The notes beneath the pieces were generated by a model, which did no database searches, was not told where the DNA came from, and saw only the letters and a list, made by a program, of their open reading frames with translations. DNA of 64,000 nt, taken from assembly GCA_029781865.1 (NCBI GenBank), contig JAKOVW010000054.1, positions 186,001-250,000 of the forward strand. Reading direction: 5' to 3'. The DNA is from Bacteroidota bacterium (GTDB taxonomy: Bacteria; Bacteroidota; Bacteroidia; Chitinophagales; Saprospiraceae). The translations under genes were made by a program, and so were the position numbers. How positions within the stretch are numbered: position 1 is the first letter of the stretch; the number at the start of each line of letters is the position of its first letter. This document shows, piece by piece, positions 1-64,000 of the stretch.

Positions 1-1460
1 TGGCCGGAGTTTTTGGAGGAATAGGATCAGGAGTCACAGATAGCACCAGCCGGATTTTTATTGAATCAGCACATTTCAATCCTTCAACGGTCCGCAAATC
101 GAGTATGTCACACAACCTTCGCACACAATCAGCCAGATGTTTTGAAAAAGGCAGTGACCCAAATGCTACGCTGATTGCATTGCAACGGGCCGTATTTTTG
201 ATTCAACAAAGCTGTTCAGCAAAAATCGATTCAGAATTAATCGATATCTATCCGAATCCGGTTCAACCCAGGAAAGTACATTTCAATATTCAGGACGCAG
301 CTCAGTTATCAGGCTTAAGCATAGATACTGAAAAGATGAAAACAGTACTGTTTGCACTGGATATGGAAGTGCAGGATTTACAAAATGGAAATTTTGATGT
401 ATTTGTCCCTACCAATAAACCCGATGTCACAAGGCAGGCAGATATTGTGGAAGAAATCTCCAGGGTATATGGCTTCGACCACATACACATTCCTGAAAAG
501 ATACAGATTTCATTTCCCAAACATATCCAATCTTCTTATTCAGTTCGCAAGCAATTATCAGAATGGCTGACTGCAAACGGATTGAATGAAATATTGGCTT
601 TGTCCCTGGTGAGATCCGGCATTTGCATACAATCCGGAATCTGGAATGAATCGGATTTGATCTATATACACAACACTTCCAATATTCATCTCGATGCAAT
701 GCGCCCTTCTATTTGCCTTGGCGGATTGGAAGCAATACAATTCAATGCCAACAGGCAACAAAACGATCTTGCCTTTTATGAAATGGGTAAGGAATACAAA
801 CGAAACGGTAAACATATTGTAGAGAGCAATAAACTGGGGATTTGGTTGTATGGTTTGCAATCCAACATGCACTGGTTAAACCCTAAACCAGCAGTTCAGG
901 ATTTCATGCATCTGAAATCTTTTGTCGAAGGAATACTCAAAATGCTTAAACTGGAAAATCCTGTAATCAACGAATTGAATTCAGATCCCCTTTATGAATA
1001 TGGAATAGAGTACGCATTCACATCCGGTCAAACTGCAATCAAAGCCGGTAAACTTTCTGCTCCACTGACTTCTCTGTTCGATCTCAAAAAAGACGTATGG
1101 TTTGCTGAATTCTCCCTGGATCATCTGGTAAAAGAAATGCCCTTGTCCGGAAAAGCATTCACCGAATTCAGCAAGTTCCCGCAAATCAAAAGAGATCTGG
1201 CATTGGTTCTGGATCAAAGTATTAAATTTGAAACCTTAAAAACGATTGCTGTAAAACAAGCAGGCCATTTATTAAAAGACTTACAGTTGTTTGATATTTA
1301 CGAAAACGCAGACCAGCTGGGATCAGGAAAAAAATCCTACGCACTCAGTTTTACATTCGAAAATCTGGATCGTCAAATGAGCAGCGAAGAAATGGAATCA
1401 CTGATGAATGGATTAATCAGGACTTTTGAAAAAGAAGTGGGGGCGATGGTCAGGAAATAA
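1..1460 (+). CDS. pheT: Phenylalanyl-tRNA synthetase beta subunit, 3' part (5' end outside window)
   Basis: This is the beta subunit of the alpha2-beta2 enzyme that charges tRNA-Phe in the cytoplasm. The reading frame is open from base 3 and runs 485 codons to a TAA, so the gene starts before the window; full PheT is about 800 residues. The visible part begins in the B3/B4 editing region (A-G-V-F-G-G, then S-G-V-T, I-F-I-E-S-A, and L-R-T-Q-S-A-R-C-F-E-K-G-x-D-P). It continues through the B5 domain and the catalytic-like core. It ends with the FDX-ACB anticodon-binding fold (F-P-x-I-K-R-D-L-A-L-V-L near the end, then the L-F-D-I-Y motif). An ATG at 105 is internal and is not the start. Family assignment is certain. 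The stop is followed by an A-rich string resembling the simple repeats seen at other gene ends in this window. Confidence 0.97.
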   Translation, partial: AGVFGGIGSGVTDSTSRIFIESAHFNPSTVRKSSMSHNLRTQSARCFEKGSDPNATLIALQRAVFLIQQSCSAKIDSELIDIYPNPVQPRKVHFNIQDAAQLSGLSIDTEKMKTVLFALDMEVQDLQNGNFDVFVPTNKPDVTRQADIVEEISRVYGFDHIHIPEKIQISFPKHIQSSYSVRKQLSEWLTANGLNEILALSLVRSGICIQSGIWNESDLIYIHNTSNIHLDAMRPSICLGGLEAIQFNANRQQNDLAFYEMGKEYKRNGKHIVESNKLGIWLYGLQSNMHWLNPKPAVQDFMHLKSFVEGILKMLKLENPVINELNSDPLYEYGIEYAFTSGQTAIKAGKLSAPLTSLFDLKKDVWFAEFSLDHLVKEMPLSGKAFTEFSKFPQIKRDLALVLDQSIKFETLKTIAVKQAGHLLKDLQLFDIYENADQLGSGKKSYALSFTFENLDRQMSSEEMESLMNGLIRTFEKEVGAMVRK

Positions 1461-1621
1461 TTAAAATTAAAAATGAAGAATTAACCCTGGCCAACCAATT
1501 GAATTCATCAATCTAAAATCAGATTTTTAATAGAGTGTGTAACAAATTGCACTATGTACTTAATTTGATTAATTTATGAATCATACTCCGCGCATTACTT
1601 TTTCAACGCAAATTAATTGAG

Positions 1622-1756
1622 AGATTCCTCACTTCGTTTGGAATGACTTATTGTTTTTGTAGGTATAGGGAAGAGAAGGAAATGATATGAGATGTGTTTT
1701 CCTTCCTATCGCCCTTTTGATTTGAATGCTGTCATCCCTAACGCAGTGTGGGATCT
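1622..1756. repeat. Imperfect inverted-repeat intergenic element (MITE-like)
   Basis: The gap 1461-1939 has no gene. It contains two arms of about 26 bases, at 1622-1647 and 1731-1756, that are imperfect reverse complements of each other (both read AGAT-CC-CAC-T-CGTT-GG-ATGAC in outline). Between them a shorter pair, around 1676-1682 and 1698-1704, can fold inside. The whole stretch could form a long hairpin, as in the small non-coding palindromic elements common between Bacteroidota genes. No target-site duplication was established. The rest of the gap is AT-rich with nothing else recognisable. Confidence 0.5.
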
Positions 1757-1939
1757 GATCAAAGTGTATTTAGATAATAAGTTACATATAGATTCCTTGC
1801 TAGCGTTGAGTATGAGAATATTCAATTAAGAAAAATCGTATGTCGTTTTGCATTAGGACTCTTTAAAGAAATGCCCATAAACAATGACTAATCTAAATCC
1901 TACAGGCTTTTAGATTTTGAATAAAATATTGTATATTTG

Positions 1940-2587
1940 ATGCCACTAAACTGTGTGGTCCTTTTTTACTATCTCAACTTTACAAAAACGCATCGATTTT
2001 ATTCATTAACCGGAATTATTGCAGCAATCTTTTTATATGCATGTCAAAAAGATGTTCAAATAAATAAACAGGCTGGTTGCGTGGAAGTCGAGCAAATCAC
2101 TTTTGTTGATTCCAGTTTTTATATTTATTATTCCGGAACAGAGGAAAACGGCTTTGCAATGGCTATCAAACTCAATAAGAATTGGAGGGCATCAGCAACT
2201 ACTTCATTTTTCAAGAACTTTTATACGCTTCAACTTACGACGGTTATTTCTAAAGATGAACTCAATTACAAAACAGAAGCTATAGAATTTATTTTCAATA
2301 AACCGGAAATAGGCTGTTATCGCGTGACAAACCGACTGGATTCAACGGGAACAGTACAATCAAATTATCAGGCCCTGGATGATGATGTAATAGAAGATGC
2401 TTACTCGGTTCTGGAAGGAAATGCTTCTAATTTTTTACAAATTGATACCCTCGATCCGGTTTCAAGGAGATTGAGCGGAAAATTCATGGTATCATATAAA
2501 AAAGAGGACAGAGGGACCACGAAGAAATACAATCCTGATTTTGTCCGATTTTTAAATGGCGAATTTCACGCTGATATAAATTGGTAA
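1940..2587 (+). CDS. Hypothetical secreted lipoprotein
   Basis: I do not recognise the family. The N-terminus has a hydrophobic stretch ending in a lipobox-like L-Y-A-C followed by Q-K-D (Cys about residue 35), so export and lipid attachment are likely. The mature part of about 180 residues is mixed alpha/beta with several aromatic residues and no enzymatic motif. The start is uncertain. A TTG at 1937 and an ATG at 1940 are both possible, and an exact TAnnTTTG match (1932-1939) overlaps them, which would argue for the GTG at 1955 if that match is a real promoter. It is a single gene with no operon partner; the next gene is convergent. Confidence 0.6.
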   Translation: MPLNCVVLFYYLNFTKTHRFYSLTGIIAAIFLYACQKDVQINKQAGCVEVEQITFVDSSFYIYYSGTEENGFAMAIKLNKNWRASATTSFFKNFYTLQLTTVISKDELNYKTEAIEFIFNKPEIGCYRVTNRLDSTGTVQSNYQALDDDVIEDAYSVLEGNASNFLQIDTLDPVSRRLSGKFMVSYKKEDRGTTKKYNPDFVRFLNGEFHADINW

Positions 2588-2671
2588 AAAGTAGATTAAA
2601 GAGAACATTGCAATCTAAAGATCTTTTATATCATCATGTTGAAGAGGTATTTTAATTGCCATTCATCTATT

Positions 2672-3400
2672 TCAATCTTTAAAAAGCGTTTCGCCTTTGA
2701 TTAACCACGCAAAACCAAAACTTTCAATGGCCAACGCTTCCATCCAAAAGGTCAGATGATTTTCTTCATAAAACACAACCGGAATTATTTTTAAAAATCC
2801 GGCAAATATGATTAATAAAGCGACAATCATAATGATGCCGCAGGTTCTGTAAATGCGATTGCGCAATCTTTTCCGGGCACCTCTTGCTGATGGTGATTTA
2901 TCAGACTTGGTAAATAAGAATAAAGACATATAGGCCAAGCACGTTAAAAAAATGGCCGCTGACAGATAATGAAAGCCGGATCGCCAGCTACTCCCTTTTA
3001 AGACAGTAACAGCATACGGTTTACTAATATCACAGCAGAGATCTGTAATATTACTGGTCGGAAACAACAAAACAAAAAGTGCAAATATGCCGGCGGTAAA
3101 TGAAATCCAAAAATCCTTCGGCTCCTTCCCCTTATAGACGATTAAAAAAATAGCCAGCAAACTGACGATAATGATAAAAATGCCACTTACTCGGGTAAAA
3201 TAATAATGACTGATGGATTGCAAGGGAATTCCAAGGCAGCTATCGAGATATAAAAAAATATACAGGAGGACCGGCAGGCCTATGCCAAGAATGCCGATTA
3301 ATTTCCGAAGCGATTTCGTACTGGTCAGCCACGGACTATTTTCATCGCGGAAATCGACATTTAATAATCGGTTCAATTTTGATTGAAATTCATTTTCCAT
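2672..3400 (-). CDS. Hypothetical integral membrane protein, about six TM segments
   Basis: The protein has 242 residues. Hydrophobic spans fall at roughly residues 34-52, 70-90, 97-115, 143-165, 187-207 and 215-235, separated by short charged loops, so it is a polytopic inner-membrane protein. An S-I-S-H-Y-Y segment follows the first span, and a basic loop (R-G-A-R-K-R-L-R-N-R) lies before the fifth. This pattern is reminiscent of DUF998-like membrane proteins of Bacteroidota, but the match is weak and no function can be named. It stands alone, convergent with the lipoprotein upstream. The 436-base gap to rny holds no gene, and no clear promoter was found there. Confidence 0.7.
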   Translation of the reverse strand: MENEFQSKLNRLLNVDFRDENSPWLTSTKSLRKLIGILGIGLPVLLYIFLYLDSCLGIPLQSISHYYFTRVSGIFIIIVSLLAIFLIVYKGKEPKDFWISFTAGIFALFVLLFPTSNITDLCCDISKPYAVTVLKGSSWRSGFHYLSAAIFLTCLAYMSLFLFTKSDKSPSARGARKRLRNRIYRTCGIIMIVALLIIFAGFLKIIPVVFYEENHLTFWMEALAIESFGFAWLIKGETLFKD

Positions 3401-3836
3401 AAGCGTAACTTTTGTTTATTTGGTTTGAATCCTTGCAGAAATCCCGAATCCCATGAAAATCTCCCTGTTACCTTCTGTCCTTCAAGGTATTAAAATTCCT
3501 AATAAAATGCAAAAATTTCTTTATATTTGCAACCATTGGGTTTTAGGCTAAACGTGGAATAGAATCCAATAATATAGTAAATTTTTATTTTTTAATATAT
3601 AAAGGTCTGTATTGTAAAATATTACAATTAGCCGAAGAATAGTGTGGCGAATGGAATAAGGGACGTTTTAATTAATCTTACTTAATTCATATAGTTTTTG
3701 TTATACATGTCATTTCTGAACAATCCTTTTGGTACCCAGTAATCCGGACAAGTCTCTTAAGGCTTACGGCTGCATCATGTAATACAAATACACCTCTTTT
3801 CCAAAGGCGAGCAGTACCTGCTAAATTTTAATTGTT
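3401..3836. other. Gene-free stretch upstream of rny
   Basis: There is no open frame of note. A TATATTTG string at 3522-3529 matches the -7 element of Bacteroidota promoters on the + strand but lacks a TTG at the right distance. If used, rny would have a leader of about 300 nt. A weak hairpin (arms around 3534 and 3564 with one G-U pair) lies just downstream. Nothing else is recognisable. Confidence 0.35.
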
Positions 3837-5480
3837 ATGCAAGATATATTAATTGCAATCATTGGTGGTGCAATGGCCGGAATGGGCATAGGCTACTTCA
3901 TAGTGTATGCGATATTAAGACGCTCTAATCAAAGAAAACTCGAGGAGATCAACCGAATCAGTGACCTTGAAATTGAAAAGGCAAGAGTCGGCGCGCAACG
4001 CATGATTTCAGAAGCTGAGATGAAAGCGGAAAAAATCGTTTCCAAGGCCGAACAAAAAAACGAAACGATCAAACAGCAGAAGATCCAGGAAACACGGGAT
4101 AATTTCTCTAAACTCAAGGCCGATTTTGAAAGTTACAAAACCACTCAATCCGTAGAGCTTAAAGAACGGGAACTCAAAGCGCTTGCCATTGAAAAGGAGA
4201 TCCAGGCTAAAACGGTAGATGTTGAAGCCCGGGAAGCTGAAGTCAAAATGCTTCGCGAAAATCTGGATCTGCAACTCAAAATTGTAACCAAGAAAAAAGA
4301 AGAACTGGAATCTGCCAATGAGGTTCGAATAAAGGAATTGCAGAATATCGCCAAAATGAATGAGTCCGAAGCCAGAGAGCATCTGCTGCAGGCCGTTAAA
4401 GCAAAGGCCAGCAATGATGCCATGGCAATTGAAAAGGAAGTGATTGAAAATGCCAAAGCAAACGCAAACAAAGAAGCTAAAAAAATAGTTATCCAGACCA
4501 TTCAAAGAATGTGTGCAGAATACACTATTGAAAATTCTGTTTCTGTATTTAACCTGGAAAGCGATGACATTAAAGGTCAGATTATCGGTCGGGAAGGTAG
4601 AAACATCCGCGCCCTGGAAGCTGCTACTGGAGCTGAAATCGTAGTAGATGATACTCCGGAAGCAATTGTAATTTCCAGTTTTGATCCGATACGCCGCGAG
4701 ATTGCTAGGTTATCCTTAAAGAGATTGGTTGCAGATGGTCGTATACACCCGGCCAGAATTGAAGAAGTCGTTGCAAAAGTTAAAAAACAACTCGACGAAC
4801 AGATTGTAGAAATAGGAGAAAGAACCATTATTGATCTTGATATTCATGGATTGGATCCATACCTGGTTAAAATGGTTGGTCGTATGCGCTTCCGCTCTTC
4901 ATACGGACAAAACTTATTGAAACACTCTTCAGAAACTGCCAACCTATGTGCAGTCATGGCCGCTGAACTTGGACTCAATCCAAAACAAGTCAAACTGGCA
5001 AAACGTGCAGGCTTGCTTCACGATATCGGTAAAGTTGCAGAAGAAGAATCAGAATTATCACATGCTTTATTTGGAATGAAGCTTTGTGAAAAATACAATG
5101 AAAATCCAATCATTATCAATGCAGTCGGTGCTCACCACGATGAGATCGAGATGAACAATATCATCTCTCCTATCGTGCAGGCCTGTGACGCTATATCCGG
5201 TGCAAGACCAGGTGCAAGACGGGAAATTCTGGAAAGTTACCTCAAGCGGATCAACGAATTGGAAGAATTAGCGATGACTTATGAAGGCGTTCAAAAAGCT
5301 TATGCATTGCAAGCCGGCCGTGAACTTCGCGTCATAGTGGAAAGTGAAAAAGTTACCGATCAGTATGCTGACGATCTCGCATTCATGATTTCTCAAAAAA
5401 TACAGGATGAGATGCAATATCCGGGACAAGTGAAAGTAACGGTGATCCGGGAGAAGAGAGCAACTGCATTTGCACGTTAA
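3837..5480 (+). CDS. rny: Ribonuclease Y
   Basis: This is a membrane-anchored endoribonuclease that starts mRNA decay. The 547 residues match the family length of about 520. In order they are: one N-terminal TM helix (residues about 4-26), a long charged coiled coil (about 30-210), a KH RNA-binding domain with G-R-E-G-R-N-I-R (about 252-259), and an HD phosphohydrolase domain with L-L-H-D-I-G-K-V. A second metal-site region, A-H-H-D-E-I, follows. The C-terminal K-V-T-V-I-R-E motif is typical. The ATG is preceded by an AT-rich stretch and gives the expected TM at the very N-terminus. Frames on the opposite strand in the coiled-coil region are low-complexity shadows. Confidence 0.97.
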
Positions 5481-5502
5481 TTTAGATCTGAAATTAGATC
5501 AG

Positions 5503-5630
5503 AGATCTGAACTATGAGATATCAGATTTATAAACTATTTTAGGTTTATATGTTTTATACTTCAATTTAGAGATGGTATCTCTAAATTGACTTCTGCACT
5601 TTTTTATCTCCGATCTTATAGTTCAAATCT
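5503..5630. repeat. Inverted repeat, family C, copy 1
   Basis: The left arm 5503-5520 (AGATCTGAACTATGAGAT) and the right arm 5613-5630 are reverse complements with two mismatches over 18 bases. The same pair of arms recurs at 12798-12815 and 12978-12995, so this is a repeated element and not a chance hairpin. It lies between the rny stop and the riboswitch promoter. Confidence 0.6.
5563..5589. terminator. Perfect 12-bp hairpin downstream of rny
   Basis: The arms 5563-5574 and 5578-5589 (CAATTTAGAGAT and its exact complement) are separated by a 3-base loop. It lies inside the family C inverted repeat, 80 bases after the rny stop. No U-tract follows directly (a T-run starts about 10 bases later), so a role as terminator or mRNA 3'-end stabiliser is only a guess. 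Confidence 0.4.
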
Positions 5631-5660
5631 ATTCTTAACATTTCCTTATACTTATTTCAT

Positions 5661-5692
5661 TTGGTAATCTGCAAATCTGCGATTTACCTTTG
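5661..5692 (+). promoter_or_regulatory. Bacteroidota-type promoter of the SAM riboswitch operon
   Basis: TTG at 5661-5663 (within TTTG) and TACCTTTG at 5685-5692 match the phylum's -33 and -7 elements with 21 bases between them. Transcription would begin near 5699, about 15 bases before the riboswitch P1 stem, which is the expected arrangement. Confidence 0.7.
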
Positions 5693-5714
5693 CACAAACG
5701 TTCTTTAAAATAAT

Positions 5715-5824
5715 CTTATCCAGAAAGACGGAGGGAATTGACCCAATGAAGTCTTGACAACCTGTCACGCCTCAGCGTGATAAGGTGCCAATTTCAATCC
5801 TGCAGCAATGCAGGAAAAGATAAG
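5715..5824 (+). ncRNA. SAM-I (S-box) riboswitch
   Basis: The P1 stem is CTTATC (5715-5720) with GATAAG (5819-5824). P2 contains the conserved GGAGGGA and the AGAC/GTCT pairing (5726-5729 with 5751-5754). P3 is CACGC/GCGTG (5766-5770 with 5775-5779), followed by the conserved AAGGTGCCAATTTC joining region. P4 is CCTGCA/TGCAGG (5799-5804 with 5809-5814). All of this fits the SAM-I consensus. It should bind S-adenosylmethionine and switch off the downstream methionine genes. Confidence 0.93.
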
Positions 5825-5858
5825 TTAGAATCCTAGCAATTAATAGATTAGAAATATT

Positions 5859-5893
5859 AAAAGCTCTTCTGACTTGTTGGAAGAGCTTTTTGC
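5859..5893 (+). terminator. Intrinsic terminator of the SAM riboswitch
   Basis: An 11-bp stem (AAAAGCTCTTC, 5859-5869, and GAAGAGCTTTT, 5880-5890) with a 10-base loop runs into a T-rich tract. It lies 35 bases after the aptamer and before the first gene, so control is most likely by premature transcription termination when SAM is bound. Confidence 0.8.
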
Positions 5894-6003
5894 TTTTTCG
5901 TACAATTGACTGAAGTCAATTGTTATTGAAATAAATTGCAATTGATTTTTTGGATAAGATTTTACAAAGACGAAGGATGTGTAAAATTAAAATCCAAAAT
6001 AAA

Positions 6004-7230
6004 ATGAAAGAGCAGACAAGAATTCTACATAGCATTCCGGTTGATGAATTGACCGGAGCTATCTCGACACCTATTTACCAGACATCTACTTTTGTGCAGG
6101 AAGCACCTGGTGTACACAAAGGTTTTGATTATGCGCGTACCAATAATCCCACAAGAAAAGTTCTGGAAGATTTAATGGCTACCCTTGAAGGTGGTACTAA
6201 CGCATTTGCATTTTCCAGCGGATTATCCGCAATAGATGCCGTTGTTAGATTATTGCAATCCGGTGATGAAATCATTGCTGTAGATGATATATACGGTGGT
6301 GCTTTCAGATTATTCACACAGATTTATCAGAAGTTTGGAATTACCGTTACTTATGTCGATAGCACAGATACGTCCAACATTGCATTAGCTATAACATCCA
6401 GGACAAAATTGATCTGGCTCGAAAGTCCGACTAATCCGACTCTTAAAATATCGGATATTGCAGAAATTGCGAAAATTGCAAAAGCGAACTCTATATTATT
6501 ATGTGTTGACAATACCTTTGCTTCTCCGGCATCTCAAAAGCCCATTGAACTTGGTGCGGATTTAGTCATTCACAGTGCTACCAAATATCTTGGCGGTCAC
6601 AGTGATTTAATTGCAGGAATCGTTGTTTCAAACAACGAAGCTTTAGGATCACAGATAAAATTCATCCAAAATGCCTGTGGTGCCATACTTTCCCCGTTTG
6701 ATAGCTGGCTGGTCATTCGCGGAATAGAAACATTACCAATAAGGGTTAAACAACATTCTGAATCCGCTTTTAAAATTGCAGAATTTTTATCTAAACATGA
6801 ACTTGTTAAAAATGTCTACTATCCCGGACTGACTTCACACAAGAATCACAAAATTGCAAAGCAGCAACAAAATTACTTTGGTGGTATCATCTCATTTGAT
6901 TTAAAAATTGATCATAAAGATCTTGCTGCTAAAATAGTGAGCTCTACCAGATTTTTCAAACTGGCCGAAAGTCTTGGAGGGGTAAAAAGTTTGATTTGCC
7001 TACCCTGCGAAATGACACACAAATCTATTCCTAAAGAGATCCGTTACCAAAGTGGGGTAACAGATAGTTTAATCAGATTATCCGTAGGACTCGAAGATGT
7101 GGAAGATCTTATCCATGATCTGAATATAGCCTTAAGTCAAATTGAAACATTTACTTACATAAATTCAACATACGAGCATCAAAATACAGAAAACTATAAT
7201 CCCTCATCACTCATCACTTCTAACTCCTAA
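6004..7230 (+). CDS. PLP-dependent trans-sulfuration enzyme (cystathionine gamma-synthase / O-acetylhomoserine sulfhydrylase type)
   Basis: This Cys/Met-metabolism PLP enzyme makes cystathionine or homocysteine from activated homoserine. Family motifs in order: P-I-Y-Q-T-S-T-F, Y-A-R-T-N-N-P-T-R, F-S-S-G-L-S-A-I, L-E-S-P-T-N-P-T, V-D-N-T-F-A-S-P, and the PLP lysine in H-S-A-T-K-Y-L-G-G-H-S-D. Near the end is I-R-L-S-V-G-L-E-D. The start is taken at ATG 6004, where the family N-terminus begins; TTG 5950 and ATG 5977 would only add basic residues. The SAM riboswitch upstream points to methionine synthesis and not reverse trans-sulfuration. Which sulfur donor is used cannot be read from sequence. 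The last 10 or so codons run into a TAACTCC tandem repeat, so the tail is not native to the family. Confidence 0.92.
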   Translation: MKEQTRILHSIPVDELTGAISTPIYQTSTFVQEAPGVHKGFDYARTNNPTRKVLEDLMATLEGGTNAFAFSSGLSAIDAVVRLLQSGDEIIAVDDIYGGAFRLFTQIYQKFGITVTYVDSTDTSNIALAITSRTKLIWLESPTNPTLKISDIAEIAKIAKANSILLCVDNTFASPASQKPIELGADLVIHSATKYLGGHSDLIAGIVVSNNEALGSQIKFIQNACGAILSPFDSWLVIRGIETLPIRVKQHSESAFKIAEFLSKHELVKNVYYPGLTSHKNHKIAKQQQNYFGGIISFDLKIDHKDLAAKIVSSTRFFKLAESLGGVKSLICLPCEMTHKSIPKEIRYQSGVTDSLIRLSVGLEDVEDLIHDLNIALSQIETFTYINSTYEHQNTENYNPSSLITSNS

Positions 7231-7254
7231 CTCCTAACTCCTAACTCTCTTAAA

Positions 7255-8439
7255 ATGATTCGCAAAAAATTAAACATAGGTCTTTTCGGCTTTGGCTGTG
7301 TTGGCTACGGACTTTATGAAGTACTGGAAAAAACACCAGGACTTAAAGCAAATATCAAAAAGATTTGCGTAAAACAAAGAGATAAACTCAGACCCTTAAA
7401 ATCAGAACATTACATTTATGACAAAGATGAAATCCTTGATGATCCGGATATCAATGTAGTTGTTGAATTAATTGATGATGCCGATGCCGCTTTTGAAATC
7501 GTCAGTGCTGCATTGAAAAAAGGAAAAGCTGTTGTCACAGCTAACAAAAAAATGATTGCCGAACATTTTCACGAATTACTGGAATTACAAAAAGAGCATC
7601 AAACTCCATTGCTTTATGAAGCGGCCTGCTGTGCGAGCATTCCAATTATCCGCAATTTGGAAGAATATTACGATACCGATTTACTGGAATCCGTCGAAGG
7701 AATCGTAAACGGTTCGACGAATTACATTCTAACCAAAATAGTTAAAGAAAATACATCCTTTGATGATGCCTTATTGCAGGCTCAGCAAAATGGATTTGCT
7801 GAAAGCAATCCAATGCTGGACACAGGAGGCTTTGATGCAAAATACAAGCTGCTTATTCTTTTGGTGCATTCATTCGGCATCATCGTAAAGCCTGAAGAAA
7901 TATTCAATCTTGGAATAGATAGAATAGGACAGTTGGAATTGAAATACGCTAAAGAGAAAGGATTCAAAATAAAATTAATCGCACAAGCATTTCGAAATGA
8001 ATCCGGGAATATTTCTGCCTTTGTAATTCCCAAATTTATAAAACCGGAAGAAAAATTATTCGGTGTAGACGATGAATACAATGGGGTACAAACCAAAACC
8101 AGTTTTGCAGATACTCAATTTTTTGTTGGCAAGGGAGCCGGAGCATATCCGACCGCTTCAGCCGTATTGTCTGATCTTTCTGCTTTAACTTATGATTACC
8201 GGTATGAATACAAAAAATTTCATCAGAAGGCTAATTTGCAATTATCAGAATCCACTGTGGTGAATATTTTATTGAGGCATAATAAAAATGCAGCTGCGGA
8301 ATTGAAAAAGAAATTTATTGATGTCGAGGAAATTTATTTGAATGGTGAAGCCGGTTATTTGATTGGAAAGATTGAGTTGTCTGTTATCAAGGAAATTGCA
8401 AACAAAACAGACAAAAGCACTTCAATTGTATTGTGTTAA
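7255..8439 (+). CDS. hom: Homoserine dehydrogenase
   Basis: It reduces aspartate semialdehyde to homoserine, supplying the precursor for the enzyme encoded just upstream. The 394 residues start with the NAD(P) Rossmann motif G-F-G-C-V-G (about residues 11-16), then V-T-A-N-K-K-M-I-A with the catalytic-region lysine. Next come N-G-S-T-N-Y-I-L and E-S-N-P-M-L-D-T-G-G-F-D-A-K-Y-K-L, the family signature. No aspartokinase domain is fused; the C-terminal about 60 residues may be an ACT-like remnant. The gap from the upstream gene is 24 bases, so the two form one riboswitch-controlled operon. Confidence 0.93.
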   Translation: MIRKKLNIGLFGFGCVGYGLYEVLEKTPGLKANIKKICVKQRDKLRPLKSEHYIYDKDEILDDPDINVVVELIDDADAAFEIVSAALKKGKAVVTANKKMIAEHFHELLELQKEHQTPLLYEAACCASIPIIRNLEEYYDTDLLESVEGIVNGSTNYILTKIVKENTSFDDALLQAQQNGFAESNPMLDTGGFDAKYKLLILLVHSFGIIVKPEEIFNLGIDRIGQLELKYAKEKGFKIKLIAQAFRNESGNISAFVIPKFIKPEEKLFGVDDEYNGVQTKTSFADTQFFVGKGAGAYPTASAVLSDLSALTYDYRYEYKKFHQKANLQLSESTVVNILLRHNKNAAAELKKKFIDVEEIYLNGEAGYLIGKIELSVIKEIANKTDKSTSIVLC

Positions 8440-8512
8440 ATGAATTAACCGCCTATTTAATATCCGGCTTTAACAATGCTCCTGACAACAATGAATTGTG
8501 ACCTAAAAAGCA

Positions 8513-8900
8513 GTTGCAAGTTGCAAACTTGCAACAACTCGGTGCATACTTGCAACAACAAGGTTAACATTTTATCGCGCTGAATCAGCAATTGCAAGTT
8601 GCAAACTTGCAACAACTTCGTGCATACTTACAAAACAAGGGGGTTTGTGCATACAAATGCAGTTACAAGTTGCAAACTTGCAACAACTTCGTGCATACTT
8701 ACAAAAACAAAGGGGTTTGTGCATACAAATGCAGTTGCAAGTTGCAAACTTGCAACAACTTCGTGCATACTTACAAAAACGAAGAGGGTTGTGCATACAA
8801 ATGCAGTTGCAAGTTGCAAACTTGCAACAACTTCGTGCATACTTACAACAACAAAGAGGGTTGTGCATACAATTGCATTTGCAAGTTGCAAACTTGCAAC
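8513..8900 (+). repeat. Family A palindrome array, forward orientation, 72-bp period
   Basis: There are six copies of a 23-base palindrome: arms GTTGCAAGTT and AACTTGCAAC around a 3-base loop GCA. They start near 8513, 8591, 8662, 8734, 8806 and 8878. Copies two to six are spaced 71-72 bases apart, and the 49-base interval is itself conserved (CAACTTCGTGCATACTTAC, then a G-rich box, then GTGCATACAA). This is therefore a true tandem repeat of a 72-bp unit. Because 72 is divisible by three and the unit has no stop in most frames, long artificial reading frames appear on both strands. They are not genes. The array begins about 75 bases after the hom stop. Confidence 0.9.
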
Positions 8901-8963
8901 AAACAAAGGATAAAGATGTAAACTTAGGGCGATTTTATTATGATACCTCAAACAAAAGTCGTT

Positions 8964-9039
8964 GTTGCAAGTTTGCAACTTGCAACCTCAGCCAACACCA
9001 ATATTCAATAGACGTTATTGCAAGTTTGTAACTTGCTAC
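8964..9039 (-). repeat. Family A palindromes, reverse orientation (two copies)
   Basis: The copies 8964-8986 and 9017-9039 carry the loop TGC or TGT instead of GCA and are preceded by a GACGTT-like flank, so they point opposite to the array before them. The second copy is degenerate at its outer bases. Confidence 0.8.
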
Positions 9040-9045
9040 TTCGCC

Positions 9046-9315
9046 TACATTAAAATTCATATCAATTATTAATTCAACAATATTTAAGTTTAATAAATAC
9101 TTAGCCTTACACAATAAATCATTTCCTCTCTCCAATAAATACAAGACGTTGTTGCAAGTTTGCAACTTGCAACTTTTGACTACACCAAAATTCAATATTT
9201 ATTATTGATTCAACAATGTTTAAGTTTAATAAATACTTAGCCTTACTCAATAACTTATTCCCTGATTCCAATAAATAAAAGACGTTGTTGCAAGTTTGCA
9301 ACTTGCAACTTTTGC
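9046..9315. repeat. 135-bp tandem duplication 5' of RAYT-A, each unit ending in a reverse family A palindrome
   Basis: Units 9046-9180 and 9181-9315 are about 85% alike by eye. They share TAAGTTTAATAAATACTTAG-type and CCAATAAATA-type strings and each ends in a reverse palindrome (9151-9173 and 9287-9309) followed by TTTTG. The second unit runs directly into the transposase promoter. Confidence 0.85.
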
Positions 9316-9332
9316 CAATCACGGTATATTTG
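9303..9332 (+). promoter_or_regulatory. Promoter of RAYT-A overlapping a family A palindrome
   Basis: TATATTTG at 9325-9332 is a perfect -7 element, with TTG at 9303-9305 exactly 19 bases upstream. That TTG lies in the right arm of the palindrome 9287-9309. Transcription would start near 9339, nine bases before the ATG. A protein bound to the palindrome would cover the -33 element. Confidence 0.65.
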
Positions 9333-9347
9333 GACATGTAATAACAC

Positions 9348-9902
9348 ATGACACGAATTCAATCGACAAAATCATTTGAAGAAATCTTTTTTGTAACATT
9401 TACCATTGTCCATTGGATTGATCTCTTCACAAGGTTAGAATGCAGAGAACTCATAATTGACAATCTGAAATATTGCCAGAAAGAAAAAGGGCTATTATTG
9501 TACTCCTATGTAATTATGAGTAATCATATTCACTTGATAATTGGTTCAGATGGTAAATTTTTAGTATCTGACATCATAAGGGACTTTAAAAAATATACAT
9601 CAAAGAAACTTTATGAATTTATCCGCACTTCAGGTGAAAGCAGAAAATCCTGGATGTTGCCCATATTTCAAAAATCTGGAAAAGCCAATCCTAACAATAC
9701 ATCAATTCAAATTTGGATTCAGGATAACAATCCAATGTTAATAGAAAAACCAGATTTTTTCTGGCAAAAACTAGAATACATTCATGATAATCCAGTTAAA
9801 GCCGGTTTGGTTTTTAGACCGGAAGATTATGTTTTCTCTAGTGCATCGAGTTATGCCGGATTACATGCCGATGCAATGATTGATATTATAGTGGTTGAGT
9901 AA
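9348..9902 (+). CDS. REP-associated tyrosine transposase (Y1/HUH type), RAYT-A
   Basis: This 184-residue protein belongs to the RAYT group of single-strand DNA HUH transposases related to IS200/IS605 TnpA. Such proteins bind and cut REP-like hairpins. Visible features are F-V-T-F-T near the N-terminus, the HUH motif in M-S-N-H-I-H-L-I (His60 and His62), and Y-I-H-D-N-P-V-K-A-G-L-V (Tyr144, candidate nucleophile region). The typical S-S-A-S-S-Y-A-G end follows. Length and motifs are intact, so it may be active. It is bracketed by family A palindromes in opposite orientation on its two sides. It is clearly related to the RAYT at 33488-34060 with identical spacing of motifs, but the palindromes around the two genes are unrelated. 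Exact catalytic residues are inferred from the family. Confidence 0.9.
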   Translation: MTRIQSTKSFEEIFFVTFTIVHWIDLFTRLECRELIIDNLKYCQKEKGLLLYSYVIMSNHIHLIIGSDGKFLVSDIIRDFKKYTSKKLYEFIRTSGESRKSWMLPIFQKSGKANPNNTSIQIWIQDNNPMLIEKPDFFWQKLEYIHDNPVKAGLVFRPEDYVFSSASSYAGLHADAMIDIIVVE

Positions 9903-10273
9903 GGTATTTGTACAAATCGCAAGTTTTAAATTTGCAATAACAAATGAAGTCCACAAATGCAGTTGCAAGTTGCAAACTTGCAACAACTTGGGGGGTTTGT
10001 GCATACAAAAGCAGTTGCAAGTTGCAAACTTGCAACAACAAGGGTATTTGTACAAATCGCAAGTTTTAAATTTGCAATAACAAATGAAGTCCACAAATGC
10101 AGTTGCAAGTTGCAAACTTGCAACAACTTCGTGCATACTTGCAAAAACAAAGGGGTTTGTGCATACAATTGCAGTTGCAAGTTGCAAACTTGCAACAACA
10201 AGGGTGCATACTTGCAACAACAAGGGGTTGTGTGTAAACAAAAGCAGATGCAAGTTGTAAACTTGCATCTGCT
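9903..10273 (+). repeat. Family A palindromes 3' of RAYT-A, forward orientation, with an 87-bp direct repeat
   Basis: Forward palindromes lie at 9962-9984, 10014-10036, 10102-10124 and 10174-10196. A direct repeat of about 87 bases, starting one base after the transposase stop (9903-9989) and again 140 bases later (10043-10129), carries a diverged palindrome (9917-9939, 10057-10079) plus a canonical one. The block closes with a variant that extends to a perfect 14-bp stem with a 3-base loop (10243-10273). Confidence 0.88.
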
Positions 10274-10322
10274 TGGTTGACTTATTAGTTCTCTTCAACT
10301 AACTAAACAATTCCTAGACGTT

Positions 10323-10345
10323 GTTGCAAGTTTGCAACTTGCAAC
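10323..10345 (-). repeat. Family A palindrome, reverse orientation, outermost copy
   Basis: This is a perfect copy with loop TGC and the same GACGTT left flank as the reverse copies upstream of RAYT-A. It marks the right edge of the palindrome field. The remaining 175 bases to the acyl-CoA dehydrogenase hold no gene. Confidence 0.88.
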
Positions 10346-10520
10346 TGCTTCGGATTTCAAGCTTTCTTCAAGCTCCGGAATAACTCCGGTATTTGTCACT
10401 CTACCCAATTGTACTTATAAATATCTGTTTATCAATTATATACATCCAGATGGCTTTCATTTTTCACTATTCCCGCTACACTATCTTCTCCTTGCTTATC
10501 TTCGCAAAAATTTCTAATAC

Positions 10521-11690
10521 ATGTACTTTACACTGACAGAGGAACAGATTGCCGTACGGGATGCTGCCAGGGATTTTGCCAGAATGGAATTATTGCCTGG
10601 TGTGATTGAACGGGACAGACATATGAAATTTCCTACCGAACAAGTGAAGAAAATGGGGGAACTGGGTTTCCTTGGAATGATGGTCTCTCCGGATTATGGG
10701 GGCGGCGGTATGGATACCATTTCTTATGTTCTTGCCATGGAAGAAATCAGCAAGGTGGACAATTCTTGTTCCGTAATTATGTCTGTGAACAATAGCCTTG
10801 TTTGCTGGGGCCTCGAAAAAATGGGTACGGAGGAGCAAAAGATGAAATACCTTCCAAAGCTGACCTCCGGTGAATGGCTGGGTTGTTTTTGTTTGTCAGA
10901 GCCTGAAGCTGGAAGTGATGCAACCAGTCAGAAAACTACGGCCGTGGATTGCGGAGATCATTATTTATTAAATGGCACCAAAAACTGGATCACCAACGGA
11001 GGAAGTTCCAGCCTCCATCTGGTTATGGCTCAGGCAGACCCGTTAGCGGGCAGCCGCGGTATCTGTACATTTATTGTAGAAGCTTCCTGGCCGGGTGTTA
11101 CCATTGGTGCAAAGGAAGATAAATTGGGAATCCGTTCATCTGATACTCATACCATCATGTATAATGATGTGAAAGTTCCAAAGGAAAATCTATTGAGTTC
11201 AAAAGGAGATGGATTTAAATTTGCCATGAAAACCTTGACCGGAGGACGCATCGGCATTGCATCACAAGCTCTTGGAATCGCTGCAGGTGCCTATGAATTG
11301 TCTCTGAATTATAGCCAGGAACGCAAAACATTTGGTAAACCTATTTCCAGCCACCAGGCTATTGCCTTTAAACTTGCAGATATGGCTACTGAAGTGGAGG
11401 CTGCACGGTTAATGGTACACAGAGCCGCATGGATGAAAGATCAGGGTTTGGATTTTTCAGTAGCTGCCAGTATGGCTAAAGTATTTGCTTCTGAGGTTGC
11501 TATGAAACACAGTATTGAAGCCGTTCAAATTCATGGTGGTTATGGTTATGTTAAAGAATATCATGTTGAACGATTGATGCGTGATGCCAAAATCACCCAG
11601 ATTTACGAAGGAACTTCTGAAGTACAGCGAATTGTTATATCTCGCGCAATCCTGCAAGGGCAATTGTATCAACCCATGTGGATTGAATAG
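10521..11690 (+). CDS. Acyl-CoA dehydrogenase (short/medium-chain type)
   Basis: This FAD enzyme introduces the alpha-beta double bond into acyl-CoA in beta-oxidation or branched-chain amino-acid breakdown and passes electrons to ETF. The 389 residues match the family. Motifs: L-S-E-P-E-A-G-S-D (FAD and substrate contact), W-I-T-N-G, then R-K-T-F-G-K-P-I, Q-I-H-G-G-Y-G-Y, and R-D-A-K-I-T-Q-I-Y-E-G-T-S-E. The last carries the catalytic glutamate (Glu363) at the place used by short-chain members. A near-consensus TATCTTCG lies about 20 bases before the ATG. The next gene follows after 14 bases but is functionally unrelated. A thiolase further on (17208-18383) could act in the same pathway. Confidence 0.95.
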   Translation: MYFTLTEEQIAVRDAARDFARMELLPGVIERDRHMKFPTEQVKKMGELGFLGMMVSPDYGGGGMDTISYVLAMEEISKVDNSCSVIMSVNNSLVCWGLEKMGTEEQKMKYLPKLTSGEWLGCFCLSEPEAGSDATSQKTTAVDCGDHYLLNGTKNWITNGGSSSLHLVMAQADPLAGSRGICTFIVEASWPGVTIGAKEDKLGIRSSDTHTIMYNDVKVPKENLLSSKGDGFKFAMKTLTGGRIGIASQALGIAAGAYELSLNYSQERKTFGKPISSHQAIAFKLADMATEVEAARLMVHRAAWMKDQGLDFSVAASMAKVFASEVAMKHSIEAVQIHGGYGYVKEYHVERLMRDAKITQIYEGTSEVQRIVISRAILQGQLYQPMWIE

Positions 11691-11704
11691 ACTAAAATAA
11701 GATT

Positions 11705-12790
11705 ATGTTTGAACGTGCATGGCATATTGGAACTTTTGCCAAAATACCGGTAAAGATCCACTGGACCTTTCTTTTAATTTTAATATATGTAGCAACCACT
11801 GCAGCTTCCCAGGGTTCCGACTGGAGCGCAATCGTTATAGAAATCTGTTTTGTGCTTGCCATGTTTTTATGTGTGATCCTACATGAATTCGGTCATGCAC
11901 TTACCGCCAAACGATTTGGTGTTACAACGGAAGATATTATCTTACTTCCAATCGGAGGTGTTGCCCGATTAAGAAATTTACCTGAAAAACCAATGCAGGA
12001 ATTGATCATTGCAATCATGGGTCCAATGGTCAATGTCATCATTGCCATTATTGTATTTTCCTTTCTTCTGACCACTTTTGGAGTCTCTTATTTCAATATT
12101 GAAACGCTGGAGAATTTGAATTTTACCAACTGGTCAGGCTTCTTACCACTCCTGATGATTTCAAATATCATGCTTGTGTTGTTCAATATGATACCTGCAT
12201 TTCCAATGGATGGCGGACGTGTCTTGCGTGCATTGCTCGCGATGGGCCTGGGTAAATTAAAAGCTACAAAAATAGCATCTATCATTGGTCAGATCATTTG
12301 TGTTATCCTGATTATTTCCGGAATTTATTTTGAAGCCTATACCCTTTCCATTATCGGGGTTTTCATTTTTATCAGTGCTACTCAGGAATACAGAAGTGTG
12401 GCACTTGATGTTGCCATAAAAAACAAAACCATCAATGACTGTTACAGAAAAGACTATCATAGCTTTACTGAATACACTACGGTAAAAGAAGCTTTTGAAT
12501 TCATATTACACCACAGAGACCGCACTTTTCCGGTTATTAATTTAATGGGACAGTTTAGCGGAAGTATCAGTGCCAGGCAAATTCAATTGGCTTTTAAAAA
12601 AGATCCGAATCTTCGCATTTCGGATATCTATAACCGCAGGTTAATAAGTCTGCATTCATCCACCGGAATTATGAATGCTATGTACGCATTGCGTTCACAA
12701 TCGGAATTGATTTTAGTCACGGAACAAGATGCAATCGTTGGAGTGATCGATATGGACGCCATTCAACAGTTTATTGAAATGCAAAGTTGA
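11705..12790 (+). CDS. Site-2 protease (M50 family) with C-terminal CBS-like region
   Basis: This is an intramembrane zinc metalloprotease. H-E-F-G-H (His60, Glu61, His64) lies in a TM helix. The second metal motif, N-M-I-P-A-F-P-M-D-G-G-R-V-L-R-A, lies about residues 162-177, and its Asp completes the site. About six hydrophobic segments precede a soluble part of about 120 residues with two halves (T-V-K-E-A-F-E-F-I and G-I-M-N-A-M-Y-A-L) that resemble a CBS pair. This is the SpoIVFB-like layout, with no PDZ domain. Its substrate is unknown; family members release membrane-bound regulators. It is close behind the acyl-CoA dehydrogenase and probably cotranscribed. Confidence 0.9.
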   Translation: MFERAWHIGTFAKIPVKIHWTFLLILIYVATTAASQGSDWSAIVIEICFVLAMFLCVILHEFGHALTAKRFGVTTEDIILLPIGGVARLRNLPEKPMQELIIAIMGPMVNVIIAIIVFSFLLTTFGVSYFNIETLENLNFTNWSGFLPLLMISNIMLVLFNMIPAFPMDGGRVLRALLAMGLGKLKATKIASIIGQIICVILIISGIYFEAYTLSIIGVFIFISATQEYRSVALDVAIKNKTINDCYRKDYHSFTEYTTVKEAFEFILHHRDRTFPVINLMGQFSGSISARQIQLAFKKDPNLRISDIYNRRLISLHSSTGIMNAMYALRSQSELILVTEQDAIVGVIDMDAIQQFIEMQS

Positions 12791-12797
12791 CTAAATT

Positions 12798-12995
12798 AGA
12801 TTTGAACTATGAGATTTGAGATTTGAGATCTATAATTCTTTCGATTCATTATGCAGGTCAGACCTGTTCAGTGTTTCTCTTATTCGGGCAACAATTGAAA
12901 TTCCTGAATGCAATAAATACTTCTAAATAAAAATTCTCTTATCAGATTACGAAGATCCTTTTTCAGAATCATCTCTGATCTCATAGTTCAGATCT
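12798..12995. repeat. Inverted repeat, family C, copy 2
   Basis: The left arm 12798-12815 and right arm 12978-12995 are reverse complements with one mismatch in 18 bases. They match the arms at 5503-5520 and 5613-5630. The element fills the gap between two convergent genes, and its right arm ends at the first base of the response regulator stop codon. The interior is AT-rich with no gene. Confidence 0.6.
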
Positions 12996-13756
12996 CAGTT
13001 CTCTCCTTCCCCTTCAAGCCATTTTTTAAACAATCCGGCTTTCTCGGTGCTTACTATGGCTTCTTCTTCCATCGAAGGCTTTAGTAAAACCTTAATCCGT
13101 GATTTTGGGTACACCAGCATTTCTTCAATGGCTTTAATGTGCACAAGTAATTTACGGTTAAGTCTGAAAAATAATTCCGCCGGCGCCATCTCCTCAATTT
13201 TATTTAGGGATTGATCTATCGGATATTTTTTTCCAGACCAGGTGATAATTAAGGTCAGCTTATGGTCGGAATAAAAATAGGCAATATCTTCCTGGCTTAT
13301 AATCTTTAATGATTTGCCAATCTTAATCAGAAACCTGAGATTTTTATTATCCGATCTTTCCAACATTGGATCTGTACTAACCTTGCTTTCTGCTGAAATA
13401 AATTGTTCAATTCGTTGAAGCAAGCGATCCAGTTCATCAACTTTTACCGGTTTCAAAAGATAATCCATGGCCTGTACCTTAAATGCTTTCAACGCATATT
13501 GATCATAAGCCGTTGTGAAAATTAAAATTCCATTGATCTTGAAACGGTCAAATAATTCAAAGCTCTGTCCATCTCCCAATTGTATATCAAAAAACAAAAC
13601 ATCGGTTTTTTCAGTGACATGCTGCGAAAAAAAAGATTCTGCTTCCTGGATACTTGACAACTCTGCCAAGACAGTAATGTCACTTCGAAGCTCAGAAAGC
13701 ATTCTGATCAGCCTTTTAGCGGCCAGCTTTTCATCTTCCAGAATGATAACCCTCAT
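12995..13756 (-). CDS. LytTR-family response regulator
   Basis: It has a receiver domain (residues 1-120) with acidic pocket E7-D8-E9, phospho-acceptor Asp57 in L-F-F-D-I-Q-L-G-D-G, Thr in F-T-T-A-Y-D, and Lys in Y-L-L-K-P-V-K. A LytTR DNA-binding domain follows (about 145-245; I-A-Y-F-Y-S-D-H-K, then F-F-R-L-N-R-K-L-L-V-H, then the I-K-V-L-L-K-P end). It is encoded two bases after the kinase gene (13759-16626) and is surely its partner. Targets are unknown. Confidence 0.93.
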   Translation of the reverse strand: MRVIILEDEKLAAKRLIRMLSELRSDITVLAELSSIQEAESFFSQHVTEKTDVLFFDIQLGDGQSFELFDRFKINGILIFTTAYDQYALKAFKVQAMDYLLKPVKVDELDRLLQRIEQFISAESKVSTDPMLERSDNKNLRFLIKIGKSLKIISQEDIAYFYSDHKLTLIITWSGKKYPIDQSLNKIEEMAPAELFFRLNRKLLVHIKAIEEMLVYPKSRIKVLLKPSMEEEAIVSTEKAGLFKKWLEGEGEN

Positions 13757-13758
13757 AC

Positions 13759-16626
13759 CTATTTATAAATTAAAGGAATTTCAACACTAAATTTTTCATC
13801 TGATTCTTCAATTCTAATTTCTTTATCCGTCAGAAGCTGATATCTCAGTCGGATACTTTCCAATCCAAATCCGGTTGAATCCACATTTGATCGCTTACGC
13901 ATTATTGAATTCCTAAAAACCAAAAAACCGGCATCACAATACACCCATATTTTTAATGGTGAATGAGGAGTAACCTCATTATGTTTGATCGCATTTTCCA
14001 TAAGTAGTTGCAAAGTCATCGGTGCAATCCATGCATTAGATTGAATCAATCCTTTCTCTAATAGAATCTGATCCGGATGCCTTAGCTTGAGCAAATCAAA
14101 ATAATTCATCAGTATGGTCACTTCCTCGTCCAGAAGAATTAAATGCTCATCCCGGTATTTAAGAATATTTCTGAAATAATCAGATAGCTTTTCAGTAAAC
14201 TCAATAGCTTTCTCTTTATCATCTTCGATCAATGAAATCACTGAATTGAAACTATTGAATAAAAAATGCGGGTTGACCTGACTCTTTAAAACTTCAAACT
14301 CCAAAGCCGATGTCTTTCTTTTGATTTCATCTTCTTTAGCTTTCGCCGATTCCCTGCTTCTTATAAAAAAACGCACCAAAGTCACGCCGGTAATAATGAG
14401 CAATCCAAAAAACCACCAGGTTTGCCAGAATGGTTTTCGCACTTCAAAAGAAAATACAATCTGATTCCGGCCATCAAAATACTTATTAATACTGGATTGA
14501 ACAATAAATTGATATGTGCCTGGTGATAAATTCGAATAAGATTCATTTCCTTCTTTAGAATAAATCCACTCCTTGTCATATCCTTTTAAAAAATAACGAT
14601 AGTCCAAATGATCAGAAGCGAGATAATGAATAGCATTAAATTCAAAGGCAATTTGATTATGATTGTATTCAAATACAGAATCTATTCCAAGACGAACAAA
14701 TTGATTCAGCACTTTTATATTGCTGAATGAGTTCTGTGGTTGATTCAATACAGTTAGAATCGTGGGTTGAACTTTAATCACTGCATTTTTACATCCAATC
14801 CAGGTATTGTCATTCTTATCCCTGTAAATAGCATTTAGAGAAGGAACCATTTCCGTTAAACCGAATTCTTCATCCATGGTAATACTCAATTTCTCTTTTG
14901 GATTAATAAGCATTAAAAACCCGGCTCCCGCGGTCAATAATACAGAATCATTGATTAACGAGATACAATCAGACTCCAGGTTTTTAACTGGTGCCTCTAT
15001 CCAAATTAACGAATCCCGTTTAATATCATAATAACCGAGGCCCTCCCTGGATGCATTAAAGTACAGAAGTCCATTAGAACTATAATCGAGATTATATATA
15101 CTATGATTTCGAATTGAATTGTCCAACAGATAAACGCAAGGATCATCTTTGTCAATATAATTAATTCCTTTGCCATCCGTCCCAATCCAAATCCTGTCTG
15201 ATGGTTCAGGCACGATCTGATAAATAAAATTGGTTGGAAGTCCATTGTCACCGGTAAATGTTTTTATATTATTCAATTTCCTTTCATCATGAACAACATA
15301 TATTCTCATAACACCAGCCAAAGTCGTCACCCAGATATAATGATGATTGCCTGTGACCTGAAGTATATTATTATCCGGCAATCCATCCGATTGCTTATAC
15401 CGCGTAACTTCACCCGTATTCAAATTAAACCGAATAAGTCCGCCACCATACGTGCCAATCCAGAAGACATCATTGTCAGGTTCGGGATATATTGTGGTCA
15501 AATTTTCATTTGCAAATTGTGAACGGATCACTTTGCCACTTTTTACATCAATCATTTTCAAACCCGAATCTGTACACAATAACAAGCGATTACCATCCTG
15601 GCTTAATGCAATATCCTGAATTGTTCTGCCCGGCACTTCATATTGCGATATAGGCAAGTTAATGGAAAGCAGTCCTTTACTCTTATGCAGTAGCCATAAG
15701 GTGTTTTTAGCATCCAGAAATATGCTCTGAATTTCGCTAAACTCTATCTTATTATTGAATGGAACAAATCCGGATAATTCGTTCGATTTAACATAAATAG
15801 CCACATCAGTCAGGACAACTTGAAACTCCGTTGAAATCCGGAATGCCAATATCGTTTCTGCATTTTTATTATCCCAAATCATTTTACAGGAATTTTTTTG
15901 CAAATTCCATTCTAATATTCCCGTTGACAAGTTGTCGATATACAAATTCTCACCAAACAATTTCATATTCTGGATAATATCCTGATTTCCTATGCAATCC
16001 AGTTTAACCTGTTTTGTTTGTTTTGCATCCTTAATAAAATTGATGTTCTGAATTCCCTTGTCTGAACTGACGATAATTCCTAATCGATCAGAATACACCA
16101 TATCATTAACATCAGAATAAATGAGCCCATCTTCCGGGCCAAAATGGTAGAGATACTTTTGATTATAAACATATACACCTTCTCCTTTTGTAGCAATCCA
16201 CAATTGATTGCTGTGGTCAACTACTAATTTTGAAATTTTATGTTTAGGAAGTCCTTCCTGCGGTAACCAACGGGTCAATTCCTTATTGTAAATTTTGAAT
16301 AATTCACCGTCCTCACAGGCAACCCATAAAATTCCCTGCTGATCCTCAACCATACTGGTCACACCATGAATCCCAGCAGCTTCAGAGTTTTTGATAAATT
16401 GTTCTGTAATTCCATTATACAGTATTATTCCTTCTGAAGAAGCAATATACATTAAGCCTTTATGATCAATAAATAATTTTTGGAATCCGGACCTTGCCGT
16501 AAAACTTTGCAGATTGTGTTTTGTAATTACCGCTTTGATACCTTCCTGACCTTGGGAAGTCAGTAAAAAGCAAAATTGTACTATCAAAAGTAGGCTAATT
16601 TTGCTTTTTAATTGTTCCTTCAACAT
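13759..16626 (-). CDS. Sensor histidine kinase with two-component-regulator beta-propeller and Y_Y_Y domain
   Basis: The protein has 955 residues. In order: a signal peptide (residues 1-26); a periplasmic beta-propeller of many W-I-G-T / W-V-A-C-type repeats (about 50-620); a Y_Y_Y domain (ending near Y-Q-F-I-V-Q-S-S); one TM helix (W-W-F-F-G-L-L-I-I); and a LytS-type cytoplasmic kinase. The kinase has the phospho-His motif S-Q-V-N-P-H-F-L-F-N-S-F-N-S, L-L-M-E-N-A-I-K-H-N in the N box, and G-F-G-L-E-S-I. This is the usual Bacteroidota arrangement for sensing an external signal and passing phosphate to a LytTR regulator, here the next gene. Its start overlaps the upstream YceI gene by 32 bases, so the three genes are one operon. 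Confidence 0.93.
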   Translation of the reverse strand: MLKEQLKSKISLLLIVQFCFLLTSQGQEGIKAVITKHNLQSFTARSGFQKLFIDHKGLMYIASSEGIILYNGITEQFIKNSEAAGIHGVTSMVEDQQGILWVACEDGELFKIYNKELTRWLPQEGLPKHKISKLVVDHSNQLWIATKGEGVYVYNQKYLYHFGPEDGLIYSDVNDMVYSDRLGIIVSSDKGIQNINFIKDAKQTKQVKLDCIGNQDIIQNMKLFGENLYIDNLSTGILEWNLQKNSCKMIWDNKNAETILAFRISTEFQVVLTDVAIYVKSNELSGFVPFNNKIEFSEIQSIFLDAKNTLWLLHKSKGLLSINLPISQYEVPGRTIQDIALSQDGNRLLLCTDSGLKMIDVKSGKVIRSQFANENLTTIYPEPDNDVFWIGTYGGGLIRFNLNTGEVTRYKQSDGLPDNNILQVTGNHHYIWVTTLAGVMRIYVVHDERKLNNIKTFTGDNGLPTNFIYQIVPEPSDRIWIGTDGKGINYIDKDDPCVYLLDNSIRNHSIYNLDYSSNGLLYFNASREGLGYYDIKRDSLIWIEAPVKNLESDCISLINDSVLLTAGAGFLMLINPKEKLSITMDEEFGLTEMVPSLNAIYRDKNDNTWIGCKNAVIKVQPTILTVLNQPQNSFSNIKVLNQFVRLGIDSVFEYNHNQIAFEFNAIHYLASDHLDYRYFLKGYDKEWIYSKEGNESYSNLSPGTYQFIVQSSINKYFDGRNQIVFSFEVRKPFWQTWWFFGLLIITGVTLVRFFIRSRESAKAKEDEIKRKTSALEFEVLKSQVNPHFLFNSFNSVISLIEDDKEKAIEFTEKLSDYFRNILKYRDEHLILLDEEVTILMNYFDLLKLRHPDQILLEKGLIQSNAWIAPMTLQLLMENAIKHNEVTPHSPLKIWVYCDAGFLVFRNSIMRKRSNVDSTGFGLESIRLRYQLLTDKEIRIEESDEKFSVEIPLIYK

Positions 16627-17137
16627 GCACTTCTATTTTGTCCGCTAATTTCTGATGAACAATCCTGGGAATGGAAATATTATAATCTTCAAGACTAAGA
16701 TTAAAGTCACTGATAAAATTAAGTACCCCGTTTTTTCTCTTTAATACAACGGCAATGATACGTTCTTTTTTAATCCCATGAATTTCCAAATATCCTTTTG
16801 CTCTTATTTTTTCATCGTCAATTTCATTTACCTTAATATTTTCGATAATTCTTCCCACAAATCTGGCCTTCGGGAATTTCGTAGTTTCCATATAATTTTC
16901 ATTGAAGTGAACCATCTGCAATGGGCTATTAAAGCCATCGAAAGAATTAATGTCGACTACAAATGCGAAACTAAGTTCAACCGGATTTAAAAGCCCTGTC
17001 AATTTATTGGAACTTGCCGTAATAGATTCCTGAGGCGCTGAACTGGTAAATTTAATCTTACCCCTCAGATCCATATTTTGAGATTGCAAACCGGTCCACA
17101 AGAATAGGAATAAAACTAATTGATATGATTTCATCAA
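16595..17137 (-). CDS. YceI-family secreted protein
   Basis: The 180 residues start with a signal peptide (about 1-19, ending L-Q-S-Q-N). They continue as a lipocalin-like YceI fold: G-K-I-K-F-T-S-S-A-P, S-F-A-F-V-V-D-I-N-S-F-D-G-F, M-E-T-T-K-F-P-K-A-R-F-V-G and the G-Y-L-E-I-H-G-I-K strand. YceI proteins bind isoprenoid-like molecules in the periplasm; the exact ligand is not known here. Its 3' end overlaps the kinase gene by 32 bases, which suggests that the ligand-binding protein and the two-component system are expressed together. Confidence 0.85.
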   Translation of the reverse strand: MMKSYQLVLFLFLWTGLQSQNMDLRGKIKFTSSAPQESITASSNKLTGLLNPVELSFAFVVDINSFDGFNSPLQMVHFNENYMETTKFPKARFVGRIIENIKVNEIDDEKIRAKGYLEIHGIKKERIIAVVLKRKNGVLNFISDFNLSLEDYNISIPRIVHQKLADKIEVHVEGTIKKQN

Positions 17138-17207
17138 TTCATTAATTGGAACTGGGTTTTAAAAATAGAATGGCGCAGAACAATGATTTTCAATCTTTCA
17201 TATTTCT

Positions 17208-18383
17208 CTAGTTAATTGCTTCTACCACCGCAGCAATACCTTGTCCTCCTCCTACACAGGCGGTAACAATACCATATTTTTGTTTACTTCTTTTTAACTC
17301 GCTTAAAGCTGTAATGGTTAATCGCGCACCGCTGCAACCCAAAGGATGACCCAATGCAATGGCTCCGCCATGCATGTTTACAATGTCCGGATTCAATCCG
17401 AGATTCCGTATGACCGCCAGGGATTGAGATGCAAAAGCTTCATTCAATTCAACAACGGAAATGTCTGACAATTTTAAATTGGCCTGATCCAAGGCTTTGG
17501 GGACTGCTGCACACGGCCCAATGCCCATGAGAATCGGATCAACACCTGATACATTGCAAGAGACAATCCTGCCGATTGGAACGAGTTGCAAGTCTTTCAT
17601 TTTTCTTTCACTCATCACAATTACAAATGCCACACCGTCGCTGGTTTGCGATGAGTTCCCTGCAGTCACACTGCCATTTAAAGCAAAAGCCGGTTTTAAG
17701 TTGCTTAATAGCTCAATACTCGTATCACGTCTTATTCCATCATCCTGGTTGATTTCATAGTTTAATTCGGCGCGTTTGCCATGATCCAATCGAATCTCAT
17801 GGATGGCAACAGATGAAATTTCTTCTGCAAAATATCCCTTGTCTTGCGCAAGAGCCGCCAGTTGATGCGACCGAAAGGCAAATGCGTCCTGATCTTCACG
17901 GCTGATTTCAAATTTTTTTGCAACAGCTTCTGCAGTTAAACCCATTCCGATCACATAATCCGGATGTTGATCTGCAACAGAAAAGTTTGGCGCGAGTTTA
18001 TATCCTTCCATAGGAATCATACTCATACTTTCAATGCCGCCGGCTATAAAACAATCACCCATTCCGGCCCTGATCTTTGCTGTTGCAATCGCAATGGTTT
18101 CCAAACCGGAAGCGCAATAGCGATTGACTGTCATACCGGCTACTTCTTTTCCCAAAGCTCTTAATGCAATCTGTCTTCCTATTTGTAAACCTTGTTCACC
18201 TTCCGGATTGGCACAACCTACAATTACATCGTCTATATCCCGCGGACCCAGTTGAGGAATTTTCTTCATCAGATCATGAATAATAGAAATGGCAAGATCA
18301 TCTGATCTTGTAAAGCGGAATCCACCTCTTTTGGCTTTGGTGATCGCACTTCGATTCATGGCGACGATGTATGCTTCCTGCAT
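17208..18383 (-). CDS. Acetyl-CoA acyltransferase (thiolase)
   Basis: It cleaves 3-ketoacyl-CoA in the last step of beta-oxidation, or runs the reverse. The 391 residues carry the nucleophile Cys90 in N-R-Y-C-A-S-G-L-E, the N-E-A-F-A motif, the catalytic His in G-G-A-I-A-L-G-H-P-L-G-C-S-G, and the second Cys in C-V-G-G-G-Q-G. It stands alone; the upstream stretch contains short TTAGATG-type repeats. The symbol is left open because biosynthetic and degradative thiolases cannot be told apart here. Confidence 0.95.
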   Translation of the reverse strand: MQEAYIVAMNRSAITKAKRGGFRFTRSDDLAISIIHDLMKKIPQLGPRDIDDVIVGCANPEGEQGLQIGRQIALRALGKEVAGMTVNRYCASGLETIAIATAKIRAGMGDCFIAGGIESMSMIPMEGYKLAPNFSVADQHPDYVIGMGLTAEAVAKKFEISREDQDAFAFRSHQLAALAQDKGYFAEEISSVAIHEIRLDHGKRAELNYEINQDDGIRRDTSIELLSNLKPAFALNGSVTAGNSSQTSDGVAFVIVMSERKMKDLQLVPIGRIVSCNVSGVDPILMGIGPCAAVPKALDQANLKLSDISVVELNEAFASQSLAVIRNLGLNPDIVNMHGGAIALGHPLGCSGARLTITALSELKRSKQKYGIVTACVGGGQGIAAVVEAIN

Positions 18384-18474
18384 GAAACTGGTATTAGATG
18401 TTAGATGATAGTTGTTAGTTTATTTATGGTTGCTCATTGGTAAGCTTTAAATGATGAACGTAGGTTTACCTTTT

Positions 18475-18720
18475 TTATTCAATTAAAATATCCCCATGTC
18501 CTCTGAATTCACAGCTGTCTTCGATAAACTTATAGTACAGTCTTTCAGTATCTTTTATTTTTAAATATGCGAAATCAAACTTGATATTACCTACCATTGC
18601 ATCGACTGAAATTAGCATAATATAGTACTTATTTACTAATCTCAATTCAACTCTGGTCACTACATAATGATCTGTGCAGCTGCCACTGGTTTTTGAATCC
18701 GCAAGGATTCGGGAATGCAA
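18475..18720 (-). CDS. Possible small hypothetical protein
   Basis: This is an 81-codon frame starting with TTG directly after the stop of the NuoE-NuoF gene. It reads V-V-T-R-V-E-L-R-L-V-N-K-Y-Y-I-M-L-I-S-V-D-A and ends R-G-H-G-D-I-L-I-E. It is not a shadow of another gene and has a plausible beta-strand pattern, but I know no family and the weak start makes it doubtful. It could also be the remnant of a longer lipoprotein. Confidence 0.3.
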   Translation of the reverse strand: MHSRILADSKTSGSCTDHYVVTRVELRLVNKYYIMLISVDAMVGNIKFDFAYLKIKDTERLYYKFIEDSCEFRGHGDILIE

Positions 18721-20376
18721 TTAAATTTCAATATGCTCCTTCAATTCTTCTTTAAAATATTCCAAAGCATTATAAACCGGCAGTGGAATTCCTCCTCCCA
18801 AAGCACAAAGTGAGCCTCGTTTTAAAGTATCCAGTAAATCTTTGAGCAACTCTATATCGATTTTGTAATTTGAATCCTTCTGGGCCTTTTGCAACATTTC
18901 TTTTCCTCTTACAGATCCGATCCGGCAAGGAAAACATTTACCGCAACTCTCATGTGCAGTAAATGCAAATAAATGTTCCAGGTATGCAATCATTGGATAA
19001 TTATCCGGAACTGAAACCATTGAAGCGTGACCTAACATAAAACCATTGCCGGCAAAGGATTCAAAATCTACATTGAGATCCTGCACTTTTTGAATCGGAA
19101 CTAAACCACCCAATGGACCGCCAATATGCAATGCCTTCACTTTTGATTTGAATCCACCTCCCAATTGATATAATACATCAGAAAGTGGAGTACCCATATC
19201 CACTTCATAAATACCCGGCCGATTGAAATAACCATCTAATGACATTAATTTTGTTCCCGTCGACTTAGGAGTTCCTATAGCTGCGAATGCTGCACCGCCG
19301 TTTTTTACTATATAATATAAGTTCGCTAATGTTTCTACATTATTGACAACAGTTGGTTTGCGAAACAATCCTTCATGTACAGGGAATGGAGGTCTCACGC
19401 GCACTTCCGGCCGCTGGCCTTCAATGGATGACAACAAAGCCGTTTCTTCGCCACAGATGTACGCACCTTGTGCTTTGATAATTTTAAATTCAAAATTGAA
19501 ATCGGAACCAAATATTTTTTCGCCGGTGAATCCCAGCTTGCGAAATTCTTCCAACGACTCGCTCATTCGTTCAATGGATTCCGGATATTCAGCACGGATA
19601 TAAATGACTCCTCTGTCTGCACCTGTTACAAATCCGGAAATGAGCATACCGATCAATAATAAGTAAGGTTGATGCTCCAGAATGTAACGGTCCGAATAGG
19701 ATCCCGGATCTCCTTCATCGGCATTGCAAACAATAAATTTGCGGGGACCAGGTGATTTAGAACATCCTTCTAATTTAATTGCGATAGGAAATCCGGCGCC
19801 TCCTCTTCCTCTTAATCCGGAAGATTTTATTTCTGTTAAAATTGCTTCTGCCGGTTTTTGATAAATCGCAGTCAATATCTTTTTTACTTCATCCAGATTC
19901 ACTTGCTCTCCGGTCAGAATACAATGTCCGAGAGCTTTGACCTGATACTTGTCTTTAATTTTCTTTTTGGATGTTTTTATTTTCTCGATTTCTTCAATTG
20001 CTGGTCCGGAGTAGTTGCTTCCGTCGTAATGAAAAGAATGATTTTCATGGCAACGACCCAGGCAGCACATTTCACCAATTTCATCAGCACTAAAATGTGC
20101 ACTAAGTTTATCTTTTAAAGCTTCCTGTGTTCCTGCAGTGAGACAAGCGGAGCCATTACAGACATAAATTTTCTTTCCTCTGTTCTCATCCCGGGTAAAA
20201 TCATAAAAACTGGCTGTACCGAAAATATTGGATGTACCCATCAGATACTCTTCGGCAATCTCCCTGATCTCGTCCTTAGAAAGACTTCCAAGTTGACGGG
20301 TTTTATCGCCTAGTGTTTCAAATAAATTTTCATCCAGGCCTTTTCTCCCTGACAAATGACTTAGATTTTTGGACAT
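18721..20376 (-). CDS. NuoE-NuoF fusion, NADH/formate dehydrogenase diaphorase subunit (FdsB-like)
   Basis: The 551 residues combine two modules. The first is a thioredoxin-like 2Fe-2S domain (C73-x4-C78 and C105-x3-C109) like NuoE without its N-terminal helices. The second is a NuoF module with G-R-G-G-A-G-F-P (about 190-197) for FMN/NADH, N-A-D-E-G-D-P-G, the G-A-Y-I-C-G-E-E-T-A-L motif, an SLBB stretch, and the 4Fe-4S motif E-S-C-G-K-C-F-P-C-R-I-G. Such fusions serve soluble NAD-linked formate dehydrogenases or hydrogenases. No catalytic partner is in the window, so the complex must be completed elsewhere or the protein works differently. An AATTGGCCAATT palindrome (20427-20438) lies about 50 bases upstream of its ATG and could be an operator. 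Confidence 0.88.
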   Translation of the reverse strand: MSKNLSHLSGRKGLDENLFETLGDKTRQLGSLSKDEIREIAEEYLMGTSNIFGTASFYDFTRDENRGKKIYVCNGSACLTAGTQEALKDKLSAHFSADEIGEMCCLGRCHENHSFHYDGSNYSGPAIEEIEKIKTSKKKIKDKYQVKALGHCILTGEQVNLDEVKKILTAIYQKPAEAILTEIKSSGLRGRGGAGFPIAIKLEGCSKSPGPRKFIVCNADEGDPGSYSDRYILEHQPYLLLIGMLISGFVTGADRGVIYIRAEYPESIERMSESLEEFRKLGFTGEKIFGSDFNFEFKIIKAQGAYICGEETALLSSIEGQRPEVRVRPPFPVHEGLFRKPTVVNNVETLANLYYIVKNGGAAFAAIGTPKSTGTKLMSLDGYFNRPGIYEVDMGTPLSDVLYQLGGGFKSKVKALHIGGPLGGLVPIQKVQDLNVDFESFAGNGFMLGHASMVSVPDNYPMIAYLEHLFAFTAHESCGKCFPCRIGSVRGKEMLQKAQKDSNYKIDIELLKDLLDTLKRGSLCALGGGIPLPVYNALEYFKEELKEHIEI

Positions 20377-20573
20377 ACTATTTTGATTCGGACCGTTTCA
20401 AACGTGAAAATTAATGAATTGGCAGCAATTGGCCAATTCAAGTTTTAAATACTTGATTAGTAAGTTCTTTCATATTTACTAATATTTAATACATTCTTCC
20501 TGATGTTAGGGTATCGGAATTCTTGCAGTTTGTTTAGCTTATACTTATTTAAAAACCTTCAAAACAAAAGACC

Positions 20574-20777
20574 ATGTATGAAATGTCAATTTTAGGAAAC
20601 ACATTAGCTGGTGCGACCGGTGGTTGGCTTGAAAATATACCCAAGAAGAATGGACTTGATATGATTGGCAACCTGATTTCAGGTGCTGCCGGTGGTAATA
20701 TTCTTGGAATCATCATGGCAATAATGGGACGCATTGCCGATCCATTAATCGACGGTCTATTCAATAAGGCTGAATAA
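20574..20777 (+). CDS. Small glycine-rich hydrophobic protein
   Basis: The 67 residues carry two G-x-x-x-G-like stretches (G-N-T-L-A-G-A-T-G-G-W and G-N-L-I-S-G-A-A-G-G-N) separated by a short basic linker, and a hydrophobic C-terminal half. The pattern resembles the small G-N-x-I-x-G-A-x-G-G membrane proteins found in many bacteria, whose role is unknown. It is supported as a gene by its own ATG, codon pattern and a strong hairpin terminator 15 bases after the stop. It could pack into the inner membrane. Confidence 0.65.
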   Translation: MYEMSILGNTLAGATGGWLENIPKKNGLDMIGNLISGAAGGNILGIIMAIMGRIADPLIDGLFNKAE

Positions 20778-20791
20778 TTCTGATACCAATT

Positions 20792-20831
20792 AAAAAAATC
20801 CACTGCAGTAACATCTGCCACGGATTTTTTT
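20792..20831. terminator. Bidirectional intrinsic terminator between convergent genes
   Basis: An A-run followed by AATCC-x-CTGCAG-type and complementary bases forms a stem with one 3x3 internal loop, and a T-run closes it. As A-tract, stem and T-tract are symmetric it can serve the small + strand gene and the large - strand dehydrogenase. Confidence 0.7.
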
Positions 20832-20902
20832 AATCTGAATTTTCTATTTACAAGTTGGGTTATTTTAGTTTCCTAAGTTGAATTTTCTTTTTCCTTTATC
20901 GT

Positions 20903-23788
20903 TCACGTTTGCTTTCGATTGTTTTTGACAACAAACTCAAGCCAATGCTTTGCCTTCCTCCCGCTGAAATGCTCAATCTGATGCCGGCAACTAAATCCTG
21001 AAGCAATGATATGTGTATCTGCCGATGACTTGTCAATTGCAGGAATCAAGTTTGTTCTTGCTATAGTTTCAGAAATCTCATAATGGTTTTTTTCATAACC
21101 AAATGAACCGGCCATTCCACAGCAACCGGAATCAATTTCAGACAATGAAACACCAATGCGATCTGCAAATAACTGATGGACAGCTTTTGTCGTGAAAATT
21201 GCCTTTTGGTGACAGTGGCCATGGAGCAGATAGTTACCCGGAACAAATTGAATCTGATCTTTAACTGAATTTTCATTGATTAAAAAGTCTTCGATCAAAT
21301 AGATCCGATTTGCAAGTTTCATCCATATAGGATCTTCAAGTAAATCCGGCACATCATCTTTCAAAGCAGTTGCACAGGAGGGCTCACAAATAACCACCGG
21401 GATGTTTTGTTCCAAATACAATCTGAGCTTACTTAATGTTTGCTCTCCTTTAGATTTTGCATGATCGAGCAAGCCATGAGAAATGGCTGGTCGCTGACAG
21501 CAACCTTCTGTGAATACAATGACCTCGTATCCTAAGGACTCCAATAATTTTTTTGCGCTTATACCAATGCTTGGTTCATGATATTTAATATACGTGTCAG
21601 CAAAAAGAACGACTTGCCTTTTTTGATTGTCCCGATTTGCATTTGTATTGCTTTCCATTTTTAGTTTGGAATATTCGGGCAAGATTCTTCTGCGGTCCAA
21701 TCCGCTTATTTTCTCAAATGAAAAGCGAAATAATTTATTGCGAAGAATTGAATTGATAAAAGGAGCCAAAAATCCACTGCAGGTCTTGGCTAATAAATCC
21801 TGTGCAAGTAACAATCGGTCTCCGATCTGCAATCCGTATTTCTTGTGTTGAAAATGCAACACCTCCGATTTGAGTTTGGCCATATCGACATTGCTTGGAC
21901 ATTCTGCTTTACAGGCTTTACACGACAGACACAAATCCATTACTTCCTGCAACACCGGGCTGTTTAATCCATAATCATCGAGTTGTCCGCTCATCGCCAA
22001 GCGCAATATATTGGCACGACCCCGGGTTGAATCTTTTTCATCTTTTGTAGCGCGAAAACTTGGACACATGGTCCCTCCGCTTTGCTTACGACATTCACCA
22101 ACACCATTGCACAAATGCACGGCATCATGAAAACCTTCTTCGCTCCTATAATGAAACATGGATCTAAATTCCATATCATGATAGTGGGTACCGTATCTCA
22201 AATTTGTATCTACTGCCGGAGCATCCACTATTTTACCCGGATTTAGAATGCCATTCGGATCAAATAATGTTTTGACTTCTTTGAATGCGTTATACAATTG
22301 CGTTCCAAAATATTCTTCATTGTAAGGACTCCGAGCCAATCCATCGCCATGTTCTCCGCTCCAGGAACCTTTGTATTTTTTAACCAATCCCAGCACATCA
22401 GACGAAATGTCTTTCATCTTTTGAATATCAACAGCATCTCTAAGATCGAGTAATGGTTTTACATGCAACAATCCTACACTTGCATGAGCATAAGCAATTA
22501 CATTGACCTCATATTTTTTACATACAGCAAATACCTCTTTAATATAATCCGCCAAATGTTCAACCGGAACTGCAGCATCCTCAATAAATGCGATTGGTTT
22601 TTTATGCCCTTTAACACCCATCAACAGACCTAGTCCTTTTTGACGAAGTGTAAAAACAGATTTCATTTTTTGTGCATCCGAAATAACCGGCCATGCATAT
22701 CCGATATTTTTTTCTTTCAGATACTTCGCAAAAGCCTCTGCTCTTAGGTTTGCCTCCTCTTTAGTGTCTCCATAGAATTCAACGATCAAAGCACCACCCG
22801 GATCCCCTTGGATAAAATCACAATAGCGTTTGGTTTCAATATTCTCCCTACTTAATTCGATTACCATGTGATCCAGCAATTCGATGGCAGCTGGCTTGAA
22901 TTTTACCATTTCAGCAATGTGTGAAATGGAGTCATAAAAATCAAAAAAATGAACAATGCAAAGGGATTGATAATTTGGAATGGGTTCCAGATTAATTTTC
23001 GCAGCAAGAATAATTCCAAGTGTGCATTCACTTCCGGTAAAAAGCTTACATAAATTCCATTCACTTTCAAGGAATTCATCTAAATTGTATCCACCCACCC
23101 GTCTCATTACTTTTGGAAATTTTAAATTAATTTCCGTTTTATTATCCTGAACCAGATGAAACAACTTTCTGTAAAGATCTCCTTCGCGACTTTGTTCTTC
23201 CAGCTTCGTCTCTAATTCACTTGCCTGTAAATTTTTACAGTGAATAATTGAACCATCTGCAAGTGCAATTTTCAATTCGATTACATGATCGATGGTTTTG
23301 CCATATAAAATACTACGGGTTCCACTGCTATTATTTGCAATCATACCTCCAATCGTGGCACGACTCGTCGTGGCTGGATCCGGGGCAAAATGCAATTTAT
23401 TGCCTGCCAATTTTTGATTCAGCACATCCCTAACCATGCCGGGTTGTACCCAGGCCCATCTTTCACCGACATTCAATTCCAGCAATTGATCCATGTATTT
23501 CGTAAAATCAATGACCAGTCCTTCTAAGACGGTTTGTCCCACAAGGCTGGTGCCACCTCCCCGTGCCATTACAGAAACACGATTTTGATTTGCCCATTCC
23601 AGAATTTGAATAATATCATCATCAACTTTAGGAATCGCTACTGCTAATGGCATGATTTGATAGTTACTCGCATCCGTGGAGTATATTCCACGTTGTAGAA
23701 CATCGTCATGAAGTTCGCCCTTCAGATTTTTTTTGAGTGCTTGAAATTGATTTTGATTTAGCATCCGGTAAACAGAATCGAACCACAA
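20903..23788 (-). CDS. FAD-linked oxidase / 4Fe-4S / CCG-domain dehydrogenase (YdiJ/GlpC-like, D-2-hydroxyacid type)
   Basis: The 961 residues combine a GlcD-like FAD domain (M-A-R-G-G-G-T-S-L-V-G-Q-T-V, N-S-S-G-T-R-S), an FAD-linked oxidase C-terminal domain (G-S-W-S-G-E-H-G-D-G-L-A-R-S), two 4Fe-4S cysteine clusters (C-N-G-V-G-E-C-R near 535 and C-L-S-C-K-A-C-K-A-E-C-P near 610) and a C-terminal CCG domain pair (E-G-C-C-Q-R-P-A and D-S-G-C-C-G-M-A-G-S-F-G). Proteins of this build oxidise D-2-hydroxyglutarate or D-lactate and feed electrons to the quinone pool or another carrier. Length and order match YdiJ. It is a single gene; the substrate is inference. Confidence 0.9.
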   Translation of the reverse strand: MWFDSVYRMLNQNQFQALKKNLKGELHDDVLQRGIYSTDASNYQIMPLAVAIPKVDDDIIQILEWANQNRVSVMARGGGTSLVGQTVLEGLVIDFTKYMDQLLELNVGERWAWVQPGMVRDVLNQKLAGNKLHFAPDPATTSRATIGGMIANNSSGTRSILYGKTIDHVIELKIALADGSIIHCKNLQASELETKLEEQSREGDLYRKLFHLVQDNKTEINLKFPKVMRRVGGYNLDEFLESEWNLCKLFTGSECTLGIILAAKINLEPIPNYQSLCIVHFFDFYDSISHIAEMVKFKPAAIELLDHMVIELSRENIETKRYCDFIQGDPGGALIVEFYGDTKEEANLRAEAFAKYLKEKNIGYAWPVISDAQKMKSVFTLRQKGLGLLMGVKGHKKPIAFIEDAAVPVEHLADYIKEVFAVCKKYEVNVIAYAHASVGLLHVKPLLDLRDAVDIQKMKDISSDVLGLVKKYKGSWSGEHGDGLARSPYNEEYFGTQLYNAFKEVKTLFDPNGILNPGKIVDAPAVDTNLRYGTHYHDMEFRSMFHYRSEEGFHDAVHLCNGVGECRKQSGGTMCPSFRATKDEKDSTRGRANILRLAMSGQLDDYGLNSPVLQEVMDLCLSCKACKAECPSNVDMAKLKSEVLHFQHKKYGLQIGDRLLLAQDLLAKTCSGFLAPFINSILRNKLFRFSFEKISGLDRRRILPEYSKLKMESNTNANRDNQKRQVVLFADTYIKYHEPSIGISAKKLLESLGYEVIVFTEGCCQRPAISHGLLDHAKSKGEQTLSKLRLYLEQNIPVVICEPSCATALKDDVPDLLEDPIWMKLANRIYLIEDFLINENSVKDQIQFVPGNYLLHGHCHQKAIFTTKAVHQLFADRIGVSLSEIDSGCCGMAGSFGYEKNHYEISETIARTNLIPAIDKSSADTHIIASGFSCRHQIEHFSGRKAKHWLEFVVKNNRKQT

Positions 23789-23869
23789 AAATAACAGGAA
23801 TCGAATGAAATAATAGTACTCTGTATAAGCATTCTTTTACATTTATGAATCTATTTAATAGAAAGCGCT

Positions 23870-23877
23870 TAATTTTG
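23870..23877 (+). promoter_or_regulatory. Possible -7 promoter element
   Basis: TAATTTTG fits TAnnTTTG and lies 36 bases before the ATG of the small gene that follows, a normal leader length. No TTG is found 19-21 bases upstream, so support is partial. Confidence 0.35.
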
Positions 23878-23912
23878 CACTCTTAGAATCAAGTTAAAAC
23901 ATTATTTGAATT

Positions 23913-24116
23913 ATGAGTACTCTTTATAAATTGGATCGAACCGCCTTTAAGGCAATGACTGCAGAAGAAGCTGATCAATATCAAAGAGATTATTCTAAGG
24001 AAACACTCGAAGAACGATTAGAAATTGCACTTTATCTAACAAGCATTGCATATAACTTTGACATGAAGAATCCGCCAGGAATGGATAAAACCCTATTTTC
24101 AGTACGCTCATTATAA
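23913..24116 (+). CDS. Small conserved-type protein, possible orphan antitoxin-like
   Basis: The 67 residues have a charged helical middle (A-E-E-A-D-x-Y, E-E-R-L-E-I-A-L-Y-L) and a conserved-looking end (M-D-K-T-L-F-S-V-R-S). I recall similar short Bacteroidota proteins with the layout D-K-x-x-F-x-x-M-T-x-E-E-A-D ... E-R-L ... M-D-R-T-x-F, often next to nucleotidyltransferase-type genes. No such partner is next to it here. A role as a lone antitoxin is inference from memory only. No motif gives an enzyme function. Confidence 0.65.
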   Translation: MSTLYKLDRTAFKAMTAEEADQYQRDYSKETLEERLEIALYLTSIAYNFDMKNPPGMDKTLFSVRSL

Positions 24117-24235
24117 TGGAGAATATTTTTAATGGACGAATAAAAGTTAAAATAAATCGGAAAGACTTAATGATCGAATGATATAAATCCATTGTTAAAT
24201 TGGTTGCCTTAAAATCTCATTCATCATATTGAATA

Positions 24236-24266
24236 TTTGATATCCCTGTTCCAGTTCTTACTTTTG
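24236..24266 (+). promoter_or_regulatory. Bacteroidota-type promoter of the SDR gene
   Basis: TTTG at 24236-24239 and TACTTTTG at 24259-24266 are separated by 19 bases, the optimal distance. The start site would be near 24273, about 10 bases before the TTG start codon of the next gene, which supports that unusual start. Confidence 0.7.
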
Positions 24267-24283
24267 CAAAAAATAAAATCACC

Positions 24284-25834
24284 TTGAGCCAGGAAAACAT
24301 TCATAAAGACCTATTGACTAAAGAAGGCGTTGACCAATGTATTCAGCTATTACAATATTTATGTGAACATGGTGATCAGCTGGCCCACCTTTCTGAAGAA
24401 CAATTGAAGGAATTAAAAAAAGCGACCGGTATGTTTTCCAGGCCGGACCGTCATGAGCGCAAGAAAAGACTGAAAGGATTAAAAAAACACATCAATCAGA
24501 AAATCCAGGAACACAATAAGGAAACGCGGGCAACCACAGGTATCCGAAAGGTACGAACAGAATCTATTTTTATTGCCCCCCAACAATTAGAAGCTGACCA
24601 TCTACATCAAAACAGGGAAAAGCGATATCTGATCAATCCAAAAAATTGCTATATCTGTAAAGCCGAATACACTGAGATTCATCATTTCTACGATACGATG
24701 TGCATCAATTGCGGAGATTATAATTATGCAAAGCGATTTCAACATTGTGATCTTCATAATCAGGTTGCATTGATTACAGGCTCCCGGTTAAAAATCGGAT
24801 ATCAGGCCGCGTTGAAATTATTGCGCTCCGGCGCAACTGTTATTGCAACCACCCGCTTTCCGGTAGACTCCGCAATCCGCTACTCGAAAGAAACTGATTT
24901 TGATCAATGGAAAGACCGTTTACATATTTACGGGTTGGATTTAAGACACATTCCAAGTGTTGAATTATTCTGTAACCACATCATTCAACATTACGACCGT
25001 TTGGATATTTTAATTAACAATGCTGCACAAACCGTAAGAAGACCTCCGGGTTTTTACAGCTTTTTAATGGATACAGAAAATACACCTTTTGAACAGTTGC
25101 CCGAAGAAATAAAGCCCCTATTGCGAGCCTATAAAAATGTCGTTAATCAAATCAGATCCCTGAATTCCGAAGAAAGAGGTCTTCAGAATATTCCGGTTTC
25201 CTGGGAGATTCGCGAGTCCGGAATTGGTTTGAGTGCGTCTGCTGCACTTTCTCAGATTCCCTATAAATTTGACAATACCACTGACGTAAAACAATTTTTT
25301 CCCGAAGGCAAACTGGATGCAGATTTACAGCAAGTGGACCTGAGAAAAACCAATAGCTGGCGTTTGAAATTAGGAGAAATTGAAACAGCCGAAATGATTG
25401 AAGTCCAATTGGTAAACGCAATAGCCCCTTTTGTTTTAAATAACTACCTGGTCAATTTAATGAAACGTGAAAACACAGGTACTAAGCATATTGTGAATGT
25501 CACTGCCATGGAAGGAAAATTTTACCGCTTTATCAAAGCGACGCGACATCCACATACCAATATGGCAAAAGCCGCACTTAATATGATGACTCACACCGCC
25601 GCTCCCGAACTGGCAAAATTTGGTATTTATATGAATGCAGTGGATACCGGATGGGTTACCGATGAGGATCCTTATGAATTAGCAAAATATAAATCAGAAG
25701 TTCATGACTTTCAGCCACCACTTGATATCGTTGATGGTGCCGCCCGTATCTGTGATCCATTCATCGATGGTATATTAACCGGCAAACATTGGTGCGGAAA
25801 ATTTTTAAAAGATTATATGCCAATTGACTGGTAA
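24284..25834 (+). CDS. Atypical SDR-family protein with N-terminal zinc-ribbon extension
   Basis: The 516 residues start with TTG. Residues 1-115 are helical and basic. Four cysteines (C122, C125, C140, C143) form a C-x2-C ... C-x2-C zinc ribbon. From about 158 a Rossmann SDR domain follows, with T-G-S-R-L-K-I-G (165-172), D-I-L-I-N-N-A-A-Q (the N-N-A-G equivalent) and V-N-V-T-A-M-E-G. The catalytic Y-x3-K is replaced by T425-x3-K429 (H-T-N-M-A-K), so the usual tyrosine is missing. An insert of about 100 residues lies in the substrate region (about 270-370). It may bind NAD(P) without normal SDR chemistry, or use another residue. No neighbour suggests a pathway. Confidence 0.8.
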
Positions 25835-25906
25835 TAAAATGGGTTTTCGATTAATGAATATTACATACTTTTATTTAATTTAATTACGTACAACAATTCT
25901 ATTTCT

Positions 25907-26542
25907 ATGAAATATGCTTCGTTACTTATTATGTGTTTATCTATTTGTTGCACTAACAATAATCAAAATGCAACTTTGAATGCTTCAACATATGGCGACA
26001 CTTTAAAAAATTCCGGAATCTCCTCCGATACTACGAGAAATTCCAAAATGTCTGAACAGCCGGATTCAATTCAAATTAAGAATACCATTTTGGCTTTTCT
26101 CTCCTGGTACAAAGCCAATATGATGTCAGAACAAAATCAATACAAATTCATAGTTCCGGATGCAAAAGGCATGTATAGCATTGACAAAAAAGCAAGCGAA
26201 GACTATTTATCCTTTTTGAAAAGCAGCGGACAAATTTCAGATCAATATCTGAATGAATGGCGAAAATATTTTACCGACCGGGCAAAATACTTTTCTGAAA
26301 ATCCAAGTAATGAGGGACCACCGGAAGGATTTGACATGGATTTGGTGTTAGTTACACAGGAACCTGAATTGGTTCTGGATTCACTAAATCAATTAAAATT
26401 CCAGATTAAATCTATGGAAAATTCAAAGGCAACCATGAATGTATCCGGAAATCCGCAATACAATATTGATTACGATTTTGAAATGAGTAAGATCAATGAA
26501 AAGTGGTATATTGATTATATCGCAACCATGAATTACGACTAA
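25907..26542 (+). CDS. Lipoprotein, DUF3828-like
   Basis: The 211 residues have a short signal peptide and lipobox L-S-I-C-C (Cys14/15), then a Ser/Thr/Asn-rich spacer of about 40 residues. The globular part contains F-L-S-W-Y-K-A-N, D-Y-L-S-F-L-K-S-S-G-x-I-S and W-Y-I-D-Y-I at the end. This looks like the DUF3828/NTF2-like periplasmic fold, whose function is unknown. It is a single gene with no partner. Confidence 0.75.
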   Translation: MKYASLLIMCLSICCTNNNQNATLNASTYGDTLKNSGISSDTTRNSKMSEQPDSIQIKNTILAFLSWYKANMMSEQNQYKFIVPDAKGMYSIDKKASEDYLSFLKSSGQISDQYLNEWRKYFTDRAKYFSENPSNEGPPEGFDMDLVLVTQEPELVLDSLNQLKFQIKSMENSKATMNVSGNPQYNIDYDFEMSKINEKWYIDYIATMNYD

Positions 26543-26608
26543 TTGCGCTCCTTTCTGCTTTTATACAAAATAAGATTCCTGTTGGGTACTCAAACATATA
26601 TTTTTTTA

Positions 26609-26616
26609 TATATTTG
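26609..26616 (+). promoter_or_regulatory. Possible -7 element of the PorP/PKD operon
   Basis: TATATTTG lies 55 bases before the TTG start of the PorP gene. A TTG at 26582-26584 is 24 bases upstream, slightly further than usual. Confidence 0.4.
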
Positions 26617-26670
26617 AATCTAATTCCCGGTTGACAAGTTATTCATCCTAAAAACAGCCGGAAATGTATT

Positions 26671-27780
26671 TTGAAAACCAGCTGGAAACGAATATTCGGG
26701 ATTGTTTTATTGTTCAAATGCATACACAGCTATGCCCAGGATCCTTTCTCTACTCAATTTTATAACAGCAGATTGCTTTTAAATCCGGCCTGTACGGCCG
26801 ACAAAGGCGCCAGTTCCATCTCTTTCAAATTAAAATCGCAATGGTATACGCCTTCGACTTCCCCTTATAATTCCGGTTCTCTGGTGTATGAGGAGAGTCT
26901 ACCCTGCAGTATTTTGGATTACGGACTCAAACTGACGTTTGATCAGGAAGGTGATGGACTATACAGAACTATTGAAGGCGGTGCTCTGCTGGTAGCCACT
27001 CCTTCCATCCGCAGATACAAATCAAATCACAATTTCAAAATAGGTGCCGATATCTCCTGGGGCATGCAATCAGTCAATTACAATAAACTTGTTTTTTCGG
27101 ATCAACTCGATCCACAATTTGGAGTAAATAAGCCAACCCATTTTATACAGCCAAACGATGGCCGGTCTTCCATTTACTTTAACCCAGGTTTCGGAGTTGT
27201 CTATAAAGGCTTGTTTAATTATAAATCGGCAAGAACTCAAATGCTAAGTATTGGTCTTGGTGTTTATAATATCTATTCTTTGAATAGTGGATTATTCAGT
27301 AACAGTCGTTCTGTTTTGGGACTTTCTGCTTTCGAATCCATGAAATGGACGGCCTTTATTGAATATGAGCTGATCCCTTATTTAAGCAACGATCATTATA
27401 TAAGTATTAAGCCTTTGGTTTTTTATCAAAAACAGAGCAACATTCAGAGTGCCGATGCAGGAGCCAGAATCGCATTATCCAAATTACTCGCCCTTGGCGT
27501 TTATTTTCATTTCACAGATTTTCAATTTACAAGAAATACAGGGTGGATTAACCTGAATGCAGAACTCGGCTGGAAATTAAATGACAACCGGAGAATAGAT
27601 TTAAGTTTAAGCTATTGCAACAATTACTCCGGTCTGCAAAATTTTGCCGGTCTTATTTTTGAATTTGGCATTGCCTATCATTTTAGAAAATTAACCAAAA
27701 CCTGCGGATCGCCAACGAAAGTAAACTGCAGCAGTTTCACTTCGCCAAAAAATAAAATTTATGACAACATCTGGTATTAA
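26671..27780 (+). CDS. PorP/SprF-family type IX secretion outer-membrane protein
   Basis: This is a 369-residue beta-barrel protein with a signal peptide (ending S-Y-A-Q-D). It shows the family start Q-D-P-F-S-T-Q-F-Y-N-S-R-L-L-L-N-P-A and alternating beta-strand patterns up to A-G-L-I-F-E-F-G-I-A-Y-H-F near the end. PorP/SprF proteins are linked to export or surface attachment of one large partner, usually encoded next door. The start is TTG, and an ATG eight bases earlier is in another frame. The gene overlaps the giant PKD gene by 20 bases, so translation is probably coupled and the PKD protein is its likely client. Confidence 0.9.
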   Translation: MKTSWKRIFGIVLLFKCIHSYAQDPFSTQFYNSRLLLNPACTADKGASSISFKLKSQWYTPSTSPYNSGSLVYEESLPCSILDYGLKLTFDQEGDGLYRTIEGGALLVATPSIRRYKSNHNFKIGADISWGMQSVNYNKLVFSDQLDPQFGVNKPTHFIQPNDGRSSIYFNPGFGVVYKGLFNYKSARTQMLSIGLGVYNIYSLNSGLFSNSRSVLGLSAFESMKWTAFIEYELIPYLSNDHYISIKPLVFYQKQSNIQSADAGARIALSKLLALGVYFHFTDFQFTRNTGWINLNAELGWKLNDNRRIDLSLSYCNNYSGLQNFAGLIFEFGIAYHFRKLTKTCGSPTKVNCSSFTSPKNKIYDNIWY

Positions 27781-30700
27781 ATTTTATTTTCTTGTTGCAT
27801 TGTTTATGAGTCTGTTCATAAATGATAGTGTTGCGCAACGGTTCAATACAAATACATCAACAGATTGTGGTAATATCAATATCAAATTTGGCATACAGGG
27901 AGGATTGGATTTTTGCGAAGGTGACACAATAACATTGACCAATACCACAGATTCTACCTTCGACTATTATATCATCGACTGGTCAGAAGGCAAACTGGAT
28001 ACCGTTTATAATAAGAACCCGGTTACCCATATTTACTATTTTCCGGATTCCGTTCTATGCAAAGCCGCTCCCCTTGCCGTATATTTTTTAGGTGTAAAAA
28101 ACTGCAAGGGCAATAAACAAACCAGGGTGTGGGGAGCTTATGGCATTAATCATATTTACCGTCCTCTCGCCAATTTCGAAGCACAGCTGGATTCGGTATG
28201 CTTTGGACATAACATCTGTATGAAAAGCACTGCCTGTAATGCAGATTCGGTGATCTGGAATTTCAATAATGAAATTATTACGACAGACTCCTGTTACGCA
28301 TTCAGCACATCAGGAACTAAACAAATTACAATGATTGCATATAATAAATGTGCAAGTGACACGATAACGAAAAGTTTTACCATTGTAGATTATCCCAGTG
28401 TAAAAGTGAATGTTTCCAATAATATTAAAAACAATTCTGTTTGCAAAGGAGATACAGTAACTTATATCAATGCGAGTAACCAGTGGAGTCATACCAAATG
28501 GACATTTCCTCCATTAAATGGTAAGGTTTGGGTATTGGACACTGCCATTTCGAATTTAGAAAAAAGTCAGCCTTTTGACACCATCATATTTCTCGACACA
28601 ATACGGTTTATTGTTCTGGATACTGGCACCATTAAATTTCGTTTGCTTTCGACAAATCCCTGCGATTCTATTACCTGGGATTATAATCTCAAAGTTGTAG
28701 AATCAGCTATCATTCAATTTCAAACACCCCCCCGGTTTTGTGAAACAGCTGATTATACACCGAATGTAAATTTTATTGGAAGTGTGGATAAATACAACTG
28801 GTCCTTTCCCGGAGGAACGCCTTCAACCAGTTTGCTACCCAATCCAAAAAATATCCACTACGACAAACCAGGAATCTATACCATAATCCTCCGAGCTACA
28901 AATTCATGCGGAACTTCTACTGACTCAATTAAAATTTATGTTGATGCCAAACAAACATTAACTATTGATTCAGTGAAAAATCCGATTTGCAAATCGGCCG
29001 GTTTGATTTCACTTCATGCCAATCTGCCAAACGGAAATTGGTTGGGAACAGGCGTCAATTCACGGGGAATGTTTGATCCTTCTAATTTACCGGCCGGAAC
29101 TTATGACATTATTTATTCCTTGCAATCCGGTGGATGTCTTCTGAATGACACCCTTCAATTAATGATTGTGGATACGACTGCCCTAAATGTATTGCCCTTA
29201 ACCTTATGTGTAAATACTTTACCTGTTCAACTCACTGCAAACCCACCCGGAGGCAGGTTTTCGGGACCCGGAATTAACTCGTTCGGCGAGTTTGATCCGT
29301 CCTTAACAGGTCTTGGTAGTTTCACGATACACTATGATTACATTGATGCAAATTCATGCAGTTCAATGACCACGGCAGAAGTAAAAGTTGAACCACCTCC
29401 TCAAATTTCCAAAAAAGATACTTTAACCGTTTGTTTGGGAATAACCAGTATTAATTTACTCCAGGATTTAAAGTTATCCGCTAATCCTGCAGGCGGACAA
29501 TACTCATTTTTATTGAATGGCAAACCGGTAAATCCTATAATCAATACCCTAAATTATAAAGCAGGTATTTATGTATTGCTCATCAATTATAAAATTAATT
29601 TATGTTCCATTCAGGATACTGCTATAATTAACCTCATTCAAGCCCCTCTATTACAAATTTCCAACGATACCATTCTTTGTGACAGGGAAGGCATATTTCG
29701 TTTGCAAACGAATCAACCGGGTGGAATCTGGTCAGGCCCAGCTGTTAATCCCTCAACCGGATTGATCGATCTTCGCGCTATCGGAAGTGATACAGCCGTA
29801 TACACCTATACCTTTGGAGGAGGAACTAGTTGTGAGTCCGATCAAAGCTGTACCATTATCATCGACGATAAAGGGATAGGAGTGGATGCTGGTTTTGATT
29901 TACAATTTTGCAAAGACTCAATCCGAACGTATCAATTGCAGGGCTTCTCACCAAATGGCGGAAGCTGGAGTGGAAAAGGAATCATAGATAAACAATCGGG
30001 AATCATTGACCTGGATCTTTTGGCTTCTGATTCTATATATATTTATCATTATTGTTTCATCAAACCTTTACGATCCCCTTGTACATTTTGCGATTCCATT
30101 CAACTTATTGTTCATTCATTACCGGAAGCCGATTTTGAAATTATCGGTTCTGCTTGTTTGAATATGAATTTTTCTTTAGATAACAAATCTAAAAATGCAA
30201 TTCAATATCTATGGGATTTTGGTGACGGAACCATCAGCAATCAAAAATCTCCAGCTCATATCTACACCGATACCGGATTACATACCTTAAGCCTGATCGT
30301 AACAAATCAATTTGGTTGCCGTTCTCAAATAATTAAATCTATTGATGTCAAAGCAAATCCTCCGGTAGCTTCATTTGCTTTGGATTCTACAAACGGTTGT
30401 GCTCCATTTCATTTGAATATCAGAAACAATAGCAGTGGTGACAACATATCTTATATCTGGAGTATCGCCGGTGCAACCTATACCGATAGTCTGCCTTCAA
30501 TTACGATTGATGGGATCACCAAGGATTCCGTATTTAAAGTTGAACTTATTGTCCAAAATGGATGCGGTAAGGTCTCAGACTCTAATTTTATTACCGTACG
30601 TCCTTATCCTCAGGTTAATTTTGGAATCGATAGTTTTGAAGGTTGCACTCCATTGGAACTCCATTTTTCGAATAATTCACTTGGCAATGTGGATTTGTTT

Positions 30701-33112
30701 AAGTGGGATATGGGCAATGGGCAATTTTATAATTCATTAAATCCTCCTAAACAAATTTACACTACCAATGATTCAACGACCACCACCTATCAAATAAAGC
30801 TAATTGGAATAAATGAATGTGGAATTGATTCACTGGTTAAAACAATTTCCGTATATCCGCCAAATGTTAGTGCGTTTATAGAAGTCGATCAGACAAAAAT
30901 TTGCCAATACGATAGCTTACAACTGAAATCTTTTTCCACTCCCGGTTCACACATTGATTGGAAGATAATCGAACCCTCCGGCCTAATTAATACATCCAAT
31001 GAAATGCAAACTTATTTCACCTTTGAAAAAGCCGGCCAATATACTATTATCCTGCACGCAGCTAATTGCGGTGAAGATTTTGATACTGTATATATCCGCG
31101 TATTACCAGCGCCAAAAATTGATTTTGATCTACCTGCAATACTGTGCTTGAATGACACAGCATTTTTCATAAACAAATCGTCTGACATCAGTGCTTCATT
31201 TTGGAATTTTGGAGATGGAACAAGTTCAACTGCAACACATCCAAGTCATCTATTCTCGAGTCCGGGAAAATATTCTATTCAATTAACAGGATACGCAATA
31301 GCTAATAATTGTCCTTATACAGTCACTAAGGAAATTGTGGTCATAGGTTCGCCAGAAGCTAAATTTGACGCATCTACTATTGCAGGTTGTGCACCGCTAA
31401 CTGTACACTTTTTCAATAGAAGTATTGGTGCGACAAAATTTAGTTGGAATTTTTCTGATAATAGTTCCAATTCGTTGATTGAGAATCCTATTCATGTATT
31501 TTCACAAGCAGGCAAATACCAGGTCATTCTTCAGGTATTGGACACCAATCAATGCTTTTCAGATACTGCTTTACTAAATATTAATGCATATCCCACCCCG
31601 GTAAGTGAATTTATTGTTGATCCTAAAAATTATTGTCTTGGCAAAGATTCGGTTTTTTTGAAGAATACATCAACAGGTGCTGTTGCATATTCCTGGACGA
31701 TCAATAACTTGCAAAGTTCCGTGATCAATCCCAAATTTCTGCCACAAGACACCGGGGTCATAAATATTCAACTCGTTTCTACCAATGTATTTTTATGCAG
31801 TGATACATTTTACCAAAAAGTACAGGTTGTTCCATCACCATTATCTGCATTCAAAACAGACAAGTCCGATGGTTGTGAAGATCTTGAAATTCAATTCACC
31901 AATCTATCTGCCTTTGCCACCAATTATGTTTGGGATTTTGGTGAGGGAAATACTTCAACTATTCCATCCCCCTCTCATTTGTTTTTGAATCCCGGCCACC
32001 GGACTATTTCTTTAATAAGTATTGGTTCGAATGGTTGTCCGCCGGATACGGTCCAACATAGTATAGATATTTGGCCCTTGCCCGATGCTGATTTTGTCAT
32101 CTTAAAAGATTCCATTTGTGGAGTACCCATGCACGTCCAACTTAAAAATAATTCTCAAAGCAGTTCGAATATCAATTGGGCTTTAAATGGAAAACTCATA
32201 TCGACAAATACGGAAACGGAATACACTTTTGATTCGATTGGCGATTATCAAATATCACTTCATATTTTAAGCGAACATGGATGCTCAGATTCCCTGGATA
32301 AAACACTTTCCATTTATGAAAAACCCATCGCAGACTTTGCATTGGATAATGAAGCATGTGAAAATGCAATATTGAGCCTTCATAATTACTCCAAATTGGC
32401 CAGTCAGTATGAATGGTTTATAGAATCTTTAGGGTATTCCAATGAATTTGAACCTAAACTGACTTTCCTGAATGCAGGAAATTACGATATTCAATTGATT
32501 GCAATAAATAACTCCATCTGTAAGGACACTCTTCTTAAAAAGGGATTCATAAAAATCTACGAGCAACCCATTGCTGACTTCGACTACCAAATCGACGTTG
32601 ATAAAACTATTTCAGGAGATGTTCAATTTACAAATCACTCCAAAAATTACACCGGTCAAAAATGGTATTTTGGGGATGGTTTATTTACTCAATTGGATAA
32701 TCCGCTTCATGTTTACTCAGCAAATCAAAGCTTTGAGGCGACACTTTTTGTTTTTAATACCAATTCAGGATTGTTTACCTGTGTGGATTCAATTACAAAA
32801 TCTATTGGACCGCTTTGGATTACTACTTTTTATGCTCCCAATGCCTTCTCCCCGGAATATGGTGATGGTGATGTAAAATTATTCAAACCTGTCGGACTTG
32901 GAATCGAAAGTTATGAAATGGCAATCTATTCACCCTGGGGAGAACGGGTATGGTATTCAAATACTTTAGAAAACAATTCTCCTTCTGAGTCCTGGGATGG
33001 ACGATATAAAGGTATTCTTGTGCCACAAGGAAGTTATACCTGGATTGCCAAACTTACATTTATCAATGGCAATAAAAAAATTGAAAAGGGAACCGTTACC
33101 GTGCTAAGATGA
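27761..33112 (+). CDS. Giant PKD-repeat surface protein with type B (CHU_C) type IX sorting domain
   Basis: The 1783 residues have a signal peptide (about 1-26, ending S-V-A-Q). A Cys-rich N-terminal part follows, then several G-x-W-S-G-P/K-G-x-tandem Ig-like modules (about 400-760). A run of PKD domains follows with W-D-F-G-D-G-T or variants (W-N-F-G-D-G-T, W-N-F-S-D-N-S, W-D-F-G-E-G-N, W-Y-F-G-D-G-L). The end is a gliding-motility-associated C-terminal domain: F-Y-A-P-N-A-F-S-P, then Y-E-M-A-I-Y-S-P-W-G-E-R-V-W, then W-D-G-R-Y-K-G, then P-Q-G-S-Y-T-W. This is the type B sorting signal that attaches proteins to the surface. It is likely an adhesin or gliding-type protein exported with the PorP/SprF partner it overlaps. 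Confidence 0.93.
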   Translation: MTTSGIKFYFLVALFMSLFINDSVAQRFNTNTSTDCGNINIKFGIQGGLDFCEGDTITLTNTTDSTFDYYIIDWSEGKLDTVYNKNPVTHIYYFPDSVLCKAAPLAVYFLGVKNCKGNKQTRVWGAYGINHIYRPLANFEAQLDSVCFGHNICMKSTACNADSVIWNFNNEIITTDSCYAFSTSGTKQITMIAYNKCASDTITKSFTIVDYPSVKVNVSNNIKNNSVCKGDTVTYINASNQWSHTKWTFPPLNGKVWVLDTAISNLEKSQPFDTIIFLDTIRFIVLDTGTIKFRLLSTNPCDSITWDYNLKVVESAIIQFQTPPRFCETADYTPNVNFIGSVDKYNWSFPGGTPSTSLLPNPKNIHYDKPGIYTIILRATNSCGTSTDSIKIYVDAKQTLTIDSVKNPICKSAGLISLHANLPNGNWLGTGVNSRGMFDPSNLPAGTYDIIYSLQSGGCLLNDTLQLMIVDTTALNVLPLTLCVNTLPVQLTANPPGGRFSGPGINSFGEFDPSLTGLGSFTIHYDYIDANSCSSMTTAEVKVEPPPQISKKDTLTVCLGITSINLLQDLKLSANPAGGQYSFLLNGKPVNPIINTLNYKAGIYVLLINYKINLCSIQDTAIINLIQAPLLQISNDTILCDREGIFRLQTNQPGGIWSGPAVNPSTGLIDLRAIGSDTAVYTYTFGGGTSCESDQSCTIIIDDKGIGVDAGFDLQFCKDSIRTYQLQGFSPNGGSWSGKGIIDKQSGIIDLDLLASDSIYIYHYCFIKPLRSPCTFCDSIQLIVHSLPEADFEIIGSACLNMNFSLDNKSKNAIQYLWDFGDGTISNQKSPAHIYTDTGLHTLSLIVTNQFGCRSQIIKSIDVKANPPVASFALDSTNGCAPFHLNIRNNSSGDNISYIWSIAGATYTDSLPSITIDGITKDSVFKVELIVQNGCGKVSDSNFITVRPYPQVNFGIDSFEGCTPLELHFSNNSLGNVDLFKWDMGNGQFYNSLNPPKQIYTTNDSTTTTYQIKLIGINECGIDSLVKTISVYPPNVSAFIEVDQTKICQYDSLQLKSFSTPGSHIDWKIIEPSGLINTSNEMQTYFTFEKAGQYTIILHAANCGEDFDTVYIRVLPAPKIDFDLPAILCLNDTAFFINKSSDISASFWNFGDGTSSTATHPSHLFSSPGKYSIQLTGYAIANNCPYTVTKEIVVIGSPEAKFDASTIAGCAPLTVHFFNRSIGATKFSWNFSDNSSNSLIENPIHVFSQAGKYQVILQVLDTNQCFSDTALLNINAYPTPVSEFIVDPKNYCLGKDSVFLKNTSTGAVAYSWTINNLQSSVINPKFLPQDTGVINIQLVSTNVFLCSDTFYQKVQVVPSPLSAFKTDKSDGCEDLEIQFTNLSAFATNYVWDFGEGNTSTIPSPSHLFLNPGHRTISLISIGSNGCPPDTVQHSIDIWPLPDADFVILKDSICGVPMHVQLKNNSQSSSNINWALNGKLISTNTETEYTFDSIGDYQISLHILSEHGCSDSLDKTLSIYEKPIADFALDNEACENAILSLHNYSKLASQYEWFIESLGYSNEFEPKLTFLNAGNYDIQLIAINNSICKDTLLKKGFIKIYEQPIADFDYQIDVDKTISGDVQFTNHSKNYTGQKWYFGDGLFTQLDNPLHVYSANQSFEATLFVFNTNSGLFTCVDSITKSIGPLWITTFYAPNAFSPEYGDGDVKLFKPVGLGIESYEMAIYSPWGERVWYSNTLENNSPSESWDGRYKGILVPQGSYTWIAKLTFINGNKKIEKGTVTVLR

Positions 33113-33309
33113 AATTTTTCCAAAGGATGAAAAATAAATTCAAGAAAAATCTTAAAGACTCCATTGGGAATAAATTTATCCTGATTCAATGCATGTAGAA
33201 AACTAAATTGGTAAGTCTTAATCATTCAAACACTTTTCTTCTTGCTGCTGAGCCTAAATACAGTATATGTGTTGCAGCTGGGCGGAAGAGCATCTAACGC
33301 CATGCAGCT

Positions 33310-33553
33310 GGGCGTAGGCTATGCCTACGTCCGTGTGTCAGTAAAACTCCGTTTTGTGCAACTATAATTGATAAGAACAATCGTATTCAATCTTCAAAGA
33401 TTCAATCTCAAGGATTGAGTCTTTGCCCTGCTGTTGGGCGTAGGCTGCGCCTACGTCCGTGCGTCAGCAAAACTCTGTTTTGCGCAACTATAATTGATAA
33501 GCACAATCATATCCAATATCCAATAAATCAATCTCAAGTATCGAATCTTTGCC
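33310..33553. repeat. 126-bp tandem duplication 3' of RAYT-B with family B palindromes
   Basis: Two modules 126 bases apart each carry a palindrome CGTAGGC-3-GCCTACG (33313-33329 and 33439-33455) followed by a second one (AAAAC-TCC-GTTTT at about 33343, and GCAAAAC-3-GTTTTGC at 33467-33483). Each module then continues with the last about 66 bases of the transposase gene. The right-hand module contains the true gene end; the left one carries a copy of it. The gap 33113-33309 has nothing else recognisable. Confidence 0.88.
33362..33427 (-). pseudogene. Duplicated 3' fragment of RAYT-B (last 21 codons)
   Basis: Read on the - strand this piece gives G-K-D-S-I-L-E-I ... Y-D-C-S-Y-Q-L and a TAG stop. 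It matches the C-terminus of the intact transposase (G-K-D-S-I-L-E-I ... Y-D-C-A-Y-Q-L) with six differences in 21 residues and no frameshift. It has no start and is not a gene. It shows that the gene end travels with the palindrome module. Confidence 0.85.
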
Positions 33554-34060
33554 AATATAATTTCTTTCACTACTATACAGCCAGTCTTCCGCTTTCTCAA
33601 CCCAACCTGCACGGATTGGATTCTCATGTATATAAGCCATCTTTTGCTCGAGAAAAGCCATGCTATCTAAAACAATAGCGTGGTTTTCGTGTGTCCAAAA
33701 CTGGTATTTTGAACTTCGAACATGACTTCTTGCAGCAAATTCAAATCGCTTCAACATCCAATCTCTCCGGCTTTCCGAGATAGTTGATATTTTTTTTAAA
33801 ATATGAGTTGCCGTGAATCGCTTAAAATCCCTAACCAATGCAGACAAATTATTATTTCTGGCACTCATAATTGCATGCATATGATTACTCATGACTACAT
33901 ATGCCCAGATTTGTAGTCCTTTGTTTTTCCTGCAATAATCCAAACTATCAATGAGAATATCCCTATAAACTTTCCTGGTAAATATGTCAACCCAGTCAAT
34001 TACCTGAAAAGTTAAAAAATAAAATCCATCTTGATTATCAATTTGATATCCAGTGCTCAT
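33488..34060 (-). CDS. REP-associated tyrosine transposase (Y1/HUH type), RAYT-B
   Basis: This 190-residue protein is of the same group as RAYT-A. F-Y-F-L-T-F lies near the N-terminus, the HUH motif is M-S-N-H-M-H (His60 and His62, the same numbering as RAYT-A), and Y-I-H-E-N-P-I-R-A-G-W (Tyr143) is followed by Y-S-S-E-R-N-Y. Motif spacing is identical to RAYT-A, but overall sequence is much diverged. It is surrounded by family B palindromes (GTAGGC type), unlike the GCAAGTT type of RAYT-A. It is intact and may be active on single-stranded hairpin DNA. I saw no promoter as clear as that of RAYT-A. Confidence 0.9.
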   Translation of the reverse strand: MSTGYQIDNQDGFYFLTFQVIDWVDIFTRKVYRDILIDSLDYCRKNKGLQIWAYVVMSNHMHAIMSARNNNLSALVRDFKRFTATHILKKISTISESRRDWMLKRFEFAARSHVRSSKYQFWTHENHAIVLDSMAFLEQKMAYIHENPIRAGWVEKAEDWLYSSERNYIGKDSILEIDLLDIGYDCAYQL

Positions 34061-34076
34061 GATATAGTGTATTTGA

Positions 34077-34338
34077 GAACTAAGATAATAATATGTAGAG
34101 ACAATAAAATATTTTTTGCAACCGATTTATCCGATATGATTCGAAATACGTGATGGCAAACTGAGTTTGCGAAACACTCGGACGTAGGCGCAGCCTACGC
34201 CTAGCGATGCGAACTATGATAATAACATTGTAAGAAAGAAATATATATTTTGGAACTTAACAATCCGATATGTTTCAAAATACGAAATGGCAAACAGAGT
34301 TTGCGAAACACTCAGACGTAGGCAAAGCCTACGCCTAG
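34077..34338. repeat. 134-bp tandem duplication 5' of RAYT-B with family B palindromes
   Basis: Modules from about 34077 and 34211 repeat at a distance of 134 bases. Each starts GAACTA-GATAATAA and ends in CCGATATG-T-AAATACG, then palindromes GCAAAC-3-GTTTGC (34156-34170, 34290-34304) and CGTAGGC-3-GCCTACG (34183-34199, 34317-34333). Orientation is opposite to that of the modules on the 3' side of the gene. Confidence 0.88.
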
Positions 34339-34411
34339 CTGAGGGAGCCGAAGAATGGGTAGCCTAAGTCTTACTGCTGGCCTTAGGTCCAGCATACATC
34401 ATAATGCTGGG

Positions 34412-34456
34412 CGTAGGCTGAGCCTACGTCCGTGTGTCAGCAAAACTCCGTTTTGC
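34412..34456. repeat. Isolated family B double palindrome
   Basis: CGTAGGC-3-GCCTACG at 34412-34428 and GCAAAAC-3-GTTTTGC at 34440-34456, 11 bases apart, repeat the two-hairpin unit seen on the 3' side of RAYT-B, in that orientation. It marks the right edge of the family B field. The remaining bases to 34571 hold no gene. Confidence 0.85.
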
Positions 34457-34571
34457 ATTTCCCAAATATTTTTAAAACGAAGAAGGCAGACCACTTTTCA
34501 GCGACCTGCCTCCATTTGCTACACCTTAATTCTTAACGTTTACTGAAATTCCGAATTATGTTTACGTTCGG

Positions 34572-35372
34572 TTACATCTTATATTCATCTCCCTGAAAAA
34601 ACAGACTGGCTTGGATGCAAAGTTCTTTTTCAGGATTGTGATTTTTAATTTCGAGACTAATCGTTTTTTCATTAATGACCCACTTTGCAAAGAGCGGTTT
34701 ACCATCTTGTAATGCTAAAGGTGCGTCTTCTACAATTTCACCGGCATTTGTACTTATTACTAATTGTCCATTTGAATTCACTGACAATTCATTCACACCT
34801 TCAATTCGCATTTTGATTTCTGAAAAATCAAAACCAGGATGAACGAGCATATCATATTTCAAACGGTTATCGCGATCATAGTACCTCAGGTCGACCCCAG
34901 GATAGAGTTCTGTGTAAAACAGCTTTCTGAAATTTCTGATTTCACAATCTTTCGATGATTGTAAAGTCGCGTGTTTCAGGGATTTAGCACTGATTTCTTC
35001 TGCTCCATAGATATTGGCATCTTTATTTATGCCATCCCAGTATATTTCCAACTTCTGATTGGAATTTGCGTCCGGTGTTCTCATACCGTTATTTGCCATT
35101 TCTTTATTCAGAACAGGTCTGTTTAATTGCATTGAAATTCCATCCTTTCTGAATAAATATTTCAGATTGTCTGCTTGTGCAAAAAACAAGATCTTTTTAT
35201 TTGTTTTGCCTGAATAATCTTTTACCTGGCATTTGTTTTCTGCAAAAGTAAGTTCAGCACTTTTGGTGCCTTCCGGACCATTGTAACTTAAAGAAGAAGC
35301 CTGCATCATTGCAGCGAAGCTCAAAATCTGGAAGAAGCTGATAAATCCAACTTTTGTCATATTCGTATTCAT
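34572..35372 (-). CDS. Secreted protein with a single DUF7948-like domain
   Basis: The 266 residues have an N-terminal signal segment (about 8-25). They then match the domain that usually opens large SBBP-repeat or PKD surface proteins: F-A-E-N-K-C-Q-V, L-K-Y-L-F-R-K-D-G-I-S, Y-T-E-L-Y-P-G-V-D-L-R-Y-Y, L-K-Y-D-M-L-V-H-P-G-F-D, A-G-E-I-V-E-D-A-P-L-A-L-Q and the K-E-L-C-I-Q end. Here the protein stops after that domain with no repeats and no sorting tail. It may therefore be a truncated relative or a free-standing form. Function is unknown. Confidence 0.78.
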   Translation of the reverse strand: MNTNMTKVGFISFFQILSFAAMMQASSLSYNGPEGTKSAELTFAENKCQVKDYSGKTNKKILFFAQADNLKYLFRKDGISMQLNRPVLNKEMANNGMRTPDANSNQKLEIYWDGINKDANIYGAEEISAKSLKHATLQSSKDCEIRNFRKLFYTELYPGVDLRYYDRDNRLKYDMLVHPGFDFSEIKMRIEGVNELSVNSNGQLVISTNAGEIVEDAPLALQDGKPLFAKWVINEKTISLEIKNHNPEKELCIQASLFFQGDEYKM

Positions 35373-35844
35373 AGTTAAAAATTTAATGTGTTTATATTTA
35401 ATGCTTATTTACAAATCAATGATATGTAGTAGGTCTTTGGTATAATACTCGTTTTTCTTTGATTTAATTAGTTTTCTTAGGCTAAAGGCTTCTTTATATA
35501 AAGACTATAGACTTTTTACCCAGTCGAATCCCAGGAAATACCATTGTATTCCGTTGGTTTCTTTAAAAAATTCTATTTGTTTGCTTTTAATCCAGACTGT
35601 TCAAAGTCAGTTAAGCATCCAATTCTCAGTGTTTACATCAATCCTTATTAGGACTGTTATGGAAAAGAAACGTTGCAAGGTCTGGTTTGTTTTAGGAAAC
35701 CGTTAATTTTATTTTAATTTTTTCAATTTTTATTGTGTTTAATTTCGTTAGAATAAACTTATTGGCCTTTTTACAATATTTAATTCCGCATTTTTGTCTT
35801 TTCTCGAAATCCTTGCTTAACGGAACAAACAGCCGGTTCAATAA
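35373..35844. other. Gene-free AT-rich stretch
   Basis: There is no open frame, tRNA or repeat that I can identify between the GIN-domain gene and the DUF7948 gene. It is AT-rich with T-runs. It should contain the promoter of the DUF7948 gene, but no exact TTG/TAnnTTTG pair was found. Confidence 0.4.
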
Positions 35845-36600
35845 TTATTTTTCTTTGGTTACCTGACTAAAATCCCTTTGAATAATTTCGGCAATAACCG
35901 AGTCTCCTTTGTACTCCAGATTGGAATGATCCTGGCATTCCACTTTCAATTTACTTTGGACTACTATAGATGCATTTGCAAAATCACTTAGATCCAAAAC
36001 TGAATTTGATGTAATTAATTGGTCCACATCCAATTGTGAATGATCCTGAAGTTTGACGTTTGCGTCCCTGGCCAAACCTTTTATAGTCAAGTCTGAAAAA
36101 TCATATTGACGCAAGTTTATAGATTCTGCATTTAATAAAACCTTTGCAACACAATGATCTTCCAACTCAAGTTTAAATTCACTGGTATTGATAGTATCTT
36201 TTCCTGAAAATTCAACAAAATCCTCAAGATGTATCGACTGAAGGGTTTGTGAATAAACATCCACTATAATCACTCCATTAAGTTGATAACTGGACAAACT
36301 ATCAAAGCCAACACTTATTTTATTACCTTCTTGTTTCACTTTGAAAAAAGGCTTTAGATTTTCCTCAATGCGGACTTTAACCAATGGTGCTCCCTTATGC
36401 CAATTCACTTCAAAATGATTTCCTGCTTTAAGTTCTGTAAATTCCTGCAAAGGAAATTCAGCAGTTATCCAATTTTTATTACCCAGGGTTTCATTTTGTT
36501 TATACTCCATTTGAATGCTTTTCACTTTAATCATTGTTATCAAAGTCAAAATCATAACCAATGAAAATGCGGCGATTAAAATTTTATTGCTTAGTTTCAT
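35845..36600 (-). CDS. GIN-domain (DUF2807) protein
   Basis: The 251 residues have an N-terminal hydrophobic anchor (K-I-L-I-A-A-F-S-L-V-M-I-L). A right-handed beta-helix GIN domain follows, with repeated turns such as L-E-D-H-C-V-A-K, Y-D-F-S-D-L-T-I-K-G, L-Q-D-H-S-Q-L-D-V and C-Q-D-H-S-N-L-E-Y-K-G. The start is put at ATG 36600; ATG 36627 lies further inside the GntR gene. Either way it overlaps the GntR gene end, so it is the last gene of the ABC/GntR operon. GIN proteins are envelope proteins of unknown function. Confidence 0.85.
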   Translation of the reverse strand: MKLSNKILIAAFSLVMILTLITMIKVKSIQMEYKQNETLGNKNWITAEFPLQEFTELKAGNHFEVNWHKGAPLVKVRIEENLKPFFKVKQEGNKISVGFDSLSSYQLNGVIIVDVYSQTLQSIHLEDFVEFSGKDTINTSEFKLELEDHCVAKVLLNAESINLRQYDFSDLTIKGLARDANVKLQDHSQLDVDQLITSNSVLDLSDFANASIVVQSKLKVECQDHSNLEYKGDSVIAEIIQRDFSQVTKEK

Positions 36601-36967
36601 GTTCATTATTAATTTTCCAAGTTTCATAATATTGTTTCATTTCGTCCCAGTTTATTCCCAACTGTTCCATGTTTTTAAATAATTCCGGAAGGAACTCTGC
36701 AGCAAACTGATCTTTGCGCTGTTGAACGGAACGCTTCAATGCTCCGGTAGCAACAAAAAATCCGATGCCTCTTCTGTTTTCAAGAATTCCCTGATCCTGT
36801 AACAAGGTGTATGATCGCATCACGGTATTTGGATTAACCTGAATACTGGTTGCAAAGTCCCTGACTGAAGGGATGCGTTCCCCTTCCTGCCATTCTTTAT
36901 TTATGATGTTTTCCTGTACAGACATTCCGATCTGTTCAAAAATGGATAATGATTTTTTAAATTCCAT
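36584..36967 (-). CDS. GntR-family regulator, YtrA subfamily
   Basis: The 127 residues have a winged-helix domain with I-P-S-V-R-D-F-A-T-S-I-Q-V-N-P-N-T-V-M-R-S-Y (recognition helix), L-E-N-R-R-G-I-G-F-F-V wing, and the short C-terminal dimer tail typical of the YtrA group. Members sit in operons with ABC transporters and repress them until an envelope or antibiotic signal appears. Here the operon is ABC ATPase, permease, this gene and a GIN protein. A fitting dyad lies over the operon start (38598-38619), so self-repression is likely. Confidence 0.92.
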   Translation of the reverse strand: MEFKKSLSIFEQIGMSVQENIINKEWQEGERIPSVRDFATSIQVNPNTVMRSYTLLQDQGILENRRGIGFFVATGALKRSVQQRKDQFAAEFLPELFKNMEQLGINWDEMKQYYETWKINNEHETKQ

Positions 36968-36969
36968 AA

Positions 36970-37743
36970 TTAGACCTCCTTTTCTTTGATTTTTAAATAA
37001 GTCATGAACCAGAAAAAAGGCGCAGCAAGATATAAGATGAAAAATTTAGCAAATTTGAAAACCCAAAAATCTTCCAGAAGCACATCCAAAGGTGCCGAAT
37101 TTTGCACATTGACATTTCCATGTTCATGTAACATGCTTCTCATTTCAGGGAATAAAGCATAAGCAAAAACAAATACTAGAGCAATGTACAAGAGGCTGAG
37201 GACAATGCCCCAAAGGATCACTTTATACCATGCCCCGGTATTGAATGTAGCAGCTCCAAAAAAGTAAACACTAAAAACCACGATTATGTAATGAAGTCCT
37301 ACTAAATTTCCTTTGGATAAGAATTGATAGGTTTCAATCGGTTTACCCATGAACCCGCCGATTACTATCTTTTGCACAAAAAAGAAAAATGTAAACAGCA
37401 GAATGATCCCCAACCAATATAAAATATTGCCAAAAAACCATTTGGTGATTACCTTTTCCGCAGTCGTTGCAGGTAATGTAAGAAAGTCTGTTCTTGTTGG
37501 CAGTAATTTTAATTCCCGGAAGGAACTGACTGTATAAATAAATCCAAATATTATAAAAAGTCCTTCGTAATTGAAATTGTGCACCGTTTGATTATTGGAA
37601 GATTCGAAATATTCAACCACACAGCGAAAGAGTATTATTGCACTAACCACTATAGTCAAAATCTTAAAATGGGGCAAAAACGATTCATAAAATTCTTTCT
37701 TGCTTAACCATCCTATACGTTTCAAATTAAATGCCTGGTTCAT
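36970..37743 (-). CDS. ABC transporter permease-like membrane protein
   Basis: The 257 residues have about six TM helices (first near 29-45, last near 232-248) with no soluble domain. It lies 21 bases after the ATPase gene and two before the GntR gene, so it is the membrane partner of that ATPase. Sequence gives no substrate. A role in export or envelope stress defence is inferred from the YtrA-type setting. Confidence 0.8.
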   Translation of the reverse strand: MNQAFNLKRIGWLSKKEFYESFLPHFKILTIVVSAIILFRCVVEYFESSNNQTVHNFNYEGLFIIFGFIYTVSSFRELKLLPTRTDFLTLPATTAEKVITKWFFGNILYWLGIILLFTFFFFVQKIVIGGFMGKPIETYQFLSKGNLVGLHYIIVVFSVYFFGAATFNTGAWYKVILWGIVLSLLYIALVFVFAYALFPEMRSMLHEHGNVNVQNSAPLDVLLEDFWVFKFAKFFILYLAAPFFWFMTYLKIKEKEV

Positions 37744-37764
37744 ATACGTTGATTTAATTAATTT

Positions 37765-38583
37765 TTAAATAGATTTAGAAATAACCGCATTGAATAATAT
37801 TTCGATATCAACTTCAGTATTTTGATTTTGAGCTTCATTTTTAGTCATGACCATGTATCCTCCCGGCACTTGTTCTGCATAAAGAAACTCAGCAGGTTTT
37901 GTCGAGCCCGGATAAAATTCGAAACGGTAATCTTTGCTGATTTGAAACAGGTCCTGATTAAATATTACACGACCGCCTTCAATGACTACTATTCTATCCA
38001 GCAAGTTGGCGACATCTTTAACCTGATGTGTCGAAATAAGAATGCACTGATCTTCGGAAAGCGAAGAGGCCACAACTTTTCGGAAAATGGTTTTTGAGGG
38101 AATGTCCATGCCGTTGGTCGGCTCATCGAGAATTAATAATTTACAATTGGTCGCTAAAGCAAATGCGATTAGGAATTTCTTCTTTTGACCGAATGAAAGT
38201 TCTTTAATTCTTTTATTGGCTGGCAATTCAAATTCAAGTAAAATTTCCTGAAATTTTTCTGCGCTCCATCCCGGATAAAAAGAAGAGTTAAGTGAAACAT
38301 AGGTATCCATACTGACATCCGGGAAGATGTATTCTTCCTGCACATAAAAAAGATCAGCCAACATGTCCACTCTTCTTTCTCCACTGGAAAATCCATTTAC
38401 CAGAACATTACCTTCGGCAGGAAACAACACTCCTGCAATTAAACGAAGCAGGGTTGTCTTGCCCGCACCATTTTTGCCCAGAATTCCACAGATAGTGCCT
38501 GATTGCAATTCAAGATTTAAAGAATCAAATAATGGAGCTTGCTTTTTTCTGTAACCAAAACTCAGTTCATTTACTTTTATCAT
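37765..38583 (-). CDS. ABC transporter ATP-binding protein
   Basis: The 272 residues have Walker A G-K-N-G-A-G-K-T-T (about 37-45), signature L-S-F-G-Q-K-K-K, and Walker B L-L-I-L-D-E-P-T-N-G-M-D, followed by the H-loop S-T-H-Q. A C-terminal extension of about 60 residues is present. It is the first gene of the operon controlled by the dyad and promoter just upstream. Confidence 0.95.
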   Translation of the reverse strand: MIKVNELSFGYRKKQAPLFDSLNLELQSGTICGILGKNGAGKTTLLRLIAGVLFPAEGNVLVNGFSSGERRVDMLADLFYVQEEYIFPDVSMDTYVSLNSSFYPGWSAEKFQEILLEFELPANKRIKELSFGQKKKFLIAFALATNCKLLILDEPTNGMDIPSKTIFRKVVASSLSEDQCILISTHQVKDVANLLDRIVVIEGGRVIFNQDLFQISKDYRFEFYPGSTKPAEFLYAEQVPGGYMVMTKNEAQNQNTEVDIEILFNAVISKSI

Positions 38584-38597
38584 ATCCTATTGTTTTA

Positions 38598-38619
38598 GTG
38601 TATTAGTTTATTAGTACAC
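38598..38619. promoter_or_regulatory. Candidate GntR/YtrA operator dyad
   Basis: A 22-base imperfect palindrome with outer arms GTGTA and TACAC and inner matching TA steps lies between the -7 element (38622-38629) and the ATG (38583) of the ABC operon, over the expected start site. It is the right kind and place for the YtrA-type repressor encoded as the third gene. Confidence 0.65.
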
Positions 38620-38621
38620 CA

Positions 38622-38653
38622 CAAAGGTATTATATGACATTTGAATTCAGCAA
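38622..38653 (-). promoter_or_regulatory. Bacteroidota-type promoter of the ABC/GntR operon
   Basis: On the - strand TTG (38651-38653) and TACCTTTG (38622-38629) are 21 bases apart, the same layout as the riboswitch promoter. The start site would fall near 38615, inside the operator dyad. Confidence 0.7.
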
Positions 38654-39224
38654 GTTTTTTTTAAAAATTATTTACATTTTTTTATTTATAATGTTTATAT
38701 ATCTGTTTTACAGCATATTAATAAACTTCTAGTTTTAATGCCTCCTTCTGAATTCAAAAGATCGGATTTGAAAAAATGAGCTGATTCCAGGTTAAATGCT
38801 CAGCATACCAAGATTCCAATTCCCTATTTCTAATGCATGAGTTGATCAGAATCAGATGTTTAGCGCCATTTGAAACCGGAAGCTCCGGCTTTGACAGGCT
38901 TCAAATCGTTCATTTTAAAAGGGAATCAAAAATGCATAGTAAGACCAGTGAGATAATGTTAGAGCATCCCTTCCGGTAAATTAATGATCCATGATTTAAC
39001 AGCCGGACTCTGGGCTTAACCTCGCCTGACTTAATTTGAGTAAGGGTATTCAGTTCAAGCCAATGGGTCACAATTTTTTTAATGAATTTGGCTAATCCAT
39101 AACAGGTAAAGTTCATATGTGAAAAGCCTCGCTTGGATAGGCTAAATATTTATTCCCACCATTTTCGCTTAACAGGATTTTTTGAATTATATCAGTAACT
39201 ACTTCACCAAGGGAAATAAGTTCT
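38654..39224. other. Gene-free stretch between the ABC operon and uvrA
   Basis: No convincing gene. A 68-codon frame on the - strand (38910-39116) has no recognisable family and may be a fragment. No repeat shared with the rest of the window was seen. Confidence 0.35.
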
Positions 39225-42065
39225 CTATTTCAGTTTCCCTTTTAAGTATTGTGCAGTATATGATTCTTTTGTTTTGATCAAACCCTCGGGTTTGCCTTCA
39301 TACAGTAACTTGCCTCCGTGCTTTCCTCCTCCCGGTCCTAAGTCAATGATCCAGTCTGCTGTTTTTAATACATCCATATTGTGTTCAATCACCAACACGG
39401 TATGTCCTTTTTCAACAAGACTGTGCAGCGCGAACAATAATTTTTTAATATCATCAAAATGCAATCCTGTTGTCGGTTCGTCGAAGATAAAAAAGATATG
39501 ATCTGAGCTTCCCTGAAGTCCGAGATAATAAGCAAGCTTTAATCTCTGTGCTTCACCACCGGATAAGGTAGACGAAGATTGTCCAAGTTTTAGATAACCC
39601 AGACCGACATCCTGCAAGGGTTTTAATTTTTTTACGATTTCTTTTTTATCCGCAAAAAATTGCAAAGCTTCTTCTACACTTAATTCTAAAACTTCAAAAA
39701 TATTTTTGTCTTTATATTTTACTTCAAGTATTTCATTTGTAAATCGTTTTCCATTGCAATCTTCACAAACCAAAGTAACATCCGCGAGAAACTGCATCTC
39801 AACGACAATTTCTCCATCTCCTTTACAATTCTCACAACGTCCGCCTTCTACGTTAAAAGAAAAATGCTTGGGTAGATAACCACGCAACTTTGATAAGGGT
39901 TGCTGTTTGAAAATGTCCCGGATTTCATCATATGCTTTTAGATAAGTAGCAGGATTACTTCTGGACGACCTACCAATTCCTTGTTGATTGACCAGCTCAA
40001 CCTGCTGAATTCTTTTATATGCACCACTGATTGTTGCAAGGTTTCTTTCGTCATGCAAATCATCATTCAATTTCGCCTGTAATAACGGATACAAAACATG
40101 TTTAATCAAAGTAGTTTTACCGGACCCGGAAACTCCGGAAACACAAATCATCGTCTGCAATGGAAAGTGGACCGTTAGATTCTGGATATTGTGCAAGTTG
40201 ACATCTTCAAGGATGATCTGATCGACATTGGTTTTGCGGTGCAATGGAATTGGAATGATATTCACTCCGGTTAAATAAGAAGAGGTTAGATTGTTTCCAG
40301 ATAGCTTTATAAAATCTGCATAATTTCCGGAGAAAACAATTGTTCCTCCATGTAAGCCTGCACCAGGGCCAATATCCAATATCTCATCTGCTTTCCTGAT
40401 GACTTCTTCTTCATGCTCAATAACCAATACCGTATTTCCCAGATCTCGCAGATGTTCAAGAGCTTCTACCAATTTAGACGTATCCTTTGGATGTAAACCA
40501 ATACTGGGCTCGTCTAAAATATATAGCGACGAGGTAAGATTCGAACCAAGAGTGCGCGTTAAATGAATGCGTTGAGATTCGCCACCGCTCAAGGTGCTGG
40601 ATAAACGATCCAAATTTAGATAACCCAATCCTATTTTATTAAGTACTGCCAATCTGTTTTGAATTTCCAGAAGCAAACGTTTTGCAATTGAAAATTCATG
40701 ATCAGGCAATTTTAATTTATCAAAAAACTGAACCAATTCTTCTACCGGTACAAACATGAAATCCAAAAAGGATTTTTCGGCAAACTTTACATAAAGAGCT
40801 TCTTTCCGTAAGCGACTACCCTTACAGGTGGTGCAAGTGGTGCGGCCGCGATAACGTGCCAGTAAGATCCTGTTTTGAATTTTGTACAATTTCTCTTCAA
40901 GCTCTTTGAAGAAAGCATAAATACCTAAAAATGCACCTTTTCCATTCCATAATATATCTATGTGTTCCTGTTTTAATTGTCTGTAAGGAATATGTAATGG
41001 AAAATTTATTTTACCTGCTATATTCAATAATGGATTCAACCATTCACTTACTTTTTCTCCGGACCAGCAGGCTACTGCTCCTTCATATACGGTTTTCGAT
41101 TTATCCGGAATCACTTTATTCTCATCAATTCCGATTATCCTTCCATAGCCTTCACAGACCGGACAGGCGCCATAGGAATTGTTATAATTAAAAAACTGTG
41201 GGGTTGGCTCCGGAAATACAATTCCATCCAATTCAAATCTTGAAGAAAATGTGTGAATTGCATTTTCCTGAACAATGATCTGACACTCACCCAAACTCTC
41301 GGCAAAGGCAGTAAGTATAGAATCCGCCAATCGCTTTTTAAAATCGTCATCTATTTCATTCAAAACCACTCTGTCAACGACCACTGCACAGGAATTAACC
41401 TTGCCATCAGTAATTTTTAGTTTTAGTTCAGGCGATTTTCCGGTGATCAGATCTTCAATTGTATGAAGTTTATGTTGCCAATAAATCCGGGAAAACCCCT
41501 TCTGTGCCAGTATGTCCAATTCCCTGGCAAAGGTTCGTTCCGGATATTGTTGTTGAATTTTAAAAGAGATGTAGATTTTGCTACCCTTTTCCTGGCTCAG
41601 AATAAAATCGACAACATCCTTTACTTCGTGTTTTTTTACTTCATTTCCAGAGACTGGAGAATAGGTTTTTCCCAATCTGGCAAAGAGTAATCTAAGAAAA
41701 TCATAGATTTCTGTAAGAGATCCTACCGTAGACCTGGCATTGGAGGTAGTTACCTTTTGTTCGATAGCAATGGCAGGGCAAAGACCTTTTATATAATCCA
41801 CATCCGGCTTTTTCATCCTGTTCAGAAACTGCCGGGCATAAGCGGAGAGACTTTCTACATATCTTCTTTGCCCTTCAGCGTAGAGGGTATCAATAATTAA
41901 TGAGGATTTTCCTGAACCGGAAACGCCGGTAACCACGACCATTTTGTTTTTGGACAGAATGGCGTCCACATTTTTAAGGTTATTGGCACGGGCGCCTTTA
42001 ATTTCAATTACAGCTTTGGAATTCAGAGTTTTGGGTATTGCCATCGGATTTAAAATAACCTGCAA
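39225..42065 (-). CDS. uvrA: UvrABC nucleotide excision repair subunit A
   Basis: The 946 residues match UvrA. There are two ABC ATPase units with Walker A G-V-S-G-S-G-K-S-S and G-V-S-G-S-G-K-T-T, signatures L-S-G-G-E-S-Q-R and L-S-G-G-E-A-Q-R, and Walker B Y-I-L-D-E-P-S-I-G-L-H and F-I-F-D-E-P-T-T-G-L-H. Zinc modules include C-P-V-C-E-G-Y-G and C-E-N-C-K-G-D-G ... C-E-D-C-N-G-K-R. As a dimer it finds DNA damage and loads UvrB. ATG 42044 is an equally good start. It is a single gene. Confidence 0.98.
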   Translation of the reverse strand: MQVILNPMAIPKTLNSKAVIEIKGARANNLKNVDAILSKNKMVVVTGVSGSGKSSLIIDTLYAEGQRRYVESLSAYARQFLNRMKKPDVDYIKGLCPAIAIEQKVTTSNARSTVGSLTEIYDFLRLLFARLGKTYSPVSGNEVKKHEVKDVVDFILSQEKGSKIYISFKIQQQYPERTFARELDILAQKGFSRIYWQHKLHTIEDLITGKSPELKLKITDGKVNSCAVVVDRVVLNEIDDDFKKRLADSILTAFAESLGECQIIVQENAIHTFSSRFELDGIVFPEPTPQFFNYNNSYGACPVCEGYGRIIGIDENKVIPDKSKTVYEGAVACWSGEKVSEWLNPLLNIAGKINFPLHIPYRQLKQEHIDILWNGKGAFLGIYAFFKELEEKLYKIQNRILLARYRGRTTCTTCKGSRLRKEALYVKFAEKSFLDFMFVPVEELVQFFDKLKLPDHEFSIAKRLLLEIQNRLAVLNKIGLGYLNLDRLSSTLSGGESQRIHLTRTLGSNLTSSLYILDEPSIGLHPKDTSKLVEALEHLRDLGNTVLVIEHEEEVIRKADEILDIGPGAGLHGGTIVFSGNYADFIKLSGNNLTSSYLTGVNIIPIPLHRKTNVDQIILEDVNLHNIQNLTVHFPLQTMICVSGVSGSGKTTLIKHVLYPLLQAKLNDDLHDERNLATISGAYKRIQQVELVNQQGIGRSSRSNPATYLKAYDEIRDIFKQQPLSKLRGYLPKHFSFNVEGGRCENCKGDGEIVVEMQFLADVTLVCEDCNGKRFTNEILEVKYKDKNIFEVLELSVEEALQFFADKKEIVKKLKPLQDVGLGYLKLGQSSSTLSGGEAQRLKLAYYLGLQGSSDHIFFIFDEPTTGLHFDDIKKLLFALHSLVEKGHTVLVIEHNMDVLKTADWIIDLGPGGGKHGGKLLYEGKPEGLIKTKESYTAQYLKGKLK

Positions 42066-42313
42066 AAAGAATCAATTTTGCTCAATTCCTCAAGCAACTT
42101 TGAAAAAAGAAGGCAGAATTGGCAGAATTTTTGATATATTTGTCTCTGGTAATCACTAGTTGCGGTTAAAATTAAGTTAAAAGCCTTTTATGGGAACAGC
42201 AACTACGATGCTTATCGTATCTTTAACTCGTAATTATTAATTAATTATTTAATCAACGTACTGCCTATAGATTAAAACTTCTACACTTTTTTTAATTCTA
42301 AAAGAATAAGGGT

Positions 42314-42895
42314 ATGCAAGTTATTAATCTAAGCGATCAGGCTTTGATCGATCAGTATCTACAGGGCAGCGAATCAGCTTTCGCCGAATTAATCAGAAGA
42401 CACCAGCAGAAGATCTACACGTCTATTTACCTTTTTGTAAAGGACAGGGAAGCTGCGGAAGATTTATTTCAAGATGTCTTTATTAAAATTATTGATACTC
42501 TTAGAAAGGGTAATTATAATCATGAAGGAAAGTTTTCACAATGGGCTATCCGCATTGCCTATAATATGTGTGTGGACCAGTTTCGCAGAAATAAACGCCG
42601 GACCAAGGTTTCGGGCGGTGACGACTTTGATATATTTGACGTTTTAGAGTTGCCGGATGAAAACCGGGAGGACCAACTCATTCGTTCTGAAACTCATGAC
42701 CGTATCAAGCAATTGGTAGACTCTCTTCCGGAAGAACAAAGGGAAGTAGTCATATTAAGACATTATGCTGATATGAGTTTTAAAGATATCGCCCTGTTGA
42801 CCAGGGTCAGTATCAATACGGCTTTAGGCCGGATGCGTTATGCTTTGATCAATATCCGCAAGATGATGGAAGAGCGATCAATGGTGCTTCAATAG
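42314..42895 (+). CDS. ECF-type RNA polymerase sigma factor
   Basis: The 193 residues contain region 2 (F-A-E-L-I-R-R-H-Q-Q-K-I-Y, D-R-E-A-A-E-D-L-F-Q-D-V-F-I-K, F-S-Q-W-A-I-R-I-A-Y-N) and region 4 (L-P-E-E-Q-R-E-V-V-I-L-R-H-Y-A-D-M-S-F-K-D-I-A, then S-I-N-T-A-L-G-R-M-R-Y-A). No anti-sigma gene follows; a strong terminator lies 125 bases after the stop. It is thus a lone sigma-70 family regulator of unknown regulon. Confidence 0.93.
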   Translation: MQVINLSDQALIDQYLQGSESAFAELIRRHQQKIYTSIYLFVKDREAAEDLFQDVFIKIIDTLRKGNYNHEGKFSQWAIRIAYNMCVDQFRRNKRRTKVSGGDDFDIFDVLELPDENREDQLIRSETHDRIKQLVDSLPEEQREVVILRHYADMSFKDIALLTRVSINTALGRMRYALINIRKMMEERSMVLQ

Positions 42896-43019
42896 TTCTT
42901 TAAGATAATCTTAACAGAAAACTTGAACCAACCAGAAGACTAACACGTTTTATCTACTAAATGAGAGTTTTTTAGGCTTCGTTTAAAATCGGGATATGTT
43001 TTCCCACAGGGATTAGGGG

Positions 43020-43049
43020 GGCCGCATCGCCTTGATGCGGCCTTTTTTT
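43020..43049 (+). terminator. Intrinsic terminator after the sigma factor gene
   Basis: The GC-rich stem GGCCGCATC / GATGCGGCC with a five-base loop is followed by seven Ts. It is the strongest terminator in the window. Confidence 0.9.
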
Positions 43050-43110
43050 ATTCTATCCATTCTCCTTTCAATACCAATTTATTGTTTTTACATTTGCCAA
43101 GCCTGATGAG

Positions 43111-43198
43111 GCTGTTAGGCTGTTAGGCTGTTAGGCTGTTAGGCTGTTAGGATGTTAGGATGTTAGGCTGTTAGGATGTTAGGATGTTAGGATGTTAA
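43111..43198. repeat. Octamer tandem repeat, 11 units
   Basis: Eleven units of G-C/A-TGTTAG (GCTGTTAG or GATGTTAG) follow each other without a break and with only C/A changes at the second base. It lies between a terminator and tRNA-Thr, outside genes. The number of units is likely to vary between strains. Confidence 0.92.
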
Positions 43199-43230
43199 CA
43201 GGCCTTTGTACAGCCGTATATATTAACCAT

Positions 43231-43303
<73 letters not shown>

Positions 43304-43355
43304 CAATCGAATTGGGTTTTTGAATGCTTGTCAGTGTATAGGATATTTTTGAATT

Positions 43356-43429
43356 CGGGATGTAGCGCAGCCTGGTAGCGCGCTTCGTTCGGGACGAAGA
43401 GGCCGCTGGTTCGAATCCAGTCATCCCGA
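43356..43429 (+). tRNA. tRNA-Pro (anticodon CGG)
   Basis: The cloverleaf has acceptor CGGGATG/CATCCCG, D arm GCGC...GCGC, anticodon stem CTTCG/CGAAG with loop TTCGGGA (anticodon CGG, reads CCG), T arm GCTGG-TTCGAAT-CCAGT, discriminator A. CCA is not encoded. It lies 52 bases after tRNA-Thr, so the two are probably cotranscribed. Confidence 0.95.
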
Positions 43430-43580
43430 CAATTCAGAGTAGATATACAGAAGTGTGCAGGGGCTTTTATAATTCAATCACCAAAATGAATTTGCTTTAA
43501 TTATTTTTAAGCATTTCTTTCTTTTACAACCATCTGCATTTTCATCCAATCTGTTCATTCCAGAAACAGAATAAACCATT

Positions 43581-44108
43581 TTATTTCAAAGCTTTGTATT
43601 TATTCAGACCAGCATAATAAATCAGACTCCAGCCTCCGGTGTGTTTTGCAAATCTGCGAATGATCATCAGATTGTGTTCTCTTTCAAGTATCTTTTCTTC
43701 AATTAAGATGTCACTTAGATTAAGATAGCTAATACTGAATTTTTTTGGATCAAACGATTTGTGCATTGTCCATTGATCAGAAGTAAAATAATAATCATCT
43801 TTCATGTCTTCAGGATCTGCATGATCGGGCATGCCCTTTAACGGAAAATCTATGTGCTCCATCTGAAATATACTATCCGCATGAAACTTCTGATAGAAAT
43901 CAATAAAATCTGCCGGAAGGGGCTTTGAATTCTGATCTTTTAAAACAGAAGTGGATTCAATCAAAGCAGCCTGTTTTTGATCCTTGTTTTTACATGAAAT
44001 ACAAAGTACATCGAACCAAATTAACAAAATTAACCACCTATATTTCGAGTGCAAGTGCCCAGCCAAAATCTTCCTTCCATCCATGTTTAATTTCATATTT
44101 AATAGCAT
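43581..44108 (-). CDS. DUF4348-like lipoprotein
   Basis: The 175 residues at most have a hydrophobic segment with lipobox L-C-I-S-C-K-N-K. The D-F-I-D-F-Y-Q-K-F-H-A-D-S-I-F-Q-M-E-H-I-D-F-P-L-K-G motif characteristic of DUF4348 proteins of Bacteroidota follows; the end is G-G-W-S-L-I-Y-Y-A-G-L. The frame overlaps the upstream PPTase gene by 71 bases. A TTG at 44054 would give a normal signal peptide and a much shorter overlap and may be the real start. Function is unknown. Confidence 0.8.
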   Translation of the reverse strand: MLLNMKLNMDGRKILAGHLHSKYRWLILLIWFDVLCISCKNKDQKQAALIESTSVLKDQNSKPLPADFIDFYQKFHADSIFQMEHIDFPLKGMPDHADPEDMKDDYYFTSDQWTMHKSFDPKKFSISYLNLSDILIEEKILEREHNLMIIRRFAKHTGGWSLIYYAGLNKYKALK

Positions 44109-44673
44109 TATCTGTCAATTTAAGTTCGGATCGTGAAATTAATTTATTCGTTTTGAAATCTGAAAGATCCAAATGAATTTGTTCAGAGAACAGGATCCCT
44201 TTCTTACCATGGGCCTTATAGACCGCCTCTTTTATACACCAGCTAACTATCAACAATTCATCATTCTGATCTTTGCTAATGACATCATATTCCATCTGAC
44301 TCAGGAATCGTTTAGAAATCCGCTTTATTGAATCAGACTTTTTCTGTAAATCGAATCCAATGTTTGTTTGAGAAAGTGCCAATCCAACCCATTCGTCAGA
44401 ATGCGAAATCGACAGATTTTGATTGGAGTTTGCCAAATGCAACTTACCTGCTTCGTCTTTGTATAGATGACTATCCAATTTACCCGTAATAAAATAAATC
44501 AAATACCTCGATGCCAGGTACTCGATTTTTTTTAACGGATGGATGCTGTCTAACCAAAGCAGTTGCTTTTCATTCCAGGGCATATTTTCAACAAAGAAGC
44601 TTTCCTTTTCTTCAATTTTCCAAATGTAAATTGAAGCGTTCGGAATTTCCTTAATTTGATATTGCAACGACAT
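44038..44673 (-). CDS. 4'-phosphopantetheinyl transferase superfamily protein
   Basis: It transfers phosphopantetheine from CoA to a carrier-protein serine. In the 211 residues the Sfp-type layout is visible: S-I-S-H-S-D-E-W-V-G-L-A-L, then I-G-F-D-L-Q (metal-binding Asp), R-F-L-S-Q-M-E-Y, and W-C-I-K-E-A-V-Y-K-A (Glu and Lys). The target carrier is unknown. It lies three bases downstream of ubiX and is probably in one operon with folC, ubiX and the DUF4348 gene. Confidence 0.88.
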   Translation of the reverse strand: MSLQYQIKEIPNASIYIWKIEEKESFFVENMPWNEKQLLWLDSIHPLKKIEYLASRYLIYFITGKLDSHLYKDEAGKLHLANSNQNLSISHSDEWVGLALSQTNIGFDLQKKSDSIKRISKRFLSQMEYDVISKDQNDELLIVSWCIKEAVYKAHGKKGILFSEQIHLDLSDFKTNKLISRSELKLTDNAIKYEIKHGWKEDFGWALALEI

Positions 44674-44676
44674 TAA

Positions 44677-45231
44677 CTAGATTGATTCACCCCATTTAAA
44701 TGATTTGGTGTCTATACCGATCAGCTCCAATGCACGGTTTGATACTGTTGCAATAAGCTGATCCATCGTCTCAGGTTTAGAATAAAAAGAAGGGATGGCG
44801 GGACAGATAATTCCACCAGCCAGAGTTACTTTCTTCATATTTTCAATATGAATCAGATTGAAAGGACTCTCCCTGAAAACGAGTACCAATTTTTTTCTTT
44901 CTTTTAACATTACATCAGCTGCACGGGTCATTAAATCATCTGAAATACCATTTGCCACACGTCCCAGGAAACCAGCTGAACAAGGGCACACAATCATCGC
45001 ATCATATTTTGCCGAACCCGAAGCAAAAGGTGCTGTAAAATCATTTTTAGCATAACGTCTGAACGGATAATTTTGAATGGAGTGTTGCGGATTTTCAAGT
45101 TGCCAGTTAACTTCGGCATTATCACTCATTACATATGAAACTTCGTGCTCCTGCAAATCCATTAATTTATCCAATAACAATCTTGCATAAACCGAACCAC
45201 TCGCACCTCCAATTCCTATGACTATTTTCAT
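44677..45231 (-). CDS. ubiX: Flavin prenyltransferase UbiX
   Basis: It makes the prenylated FMN cofactor used by UbiD-type decarboxylases. The 184 residues have G-I-G-G-A-S-G-S-V-Y-A (FMN phosphate site), V-C-P-C-S-A-G-F-L-G-R-V-A-N-G-I, L-M-T-R-A-A-D-V-M-L-K-E and V-L-V-F-R-E-S-P-F-N. No ubiD is in the window. It lies nine bases after folC. Confidence 0.95.
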   Translation of the reverse strand: MKIVIGIGGASGSVYARLLLDKLMDLQEHEVSYVMSDNAEVNWQLENPQHSIQNYPFRRYAKNDFTAPFASGSAKYDAMIVCPCSAGFLGRVANGISDDLMTRAADVMLKERKKLVLVFRESPFNLIHIENMKKVTLAGGIICPAIPSFYSKPETMDQLIATVSNRALELIGIDTKSFKWGESI

Positions 45232-45240
45232 ATTGTCTAT

Positions 45241-46530
45241 TTATAAAATTTCTGCCACTACGAATATACTACCTGCTACAAGAATCAGATCTTTTTCTCC
45301 AGCAGCTCTTTTTGCTGCGGACAATCCACGCTTAACACTGCTGTATGTATTTCCCTTTAACCCAAATTGCCCGGCCTGATTTTTTAACTCTGATTCATTT
45401 AAAGCCCTTGGAAGATTTGCCTTTACAAAATAATACCTGGCCTCTTTGGGCAATAAAGAAAAGATTTTGTCCAAAGGTTTGTCTTTAACAAATCCACAAA
45501 TAAAATGGAGTTGATCATAAGACATTGCTTTTAATTGCTCGACCAGATAGTTAATTCCATCTTCATTATGAGCGCTGTCACAAATCACCAAAGGATGTTC
45601 TGATAAGGTTTGCCATCTTCCAACGATTCGCGTCAATTGCGAAGTATGTTCCAATGCATAAACGATTTTATCAGCATCCAGTTTAATGGCCAGACGATCA
45701 TGTATCACAGCGCATGCGGCGATAACCGTTTTAATATTCTCCTTTTGGTAAAGTCCAACCAATGAAGGCGCAATTTCTTTTTTACTATTTAAAATATCGG
45801 CCTGTATTTGAATAAGTCCCCGATCATTTTTACTAAAATGATAGTTGCGAATTAAGTCATCCGCATAAAACAATTCAGCTGACCGGGCTTTACCTGCAGC
45901 TTCAAAAACTTCTTTCGTCTCCGTTTGTCGCCTTCCAATTAAAACCGGTACCTTTTGCTTGATGATTCCAGCTTTCTCTACGGCAATTTTTTCTAAACTA
46001 TCTCCTAGTATGTCGCTATGATCCCAGCTAATATTGGTAATAATGCTCATCAATGGATGGACCATATTTGTCGAATCCAATCTTCCTCCTAATCCTGTTT
46101 CAATCACGGCATAATCTACTTTTTTGTGTTTAAACCAGGAAAAAGCCATGGCTACTGTCATTTCAAAAAAAGAAGGTTGTACCTGATCAAATACATTTTT
46201 GTTTTTTTCAATAAAATTGCAAACAAAAGCTCTTGATATGTACTCCCCGTTTATTTTAATTCGTTCCCGGAAATCCTTGTAATGAGGAGAAACATATAAT
46301 CCCGTTTTGTAACCGTGGGCTTGCAATACCGCAGCCAGCATATGTGACACGGATCCTTTACCATTCGTACCGGCAATGTGAAAACACTTGAGATCGTTCT
46401 GAGGATTACCCAGTGCATCACAAAGTGCCATGATATTTCTCAGGTCTTTCTTATATGCCGTTCTTCCCTGCCTGTGAAACATTGGCAAGGCATCATACAT
46501 ATATTGAATGGTTTCAGCATATCTGCTCAT
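45241..46530 (-). CDS. folC: Folylpolyglutamate synthase / dihydrofolate synthase
   Basis: The 429-residue Mur-ligase-like enzyme adds glutamate to dihydropteroate and folates. G-T-N-G-K-G-S-V-S-H-M is the P-loop, Y-V-S-P-H-Y-K-D-F-R-E-R-I follows, then E-T-G-L-G-G-R-L-D-S-T-N, I-S-W-D-H-S-D-I-L-G-D, D-S-A-H-N-E-D-G-I and the A-G-S-I-F-V-V-A-E end. It is the first gene of the folC-ubiX-PPTase-DUF4348 cluster. The 244-base gap before it has no gene. Confidence 0.95.
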   Translation of the reverse strand: MSRYAETIQYMYDALPMFHRQGRTAYKKDLRNIMALCDALGNPQNDLKCFHIAGTNGKGSVSHMLAAVLQAHGYKTGLYVSPHYKDFRERIKINGEYISRAFVCNFIEKNKNVFDQVQPSFFEMTVAMAFSWFKHKKVDYAVIETGLGGRLDSTNMVHPLMSIITNISWDHSDILGDSLEKIAVEKAGIIKQKVPVLIGRRQTETKEVFEAAGKARSAELFYADDLIRNYHFSKNDRGLIQIQADILNSKKEIAPSLVGLYQKENIKTVIAACAVIHDRLAIKLDADKIVYALEHTSQLTRIVGRWQTLSEHPLVICDSAHNEDGINYLVEQLKAMSYDQLHFICGFVKDKPLDKIFSLLPKEARYYFVKANLPRALNESELKNQAGQFGLKGNTYSSVKRGLSAAKRAAGEKDLILVAGSIFVVAEIL

Positions 46531-46774
46531 CGATTCCTCAATTGTTTCTAAGTTCTACAATTCAATTTAATCCCGCCTATTTATGAATGAAGATCAATAT
46601 CCGGACAAAACATTCCGCATAAACAAATTCATTTGCAAATCCAACATATGCTGAGACCGGCATTGATTCATTTCATTGTTTTAAGACTAAGACCTACCCA
46701 AAATTATCGGAGTGCAAATTAAGTATAAGTTCAACGAATTCTTCATACTGTTTCGATGGATTGAAGGTGGATTG

Positions 46775-47464
46775 TCAAGGTTCATTGCTCCAGTGCTCTG
46801 AATGTATGGGATACTTTTTATTTTCCTCAAGCATACTAAAAAAAATATCCTTTTCTATTAGTTCGGCGCCCATTGACCTGAGATGTGGAGTATCCTGCTG
46901 GCAATCGATGAAATGAAATTGTTTTTTCATCAAAAAATCTGCAAGTTTGATCAAAGCGTATTTTGAAGCATTGGATTTTTTAGCAAACATGGACTCCCCG
47001 CAAAACATTTTTCCGATTGCGAGCCCATAAAGTCCACCTACCAATTCAGTCCCTTCCCAAACTTCTACAGAATGAGCAAAGCCCAGATTGTGCAATTGTA
47101 GAAATGCATCCAGAACATCCTGATGAATCCATGAGCCCCTTTGGTTATGTCTCGAAATTGTTTTACAAGCTAACATAACGGATAAAAAATCAGTATCAAA
47201 GGTGTAATGAAATCTGGAGCCATTCAGTACGGATCTCATGCTTTTGGAAATCTTTATCTTTTGAGGATACAGAACTAATCTTGGTGTAAGACACCACCAT
47301 AGTATAGGTTCGCCTGCAGAATACCAGGGGAAAATTCCATTTTGATATGCAAGAAGCAACCTATCGGGATTTAAATCTGACCCTATTCCGATTAAACCAT
47401 CCGGTTCGGCCTGAGAGGGATGTGGAAAGATCAAATGTTCATCAGGAATCTGATAAACGGGCAA
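46775..47464 (-). CDS. aat: Leucyl/phenylalanyl-tRNA-protein transferase
   Basis: It adds Leu or Phe to proteins with N-terminal Lys or Arg, marking them for ClpS/ClpAP (bacterial N-end rule). In 229 residues: Y-Q-N-G-I-F-P-W-Y-S-A-G-E-P-I-L-W-W, N-Q-R-G-S-W-I-H, S-V-E-V-W-E-G-T-E-L-V-G-G-L-Y-G-L-A-I-G and F-C-G-E-S-M-F. It lies five bases after clpS, which encodes the adaptor that delivers its products. Confidence 0.95.
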   Translation of the reverse strand: MPVYQIPDEHLIFPHPSQAEPDGLIGIGSDLNPDRLLLAYQNGIFPWYSAGEPILWWCLTPRLVLYPQKIKISKSMRSVLNGSRFHYTFDTDFLSVMLACKTISRHNQRGSWIHQDVLDAFLQLHNLGFAHSVEVWEGTELVGGLYGLAIGKMFCGESMFAKKSNASKYALIKLADFLMKKQFHFIDCQQDTPHLRSMGAELIEKDIFFSMLEENKKYPIHSEHWSNEP

Positions 47465-47469
47465 TGGTA

Positions 47470-47772
47470 TTATACTTTAATGGTTTCAATCACAGCCGAC
47501 AGGCCTCTGTCGCAAAGGCCGTTTTTCATAGGTAATAAGGTATTCAAATCTGCTGTTTTGACGATTGCTTTTCCTTTAAAATGAACAATTAAAGAAAGTT
47601 GTTCTGCCTGCTCAAAGGAATGCTTGCAGATATCCATCAGACTTTCGATGACCCAATCAAACGTATTGACATCATCATTATAGACAATCAGTTCCGAGAT
47701 TTCCCCTGTAGTTTCTTCCAGTAAAACTTCTTCTTCGATGGCTTCCCAAGTTCCGGGATTTGTCTGCATCAT
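47470..47772 (-). CDS. clpS: ATP-dependent Clp protease adaptor ClpS
   Basis: The 100 residues have the ClpS core V-Y-N-D-D-V-N-T-F-D-W-V-I (the N-x-D motif binding the N-degron) and A-E-Q-L-S-L-I-V-H-F-K-G-K-A. The end R-G-L-S-A-V-I-E is typical. The N-terminal 20 residues are an acidic tail. It lies between the peroxiredoxin and aat genes with 5-7-base gaps, so all three share the promoter at 48275-48303. Confidence 0.94.
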   Translation of the reverse strand: MMQTNPGTWEAIEEEVLLEETTGEISELIVYNDDVNTFDWVIESLMDICKHSFEQAEQLSLIVHFKGKAIVKTADLNTLLPMKNGLCDRGLSAVIETIKV

Positions 47773-47779
47773 GACAGGA

Positions 47780-48253
47780 TTAATTTAAATTATTTAATAC
47801 TTCATTTATGGCGTCGAAGTTAGGTAAACCTGACGGATTTTCCAAAATTTCCTGATATCTTAATATTCCCTCTTTATCCACAACAAAAGCCGAACGCTTT
47901 GCAACTCCTTTCAGACCGAGGCTAAATTCTTCATGCATACAATCATAGGTCTTGCATGCAACTTTATTAAAATCAGACAACAGGGTAAATGGCAACTGAT
48001 TTAGTTCTTTAAATTTATTTAAGGTGTGTGGGGAATCCACAGAGATAGCCAAAATCGTTGCCTGTAGTTTTTCATAAATCGAAATGTCATCCCGCATTTG
48101 GCAGAGTTCCTTCGTACAGGTTCCGGTAAAAGCGAACGGGAAAAACAAAATAAGCACATTTTTACCTTTATAGTCTGCAAGATGTACTTCCGTTTTTTCA
48201 GAAGATACCAGGGTAAAACCGGGTGCTTTTTCTCCAATTTGCAGGCTGCTCAT
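47780..48253 (-). CDS. Thioredoxin-dependent peroxiredoxin (BCP/AhpE type)
   Basis: The 157 residues reduce peroxides with Cys46 in P-F-A-F-T-G-T-C (P-x3-T-x2-C); Cys51 is at the resolving position of the C-x4-C type. The F-T-L-V-S-S start and I-S-V-D-S-P-H-T motif fit. The frame is open 92 codons further upstream, into the EamA gene on the other strand, but the family N-terminus (M-S-S-L-Q-I-G-E-K-A-P) and a promoter 22 bases before ATG 48253 fix the start there. It leads the prx-clpS-aat operon, joining oxidative-damage defence with N-end-rule degradation. Confidence 0.92.
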   Translation of the reverse strand: MSSLQIGEKAPGFTLVSSEKTEVHLADYKGKNVLILFFPFAFTGTCTKELCQMRDDISIYEKLQATILAISVDSPHTLNKFKELNQLPFTLLSDFNKVACKTYDCMHEEFSLGLKGVAKRSAFVVDKEGILRYQEILENPSGLPNFDAINEVLNNLN

Positions 48254-48274
48254 ATATTTTAATTTAAGAGGGCA

Positions 48275-48303
48275 CAAAAATAGATATTTGTTGTCATTTT
48301 CAA
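48275..48303 (-). promoter_or_regulatory. Promoter of the prx-clpS-aat operon
   Basis: On the - strand TTTTG (its TTG at 48301-48303) and TATTTTTG (48275-48282) are 18 bases apart. The start site near 48268 would give a leader of about 15 bases before ATG 48253. Confidence 0.6.
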
Positions 48304-48311
48304 AATCCAAA

Positions 48312-49199
48312 ATGGATAGTTTAAAAAAGTCATTCATTTTTCTGCATATCGCTGTTTTTTTATTCGGTTTTACGGGCATTTTGGGGAAACTTATCATATT
48401 GCCTGCTCTGATACTGGTGTGGTGGAGGGCATTATTGACCTGGGTCCTCATGTTACCCAAAATGTTTGGAAAAGGAGGATTCAAAGACCTGAAGCCCGCA
48501 CATTTTAAAATATTTACCTTAATTGGCATTGTTGTCGCTTTGCATTGGATTTGTTTTTATGGCTCCATTAAACTTTCCAATTCATCAATAGCCATGATCT
48601 GCCTGGCATTTATTCCCATTTTTACCGCTTTTTTTGAATCTATGTTCAACAAAAGACCATTGCAATGGCTGGATATTTTAACCGGCTTATTCAGTATGCC
48701 CGGTATGTGGATGATTTTCCAGAACATAGAAGTTTCATTCAGGATCGGGTTTTTTGTCGGCATTCTATCTGCGTTATTGTCAGCATGCTTTGCGACGCTA
48801 AACAAAAAATACATTCATCATACTAATCCGATTAATATTACCTGGATCGAACTTTTTTCGGTTTGGATGTTTCTATCTGTTTTGATGCCATTTATTTTTC
48901 TATTTAATCCAAATCTGAAATTTTTACCTTCTTATATGGATTTGATGTATCTGATCATTTTGTCTGTGGTATGCACTTATGTTGCCTATGTTTTAGCTGT
49001 CAGATCGCTTAAAAACTTAAGTGCCTTTTCAGCCATGCTTACCTTCAACCTTGAGCCGGTCTATGGCCTTATCATTGCAATTGTGATATTAAAAGAACAC
49101 AAGCAACTAAATACGATGTTTTACATTGGTGTACTAATCATTATGATAAGCGTTTTTCTGCATCCCATTCTTGCGAAACGGTTTCGTACTGCAGTTTAA
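48312..49199 (+). CDS. EamA/DMT-family transporter
   Basis: The 295 residues have about ten TM helices in two EamA halves (first half ending I-A-M-I-C-L-A-F-I-P-I-F, second with L-T-F-N-L-E-P-V-Y-G-L-I-I-A). It exports or imports a small metabolite; the substrate is unknown. ATG 48312 is chosen; the TTG at 48288 would overlap the -33 region of the divergent promoter. Confidence 0.88.
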   Translation: MDSLKKSFIFLHIAVFLFGFTGILGKLIILPALILVWWRALLTWVLMLPKMFGKGGFKDLKPAHFKIFTLIGIVVALHWICFYGSIKLSNSSIAMICLAFIPIFTAFFESMFNKRPLQWLDILTGLFSMPGMWMIFQNIEVSFRIGFFVGILSALLSACFATLNKKYIHHTNPINITWIELFSVWMFLSVLMPFIFLFNPNLKFLPSYMDLMYLIILSVVCTYVAYVLAVRSLKNLSAFSAMLTFNLEPVYGLIIAIVILKEHKQLNTMFYIGVLIIMISVFLHPILAKRFRTAV

Positions 49200-49302
49200 A
49201 TATATAATTGAAAAAAATATGAGGGTTTTCCCGTAAAATTTATTTAAATTTAACGGCTATTAATAACAGTGTTTTACTTTTACGTTCTGAAACTAAATTT
49301 TT

Positions 49303-49911
49303 ATGCCATTTTCACTTCCGGAATTACCTTATCCGCACCAAGCCCTGGAGCCTCACATCGATTCAAGAACCATGGAGATCCATCATGGAAAGCATCACGC
49401 GGCTTATACCAATAATCTGAATGCTGCCATCAAGGACACTTCTCTCGAAAATATGAGTATTGAAGAGATTCTCAAGAATCTTGACATGAATAATATGCCC
49501 GTAAGAAACAATGGCGGTGGTTATTACAACCATTGTCTGTTTTGGGAAATGTTGTCACCACATGGTGGGGGCGATCCAAACGGTCAAATTGCTGAAGCCA
49601 TTATACGGGATTTTACTTCCATACAATCATTCAGAGAAAAATTTACTGCAGCTGCTATAGGCAGATTCGGTTCCGGCTGGGCCTGGCTTTGCGTACATCC
49701 GGGTGGTAAGCTTGAAATTTGCTCCACGCCTAATCAGGATAATCCATTAATGCCCAATACCGGTTGCGGTGGAATGCCCGTTGTAGCACTGGATGTCTGG
49801 GAACATGCATATTATCTATTATATCAAAACCGTCGACCGGATTATATTGGAGGATTTTTCAATGTAATCAATTGGGAAACTGCTGAAAAAAGATATAACA
49901 AGTTTAAATAA
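49303..49911 (+). CDS. Superoxide dismutase, Mn/Fe type
   Basis: The 202 residues carry metal ligands His27 (M-E-I-H-H-G-K-H-H), a His in [10 protein letters not shown], and the Asp and His of [16 protein letters not shown] and G-S-G-W-A-W-L resemble both metal types, so the metal is not assigned. It is a cytoplasmic enzyme and a single gene; cutC follows after 49 bases. Confidence 0.96.
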
Positions 49912-49960
49912 GGCTTTATCCCGATTCAAACCAATTATTTATTAATATCATTCAATACCT

Positions 49961-50677
49961 GTGTTGTCAGATATAGTTATTGAAATTTGTTGTTCAGATA
50001 TTCATTCCGTTCAACTGGCTGAAGAATATAAAGCTGACGCCATTGAATTATGCATTGATCTGGAACATGGCGGATTAACACCTGGATTAGCCATGATCCG
50101 AAAAGCAAGATCTTTTTTCTCTAAAGAAATTGCGGTGTTCTTTCGCCCCAGAAACGGAGATTTCGTCTATGATGAAATCGAAAAAGAAATCATTTTTGAA
50201 GATATACGCCATGCATTAGATTGTGGTATTGATACTATCGTTGCCGGCGGGCTGCTTTCAAATGGAGACCTCGATCAGGAATTCATGAAAGCACTCATCG
50301 ACAGGTCAATGGGTGTAACTCTATCCTTTCACAGAGCCATTGATATCGCAACAAATCCAGAACAAATTTTCAGTCAATTAATTGAATTGCAAATCGACAG
50401 AGTCTTAAGTTCCGGTTGCGCTGCAAGTGCCCTGGATGGTGCAAAAAAATTAATGTATTGGAATGATCAATTCGGAGACAAAATTCAAATCATGGCAGCG
50501 GGTGGCATAAATGAAAACAATGTCAAAGAATTGTTGAAGGAAACGGGTTTGAAACGATTTCATGCATCCCTGAGAAATAAACTTCCTTCTGTAAACAACA
50601 TAATGAATCTGGGAAGCAGTGAACGCGCCAATGAAGAAAAATTAAGAAAATTGATGGAAGTCTTTGGCCGCCAATGA
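49961..50677 (+). CDS. cutC: CutC-family protein (copper homeostasis)
   Basis: The 238 residues form a TIM-barrel: I-E-I-C-C, A-I-E-L-C-x-D-L-E-H-G-G-L-T-P, F-F-R-P-R-N-G-D-F, F-H-R-A-I-D, V-L-S-S-G, M-A-A-G-G-I and F-H-A-S. These are the CutC family blocks. The start is GTG 49961 or TTG 49964; no ATG fits. The role in copper handling is taken from the family name and is not well proven. Confidence 0.93.
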   Translation: MLSDIVIEICCSDIHSVQLAEEYKADAIELCIDLEHGGLTPGLAMIRKARSFFSKEIAVFFRPRNGDFVYDEIEKEIIFEDIRHALDCGIDTIVAGGLLSNGDLDQEFMKALIDRSMGVTLSFHRAIDIATNPEQIFSQLIELQIDRVLSSGCAASALDGAKKLMYWNDQFGDKIQIMAAGGINENNVKELLKETGLKRFHASLRNKLPSVNNIMNLGSSERANEEKLRKLMEVFGRQ

Positions 50678-50764
50678 ATTTAAACCATAAGTAAATTTCA
50701 AAGATGAATGTCCATGTTTAACATTTGACAGAATAACCTGATTGCATTTACTTAAATCTACATG

Positions 50765-51646
50765 TTAATTGCCTAGTGAGTCTGTGTGAAACTCTTGCGT
50801 TTCAGTTTTAATGGTATCAGCACTTTCCTGTTTCTTTACTGTAATCCGTGGGGCTGTACTTGCATTAAAATCAGCCTGATGCATCAAATAATTGATGTTC
50901 TCATCCGGTTCCAATTGATCCATCTGTTGCAATACCCAGGGAAACCGGTAAGAAACATAAGATGATATTGGTTTCACTTTGTACTTTTTGGGGTTGGGCA
51001 ATGCTGCAGCAATCATCGCGGCTTCTTCTCTGGTTAACTTCTTTGCATCCTTATTGAAATACTTTTTAGCTGCTGCCTGTATTCCAAAAATTCCATCTCC
51101 CATTTCAATGACATTGAGGTACATTTCCATTATTCTCCTCTTGCTCCATAAGGTTTCAATCATTATAGTAAAATAGACTTCCAGGCCCTTTCTGATCCAT
51201 GACCTGCCCTGCCACAAAAAAACATTTTTGGCCACCTGCTGACTTATCGTTGATGCACCGCGCATTTTTTTAGGCTTTGATTTGTTGTATTCAACTGCCT
51301 TTTCAATACTCTCCAGATCAAAGCCATAATGCTCCATAAACAATTGGTCTTCCGAACCGATAACGGCCAGTACAGCGTTGGAAGAAATATTCTTCAAACA
51401 TTCGTAATCCCGGCTCATGCCATGACCATCCATCATACTTCCAAGTTGTGTTGTGGTGATTGGAGGGAAAACAAAAATTAAGGCAATCAAATAGATGAAA
51501 TGCATGAGAATTACCATGCCAATCCAAACCAGAATTTTAGAATACCATGAAAGTTGCTTGTAAAATGGAATGACTTTACTCAGCGACTGTTTGATTTTTA
51601 AAATCCGGTTTTGCATTGTTCTAAAACCCTTTTTATCAATCGTCAA
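50765..51646 (-). CDS. mtgA: Monofunctional peptidoglycan glycosyltransferase
   Basis: The GT51 enzyme polymerises lipid II into glycan strands at the inner membrane. It has one N-terminal TM helix (about 35-58), then E-D-Q-L-F-M-E-H-Y-G-F-D (catalytic Glu), G-A-S-T-I-S-Q-Q-V-A-K-N, K-R-R-I-M-E-M-Y-L-N, and G-I-F-G-I-Q-A-A-A-K-K-Y-F. There is no transpeptidase domain. The Thr/Glu-rich tail after residue 265 is variable. ATG 51616 is an alternative start. Confidence 0.94.
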   Translation of the reverse strand: MTIDKKGFRTMQNRILKIKQSLSKVIPFYKQLSWYSKILVWIGMVILMHFIYLIALIFVFPPITTTQLGSMMDGHGMSRDYECLKNISSNAVLAVIGSEDQLFMEHYGFDLESIEKAVEYNKSKPKKMRGASTISQQVAKNVFLWQGRSWIRKGLEVYFTIMIETLWSKRRIMEMYLNVIEMGDGIFGIQAAAKKYFNKDAKKLTREEAAMIAAALPNPKKYKVKPISSYVSYRFPWVLQQMDQLEPDENINYLMHQADFNASTAPRITVKKQESADTIKTETQEFHTDSLGN

Positions 51647-51842
51647 ATTTATATACTTTTGAGGAAGTATTTAGGCGAATAGGTTACAGACCACAGGTTT
51701 TTAGTTATTGGGAAATTTTAAATCCTAATTTGGACTTTGCTGAAATCAAGATTGGGTTTTATATCTTCCATATATCTTAAAACCCACAGACTAAAAGGCT
51801 AATGCCTGTTTGCCTCCTGGTTTTCGAAAATAAAAACAAAGT

Positions 51843-52274
51843 ATGATCTGGTTTTACCGAGCATTGGTTTTTTTTATTTCCTGTTTCTTTATTCTTCCAT
51901 TTTTCAAGGTAGAAGATCCTTTTCGATCTTTAGCCTTGCGTTTTTTTGCAGTGCCGGGTGAAGCCAAAATTTATAATCATACCTGTGAAGGGGATCGGGT
52001 CTACTTATATGAATATACGATTCAACAGACTTTATATCAACAGCGCTATGACGGATATAATGAAATACTGGATCACATCATTCCTGAAAATGACCGTTGT
52101 AAAGGTGCTTTGCCTACCCAGGTACCGATTTCAATAAAATATTATCCCTATTTCAGGTATTGGAGTGAACCTGTGGATGCAGAGCGTCTTTCGTTTCCTC
52201 TCTTCGTGATGGTTAATCTGGTAAAATTTGGGGCTATTGTATTGATGATTCTAACCTTTGTTAGAAAGCGCTAG
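51843..52274 (+). CDS. Hypothetical membrane protein with two TM helices
   Basis: The 143 residues have a TM helix at 4-20 and another at 120-138, with an extracytoplasmic middle of about 95 residues (Y-N-H-T-C-E-G-D-R-V-Y-L-Y-E-Y ... Y-Y-P-Y-F-R-Y-W-S-E-P). Two cysteines in the middle may pair. The arrangement resembles DUF3592-type proteins. It is a single gene with a good ATG; function is unknown. Confidence 0.7.
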   Translation: MIWFYRALVFFISCFFILPFFKVEDPFRSLALRFFAVPGEAKIYNHTCEGDRVYLYEYTIQQTLYQQRYDGYNEILDHIIPENDRCKGALPTQVPISIKYYPYFRYWSEPVDAERLSFPLFVMVNLVKFGAIVLMILTFVRKR

Positions 52275-52378
52275 AAATTAAATTTTATAATAACCCAGTT
52301 TGCCCCGGTTATTTCATTTTTGATAAGTGAATTGCATCATTGACTTTCTCCTCAATATTATTGCATTACTTATTCTGC

Positions 52379-53296
52379 TTATTCCATTTTAGTTTTCTGA
52401 TTCATCGGATGAAACCGCATAACCGTTTCCCTCAAGTAATTTAAATCCAGATGTGTATAGATCTCCGTTGTAGTGATGCTTTCATGACCCAACATTTCCT
52501 GCACTGCTCTCAGGTTAGCACCCCCTTCTATCAAATGAGTAGCAAATGAGTGACGGAATGTATGTGGGCTGACTTCTTTATGAATGCCGGCTCGCAAGAC
52601 ATTCTCCTTGACCATCTCAAAAACACTGATCCGTGAAATCTTTTTTCCAAAACGATTCAGAAACAAAAAATCTTCCTGACCTTTTACCTGCGCGAGCTGT
52701 TTGCGAAAATTATTTTTATATAAATTTATTTCGTGAATGGCTTGTTCTCCAATAGGCACCAGTCGTTCCTTGTTGCCTTTCCCTACCACTTTGATAAATC
52801 CCGTTTCTTCAAAGACATTCGAAATTAATAAATCGCAAAGCTCACTTACGCGTAATCCACACGAATATAATGTTTCTAAAATGGCCTTGTTGCGATGTCC
52901 TTGCGGAACACTCAAGTCTACCGCATTGATAATTAATTCAACTTCTTCGGCACTGAGAACATCCGGAATTTTTCGTTTGACTTTTGGAGCTTCAATGAGT
53001 TCGGTTGGATTGTCTGCTATCAAATCTTCCAGTAACAAAAATTTATAAAATGTTTTAATACCTGAAATGATTCTTGCCTGAGACCTGTCTTCCAGATTAA
53101 ATTGCTGCAGCCATCCGATGAAATCCTCCAGATCATGAAGTTTCAGCTGTTCCGGATTCAAATTTTTATTCTTTTGCTCAGCATAAATCTGGAGCTTATC
53201 CACATCCCGCAAATAAGCTTCAACAGAATTAGGAGACAGTGATTTTTCGAGAATCAGATAATGTTTGAATCCAAGTACGGTGGAATGCCAATCCAT
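52379..53296 (-). CDS. xerD: Tyrosine recombinase XerC/XerD
   Basis: The 305 residues have a SAM-like N-terminal core-binding domain (about 1-90) and the catalytic domain. Arg is in Y-S-C-G-L-R-V-S-E-L, the H-x-x-R is H-T-F-R-H-S-F-A-T-H, then L-G-H-E-S-I-T-T-T, and the nucleophile Tyr in T-E-I-Y-T-H. Length and N-terminus fit the housekeeping Xer enzymes that resolve chromosome dimers. It is not flanked by any mobile element. XerC versus XerD is not certain. Confidence 0.93.
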   Translation of the reverse strand: MDWHSTVLGFKHYLILEKSLSPNSVEAYLRDVDKLQIYAEQKNKNLNPEQLKLHDLEDFIGWLQQFNLEDRSQARIISGIKTFYKFLLLEDLIADNPTELIEAPKVKRKIPDVLSAEEVELIINAVDLSVPQGHRNKAILETLYSCGLRVSELCDLLISNVFEETGFIKVVGKGNKERLVPIGEQAIHEINLYKNNFRKQLAQVKGQEDFLFLNRFGKKISRISVFEMVKENVLRAGIHKEVSPHTFRHSFATHLIEGGANLRAVQEMLGHESITTTEIYTHLDLNYLRETVMRFHPMNQKTKME

Positions 53297-53504
53297 AAAG
53301 CGAAGGTAGGACTATTCGCTTATTGCTAAACAGATCATGCTCTACAGCCTATGATTTCATTATGCTGAAGAAAATATCCCCAATTGAATTTATTTGGGAT
53401 TTAAGTGACTCTGATATTTTGGATAATCTGTTGATTATCAATTATCTGTTTGTTTTGGAACTCAACAGGTTTCAGACTATTTACCTATAGACTTTCAAAA
53501 CACT

Positions 53505-53512
53505 TATTTTTG
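53505..53512 (+). promoter_or_regulatory. Possible -7 element of the kynurenine operon
   Basis: TATTTTTG fits TAnnTTTG and lies 16 bases before the kynureninase ATG. The -33 element is not clear, and the leader would be short. Confidence 0.4.
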
Positions 53513-53528
53513 AGCTCAAACCATTCCA

Positions 53529-54794
53529 ATGAATTTCAGAAGAATTGATGCCGAATCGATGGATCAACAGGATTCTTTGCATTCTATGAGAAATCATTTT
53601 CTCATTCCCAAAAGCAAAGAAGGCAAAGACCTATATTACTTCTGTGGTAACTCACTAGGTCTCCAACCCAAAAAAACTAAAGAATATGTTGAACAAGAAC
53701 TCAATGATTGGGCAAAATTTGGAGTAACCGGTCATCATGATGCTAAAAATCCATGGTACAGTTACCATGAACTCCTTACAGAAGCAATGTCAAAAATTGT
53801 AGGCGCATTATCTATTGAGACCATAATTATGAATACCCTTTCGGTTAATATTCATTTGATGATGGTTTCGTTTTACCAGCCTACTCCCAAACGATTTAAA
53901 ATTCTTATCGAACCATCCTGTTTTCCTTCAGACCGATATGCCGTAGAATCTCAGATTCGATTTCATGGATATGATCCGAAAGATGCATTGATCATTTTAC
54001 AAGCAGAACCCGGAAGTAATTATATTTCCAAAGAACATATTGAAACTATTTTTAAAAATGAAGGAGATCAAATTGCCCTGGCTTTAATTGGTTCCGTTAA
54101 TTATTATAGCGGACAAGCATATCCGATTGCATTCATGACTCAACTTGCACATCAATACGGATGCTTGATTGGATTTGATCTTGCTCATGGCGCAGGAAAT
54201 TTATTATTAAACCTTCATGAAGACGGTCCCGATTTTGCAATCTGGTGTGGATATAAATATTTAAACGGAGGTCCAGGAACCTTAGCAGGTTGTTTCATCC
54301 ACGAAAGACATGCCTATAACAGGGAATTGCCAAGATTTGCCGGATGGTGGGGCCATAATAAAATCACTCGCTTCAAAATGGAACCTGCATTTGAAGTAAT
54401 GCCAGGTGCTGAAGGTTGGCAACTTAGCAATCCGCCGATATTACCTATGGCTTGTTTACGTGCTTCCCTTGATTTGTTTTCGTCAACAAGTATGAGCGCG
54501 CTCCGGAAAAAATCAATCGAACTTGGAAATGTTTTATTCAATTTATTGGATGAATTAAATGATCCAAAAATCACGGTAATCACACCCAGAAATGAAGAAG
54601 AACACGGTTGTCAGATCTCCATTAAAGTTAAGAATGCAGACAAAAGTCTGTTTCAAAAGATAACATCGAAAGGTGTGATTGCGGACTGGAGGGAACCTGA
54701 TGTAATCCGGATAGCACCGGTTCCACTGTACAATACATTTACAGATGTTTTTGATTTTGTAGAAATCTTAAAAAACACATTGAAGAATGGATAA
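53529..54794 (+). CDS. kynU: Kynureninase
   Basis: This PLP enzyme cleaves L-kynurenine or 3-hydroxykynurenine to anthranilate or 3-hydroxyanthranilate. In 421 residues: F-C-G-N-S-L-G-L-Q-P, E-P-S-C-F-P-S-D-R-Y-A-V-E-S-Q, I-G-F-D-L-A-H-G-A-G-N (PLP Asp), and W-C-G-Y-K-Y-L-N-G-G-P-G with the PLP lysine. W-W-G-H-N follows. It overlaps the next gene by 8 bases, so both are translated together. The pair serves tryptophan breakdown toward NAD. Confidence 0.96.
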   Translation: MNFRRIDAESMDQQDSLHSMRNHFLIPKSKEGKDLYYFCGNSLGLQPKKTKEYVEQELNDWAKFGVTGHHDAKNPWYSYHELLTEAMSKIVGALSIETIIMNTLSVNIHLMMVSFYQPTPKRFKILIEPSCFPSDRYAVESQIRFHGYDPKDALIILQAEPGSNYISKEHIETIFKNEGDQIALALIGSVNYYSGQAYPIAFMTQLAHQYGCLIGFDLAHGAGNLLLNLHEDGPDFAIWCGYKYLNGGPGTLAGCFIHERHAYNRELPRFAGWWGHNKITRFKMEPAFEVMPGAEGWQLSNPPILPMACLRASLDLFSSTSMSALRKKSIELGNVLFNLLDELNDPKITVITPRNEEEHGCQISIKVKNADKSLFQKITSKGVIADWREPDVIRIAPVPLYNTFTDVFDFVEILKNTLKNG

Positions 54795-56139
54795 AAGCAA
54801 AAAAATAATTATAGCAGGTTCCGGTTTGGTGGGAAGCTTACTTGGATTGCGATTGCTGCAACGAGGATTCGATGTCAGTTTATTTGAATCACGTGCTGAT
54901 ATGCGTAAAGAAAATATCAGCGCAGGACGATCCATAAATCTTGCTTTATCACATCGCGGGATCAGAGCCCTGAAACTCGCAGGAGTGGATGAAGAAATTT
55001 TATCCAATGCCATTCAGATGAGTGGCAGAATGATCCACACCCTGGATGGGCAACTTGCGTTGCAACCTTATAGTACAAGACCCGGAGAATTTATCAATTC
55101 CATATCCCGAAGAACACTGAACATTATTCTGATGGACGCCATTGAAAAAATAAAACCGGATGCAATTCACTTTAAAAGCAAACTGATCAGAGTAGAAAAT
55201 GATTGCCAGCGTTTTGTCATAGAAACTGAACAAAAAGAAATAAAAAGCATGGAGAATGCCATTCTCATCGGAACAGATGGGGCAGCATCTGTTGCGAGAA
55301 AAACATTATTTGAACTGACACCCCATCTTCGGTTTAACTATAGTCAGACTTTTCAAAATTACGGATATAAAGAATTGACAATACCACCCGGAAAAGACAA
55401 CACATTTGTTATCGAAAAAAACGCTTTGCATATCTGGCCCCGAGGTAATTTCATGATGATTGCTCTTCCCAATCCCGATGCCACTTATACAGCCACTTTG
55501 TTTTTACCCTATCATGGTGAATTAAGTTTTGATCGATTGGATACCAAAAAATCCATAATGGAATTCTATCAGACTTATTTTTCTGATGCAGTCCCGTTAA
55601 TGCCGGATCTTGAATCTGAATTTTTTGAACACCCAACCGGTCATCTGTATACCGTAAAATGCAGTCCCTGGCATTATGAAGATAAAATTCTGCTGATGGG
55701 AGATGCTGCTCATGCTATAATTCCCTTTTACGGGCAAGGAATGAATTGCGGATTCGAAGATGTTTTTGTTTTTGATGAACTACTGAATCAGCACATGAGT
55801 TGGAATAATTTGTTTGAGAGTTTTTCTAAACTCCGCAAACCAAATGCTGACGCTATTGCCGATTTAGCTGAAGACAATTTTATAGAAATGCGTGATAAAG
55901 TTGCGGATCCGGTCTTCCAGAAGAAACGCCAATTAGAAATGAACCTCGAAAAAAAATTCCCGGAATACTATTCGAAATATGCTTTGGTGACTTTCCGACC
56001 GGACATCAGTTATTATGACGCCATGGTAAAGGGAAGAAAACAAGATGAATTTCTAATGAACCTGTGTGCAGACCTAAATAAGGAATGGGGAGAAAAAGAA
56101 CTAGACGAAATTTTTAACAGCATGATTTCACAAATATGA
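54787..56139 (+). CDS. kmo: Kynurenine 3-monooxygenase
   Basis: The FAD enzyme hydroxylates L-kynurenine with NADPH and O2. In 450 residues: FAD motif G-S-G-L-V-G-S-L (about 11-18), the family block N-L-A-L-S-H-R-G-I-R-A-L, I-G-T-D-G-A-A-S-V-A-R, and L-L-M-G-D-A-A-H-A-I-I-P-F-Y-G-Q-G-M-N-C-G-F-E-D. A hydrophobic C-terminal anchor, as in mitochondrial forms, is not seen. It forms an operon with kynU. The other kynurenine-pathway genes (dioxygenase, HAAO) are not in the window. Confidence 0.96.
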   Translation: MDKSKKIIIAGSGLVGSLLGLRLLQRGFDVSLFESRADMRKENISAGRSINLALSHRGIRALKLAGVDEEILSNAIQMSGRMIHTLDGQLALQPYSTRPGEFINSISRRTLNIILMDAIEKIKPDAIHFKSKLIRVENDCQRFVIETEQKEIKSMENAILIGTDGAASVARKTLFELTPHLRFNYSQTFQNYGYKELTIPPGKDNTFVIEKNALHIWPRGNFMMIALPNPDATYTATLFLPYHGELSFDRLDTKKSIMEFYQTYFSDAVPLMPDLESEFFEHPTGHLYTVKCSPWHYEDKILLMGDAAHAIIPFYGQGMNCGFEDVFVFDELLNQHMSWNNLFESFSKLRKPNADAIADLAEDNFIEMRDKVADPVFQKKRQLEMNLEKKFPEYYSKYALVTFRPDISYYDAMVKGRKQDEFLMNLCADLNKEWGEKELDEIFNSMISQI

Positions 56140-56159
56140 TCCCAGGGAAGAATAAATAC

Positions 56160-57287
56160 TCACCGATTTAAATCTGATGCAATAGCTTTGGCCAATTTCG
56201 CAGATTGTCTAATCTGTTCATACATATTTCCCCAAATATATCCACGCAATCCAATAAACCAGAGTCCGGGATAATTTGCAATTGTTTGTGAGCCTGTTGT
56301 CGCAGGAATGCCAAACGGGTCCAACATGCCCAGATGACCAATCAAAGAAAACAGGCCCGGATCATATCCAGTGGCACAAAGTATCACATCCGGATAAACT
56401 TCCACCGCTTTTGCTGTAATTGCTTTCTTTTGATCTATTTTAATAATTTCATCAATTACTCTTACCTTGCCTTTTTTGATATTTCGGATAAAACCATCAT
56501 CCACTGATACAGTGATTCCATCCTGTGCATGTTTGGTAAATACATTTTTGGGCGGATCACCGAAATTGAATTTTTTTAAATTTCCATAAAGTGAATTTTG
56601 GGTTGAATGAAACAAAGCATCCTGGATCCTGATTGGAAGATCTCTCATCCATGCGGCAAGAAGATGCATGGGAAATCCAAATACTTCTTTGGCTGAGATA
56701 CCCGGTGTTGTTCGGATAGAAATGGATAATTCACGAACCGGCCTTTTACTAAGATGATTACCCAGATCAAAGGCCGAGTTTCCTCCACCTATTATCAGTA
56801 CACTTTTCCCGTCATAAACTGAAGCTTCTCCAAAATCTGCAGCATGTTTTACAATGCCATCAAATGTTTCGAGGCCGGGAATATGTGGCATTTTAGGGAT
56901 GCGATTTGCGCCGCAACTAATTACAACATGTTTTGAAATGAAATTCCCTTGTGATGTTTCGATCTTCCAGGAATTTTCTTTCCGGTCCACTTTAAAAACC
57001 CTGGTATTAAATTCAATCGGAATTTCAAACCTGGTGACATAATCTTCCAGATATTGAATATAATCATCCCGGGAAACCCACCTTCCATATTTTGCAGGAA
57101 TCCGCATGCCTGGTTGATGAGAATACCAACGATGGGTATTCAAACGAAGCTGAGGATGACGGACACGCCATGAACTTGCTACCTGGTAATGCTCATCCAG
57201 GATCCTCGATTTTACTCCTGATTGCTTTAGTTGGTAATAGACTGCAAGCCCAGCCGCACCTGCACCAATAATGACAACATCCTCCAT
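56160..57287 (-). CDS. FAD/NAD(P)-dependent flavin monooxygenase-like protein
   Basis: The 375 residues have two nucleotide-binding motifs, G-A-G-A-A-G-L-A (about 8-15, FAD) and I-G-G-G-N-S-A-F-D-L (about 166-175, NADPH), plus the C-A-T-G-Y-D motif near the end. This is the CzcO/YUCCA-like class B monooxygenase build; the Baeyer-Villiger signature F-x-G-x3-H is not complete (I-V-K-H-A-A-D-F-G-E). The substrate is unknown. It is convergent with the kynurenine operon, with no terminator visible in the 20-base gap. Confidence 0.88.
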   Translation of the reverse strand: MEDVVIIGAGAAGLAVYYQLKQSGVKSRILDEHYQVASSWRVRHPQLRLNTHRWYSHQPGMRIPAKYGRWVSRDDYIQYLEDYVTRFEIPIEFNTRVFKVDRKENSWKIETSQGNFISKHVVISCGANRIPKMPHIPGLETFDGIVKHAADFGEASVYDGKSVLIIGGGNSAFDLGNHLSKRPVRELSISIRTTPGISAKEVFGFPMHLLAAWMRDLPIRIQDALFHSTQNSLYGNLKKFNFGDPPKNVFTKHAQDGITVSVDDGFIRNIKKGKVRVIDEIIKIDQKKAITAKAVEVYPDVILCATGYDPGLFSLIGHLGMLDPFGIPATTGSQTIANYPGLWFIGLRGYIWGNMYEQIRQSAKLAKAIASDLNR

Positions 57288-57570
57288 ATTACAAAATTAA
57301 TTGCAATTCATTAATTCAATACGAACGAATTACAAATCAGCATGTCAGCCGGTATGTTGCTGAAATAAAAATCGTTTAACCTATACTTTTAGAATAGTAC
57401 TATGTATTAATCCTACAAATATATACGTAGTTGTTGTCCATTCGAAACTGCTTGCCCGGCATACTGATGATGTTTGATATTCCTGAGCCTAACATATTCA
57501 ATGGTTAAAAACAACATGCAATTGATTTATCCGGAATGCCTTTAAAACAAATTCAAATAATTAGCAATAA

Positions 57571-58004
57571 ATGAAATACAAATAATCAGGAACTTATTAT
57601 TCACTTTTATGAATCGTTCCGCCAAGGCAATGCTATAACCATGTCAGATTGCTATGATAAACGGATCATTTTTACAGATCCGGCTTTTGCAACATTATCC
57701 GACACAGCGGTTAAAATGATGTGGCAAATGCTCATTGAAAGAAGCAAAGGGAATTTGAACATCCATTTTGATTATGTAATTGACGATGGGCAATAAGGTT
57801 CTCACATATGGATTACAGATTACCTGATCACTCAAACCGGGAGAAGGGTAAATAACAGAATTGTTGCCCTTTGAATTTGCAAATGGAAAAATAACAAAGC
57901 ACACAGACCATTTTAATTTGTGGCGATGGTCGAGACAGGCATTGGGGGTGGAAGGTATTCTCCTAGGTTGGACTCCTTTCAAGAGAAAAGAAAATCAAAG
58001 ATAA
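57571..58004 (+). pseudogene. Decayed SnoaL-like / NTF2-family protein
   Basis: The pieces read F-Y-E-S-F-R-Q-G, I-I-F-T-D-P-A-F-A-T-L and M-M-W-Q-M-L-I-E-R-S-K-G. After an in-frame TAA (57794-57796) they go on as Y-L-I-T-Q-T-G-R-R-V-N-N-R-I-V-A-L. After a frameshift near 57868 they continue H-T-D-H-F-N-L-W-R-W-S-R-Q-A-L-G-V and L-L-G-W-T-P-F. Together they match the SnoaL-like NTF2 family from end to end. A further shift lies just after the ATG at 57571, which is out of frame with the body, and the C-terminal 20 or so residues (to about 58050) are shifted again. At least three disabling changes make it a clear pseudogene. Confidence 0.85.
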
Positions 58005-58257
58005 ACGACACAGTTATTAGTAAACTACCAAATGGATCAGCAATCATGCGAATCCAAAGCCAACCTTCTGAAGTCAATTCACAATCAGGTGCTGCATGTC
58101 CTTAGTTTAATTGAATTCAACTTGCCCATTCATACCCGTATTCATCTATTTGATCTGATCATTTGACGGATACATCTTTTTTATCTGAATCCTACTAATG
58201 AAATGAATCAAAAAAGAATAAAATCGCTACATTTACATATACTAAAGCCACAACATC

Positions 58258-59124
58258 ATGTTCCTTCAAATTGCAATTGCCGTTATCGTCGCTTTATTCT
58301 TTCTTGGCGTCCGCATTATCCGACCTACACACCGGGGCCTGATCGAGCGATTTGGCAAATACAGACGGTTTGCCGAACCGGGTTTCCATTGGATATTGCC
58401 ATTTATTGACAATTTGTATCTGGTGAATATAACTGAACAGATGGTAGATGCCAATAAACAGGAAATCATCACTTTTGACAATCTTAATGCTTCTGTGGAT
58501 GCACAAGTCTATTTCAAAATCAGAATGGACGAAGACAGTGTAAAAAATTCGCAGTATAGTGTAAACAATATCCAATCCCAGATCGTCAGCCTTGCGCGTA
58601 CTACTTTGCGGAATATTATCGGTACCATGACTCTTAAGTCAGCAAACAGCGAACGCGGTAAAATAAATAAAGGCTTATATGTAACCCTTATTGAAGAAAC
58701 CGCACATTGGGGGATTGAAATTGTACGAACGGAATTAAAAGAAATTGATCCACCCAAAGACGTTCAGGAAACCATGAATAAAATTGTAAAAGCCGAAAAT
58801 GAAAAAATGGCGGCCATTGATTTTGCAACGGCCATTGAAACACGTGCTGATGGAGAAAAACGGGCTGAAATAAAAAAAGCAGAAGGAATCCGACAGGCAA
58901 AAATTCTGGCAGCAGAAGGTGAGGCTCAGGCCATTGCTTTGGTGAATGAAGCCGCAGAAAAATATTTTGTAGGAAACGCTCAAACCCTTCGCAAACTGGA
59001 AGCACTTGAAAAAGCGTTATCCAGTAATTCCAAAATTATTGTACCCTCTGACAAAGAACTCATTAATGTAATCGGTGAAATGGCCGGTGTATTACCTATC
59101 CGGATGAATAAGGATGAAAAATAA
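58258..59124 (+). CDS. SPFH/Band 7 membrane protein (QmcA/slipin type)
   Basis: The 288 residues have an N-terminal membrane anchor (about 2-19), then the SPFH domain (R-P-T-H-R-G-L-I-E-R-F-G-K-Y, G-F-H-W-I-L-P-F-I, D-A-Q-V-Y-F-K-I) and a charged coiled coil rich in A-E and K (about 180-265, A-E-G-I-R-Q-A-K-I-L-A-A-E-G-E-A-Q-A). Such proteins form oligomeric rings in membrane microdomains. No NfeD partner gene is adjacent. It is a single gene. Confidence 0.9.
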   Translation: MFLQIAIAVIVALFFLGVRIIRPTHRGLIERFGKYRRFAEPGFHWILPFIDNLYLVNITEQMVDANKQEIITFDNLNASVDAQVYFKIRMDEDSVKNSQYSVNNIQSQIVSLARTTLRNIIGTMTLKSANSERGKINKGLYVTLIEETAHWGIEIVRTELKEIDPPKDVQETMNKIVKAENEKMAAIDFATAIETRADGEKRAEIKKAEGIRQAKILAAEGEAQAIALVNEAAEKYFVGNAQTLRKLEALEKALSSNSKIIVPSDKELINVIGEMAGVLPIRMNKDEK

Positions 59125-59298
59125 ATTTTGGAGTATGACTAAAAAGAAACTATTAACACAATATAATGTTTTATATCAACTAAAAATTTGCATGAAATTT
59201 TATGATTAACTTTTTAGAAGCATAAAATTTATCAATTAAATTCCTTTGGATGGGACATTAAGTCCAAAACCAGATAAGTCATTTTTTATTAATCATTT

Positions 59299-61986
59299 TC
59301 ATCCTTTTGGAAAATTCTTCTCCATCATCGCTTTAAACCGTTTTGTCTTTCTGATTTCTTTAAATAGAGGTTCATCTATAATAGGCTTAGGAATCGGATA
59401 ATAGCAATTTAACGAAATCTCCAATTGATCCAGAGCCTTTTCCTTATTTCCTTTTTTTGCTTCATACAAGGCAAAACCATATGCTGAATACCATCCTTTG
59501 GGAAATAAGATCTTCGCTTGATCAAAGGCATGATAGGCTTCTTTATCCCGGTTTTGATCTAATAAAAATTTGCCATAATAAAACCAGGCAGTCTCCCAAC
59601 AAATATTAGCCGTATTACCTCCATTAAAATTAACTGCTTTTTTAAAAAAAGCTTCTGCTTCATCAAGCTTATTTTGGAGGGCTTTAATGCAACCAAGAAA
59701 CGTCCATATGTTTATCCAGGCATCATCATTAGCCTCATTAATATTTAAGGCTTTAAGCAGAGTTTGTTCAGCTTCTACAAGACTTCCTTGAAGCAACTGC
59801 AAATTTCCTTTGATTAGCTCTATTCTCGTTAATACCATCTCATCTGTGCAAATTTCCTCGACTTTATGTATAGCTTTCTTAGCATTTTCAAAATCAAGGA
59901 TCTGAACATAAGATTCTGCCAATGCAGTTAAACACCAGGATTTTTCAGCTACATTAATCTTTTCATTGTTAATGTTCATTTTTAAACTCTGGATTGCTTT
60001 TTCAGCTCTCCGAGTTTTAAGCATATGTGGTGTTAGATAAAACTTGTCAGTTGAATCAATATTATGTAAATTAATTCTAGATATTTCATCACCTTTCCTG
60101 TAATATTTTTCAGATTCTAAAATTTCTCCTTGAAGATTAAGCAAAGTGTGTCCTAAAGTCCAATATGCATTTGGAAGATCTGGTCGCAAAGAAATCATCT
60201 TCCTACAAATCGCATTGGATTCCTCCGGTTTATGCTGGCATTGTCTAACCCATGAAATTTCCTGTAATAATAAATATGATGTAGAATCCAAAGCATATGC
60301 ATACATAAGCCACTCGTTTGCTTTTTCTGGCTGAGTCAACCAATTGAGATAAACTTCAGCAATACTCACATAAGGTTGCTTCCAATTGGGTGCTAATTCA
60401 ATGGCTTTTTCTAACCAAAGAATATTACTATCAGCTAATGCAAGGTTTCCTGTTTGCTCTATCAAAGAACCAATGCTATAGTAAGCATAAGCTGCTCCTG
60501 GTTCTAATTCTATGCATTTCAAGAAATATTTTTTTGCTTGAATCCTGAATGAATCGCGAAGGGATGGCTTCTCTTCTTTCGCTCCTTTATCAAAGTAAAG
60601 GTTATAGCCTTCAAAATAATATTTTTTGGCCAGAAGCGATGAATATAGTTTATTTCCTTCTCCAATGAGTTCCAGGGCTCGTTGCAAATAAAATGGATAC
60701 TGTTTGTAATTAGCAGGATTACCAAGCCAGATATTAATTTCAAATGGGTCGTCAGAAAGAATTCGATTTAAGGCTTGTTGCGCTTCATCGGCTAATGCTG
60801 AAGCTAAATTGCGACTCATGATTCCTACTAATGGTTTGAAAACTTCATTTGGTATTATTTTCCGGTAGAAATAATCTGCACTAAAGACACCATCTGAAGT
60901 CTCCATAAGAATTTTATCTTTCAAAGCTTTCTTAAATGAAAAATAATACGCTTTACTGATGGAATCTGCTTTGGCTAAAACGTCATCTTCGATTCCCTTT
61001 GAACCTACAAAATCAAGGGTCGATGCCTGTGTTTCCTTTTGACGTCTTAAAGCAGCTAAAGATGGAGGATCAATCCATGCAATTACAGTATTACTGTTTC
61101 CTACTATTTTGGGCATTTGAGATTGAGACGTCTCACTTGGAACAATGTCTTCCAGAAAACGCCCTATTTCAAAAAGATTAACTTGTCCATCATTATTTTT
61201 ATCTGCCAAACCGGTAAGTCCTTCGATGAGATGATATGAAAAAACCCCTCTTCCACCACCCCACTCCTGTCCCTCCAAAGAAAACTGATCGGGTTGGCAT
61301 GATAAGATTTTAATTTCATTTGCAAATTGATTGGTAAGTGCCTGCGCGGTAGCCTGATGCAATCCGAATTCTGTTCCTGCAAATTTGCCGGCGTGACAAA
61401 CATCGAGAAAGAGTTCAACTTTAACTTTCTGAATATTCGAAAGGGTTGAAACAATATTTTGCAAATAATTTAACGGAGCTGATCCTGCGATGTAAATCGA
61501 AGAAGGAGTATCATAAGTTAGTAAATAACCAAATTGTTCTAGTCGCTTTTTTGAATCCAGATCGGCATGTCCGCTAAAGTAAATGATTGCAATATCACCT
61601 TCCTTTGAGCTATCCGCTAGCCAATTAAATGCCAAATTGACCTGCGCCGATGTGGCATTTTCATTGGTCAATAAAATGACATTATCTGTTGAAACTTTGC
61701 CTCCGGCTGGCGATTTTAACCATTCTCCAAATAATTCCGCATCCCTGTCCGCATAATGCAGATCCGGGATTTTGGGATCCTGGTATTTGCTGATGCCAAC
61801 AATAACAGCGCGGGTTGTTGCTTTCGTTGATGACGCTGCACTGAGCTTGTCGAAGTGTTGATTGTTGTTGTTTGACAGGGGGGTTGCTCCTTTATGCCTT
61901 TGATTCAACTCCTGGGTTAGAGCCGATTGCAGAAAGAAAATCCCACACAACACTGTCAGAAAGAAATTGAATAATTTATTTTTCAT
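59299..61986 (-). CDS. Secreted caspase-family (C14) protease with C-terminal TPR repeats
   Basis: The 895 residues have a signal peptide (about 1-25). The caspase-like domain (about 57-290) carries catalytic His140 in Y-F-S-G-H-A-D and Cys197 in L-D-V-C-H-A-G-K. Inside the domain an exact EF-hand loop (D262-K-N-N-D-G-Q-V-N-L-F-E273) suggests Ca2+ control, as known for this class. From about 400 to the end TPR-like helical pairs follow (A-Y-Y-S-I-G-S-L-I-E, A-Y-W-T-L-G-H-T-L-L, N-I-C-W-E-T-A-W-F-Y-Y-G). Targets are unknown; location is periplasmic or outside. The gene 63585-64000 shares the C-terminal end of this protein. Confidence 0.88.
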   Translation of the reverse strand: MKNKLFNFFLTVLCGIFFLQSALTQELNQRHKGATPLSNNNNQHFDKLSAASSTKATTRAVIVGISKYQDPKIPDLHYADRDAELFGEWLKSPAGGKVSTDNVILLTNENATSAQVNLAFNWLADSSKEGDIAIIYFSGHADLDSKKRLEQFGYLLTYDTPSSIYIAGSAPLNYLQNIVSTLSNIQKVKVELFLDVCHAGKFAGTEFGLHQATAQALTNQFANEIKILSCQPDQFSLEGQEWGGGRGVFSYHLIEGLTGLADKNNDGQVNLFEIGRFLEDIVPSETSQSQMPKIVGNSNTVIAWIDPPSLAALRRQKETQASTLDFVGSKGIEDDVLAKADSISKAYYFSFKKALKDKILMETSDGVFSADYFYRKIIPNEVFKPLVGIMSRNLASALADEAQQALNRILSDDPFEINIWLGNPANYKQYPFYLQRALELIGEGNKLYSSLLAKKYYFEGYNLYFDKGAKEEKPSLRDSFRIQAKKYFLKCIELEPGAAYAYYSIGSLIEQTGNLALADSNILWLEKAIELAPNWKQPYVSIAEVYLNWLTQPEKANEWLMYAYALDSTSYLLLQEISWVRQCQHKPEESNAICRKMISLRPDLPNAYWTLGHTLLNLQGEILESEKYYRKGDEISRINLHNIDSTDKFYLTPHMLKTRRAEKAIQSLKMNINNEKINVAEKSWCLTALAESYVQILDFENAKKAIHKVEEICTDEMVLTRIELIKGNLQLLQGSLVEAEQTLLKALNINEANDDAWINIWTFLGCIKALQNKLDEAEAFFKKAVNFNGGNTANICWETAWFYYGKFLLDQNRDKEAYHAFDQAKILFPKGWYSAYGFALYEAKKGNKEKALDQLEISLNCYYPIPKPIIDEPLFKEIRKTKRFKAMMEKNFPKG

Positions 61987-62013
61987 TGTTATAATAATGT
62001 ATCAATCAATAAT

Positions 62014-62057
62014 GTGGGTTTCACCCACTGGTAATTGAAGGGAAACCCTTCGGGTTT
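62014..62057. other. Two adjacent short hairpins
   Basis: GTGGGT-TTC-ACCCAC (62014-62028) and AAACCC-TTC-GGGTTT (62043-62057) are perfect six-base stems with the same 3-base loop, the second followed by Ts. They lie upstream of the caspase gene on the other strand, so they are not its terminator. They resemble small intergenic repeats. Confidence 0.4.
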
Positions 62058-62206
62058 TTATTATATGTTGTAATACAAAATCAAAATTGGTTCTTATTAA
62101 ACAAATGCTGAATTAAACTATTAAATATGATCCTTCTGACCCCAACCCCCTTGAAAGGGGCTTTTGTTTCTCCTCAATCTAAAGCTTGGCTTTAAAAATA
62201 TAGTAG

Positions 62207-62238
62207 TTCGTAATTCATAATTCGTAATTCGTAATTTT
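62207..62238. repeat. Short tandem repeat (TTCGTAA / TTCATAA type)
   Basis: Several imperfect 9-base units of the type TTCGTAA-T(T) lie just after the end of the amidohydrolase gene, next to a second simple string (TTCATTTTT-CATTC type) that forms the last codons of that gene. Confidence 0.7.
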
Positions 62239-62245
62239 AAATCCT

Positions 62246-63538
62246 TCATTTTTCATTCTTCATTTTTAATTTATCCACCACAACCTTTCCATCTTTCATT
62301 ACCCACTTCACTCCTTTAATCACTGCGTTGATGTCTTTTGTTGGATCGCCATCTACAGCGACGATATCTGCAAAAAAACCGGGAGCTACTTGACCCAATT
62401 CTTTTTCTTTACCAAGAAGTTCGGCACCATTTTTTGTGGCTGTGTTTAATGCTTCGAGCGGAGTCATGCCGGCTTTGACAAACCATTCCAGTTCGCGTGT
62501 ATTTTCTCCGAAACCAGTGAACAGGGCATCCGAGCCCATTGCGATTTTGACATTCGATTGAACTGCCAGTTTTAAGGTTTCCAGGTTACGCTGGATGTAG
62601 GCCTGCATATTTTTAATTGCTTCGGGGGTATATCCGTATTCATCATGGTGATCGATGTAATAACGGTTGTGATCAACAGTGGGTACATAGGTACAGTGAT
62701 GCCTATTCATTAATTCAAAATCTTCCCGGTTTAATCCCGTGGCATGTTCGATGGATTCTGCACCTGCACGAATGGCATCACGTGCAGCTTCGGGTCCATA
62801 CGAATGTATCGCTACCCGCTTACCGGCCTGATGCGCGATATCGCATGCGATTTTCATTTCTTCATAGGTGTATTGTTGCACACTTGTTACATCATCACCG
62901 CTACCCGTGCTTGCATAAATTTTAATCCAGTCAACACCAGATGCGATTTCCTGGCGCGTCACTTTCATTACCTCATTGATATTTTCTGCCTTGCCGGGAT
63001 CCAGTTCGATATAATTTGGATCAATCGGATGACGGGAAACATGCAGACCATTTCCCGCGATAAATAATCTCGGACCTGTCATCGCTCCTCTGTTGATAAG
63101 CTCTCTCATTGCGATATCCAAGCCGTAGAATGAACCTAAATCTCTAACACTTGTCACTCCGCTTTCCAATGTTTTCCTTGCATTCTCTTGGGCGAGAAAG
63201 ACGATCACAGCCGGATTTAATTTATCTGCATCTCTCCAGGGATTGGTTCCGGGTGCTTTGTCCCAGTAATAAGTGATGTGGGTATGTGCGTCAATCAGAC
63301 CCGGTATGGCAGTCAGTGGACGCAAATCATTTACGGAAATGTTTTTTGGCAGACTTTTATCGTCCGTATAAATACCAACAATGTGATTGTCCTGAACAAC
63401 TACTGTTGCATTATTCATCATTTCACCTGTTGGACTTAAAACTTTACTGAAACGCCAGGCGGTAGATTGCGCCTCAGCACACTGAAGAATACTAAATAAG
63501 AATAATGTTTTCAGAATTTTAAATTTGAGTAGCTTCAT
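62246..63538 (-). CDS. Secreted amidohydrolase
   Basis: The 430 residues have a signal peptide (about 1-23, ending A-E-A-Q). The metal-dependent hydrolase barrel shows G-L-I-D-A-H-T-H-I-T-Y (H-x-H metal site), V-A-I-H-S-Y-G, E-S-I-E-H-A-T-G and A-M-G-S-D-A-L-F (catalytic Asp). The L-G-Q-V-A-P-G-F-F-A-D-I-V-A-V-D-G-D-P end is typical of prolidase-like/imidazolonepropionase-type amidohydrolases. The substrate is unknown. The last six residues (L-K-M-K-N-E-K) come from a simple repeat that continues past the stop, so the native end is overwritten. Confidence 0.9.
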   Translation of the reverse strand: MKLLKFKILKTLFLFSILQCAEAQSTAWRFSKVLSPTGEMMNNATVVVQDNHIVGIYTDDKSLPKNISVNDLRPLTAIPGLIDAHTHITYYWDKAPGTNPWRDADKLNPAVIVFLAQENARKTLESGVTSVRDLGSFYGLDIAMRELINRGAMTGPRLFIAGNGLHVSRHPIDPNYIELDPGKAENINEVMKVTRQEIASGVDWIKIYASTGSGDDVTSVQQYTYEEMKIACDIAHQAGKRVAIHSYGPEAARDAIRAGAESIEHATGLNREDFELMNRHHCTYVPTVDHNRYYIDHHDEYGYTPEAIKNMQAYIQRNLETLKLAVQSNVKIAMGSDALFTGFGENTRELEWFVKAGMTPLEALNTATKNGAELLGKEKELGQVAPGFFADIVAVDGDPTKDINAVIKGVKWVMKDGKVVVDKLKMKNEK

Positions 63539-63584
63539 GGATTAAAATTTTATTTTATGAATTGAATATAATTTCACTTTGAAT

Positions 63585-64000
63585 TCATTTTTGAGTTTCA
63601 GGAAAATATCTTATCTTAATATTCTTGAAAAGAGGTGAATTCCTCAATTCCTTAAAAGCCGTTTCCTCCATAATTTTATCATAAAAAGGAAACAAGTTTT
63701 CCAATGCCTTTTGTAAATAATTTAATGCTTCGTCATTTAAATTAATTTTAGCCAGATAAATCGCCATACCATATTCTCCCCAATATCCCATTCGTCGGGC
63801 ATCAATAGATTTGATCAATTGCTCTTTTGCTTCGGGCATGCGGTTTTGATTCATTAAAAACAAGGCATATAAATAATGGGCTTCTTCAATAAAAGGAGGA
63901 CCATCCAGGCCATCACCACAAAATCGATAGTTTATTGCTTTATGAAATAATGAATCAGCCATACTATAGTTTTTCTCAATGAAGTAGCATTGCGCTAACC
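63585..64000 (-). CDS. TPR-repeat protein, C-terminal part (5' end outside window)
   Basis: The frame stays open to the window edge (L-A-Q-C-Y-F-I-E-K-N-Y before the first in-frame Met), so the gene begins outside; about 138 residues are visible. TPR-like helices are followed by an end (Y-G-M-A-I-Y-L-A-K, A-L-N-Y-L-Q-K-A-L-E, F-K-E-L-R-N-S-P-L-F-K-N-I) that aligns with the end of the caspase-TPR protein (Y-G-F-A-L-Y-E-A-K, F-K-E-I-R-K-T-K-R-F-K-A-M). It may therefore be a second caspase-TPR gene, separated from the first by the amidohydrolase. Confidence 0.8.
   Translation of the reverse strand, partial: LAQCYFIEKNYSMADSLFHKAINYRFCGDGLDGPPFIEEAHYLYALFLMNQNRMPEAKEQLIKSIDARRMGYWGEYGMAIYLAKINLNDEALNYLQKALENLFPFYDKIMEETAFKELRNSPLFKNIKIRYFPETQK

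Follow-up and report, generated by a model that had tools for sequence, protein, structure and literature searches.

What causes the DNA on either side of a REP-associated tyrosine transposase (RAYT) gene to be present in two copies? The question is raised by a window of 64,000 nt from a Bacteroidota bacterium (Saprospiraceae; assembly GCA_029781865.1, contig JAKOVW010000054.1, positions 186,001-250,000 of the forward strand). A preliminary description of this DNA held that both of its RAYT genes lie between doubled modules of 126-140 bp, each module with one palindrome unit, and that such a parallel build in unrelated sequences points to a shared mechanism by which the enzyme copies its own ends.

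Two RAYT genes and their flanks

RAYT A (9348-9902, forward strand, 184 amino acids) matches NF047646 with 89.2 bits (cut-off 80) as well as Y1_Tnp; RAYT B (33488-34060, reverse strand, 190 amino acids) matches NF047646 with 101.7 bits (cut-off 80). Both have the HuH motif (NHIH in A, NHMH in B) and the catalytic tyrosine (YIHDNP in A, YIHENP in B). In relatives (251 genes), both HuH histidines and the tyrosine are conserved in 99-100% of the 223 full-length proteins. The modules at the two loci are indeed unrelated in sequence; the proteins are homologous, with 38% identity. As for the neighboring genes, the one upstream of A was found in two of nine genomes of the genus, one of them its own and the other showing 48% identity, and the one beside B finds its best match elsewhere at 53%.

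Upstream of RAYT A, TRF finds a doubled module (9010-9314, forward strand) with a period of 136 and 2.3 copies, which implies three hairpin units in the periodic stretch, the outermost degenerate. Its two clear units lie at 9153-9171 and 9289-9307, and the in-register copies 9052-9178 and 9188-9314 are 88% identical over 127 nt. Further out stands an array of A units on the reverse strand (8506-8902; TRF, 5.4 copies of a 72-bp period). The spacer of this array recurs downstream of RAYT A, and its units are oriented as the downstream units are. There, 87 nt beginning at the base after the stop codon (9903-9989, unit 9964-9982) recur 140 bp on without a mismatch (10043-10129, unit 10104-10122), and a gapped alignment extends further. 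These units, and others at 10016-10034 and 10176-10194, lie on the reverse strand; the outermost downstream unit (10325-10343) has the opposite, forward orientation.

At RAYT B, the duplication upstream of the gene is of 134 bp with 80% identity. Its proximal (34074-34205) and distal (34208-34339) modules, both on the reverse strand, each have a unit at the outer end (34183-34199 and 34317-34333), and an extra unit of opposite, forward orientation lies outside them (34412-34428). The downstream duplication (forward strand, 126 bp, 84% identity) includes the last 63 nt of the RAYT B reading frame, stop codon and all. Here, the proximal module (33425-33550) holds a unit at 33439-33455 and the real gene tail at 33488-33550, while the distal module (33299-33424) holds a unit at 33313-33329 and a diverged copy of that tail. 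The copied tail has no further occurrence in its own genome.

These four direct duplications, with periods of 136, 140, 126 and 134, hold up against shuffled sequence. Their best ungapped direct-repeat scores (90, 87, 76 and 67) compare with shuffle maxima of 13-16.5, and none was reached in 500 shuffles. At both loci, the REP units nearest the gene are oppositely oriented on its two sides, as had been described. The count of one palindrome unit per module holds for RAYT B and for the upstream side of RAYT A; the downstream repeat of RAYT A contains two strong units and a degenerate one.

Neither unit is a textbook REP. The canonical head GT[AG]G is absent at the hairpin foot, which reads GTTG in A and T[AG]GG in B, and the B unit is compound, with two hairpins within 50 nt. 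A CGTC-tagged REP has an 8-9 bp stem, a loop of 4-5 nt and an unpaired CGTC end (PMC3733652); the B unit was ruled out as one of these, having a 3-nt loop and its CGTC bases within the stem.

A direct scan of the genome, permitting up to 2 mismatches, gave 87 A-unit hits at 15 sites. The B unit is less dispersed, being found at locus B and in two clusters on contig C51. With the cores masked, repeated spacers occur at 8 of the 14 A-unit sites other than locus A. Thus, doubled arrays exist where no RAYT match is nearby, and doubling is not confined to the ends of the enzyme's own gene; at such sites, action of the enzyme would have to be in trans. Some arrays are long and regular: the 12 units at C37e include a run of ten 63-bp spacings, and C51 has four spacings of 84 bp. 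The A units run in one direction at 11 of the 13 multi-unit sites without a RAYT, so the repeat unit is not the inverted REP pair of a BIME or REPIN, although an inverted pair of the B type is present at L018. Cores are so dense in the arrays without a RAYT that, at many sites, both array ends lie near a core, and end positions therefore have no power to discriminate there.

Repeats and their end points in relatives

Three sets of RAYT loci from relatives were examined, with flanks compared to control windows of the same loci and the single best-scoring repeat pair used per flank. Set 1 takes in the four flanks of the window; upstream of RAYT A, the scored pair came from the 72-bp array rather than the 136-bp module. 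Second hits of 70 bits or less were dropped in all three sets, as were flanks that had identical starts or reached less than 300 nt past the gene. In sets 2 and 3, a gene was also removed if it had a 60-mer in common with another gene of its set or of an earlier one (82 to 80 and 114 to 74).

In every set, RAYT flanks hold direct repeats more often than control windows do (88/308 versus 22/284, 36/157 versus 4/150, and 24/138 versus 2/40); the control windows of sets 2 and 3 were not made unique, and removing identical ones gives 26/421 for sets 1 and 2. A lack of doubled modules at homologous RAYTs elsewhere would have refuted the preliminary reading, which survives this test. Part of the excess is due to noncoding content, as the control windows of this first comparison are richer in coding sequence than the flanks, and matching shrinks the effect. 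Matched for noncoding content, the excess in sets 1 and 2 has an odds ratio of 3.7 (P 1e-8), or 2.4 (P 0.002) if the coding-dense stratum is left out; the most noncoding stratum (at least 400 noncoding nt) is not significant alone (61/138 versus 9/30, P=0.22). The control is a conservative one, since its windows are 1 kb away from RAYT genes and could contain arrays of the same REP.

The doubling is, of course, far from universal. No such duplication was found in 455 of the 603 RAYT flanks, and 31 of 286 genes have doubling on both sides (19/145, 9/77 and 3/64 by set). Nor is module length conserved (median 140, 5-95% range 67-315), and with only 9 of 124 modules at 126-140 bp, the similar sizes at the two loci are a coincidence and not a clue to mechanism. 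Hairpins are dense in the flanks (1.52 per 500 nt versus 0.25 in control windows). A hairpin stem is common to both flanks of 142 of the 286 genes, in a test that is blind to the two orientations, and direct repeats are common to both flanks in 58/133 versus 7/198. At some loci, whole RAYT genes are tandemly doubled.

What the modules tend to share is where they end. Modules shorter than 60 nt (50 nt for end composition), without a hairpin, or cut by the edge of the analysis were left aside. In 31 of 81 cases over all three sets (null 8.2), the outer module end falls 3-10 nt beyond a hairpin. By set, the counts are 21/53 (null 5.1), 7/19 in an independent set (null 1.9, P=0.0014), and 3/9 in the small set 3 (P=0.10, not significant), where the inner end does equally well. 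The anchoring is retained where copies are at least 88% identical (22/52, null 5.6), which makes decay an unlikely cause. Inner ends given the same hairpin test are nearer to the null, with 16/83 overall (null 8.7, P=0.012) and 9/53 at high identity (null 6.0, P=0.13); in set 1 alone they too lie near hairpins above the null (12/57 versus 5.5, P=0.004). In 23 of 68 downstream modules, more than 8 nt come from the end of the RAYT coding sequence.

The inner end has a base preference. The last module base there is C in 47 of 120 cases in the pooled sets, against 25.3 expected (6/19 versus 4.0 in set 3). A C|T step across the inner end, noticed post hoc in sets 1 and 2 (15/101 versus 5.7), was rejected when set 3 gave 0/19, whereas C alone holds over the pooled sets. 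At the outer end no cleavage motif was found: CT is weakly enriched in set 1 (P=0.02-0.03) but not in set 2 (P=0.83-0.92), nor in the high-identity copies of set 1 (P=0.33-0.35).

How the segments might be doubled

The reading that we favor, tentatively and at a probability a little short of even, is a local duplication around RAYT genes that is anchored at a REP and was probably begun by RAYT cleavage. The loci would be REP arrays around RAYT genes, built from duplicated segments with a tendency to stop at a REP hairpin. Of the two ends, one often lies 3-10 nt outside the hairpin; the other, loosely specified and preferring C, lies towards the gene, sometimes within coding sequence. Here, the RAYT, a HuH single-strand nuclease, might cut a single-stranded REP at its outer foot and then again at a permissive site further in, after which the released or displaced strand would be joined or copied beside the old one to double the segment. 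Once two copies exist, recombination could alter their number further. TnpAREP enzymes are reported to cleave single-stranded REPs at C|T, and one of them also at C|A (PMC8266576). That the RAYT makes the cuts, and that its substrate is single-stranded, we infer; the anchored outer ends and the inner-end C are in agreement with a HuH nuclease working on single-stranded DNA. The pattern suggests that the hairpins, and perhaps also the enzyme, set where copying stops.

Anchoring would, of course, also arise by template switching with no RAYT involved, if a fork stalls at a hairpin and the new strand re-primes further back, so that a segment ending at the hairpin is copied twice. This would account for one anchored and one free end and for doubled arrays away from RAYT genes, and with their density of hairpins the flanks of RAYT genes would be hot spots anyway. 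However, the 58 high-identity pairs include just 3 with an overlap of 1-10 nt, and in 23 the copies stand more than 15 nt apart, which is unlike simple slippage; that two of the three sets favor C at the inner end also counts against it. We consider template switching rather unlikely. Unequal homologous recombination between the REP units of an existing array, which multiplies core and spacer together, fits the long regular arrays of C37e and C51, the 18 high-identity pairs that overlap by more than 10 nt (runs of tandem copies), the repeats shared across the gene and the tandem doubling of entire RAYT genes. Yet it cannot make the first duplication where the inner end lies in coding sequence that has no REP, as in those downstream modules that carry a gene tail, RAYT B among them; as the source of the doubling it is improbable.

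It might also be argued that the RAYT has nothing to do with the matter, short direct duplications being frequent in noncoding, hairpin-rich DNA and the likeness of the two loci coincidental. The ordinary lengths of the modules, the 255 of 286 RAYT genes not doubled on both sides, the doubling of nearly a third of the control windows with the most noncoding DNA, and the doubled arrays without a RAYT in the same genome all speak for this. The excess nevertheless persists over the strata, and against controls that are conservative, so that such a coincidence has very little probability. The shared enzyme mechanism first proposed is partly supported: it draws support from the excess at RAYT genes and the hairpin-anchored ends, and is weakened by the doubling at sites with no RAYT nearby.

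Known systems and the meaning of the footprint

What is new is the anchored geometry, tandem REP clusters beside RAYT genes being known already. REPtrons are RAYT genes between inverted REPs, one third of them in BIMEs, and the rayt of E. coli has BIME-2 on both sides (Nunvar 2010, PMC2817692). Loci A and B resemble them in having a RAYT gene between oppositely oriented REPs, and in clusters whose inter-REP segments are mutually unrelated, and differ in their mostly head-to-tail units at A sites, in the lack of a GT(A/G)G head, and in their Bacteroidota host. In Pseudomonas fluorescens SBW25, ordered REPIN clusters, which repeat in tandem together with flanking sequence, adjoin three RAYTs, one cluster each (Bertels and Rainey 2011, PMC3116915). 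Their units are usually parted by a short unrepeated stretch, as are the modules here, but the unit repeated is an inverted REP doublet, whereas single units that face one way predominate at A sites. Di Nocera 2013 (PMC3733652) also describes tandem clusters of REPs with flanking DNA.

Closest in host is TnpAY1 subclass 2.6 of the Bacteroidetes, with the signature NH[LIV]H, WQ and YIH[QN]NP and with atypical flanking hairpins that lack GT[AG]G and recur in the genome (PMC6006769). Many relatives have HuH and Y motifs of this type (NH[LIV]H in 185 of the 223, YIH[NQ]NP in 101). RAYT A fits NH[LIV]H but not the Y form, and RAYT B fits neither. In the portions of these accounts available to us, duplicated modules are not reported for subclass 2.6, the REPtron account does not mention anchored module ends or copied gene tails, and Di Nocera 2013 has nothing on module ends relative to the hairpin or on copied RAYT tails. 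Titles, the beginnings of abstracts and passages of the non-subscription literature likewise yielded neither feature.

The footprint bears on the origin of REP arrays and on the role of RAYTs in their hosts. A duplication with one end at the foot of a hairpin is specific and can be counted in any genome, and with it the statement that REPs are spread by RAYTs becomes a prediction of where exactly the copies should end. The copied gene tails, in turn, reveal the direction in which the copied segment extends. A bolder form of the favored, REP-anchored reading, one that we put forward as a possibility and still doubt, is that Bacteroidota RAYTs add copies in a one-ended manner, the fixed end being the outer foot of the REP and the other any permissive site that ends in C, so that a segment, possibly with the RAYT tail, is printed beside the original. 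If this were true, one-ended copying alone would account for the doubled ends of RAYT genes as well as for REP arrays whose spacers are local.

Duplications at RAYT genes

The genome of the window is a 4.52-Mb draft in 93 contigs. Here, five matches to REP-associated tyrosine transposase (RAYT) genes are found. Only RAYT A (9348-9902, + strand) and RAYT B (33488-34060, - strand) exceed the NCBIfam cut-off for such transposases. The two lie 24 kb apart and share 38% identity. RAYT A adjoins a gene at 7255-8439, named homoserine dehydrogenase-like from sequence alone, that is matched in only two of nine genomes of the genus, its own genome counted.

The preliminary description held that both loci were built alike, with modules of 126-140 bp doubled on each side of the gene. 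All four duplications are indeed present, with minor corrections, and the score of each was reached by none of 500 dinucleotide shuffles. As a single strand, the hairpin unit in the modules of locus A (the A unit) has a predicted fold of -9.8 kcal/mol (z -3.4); that of locus B (the B unit, 50 nt) is predicted to form two hairpins (-15.1 kcal/mol, z -4.2). The window also holds an 8-bp tandem repeat (AGGCTGTT x 11, 96%) at 43109-43197, and, at 62203-62270, a 7-bp and a 14-bp short tandem repeat side by side.

A profile from the two RAYT proteins was run on 398 genomes of the family and 396 of the class, with matches in 127 (E 1e-15) and 146 (E 1e-25), respectively. The loci studied are a part of the matches listed, selected for their score and for the space that the contig left around them. 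Set 1 combines 80 named-collection loci, 80 further regions and the window; set 2 holds 80 regions from the class search; set 3 holds loci whose genes are absent from sets 1 and 2. For sets 2 and 3, the tests were fixed in writing beforehand.

Doubled modules, expected at RAYTs of other genomes if the build is shared, are found there. Direct repeats (period 40-400, at least 45 bits) are present in 88/308 RAYT flanks versus 22/284 control windows, taken 1 kb off at the same loci, in set 1, in 36/157 versus 4/150 in set 2, and in 24/138 versus 2/40 in set 3. An ungapped measure agrees with this excess in set 1, and gives direct repeats across the gene in 58/133 versus 7/198. Doubling on both sides of the RAYT is seen at 19/145, 9/77 and 3/64 loci of sets 1, 2 and 3. 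Same-direction RAYT pairs within a few kb occur at loci L204 and L160 (100% identical; assembly error possible) and at L186, L097 and L189 (92-96%), and locus L271 has a truncated second RAYT copy (321 nt, 94% to part of the adjoining full gene).

RAYT flanks hold more noncoding DNA than control windows. When sets 1 and 2 are stratified by noncoding content, direct repeats occur in 17/52 flanks versus 9/269 controls below 100 nt, 13/70 versus 5/57 at 100-200 nt, 16/112 versus 1/42 at 200-300 nt, 17/93 versus 2/23 at 300-400 nt, and 61/138 versus 9/30 at 400 nt or more (alone, P 0.22). The odds ratio is 3.7 over all strata (P 1e-8) and 2.4 without the lowest (P 0.002). Thus, the excess at RAYT flanks is real, yet below what the raw counts suggest.

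Hairpin units away from RAYT genes

Within this genome, doubling is not special to RAYT loci. The A unit has 87 matches (at most 2 mismatches) spread over 15 sites, RAYT A included. The majority of sites carry more than one unit, and these share a single orientation at 11 of the 13 multi-unit sites without a RAYT; site C82 has one core (the conserved part of the unit) only. With cores masked, 8 of the 14 sites without a RAYT still contain repeated sequence, the weakest being 24 nt at site C37d. Between sites, cores masked, some similarity is found in 17 of 105 pairs, the strongest being C37c with C37d, and none of the 17 involves RAYT A. Thus, the part shared genome-wide is mainly the ~27-nt core, and the doubled part is the core plus mostly local DNA. 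Passages on Stenotrophomonas clusters (PMC2817692) and on REP clusters in general (PMC3733652) describe much the same pattern.

Apart from locus B, the B unit is present on contig C51, in two clusters. There, in region L018, B-type units form an inverted pair of ~242 bp that is tandemly doubled (2231-2472 and 2484-2727, 82%), with a related 387-bp copy ~6 kb off at 8612-8998; RAYT family searches gave no match on this contig.

Where the modules end

Ends were examined in modules of at least 60 nt with a hairpin, against a null made by sliding. A range of 3-10 nt past the hairpin was picked after set 1, and was then recorded with a wider range (-6 to 15) before the set 2 regions were obtained. 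The outer end, away from the gene, falls at 3-10 nt in 21/53 modules of set 1 (null 5.1), 7/19 of set 2 (null 1.9, P 0.0014) and 3/9 of set 3 (null 1.2, P 0.10). For the inner end, towards the gene, the counts are 12/57 (null 5.5), 1/17 (2.0) and 3/9 (1.2). The wider range gives 25/53 (null 14.5), 11/19 (5.6) and 6/9 (3.5, P 0.08) for outer ends, and 23/57 (15.6), 3/17 (5.9) and 4/9 (3.6) for inner ends. With copies at least 88% identical, 22/52 outer ends (null 5.6) and 9/53 inner ends (null 6.0) lie at 3-10 nt. Of the 19 control windows whose direct repeat reaches 60 nt, 13 lack an internal hairpin, leaving too few for a comparison of anchoring.

On the strand that runs 5' to 3' from the outside towards the gene, the base at the inner end is often C: 26/70 in set 1 (expected 14.6), 15/31 in set 2 (6.6) and 6/19 in set 3 (4.0). 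Of 68 downstream modules, 23 take in over 8 nt of RAYT coding sequence; upstream modules were not counted, since start codons were set at the furthest ATG.

At the 142 loci, over all sets, with a hairpin stem common to both flanks, the commonest four bases before the hairpin are GGCG (24/284), then TCGG (10) and AGCG (9), not GT[AG]G; TGCC often follows the hairpin. Such a motif may be what RAYTs of this group recognize.

Possible origins of the modules

The preliminary description suggested copying by the RAYT. The module ends, the C preference and the copied RAYT tails fit a one-ended reaction with a REP as its anchor. TnpAREP enzymes, in the passages of PMC8266576 that treat them, bind single-stranded REP and cut at C|T, one also at C|A. 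A circle-based origin of REP arrays is an earlier proposal, cited in a passage of PMC3733652. The strongest rival, still plausible, is template switching at hairpins, against which stand the C preference at inner ends and the many copies that are separated. Here, among 58 high-identity pairs of sets 1 and 2, the copies overlap by over 10 nt in 18 and by 1-10 nt in 3, abut or lie at most 15 nt apart in 14, and are more widely separated in 23. Unequal recombination is probably also at work, because long regular arrays exist and whole RAYT genes are doubled at some loci.

RAYT genes next to tandem REP clusters are already known from Proteobacteria, as are Bacteroidota RAYTs with atypical hairpins, from a passage of PMC6006769. 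For module ends anchored at hairpins and for copied RAYT tails, no earlier account was found in those portions of the literature that were searched, and it is these two features that appear to be new beside the known RAYT/REP clusters.
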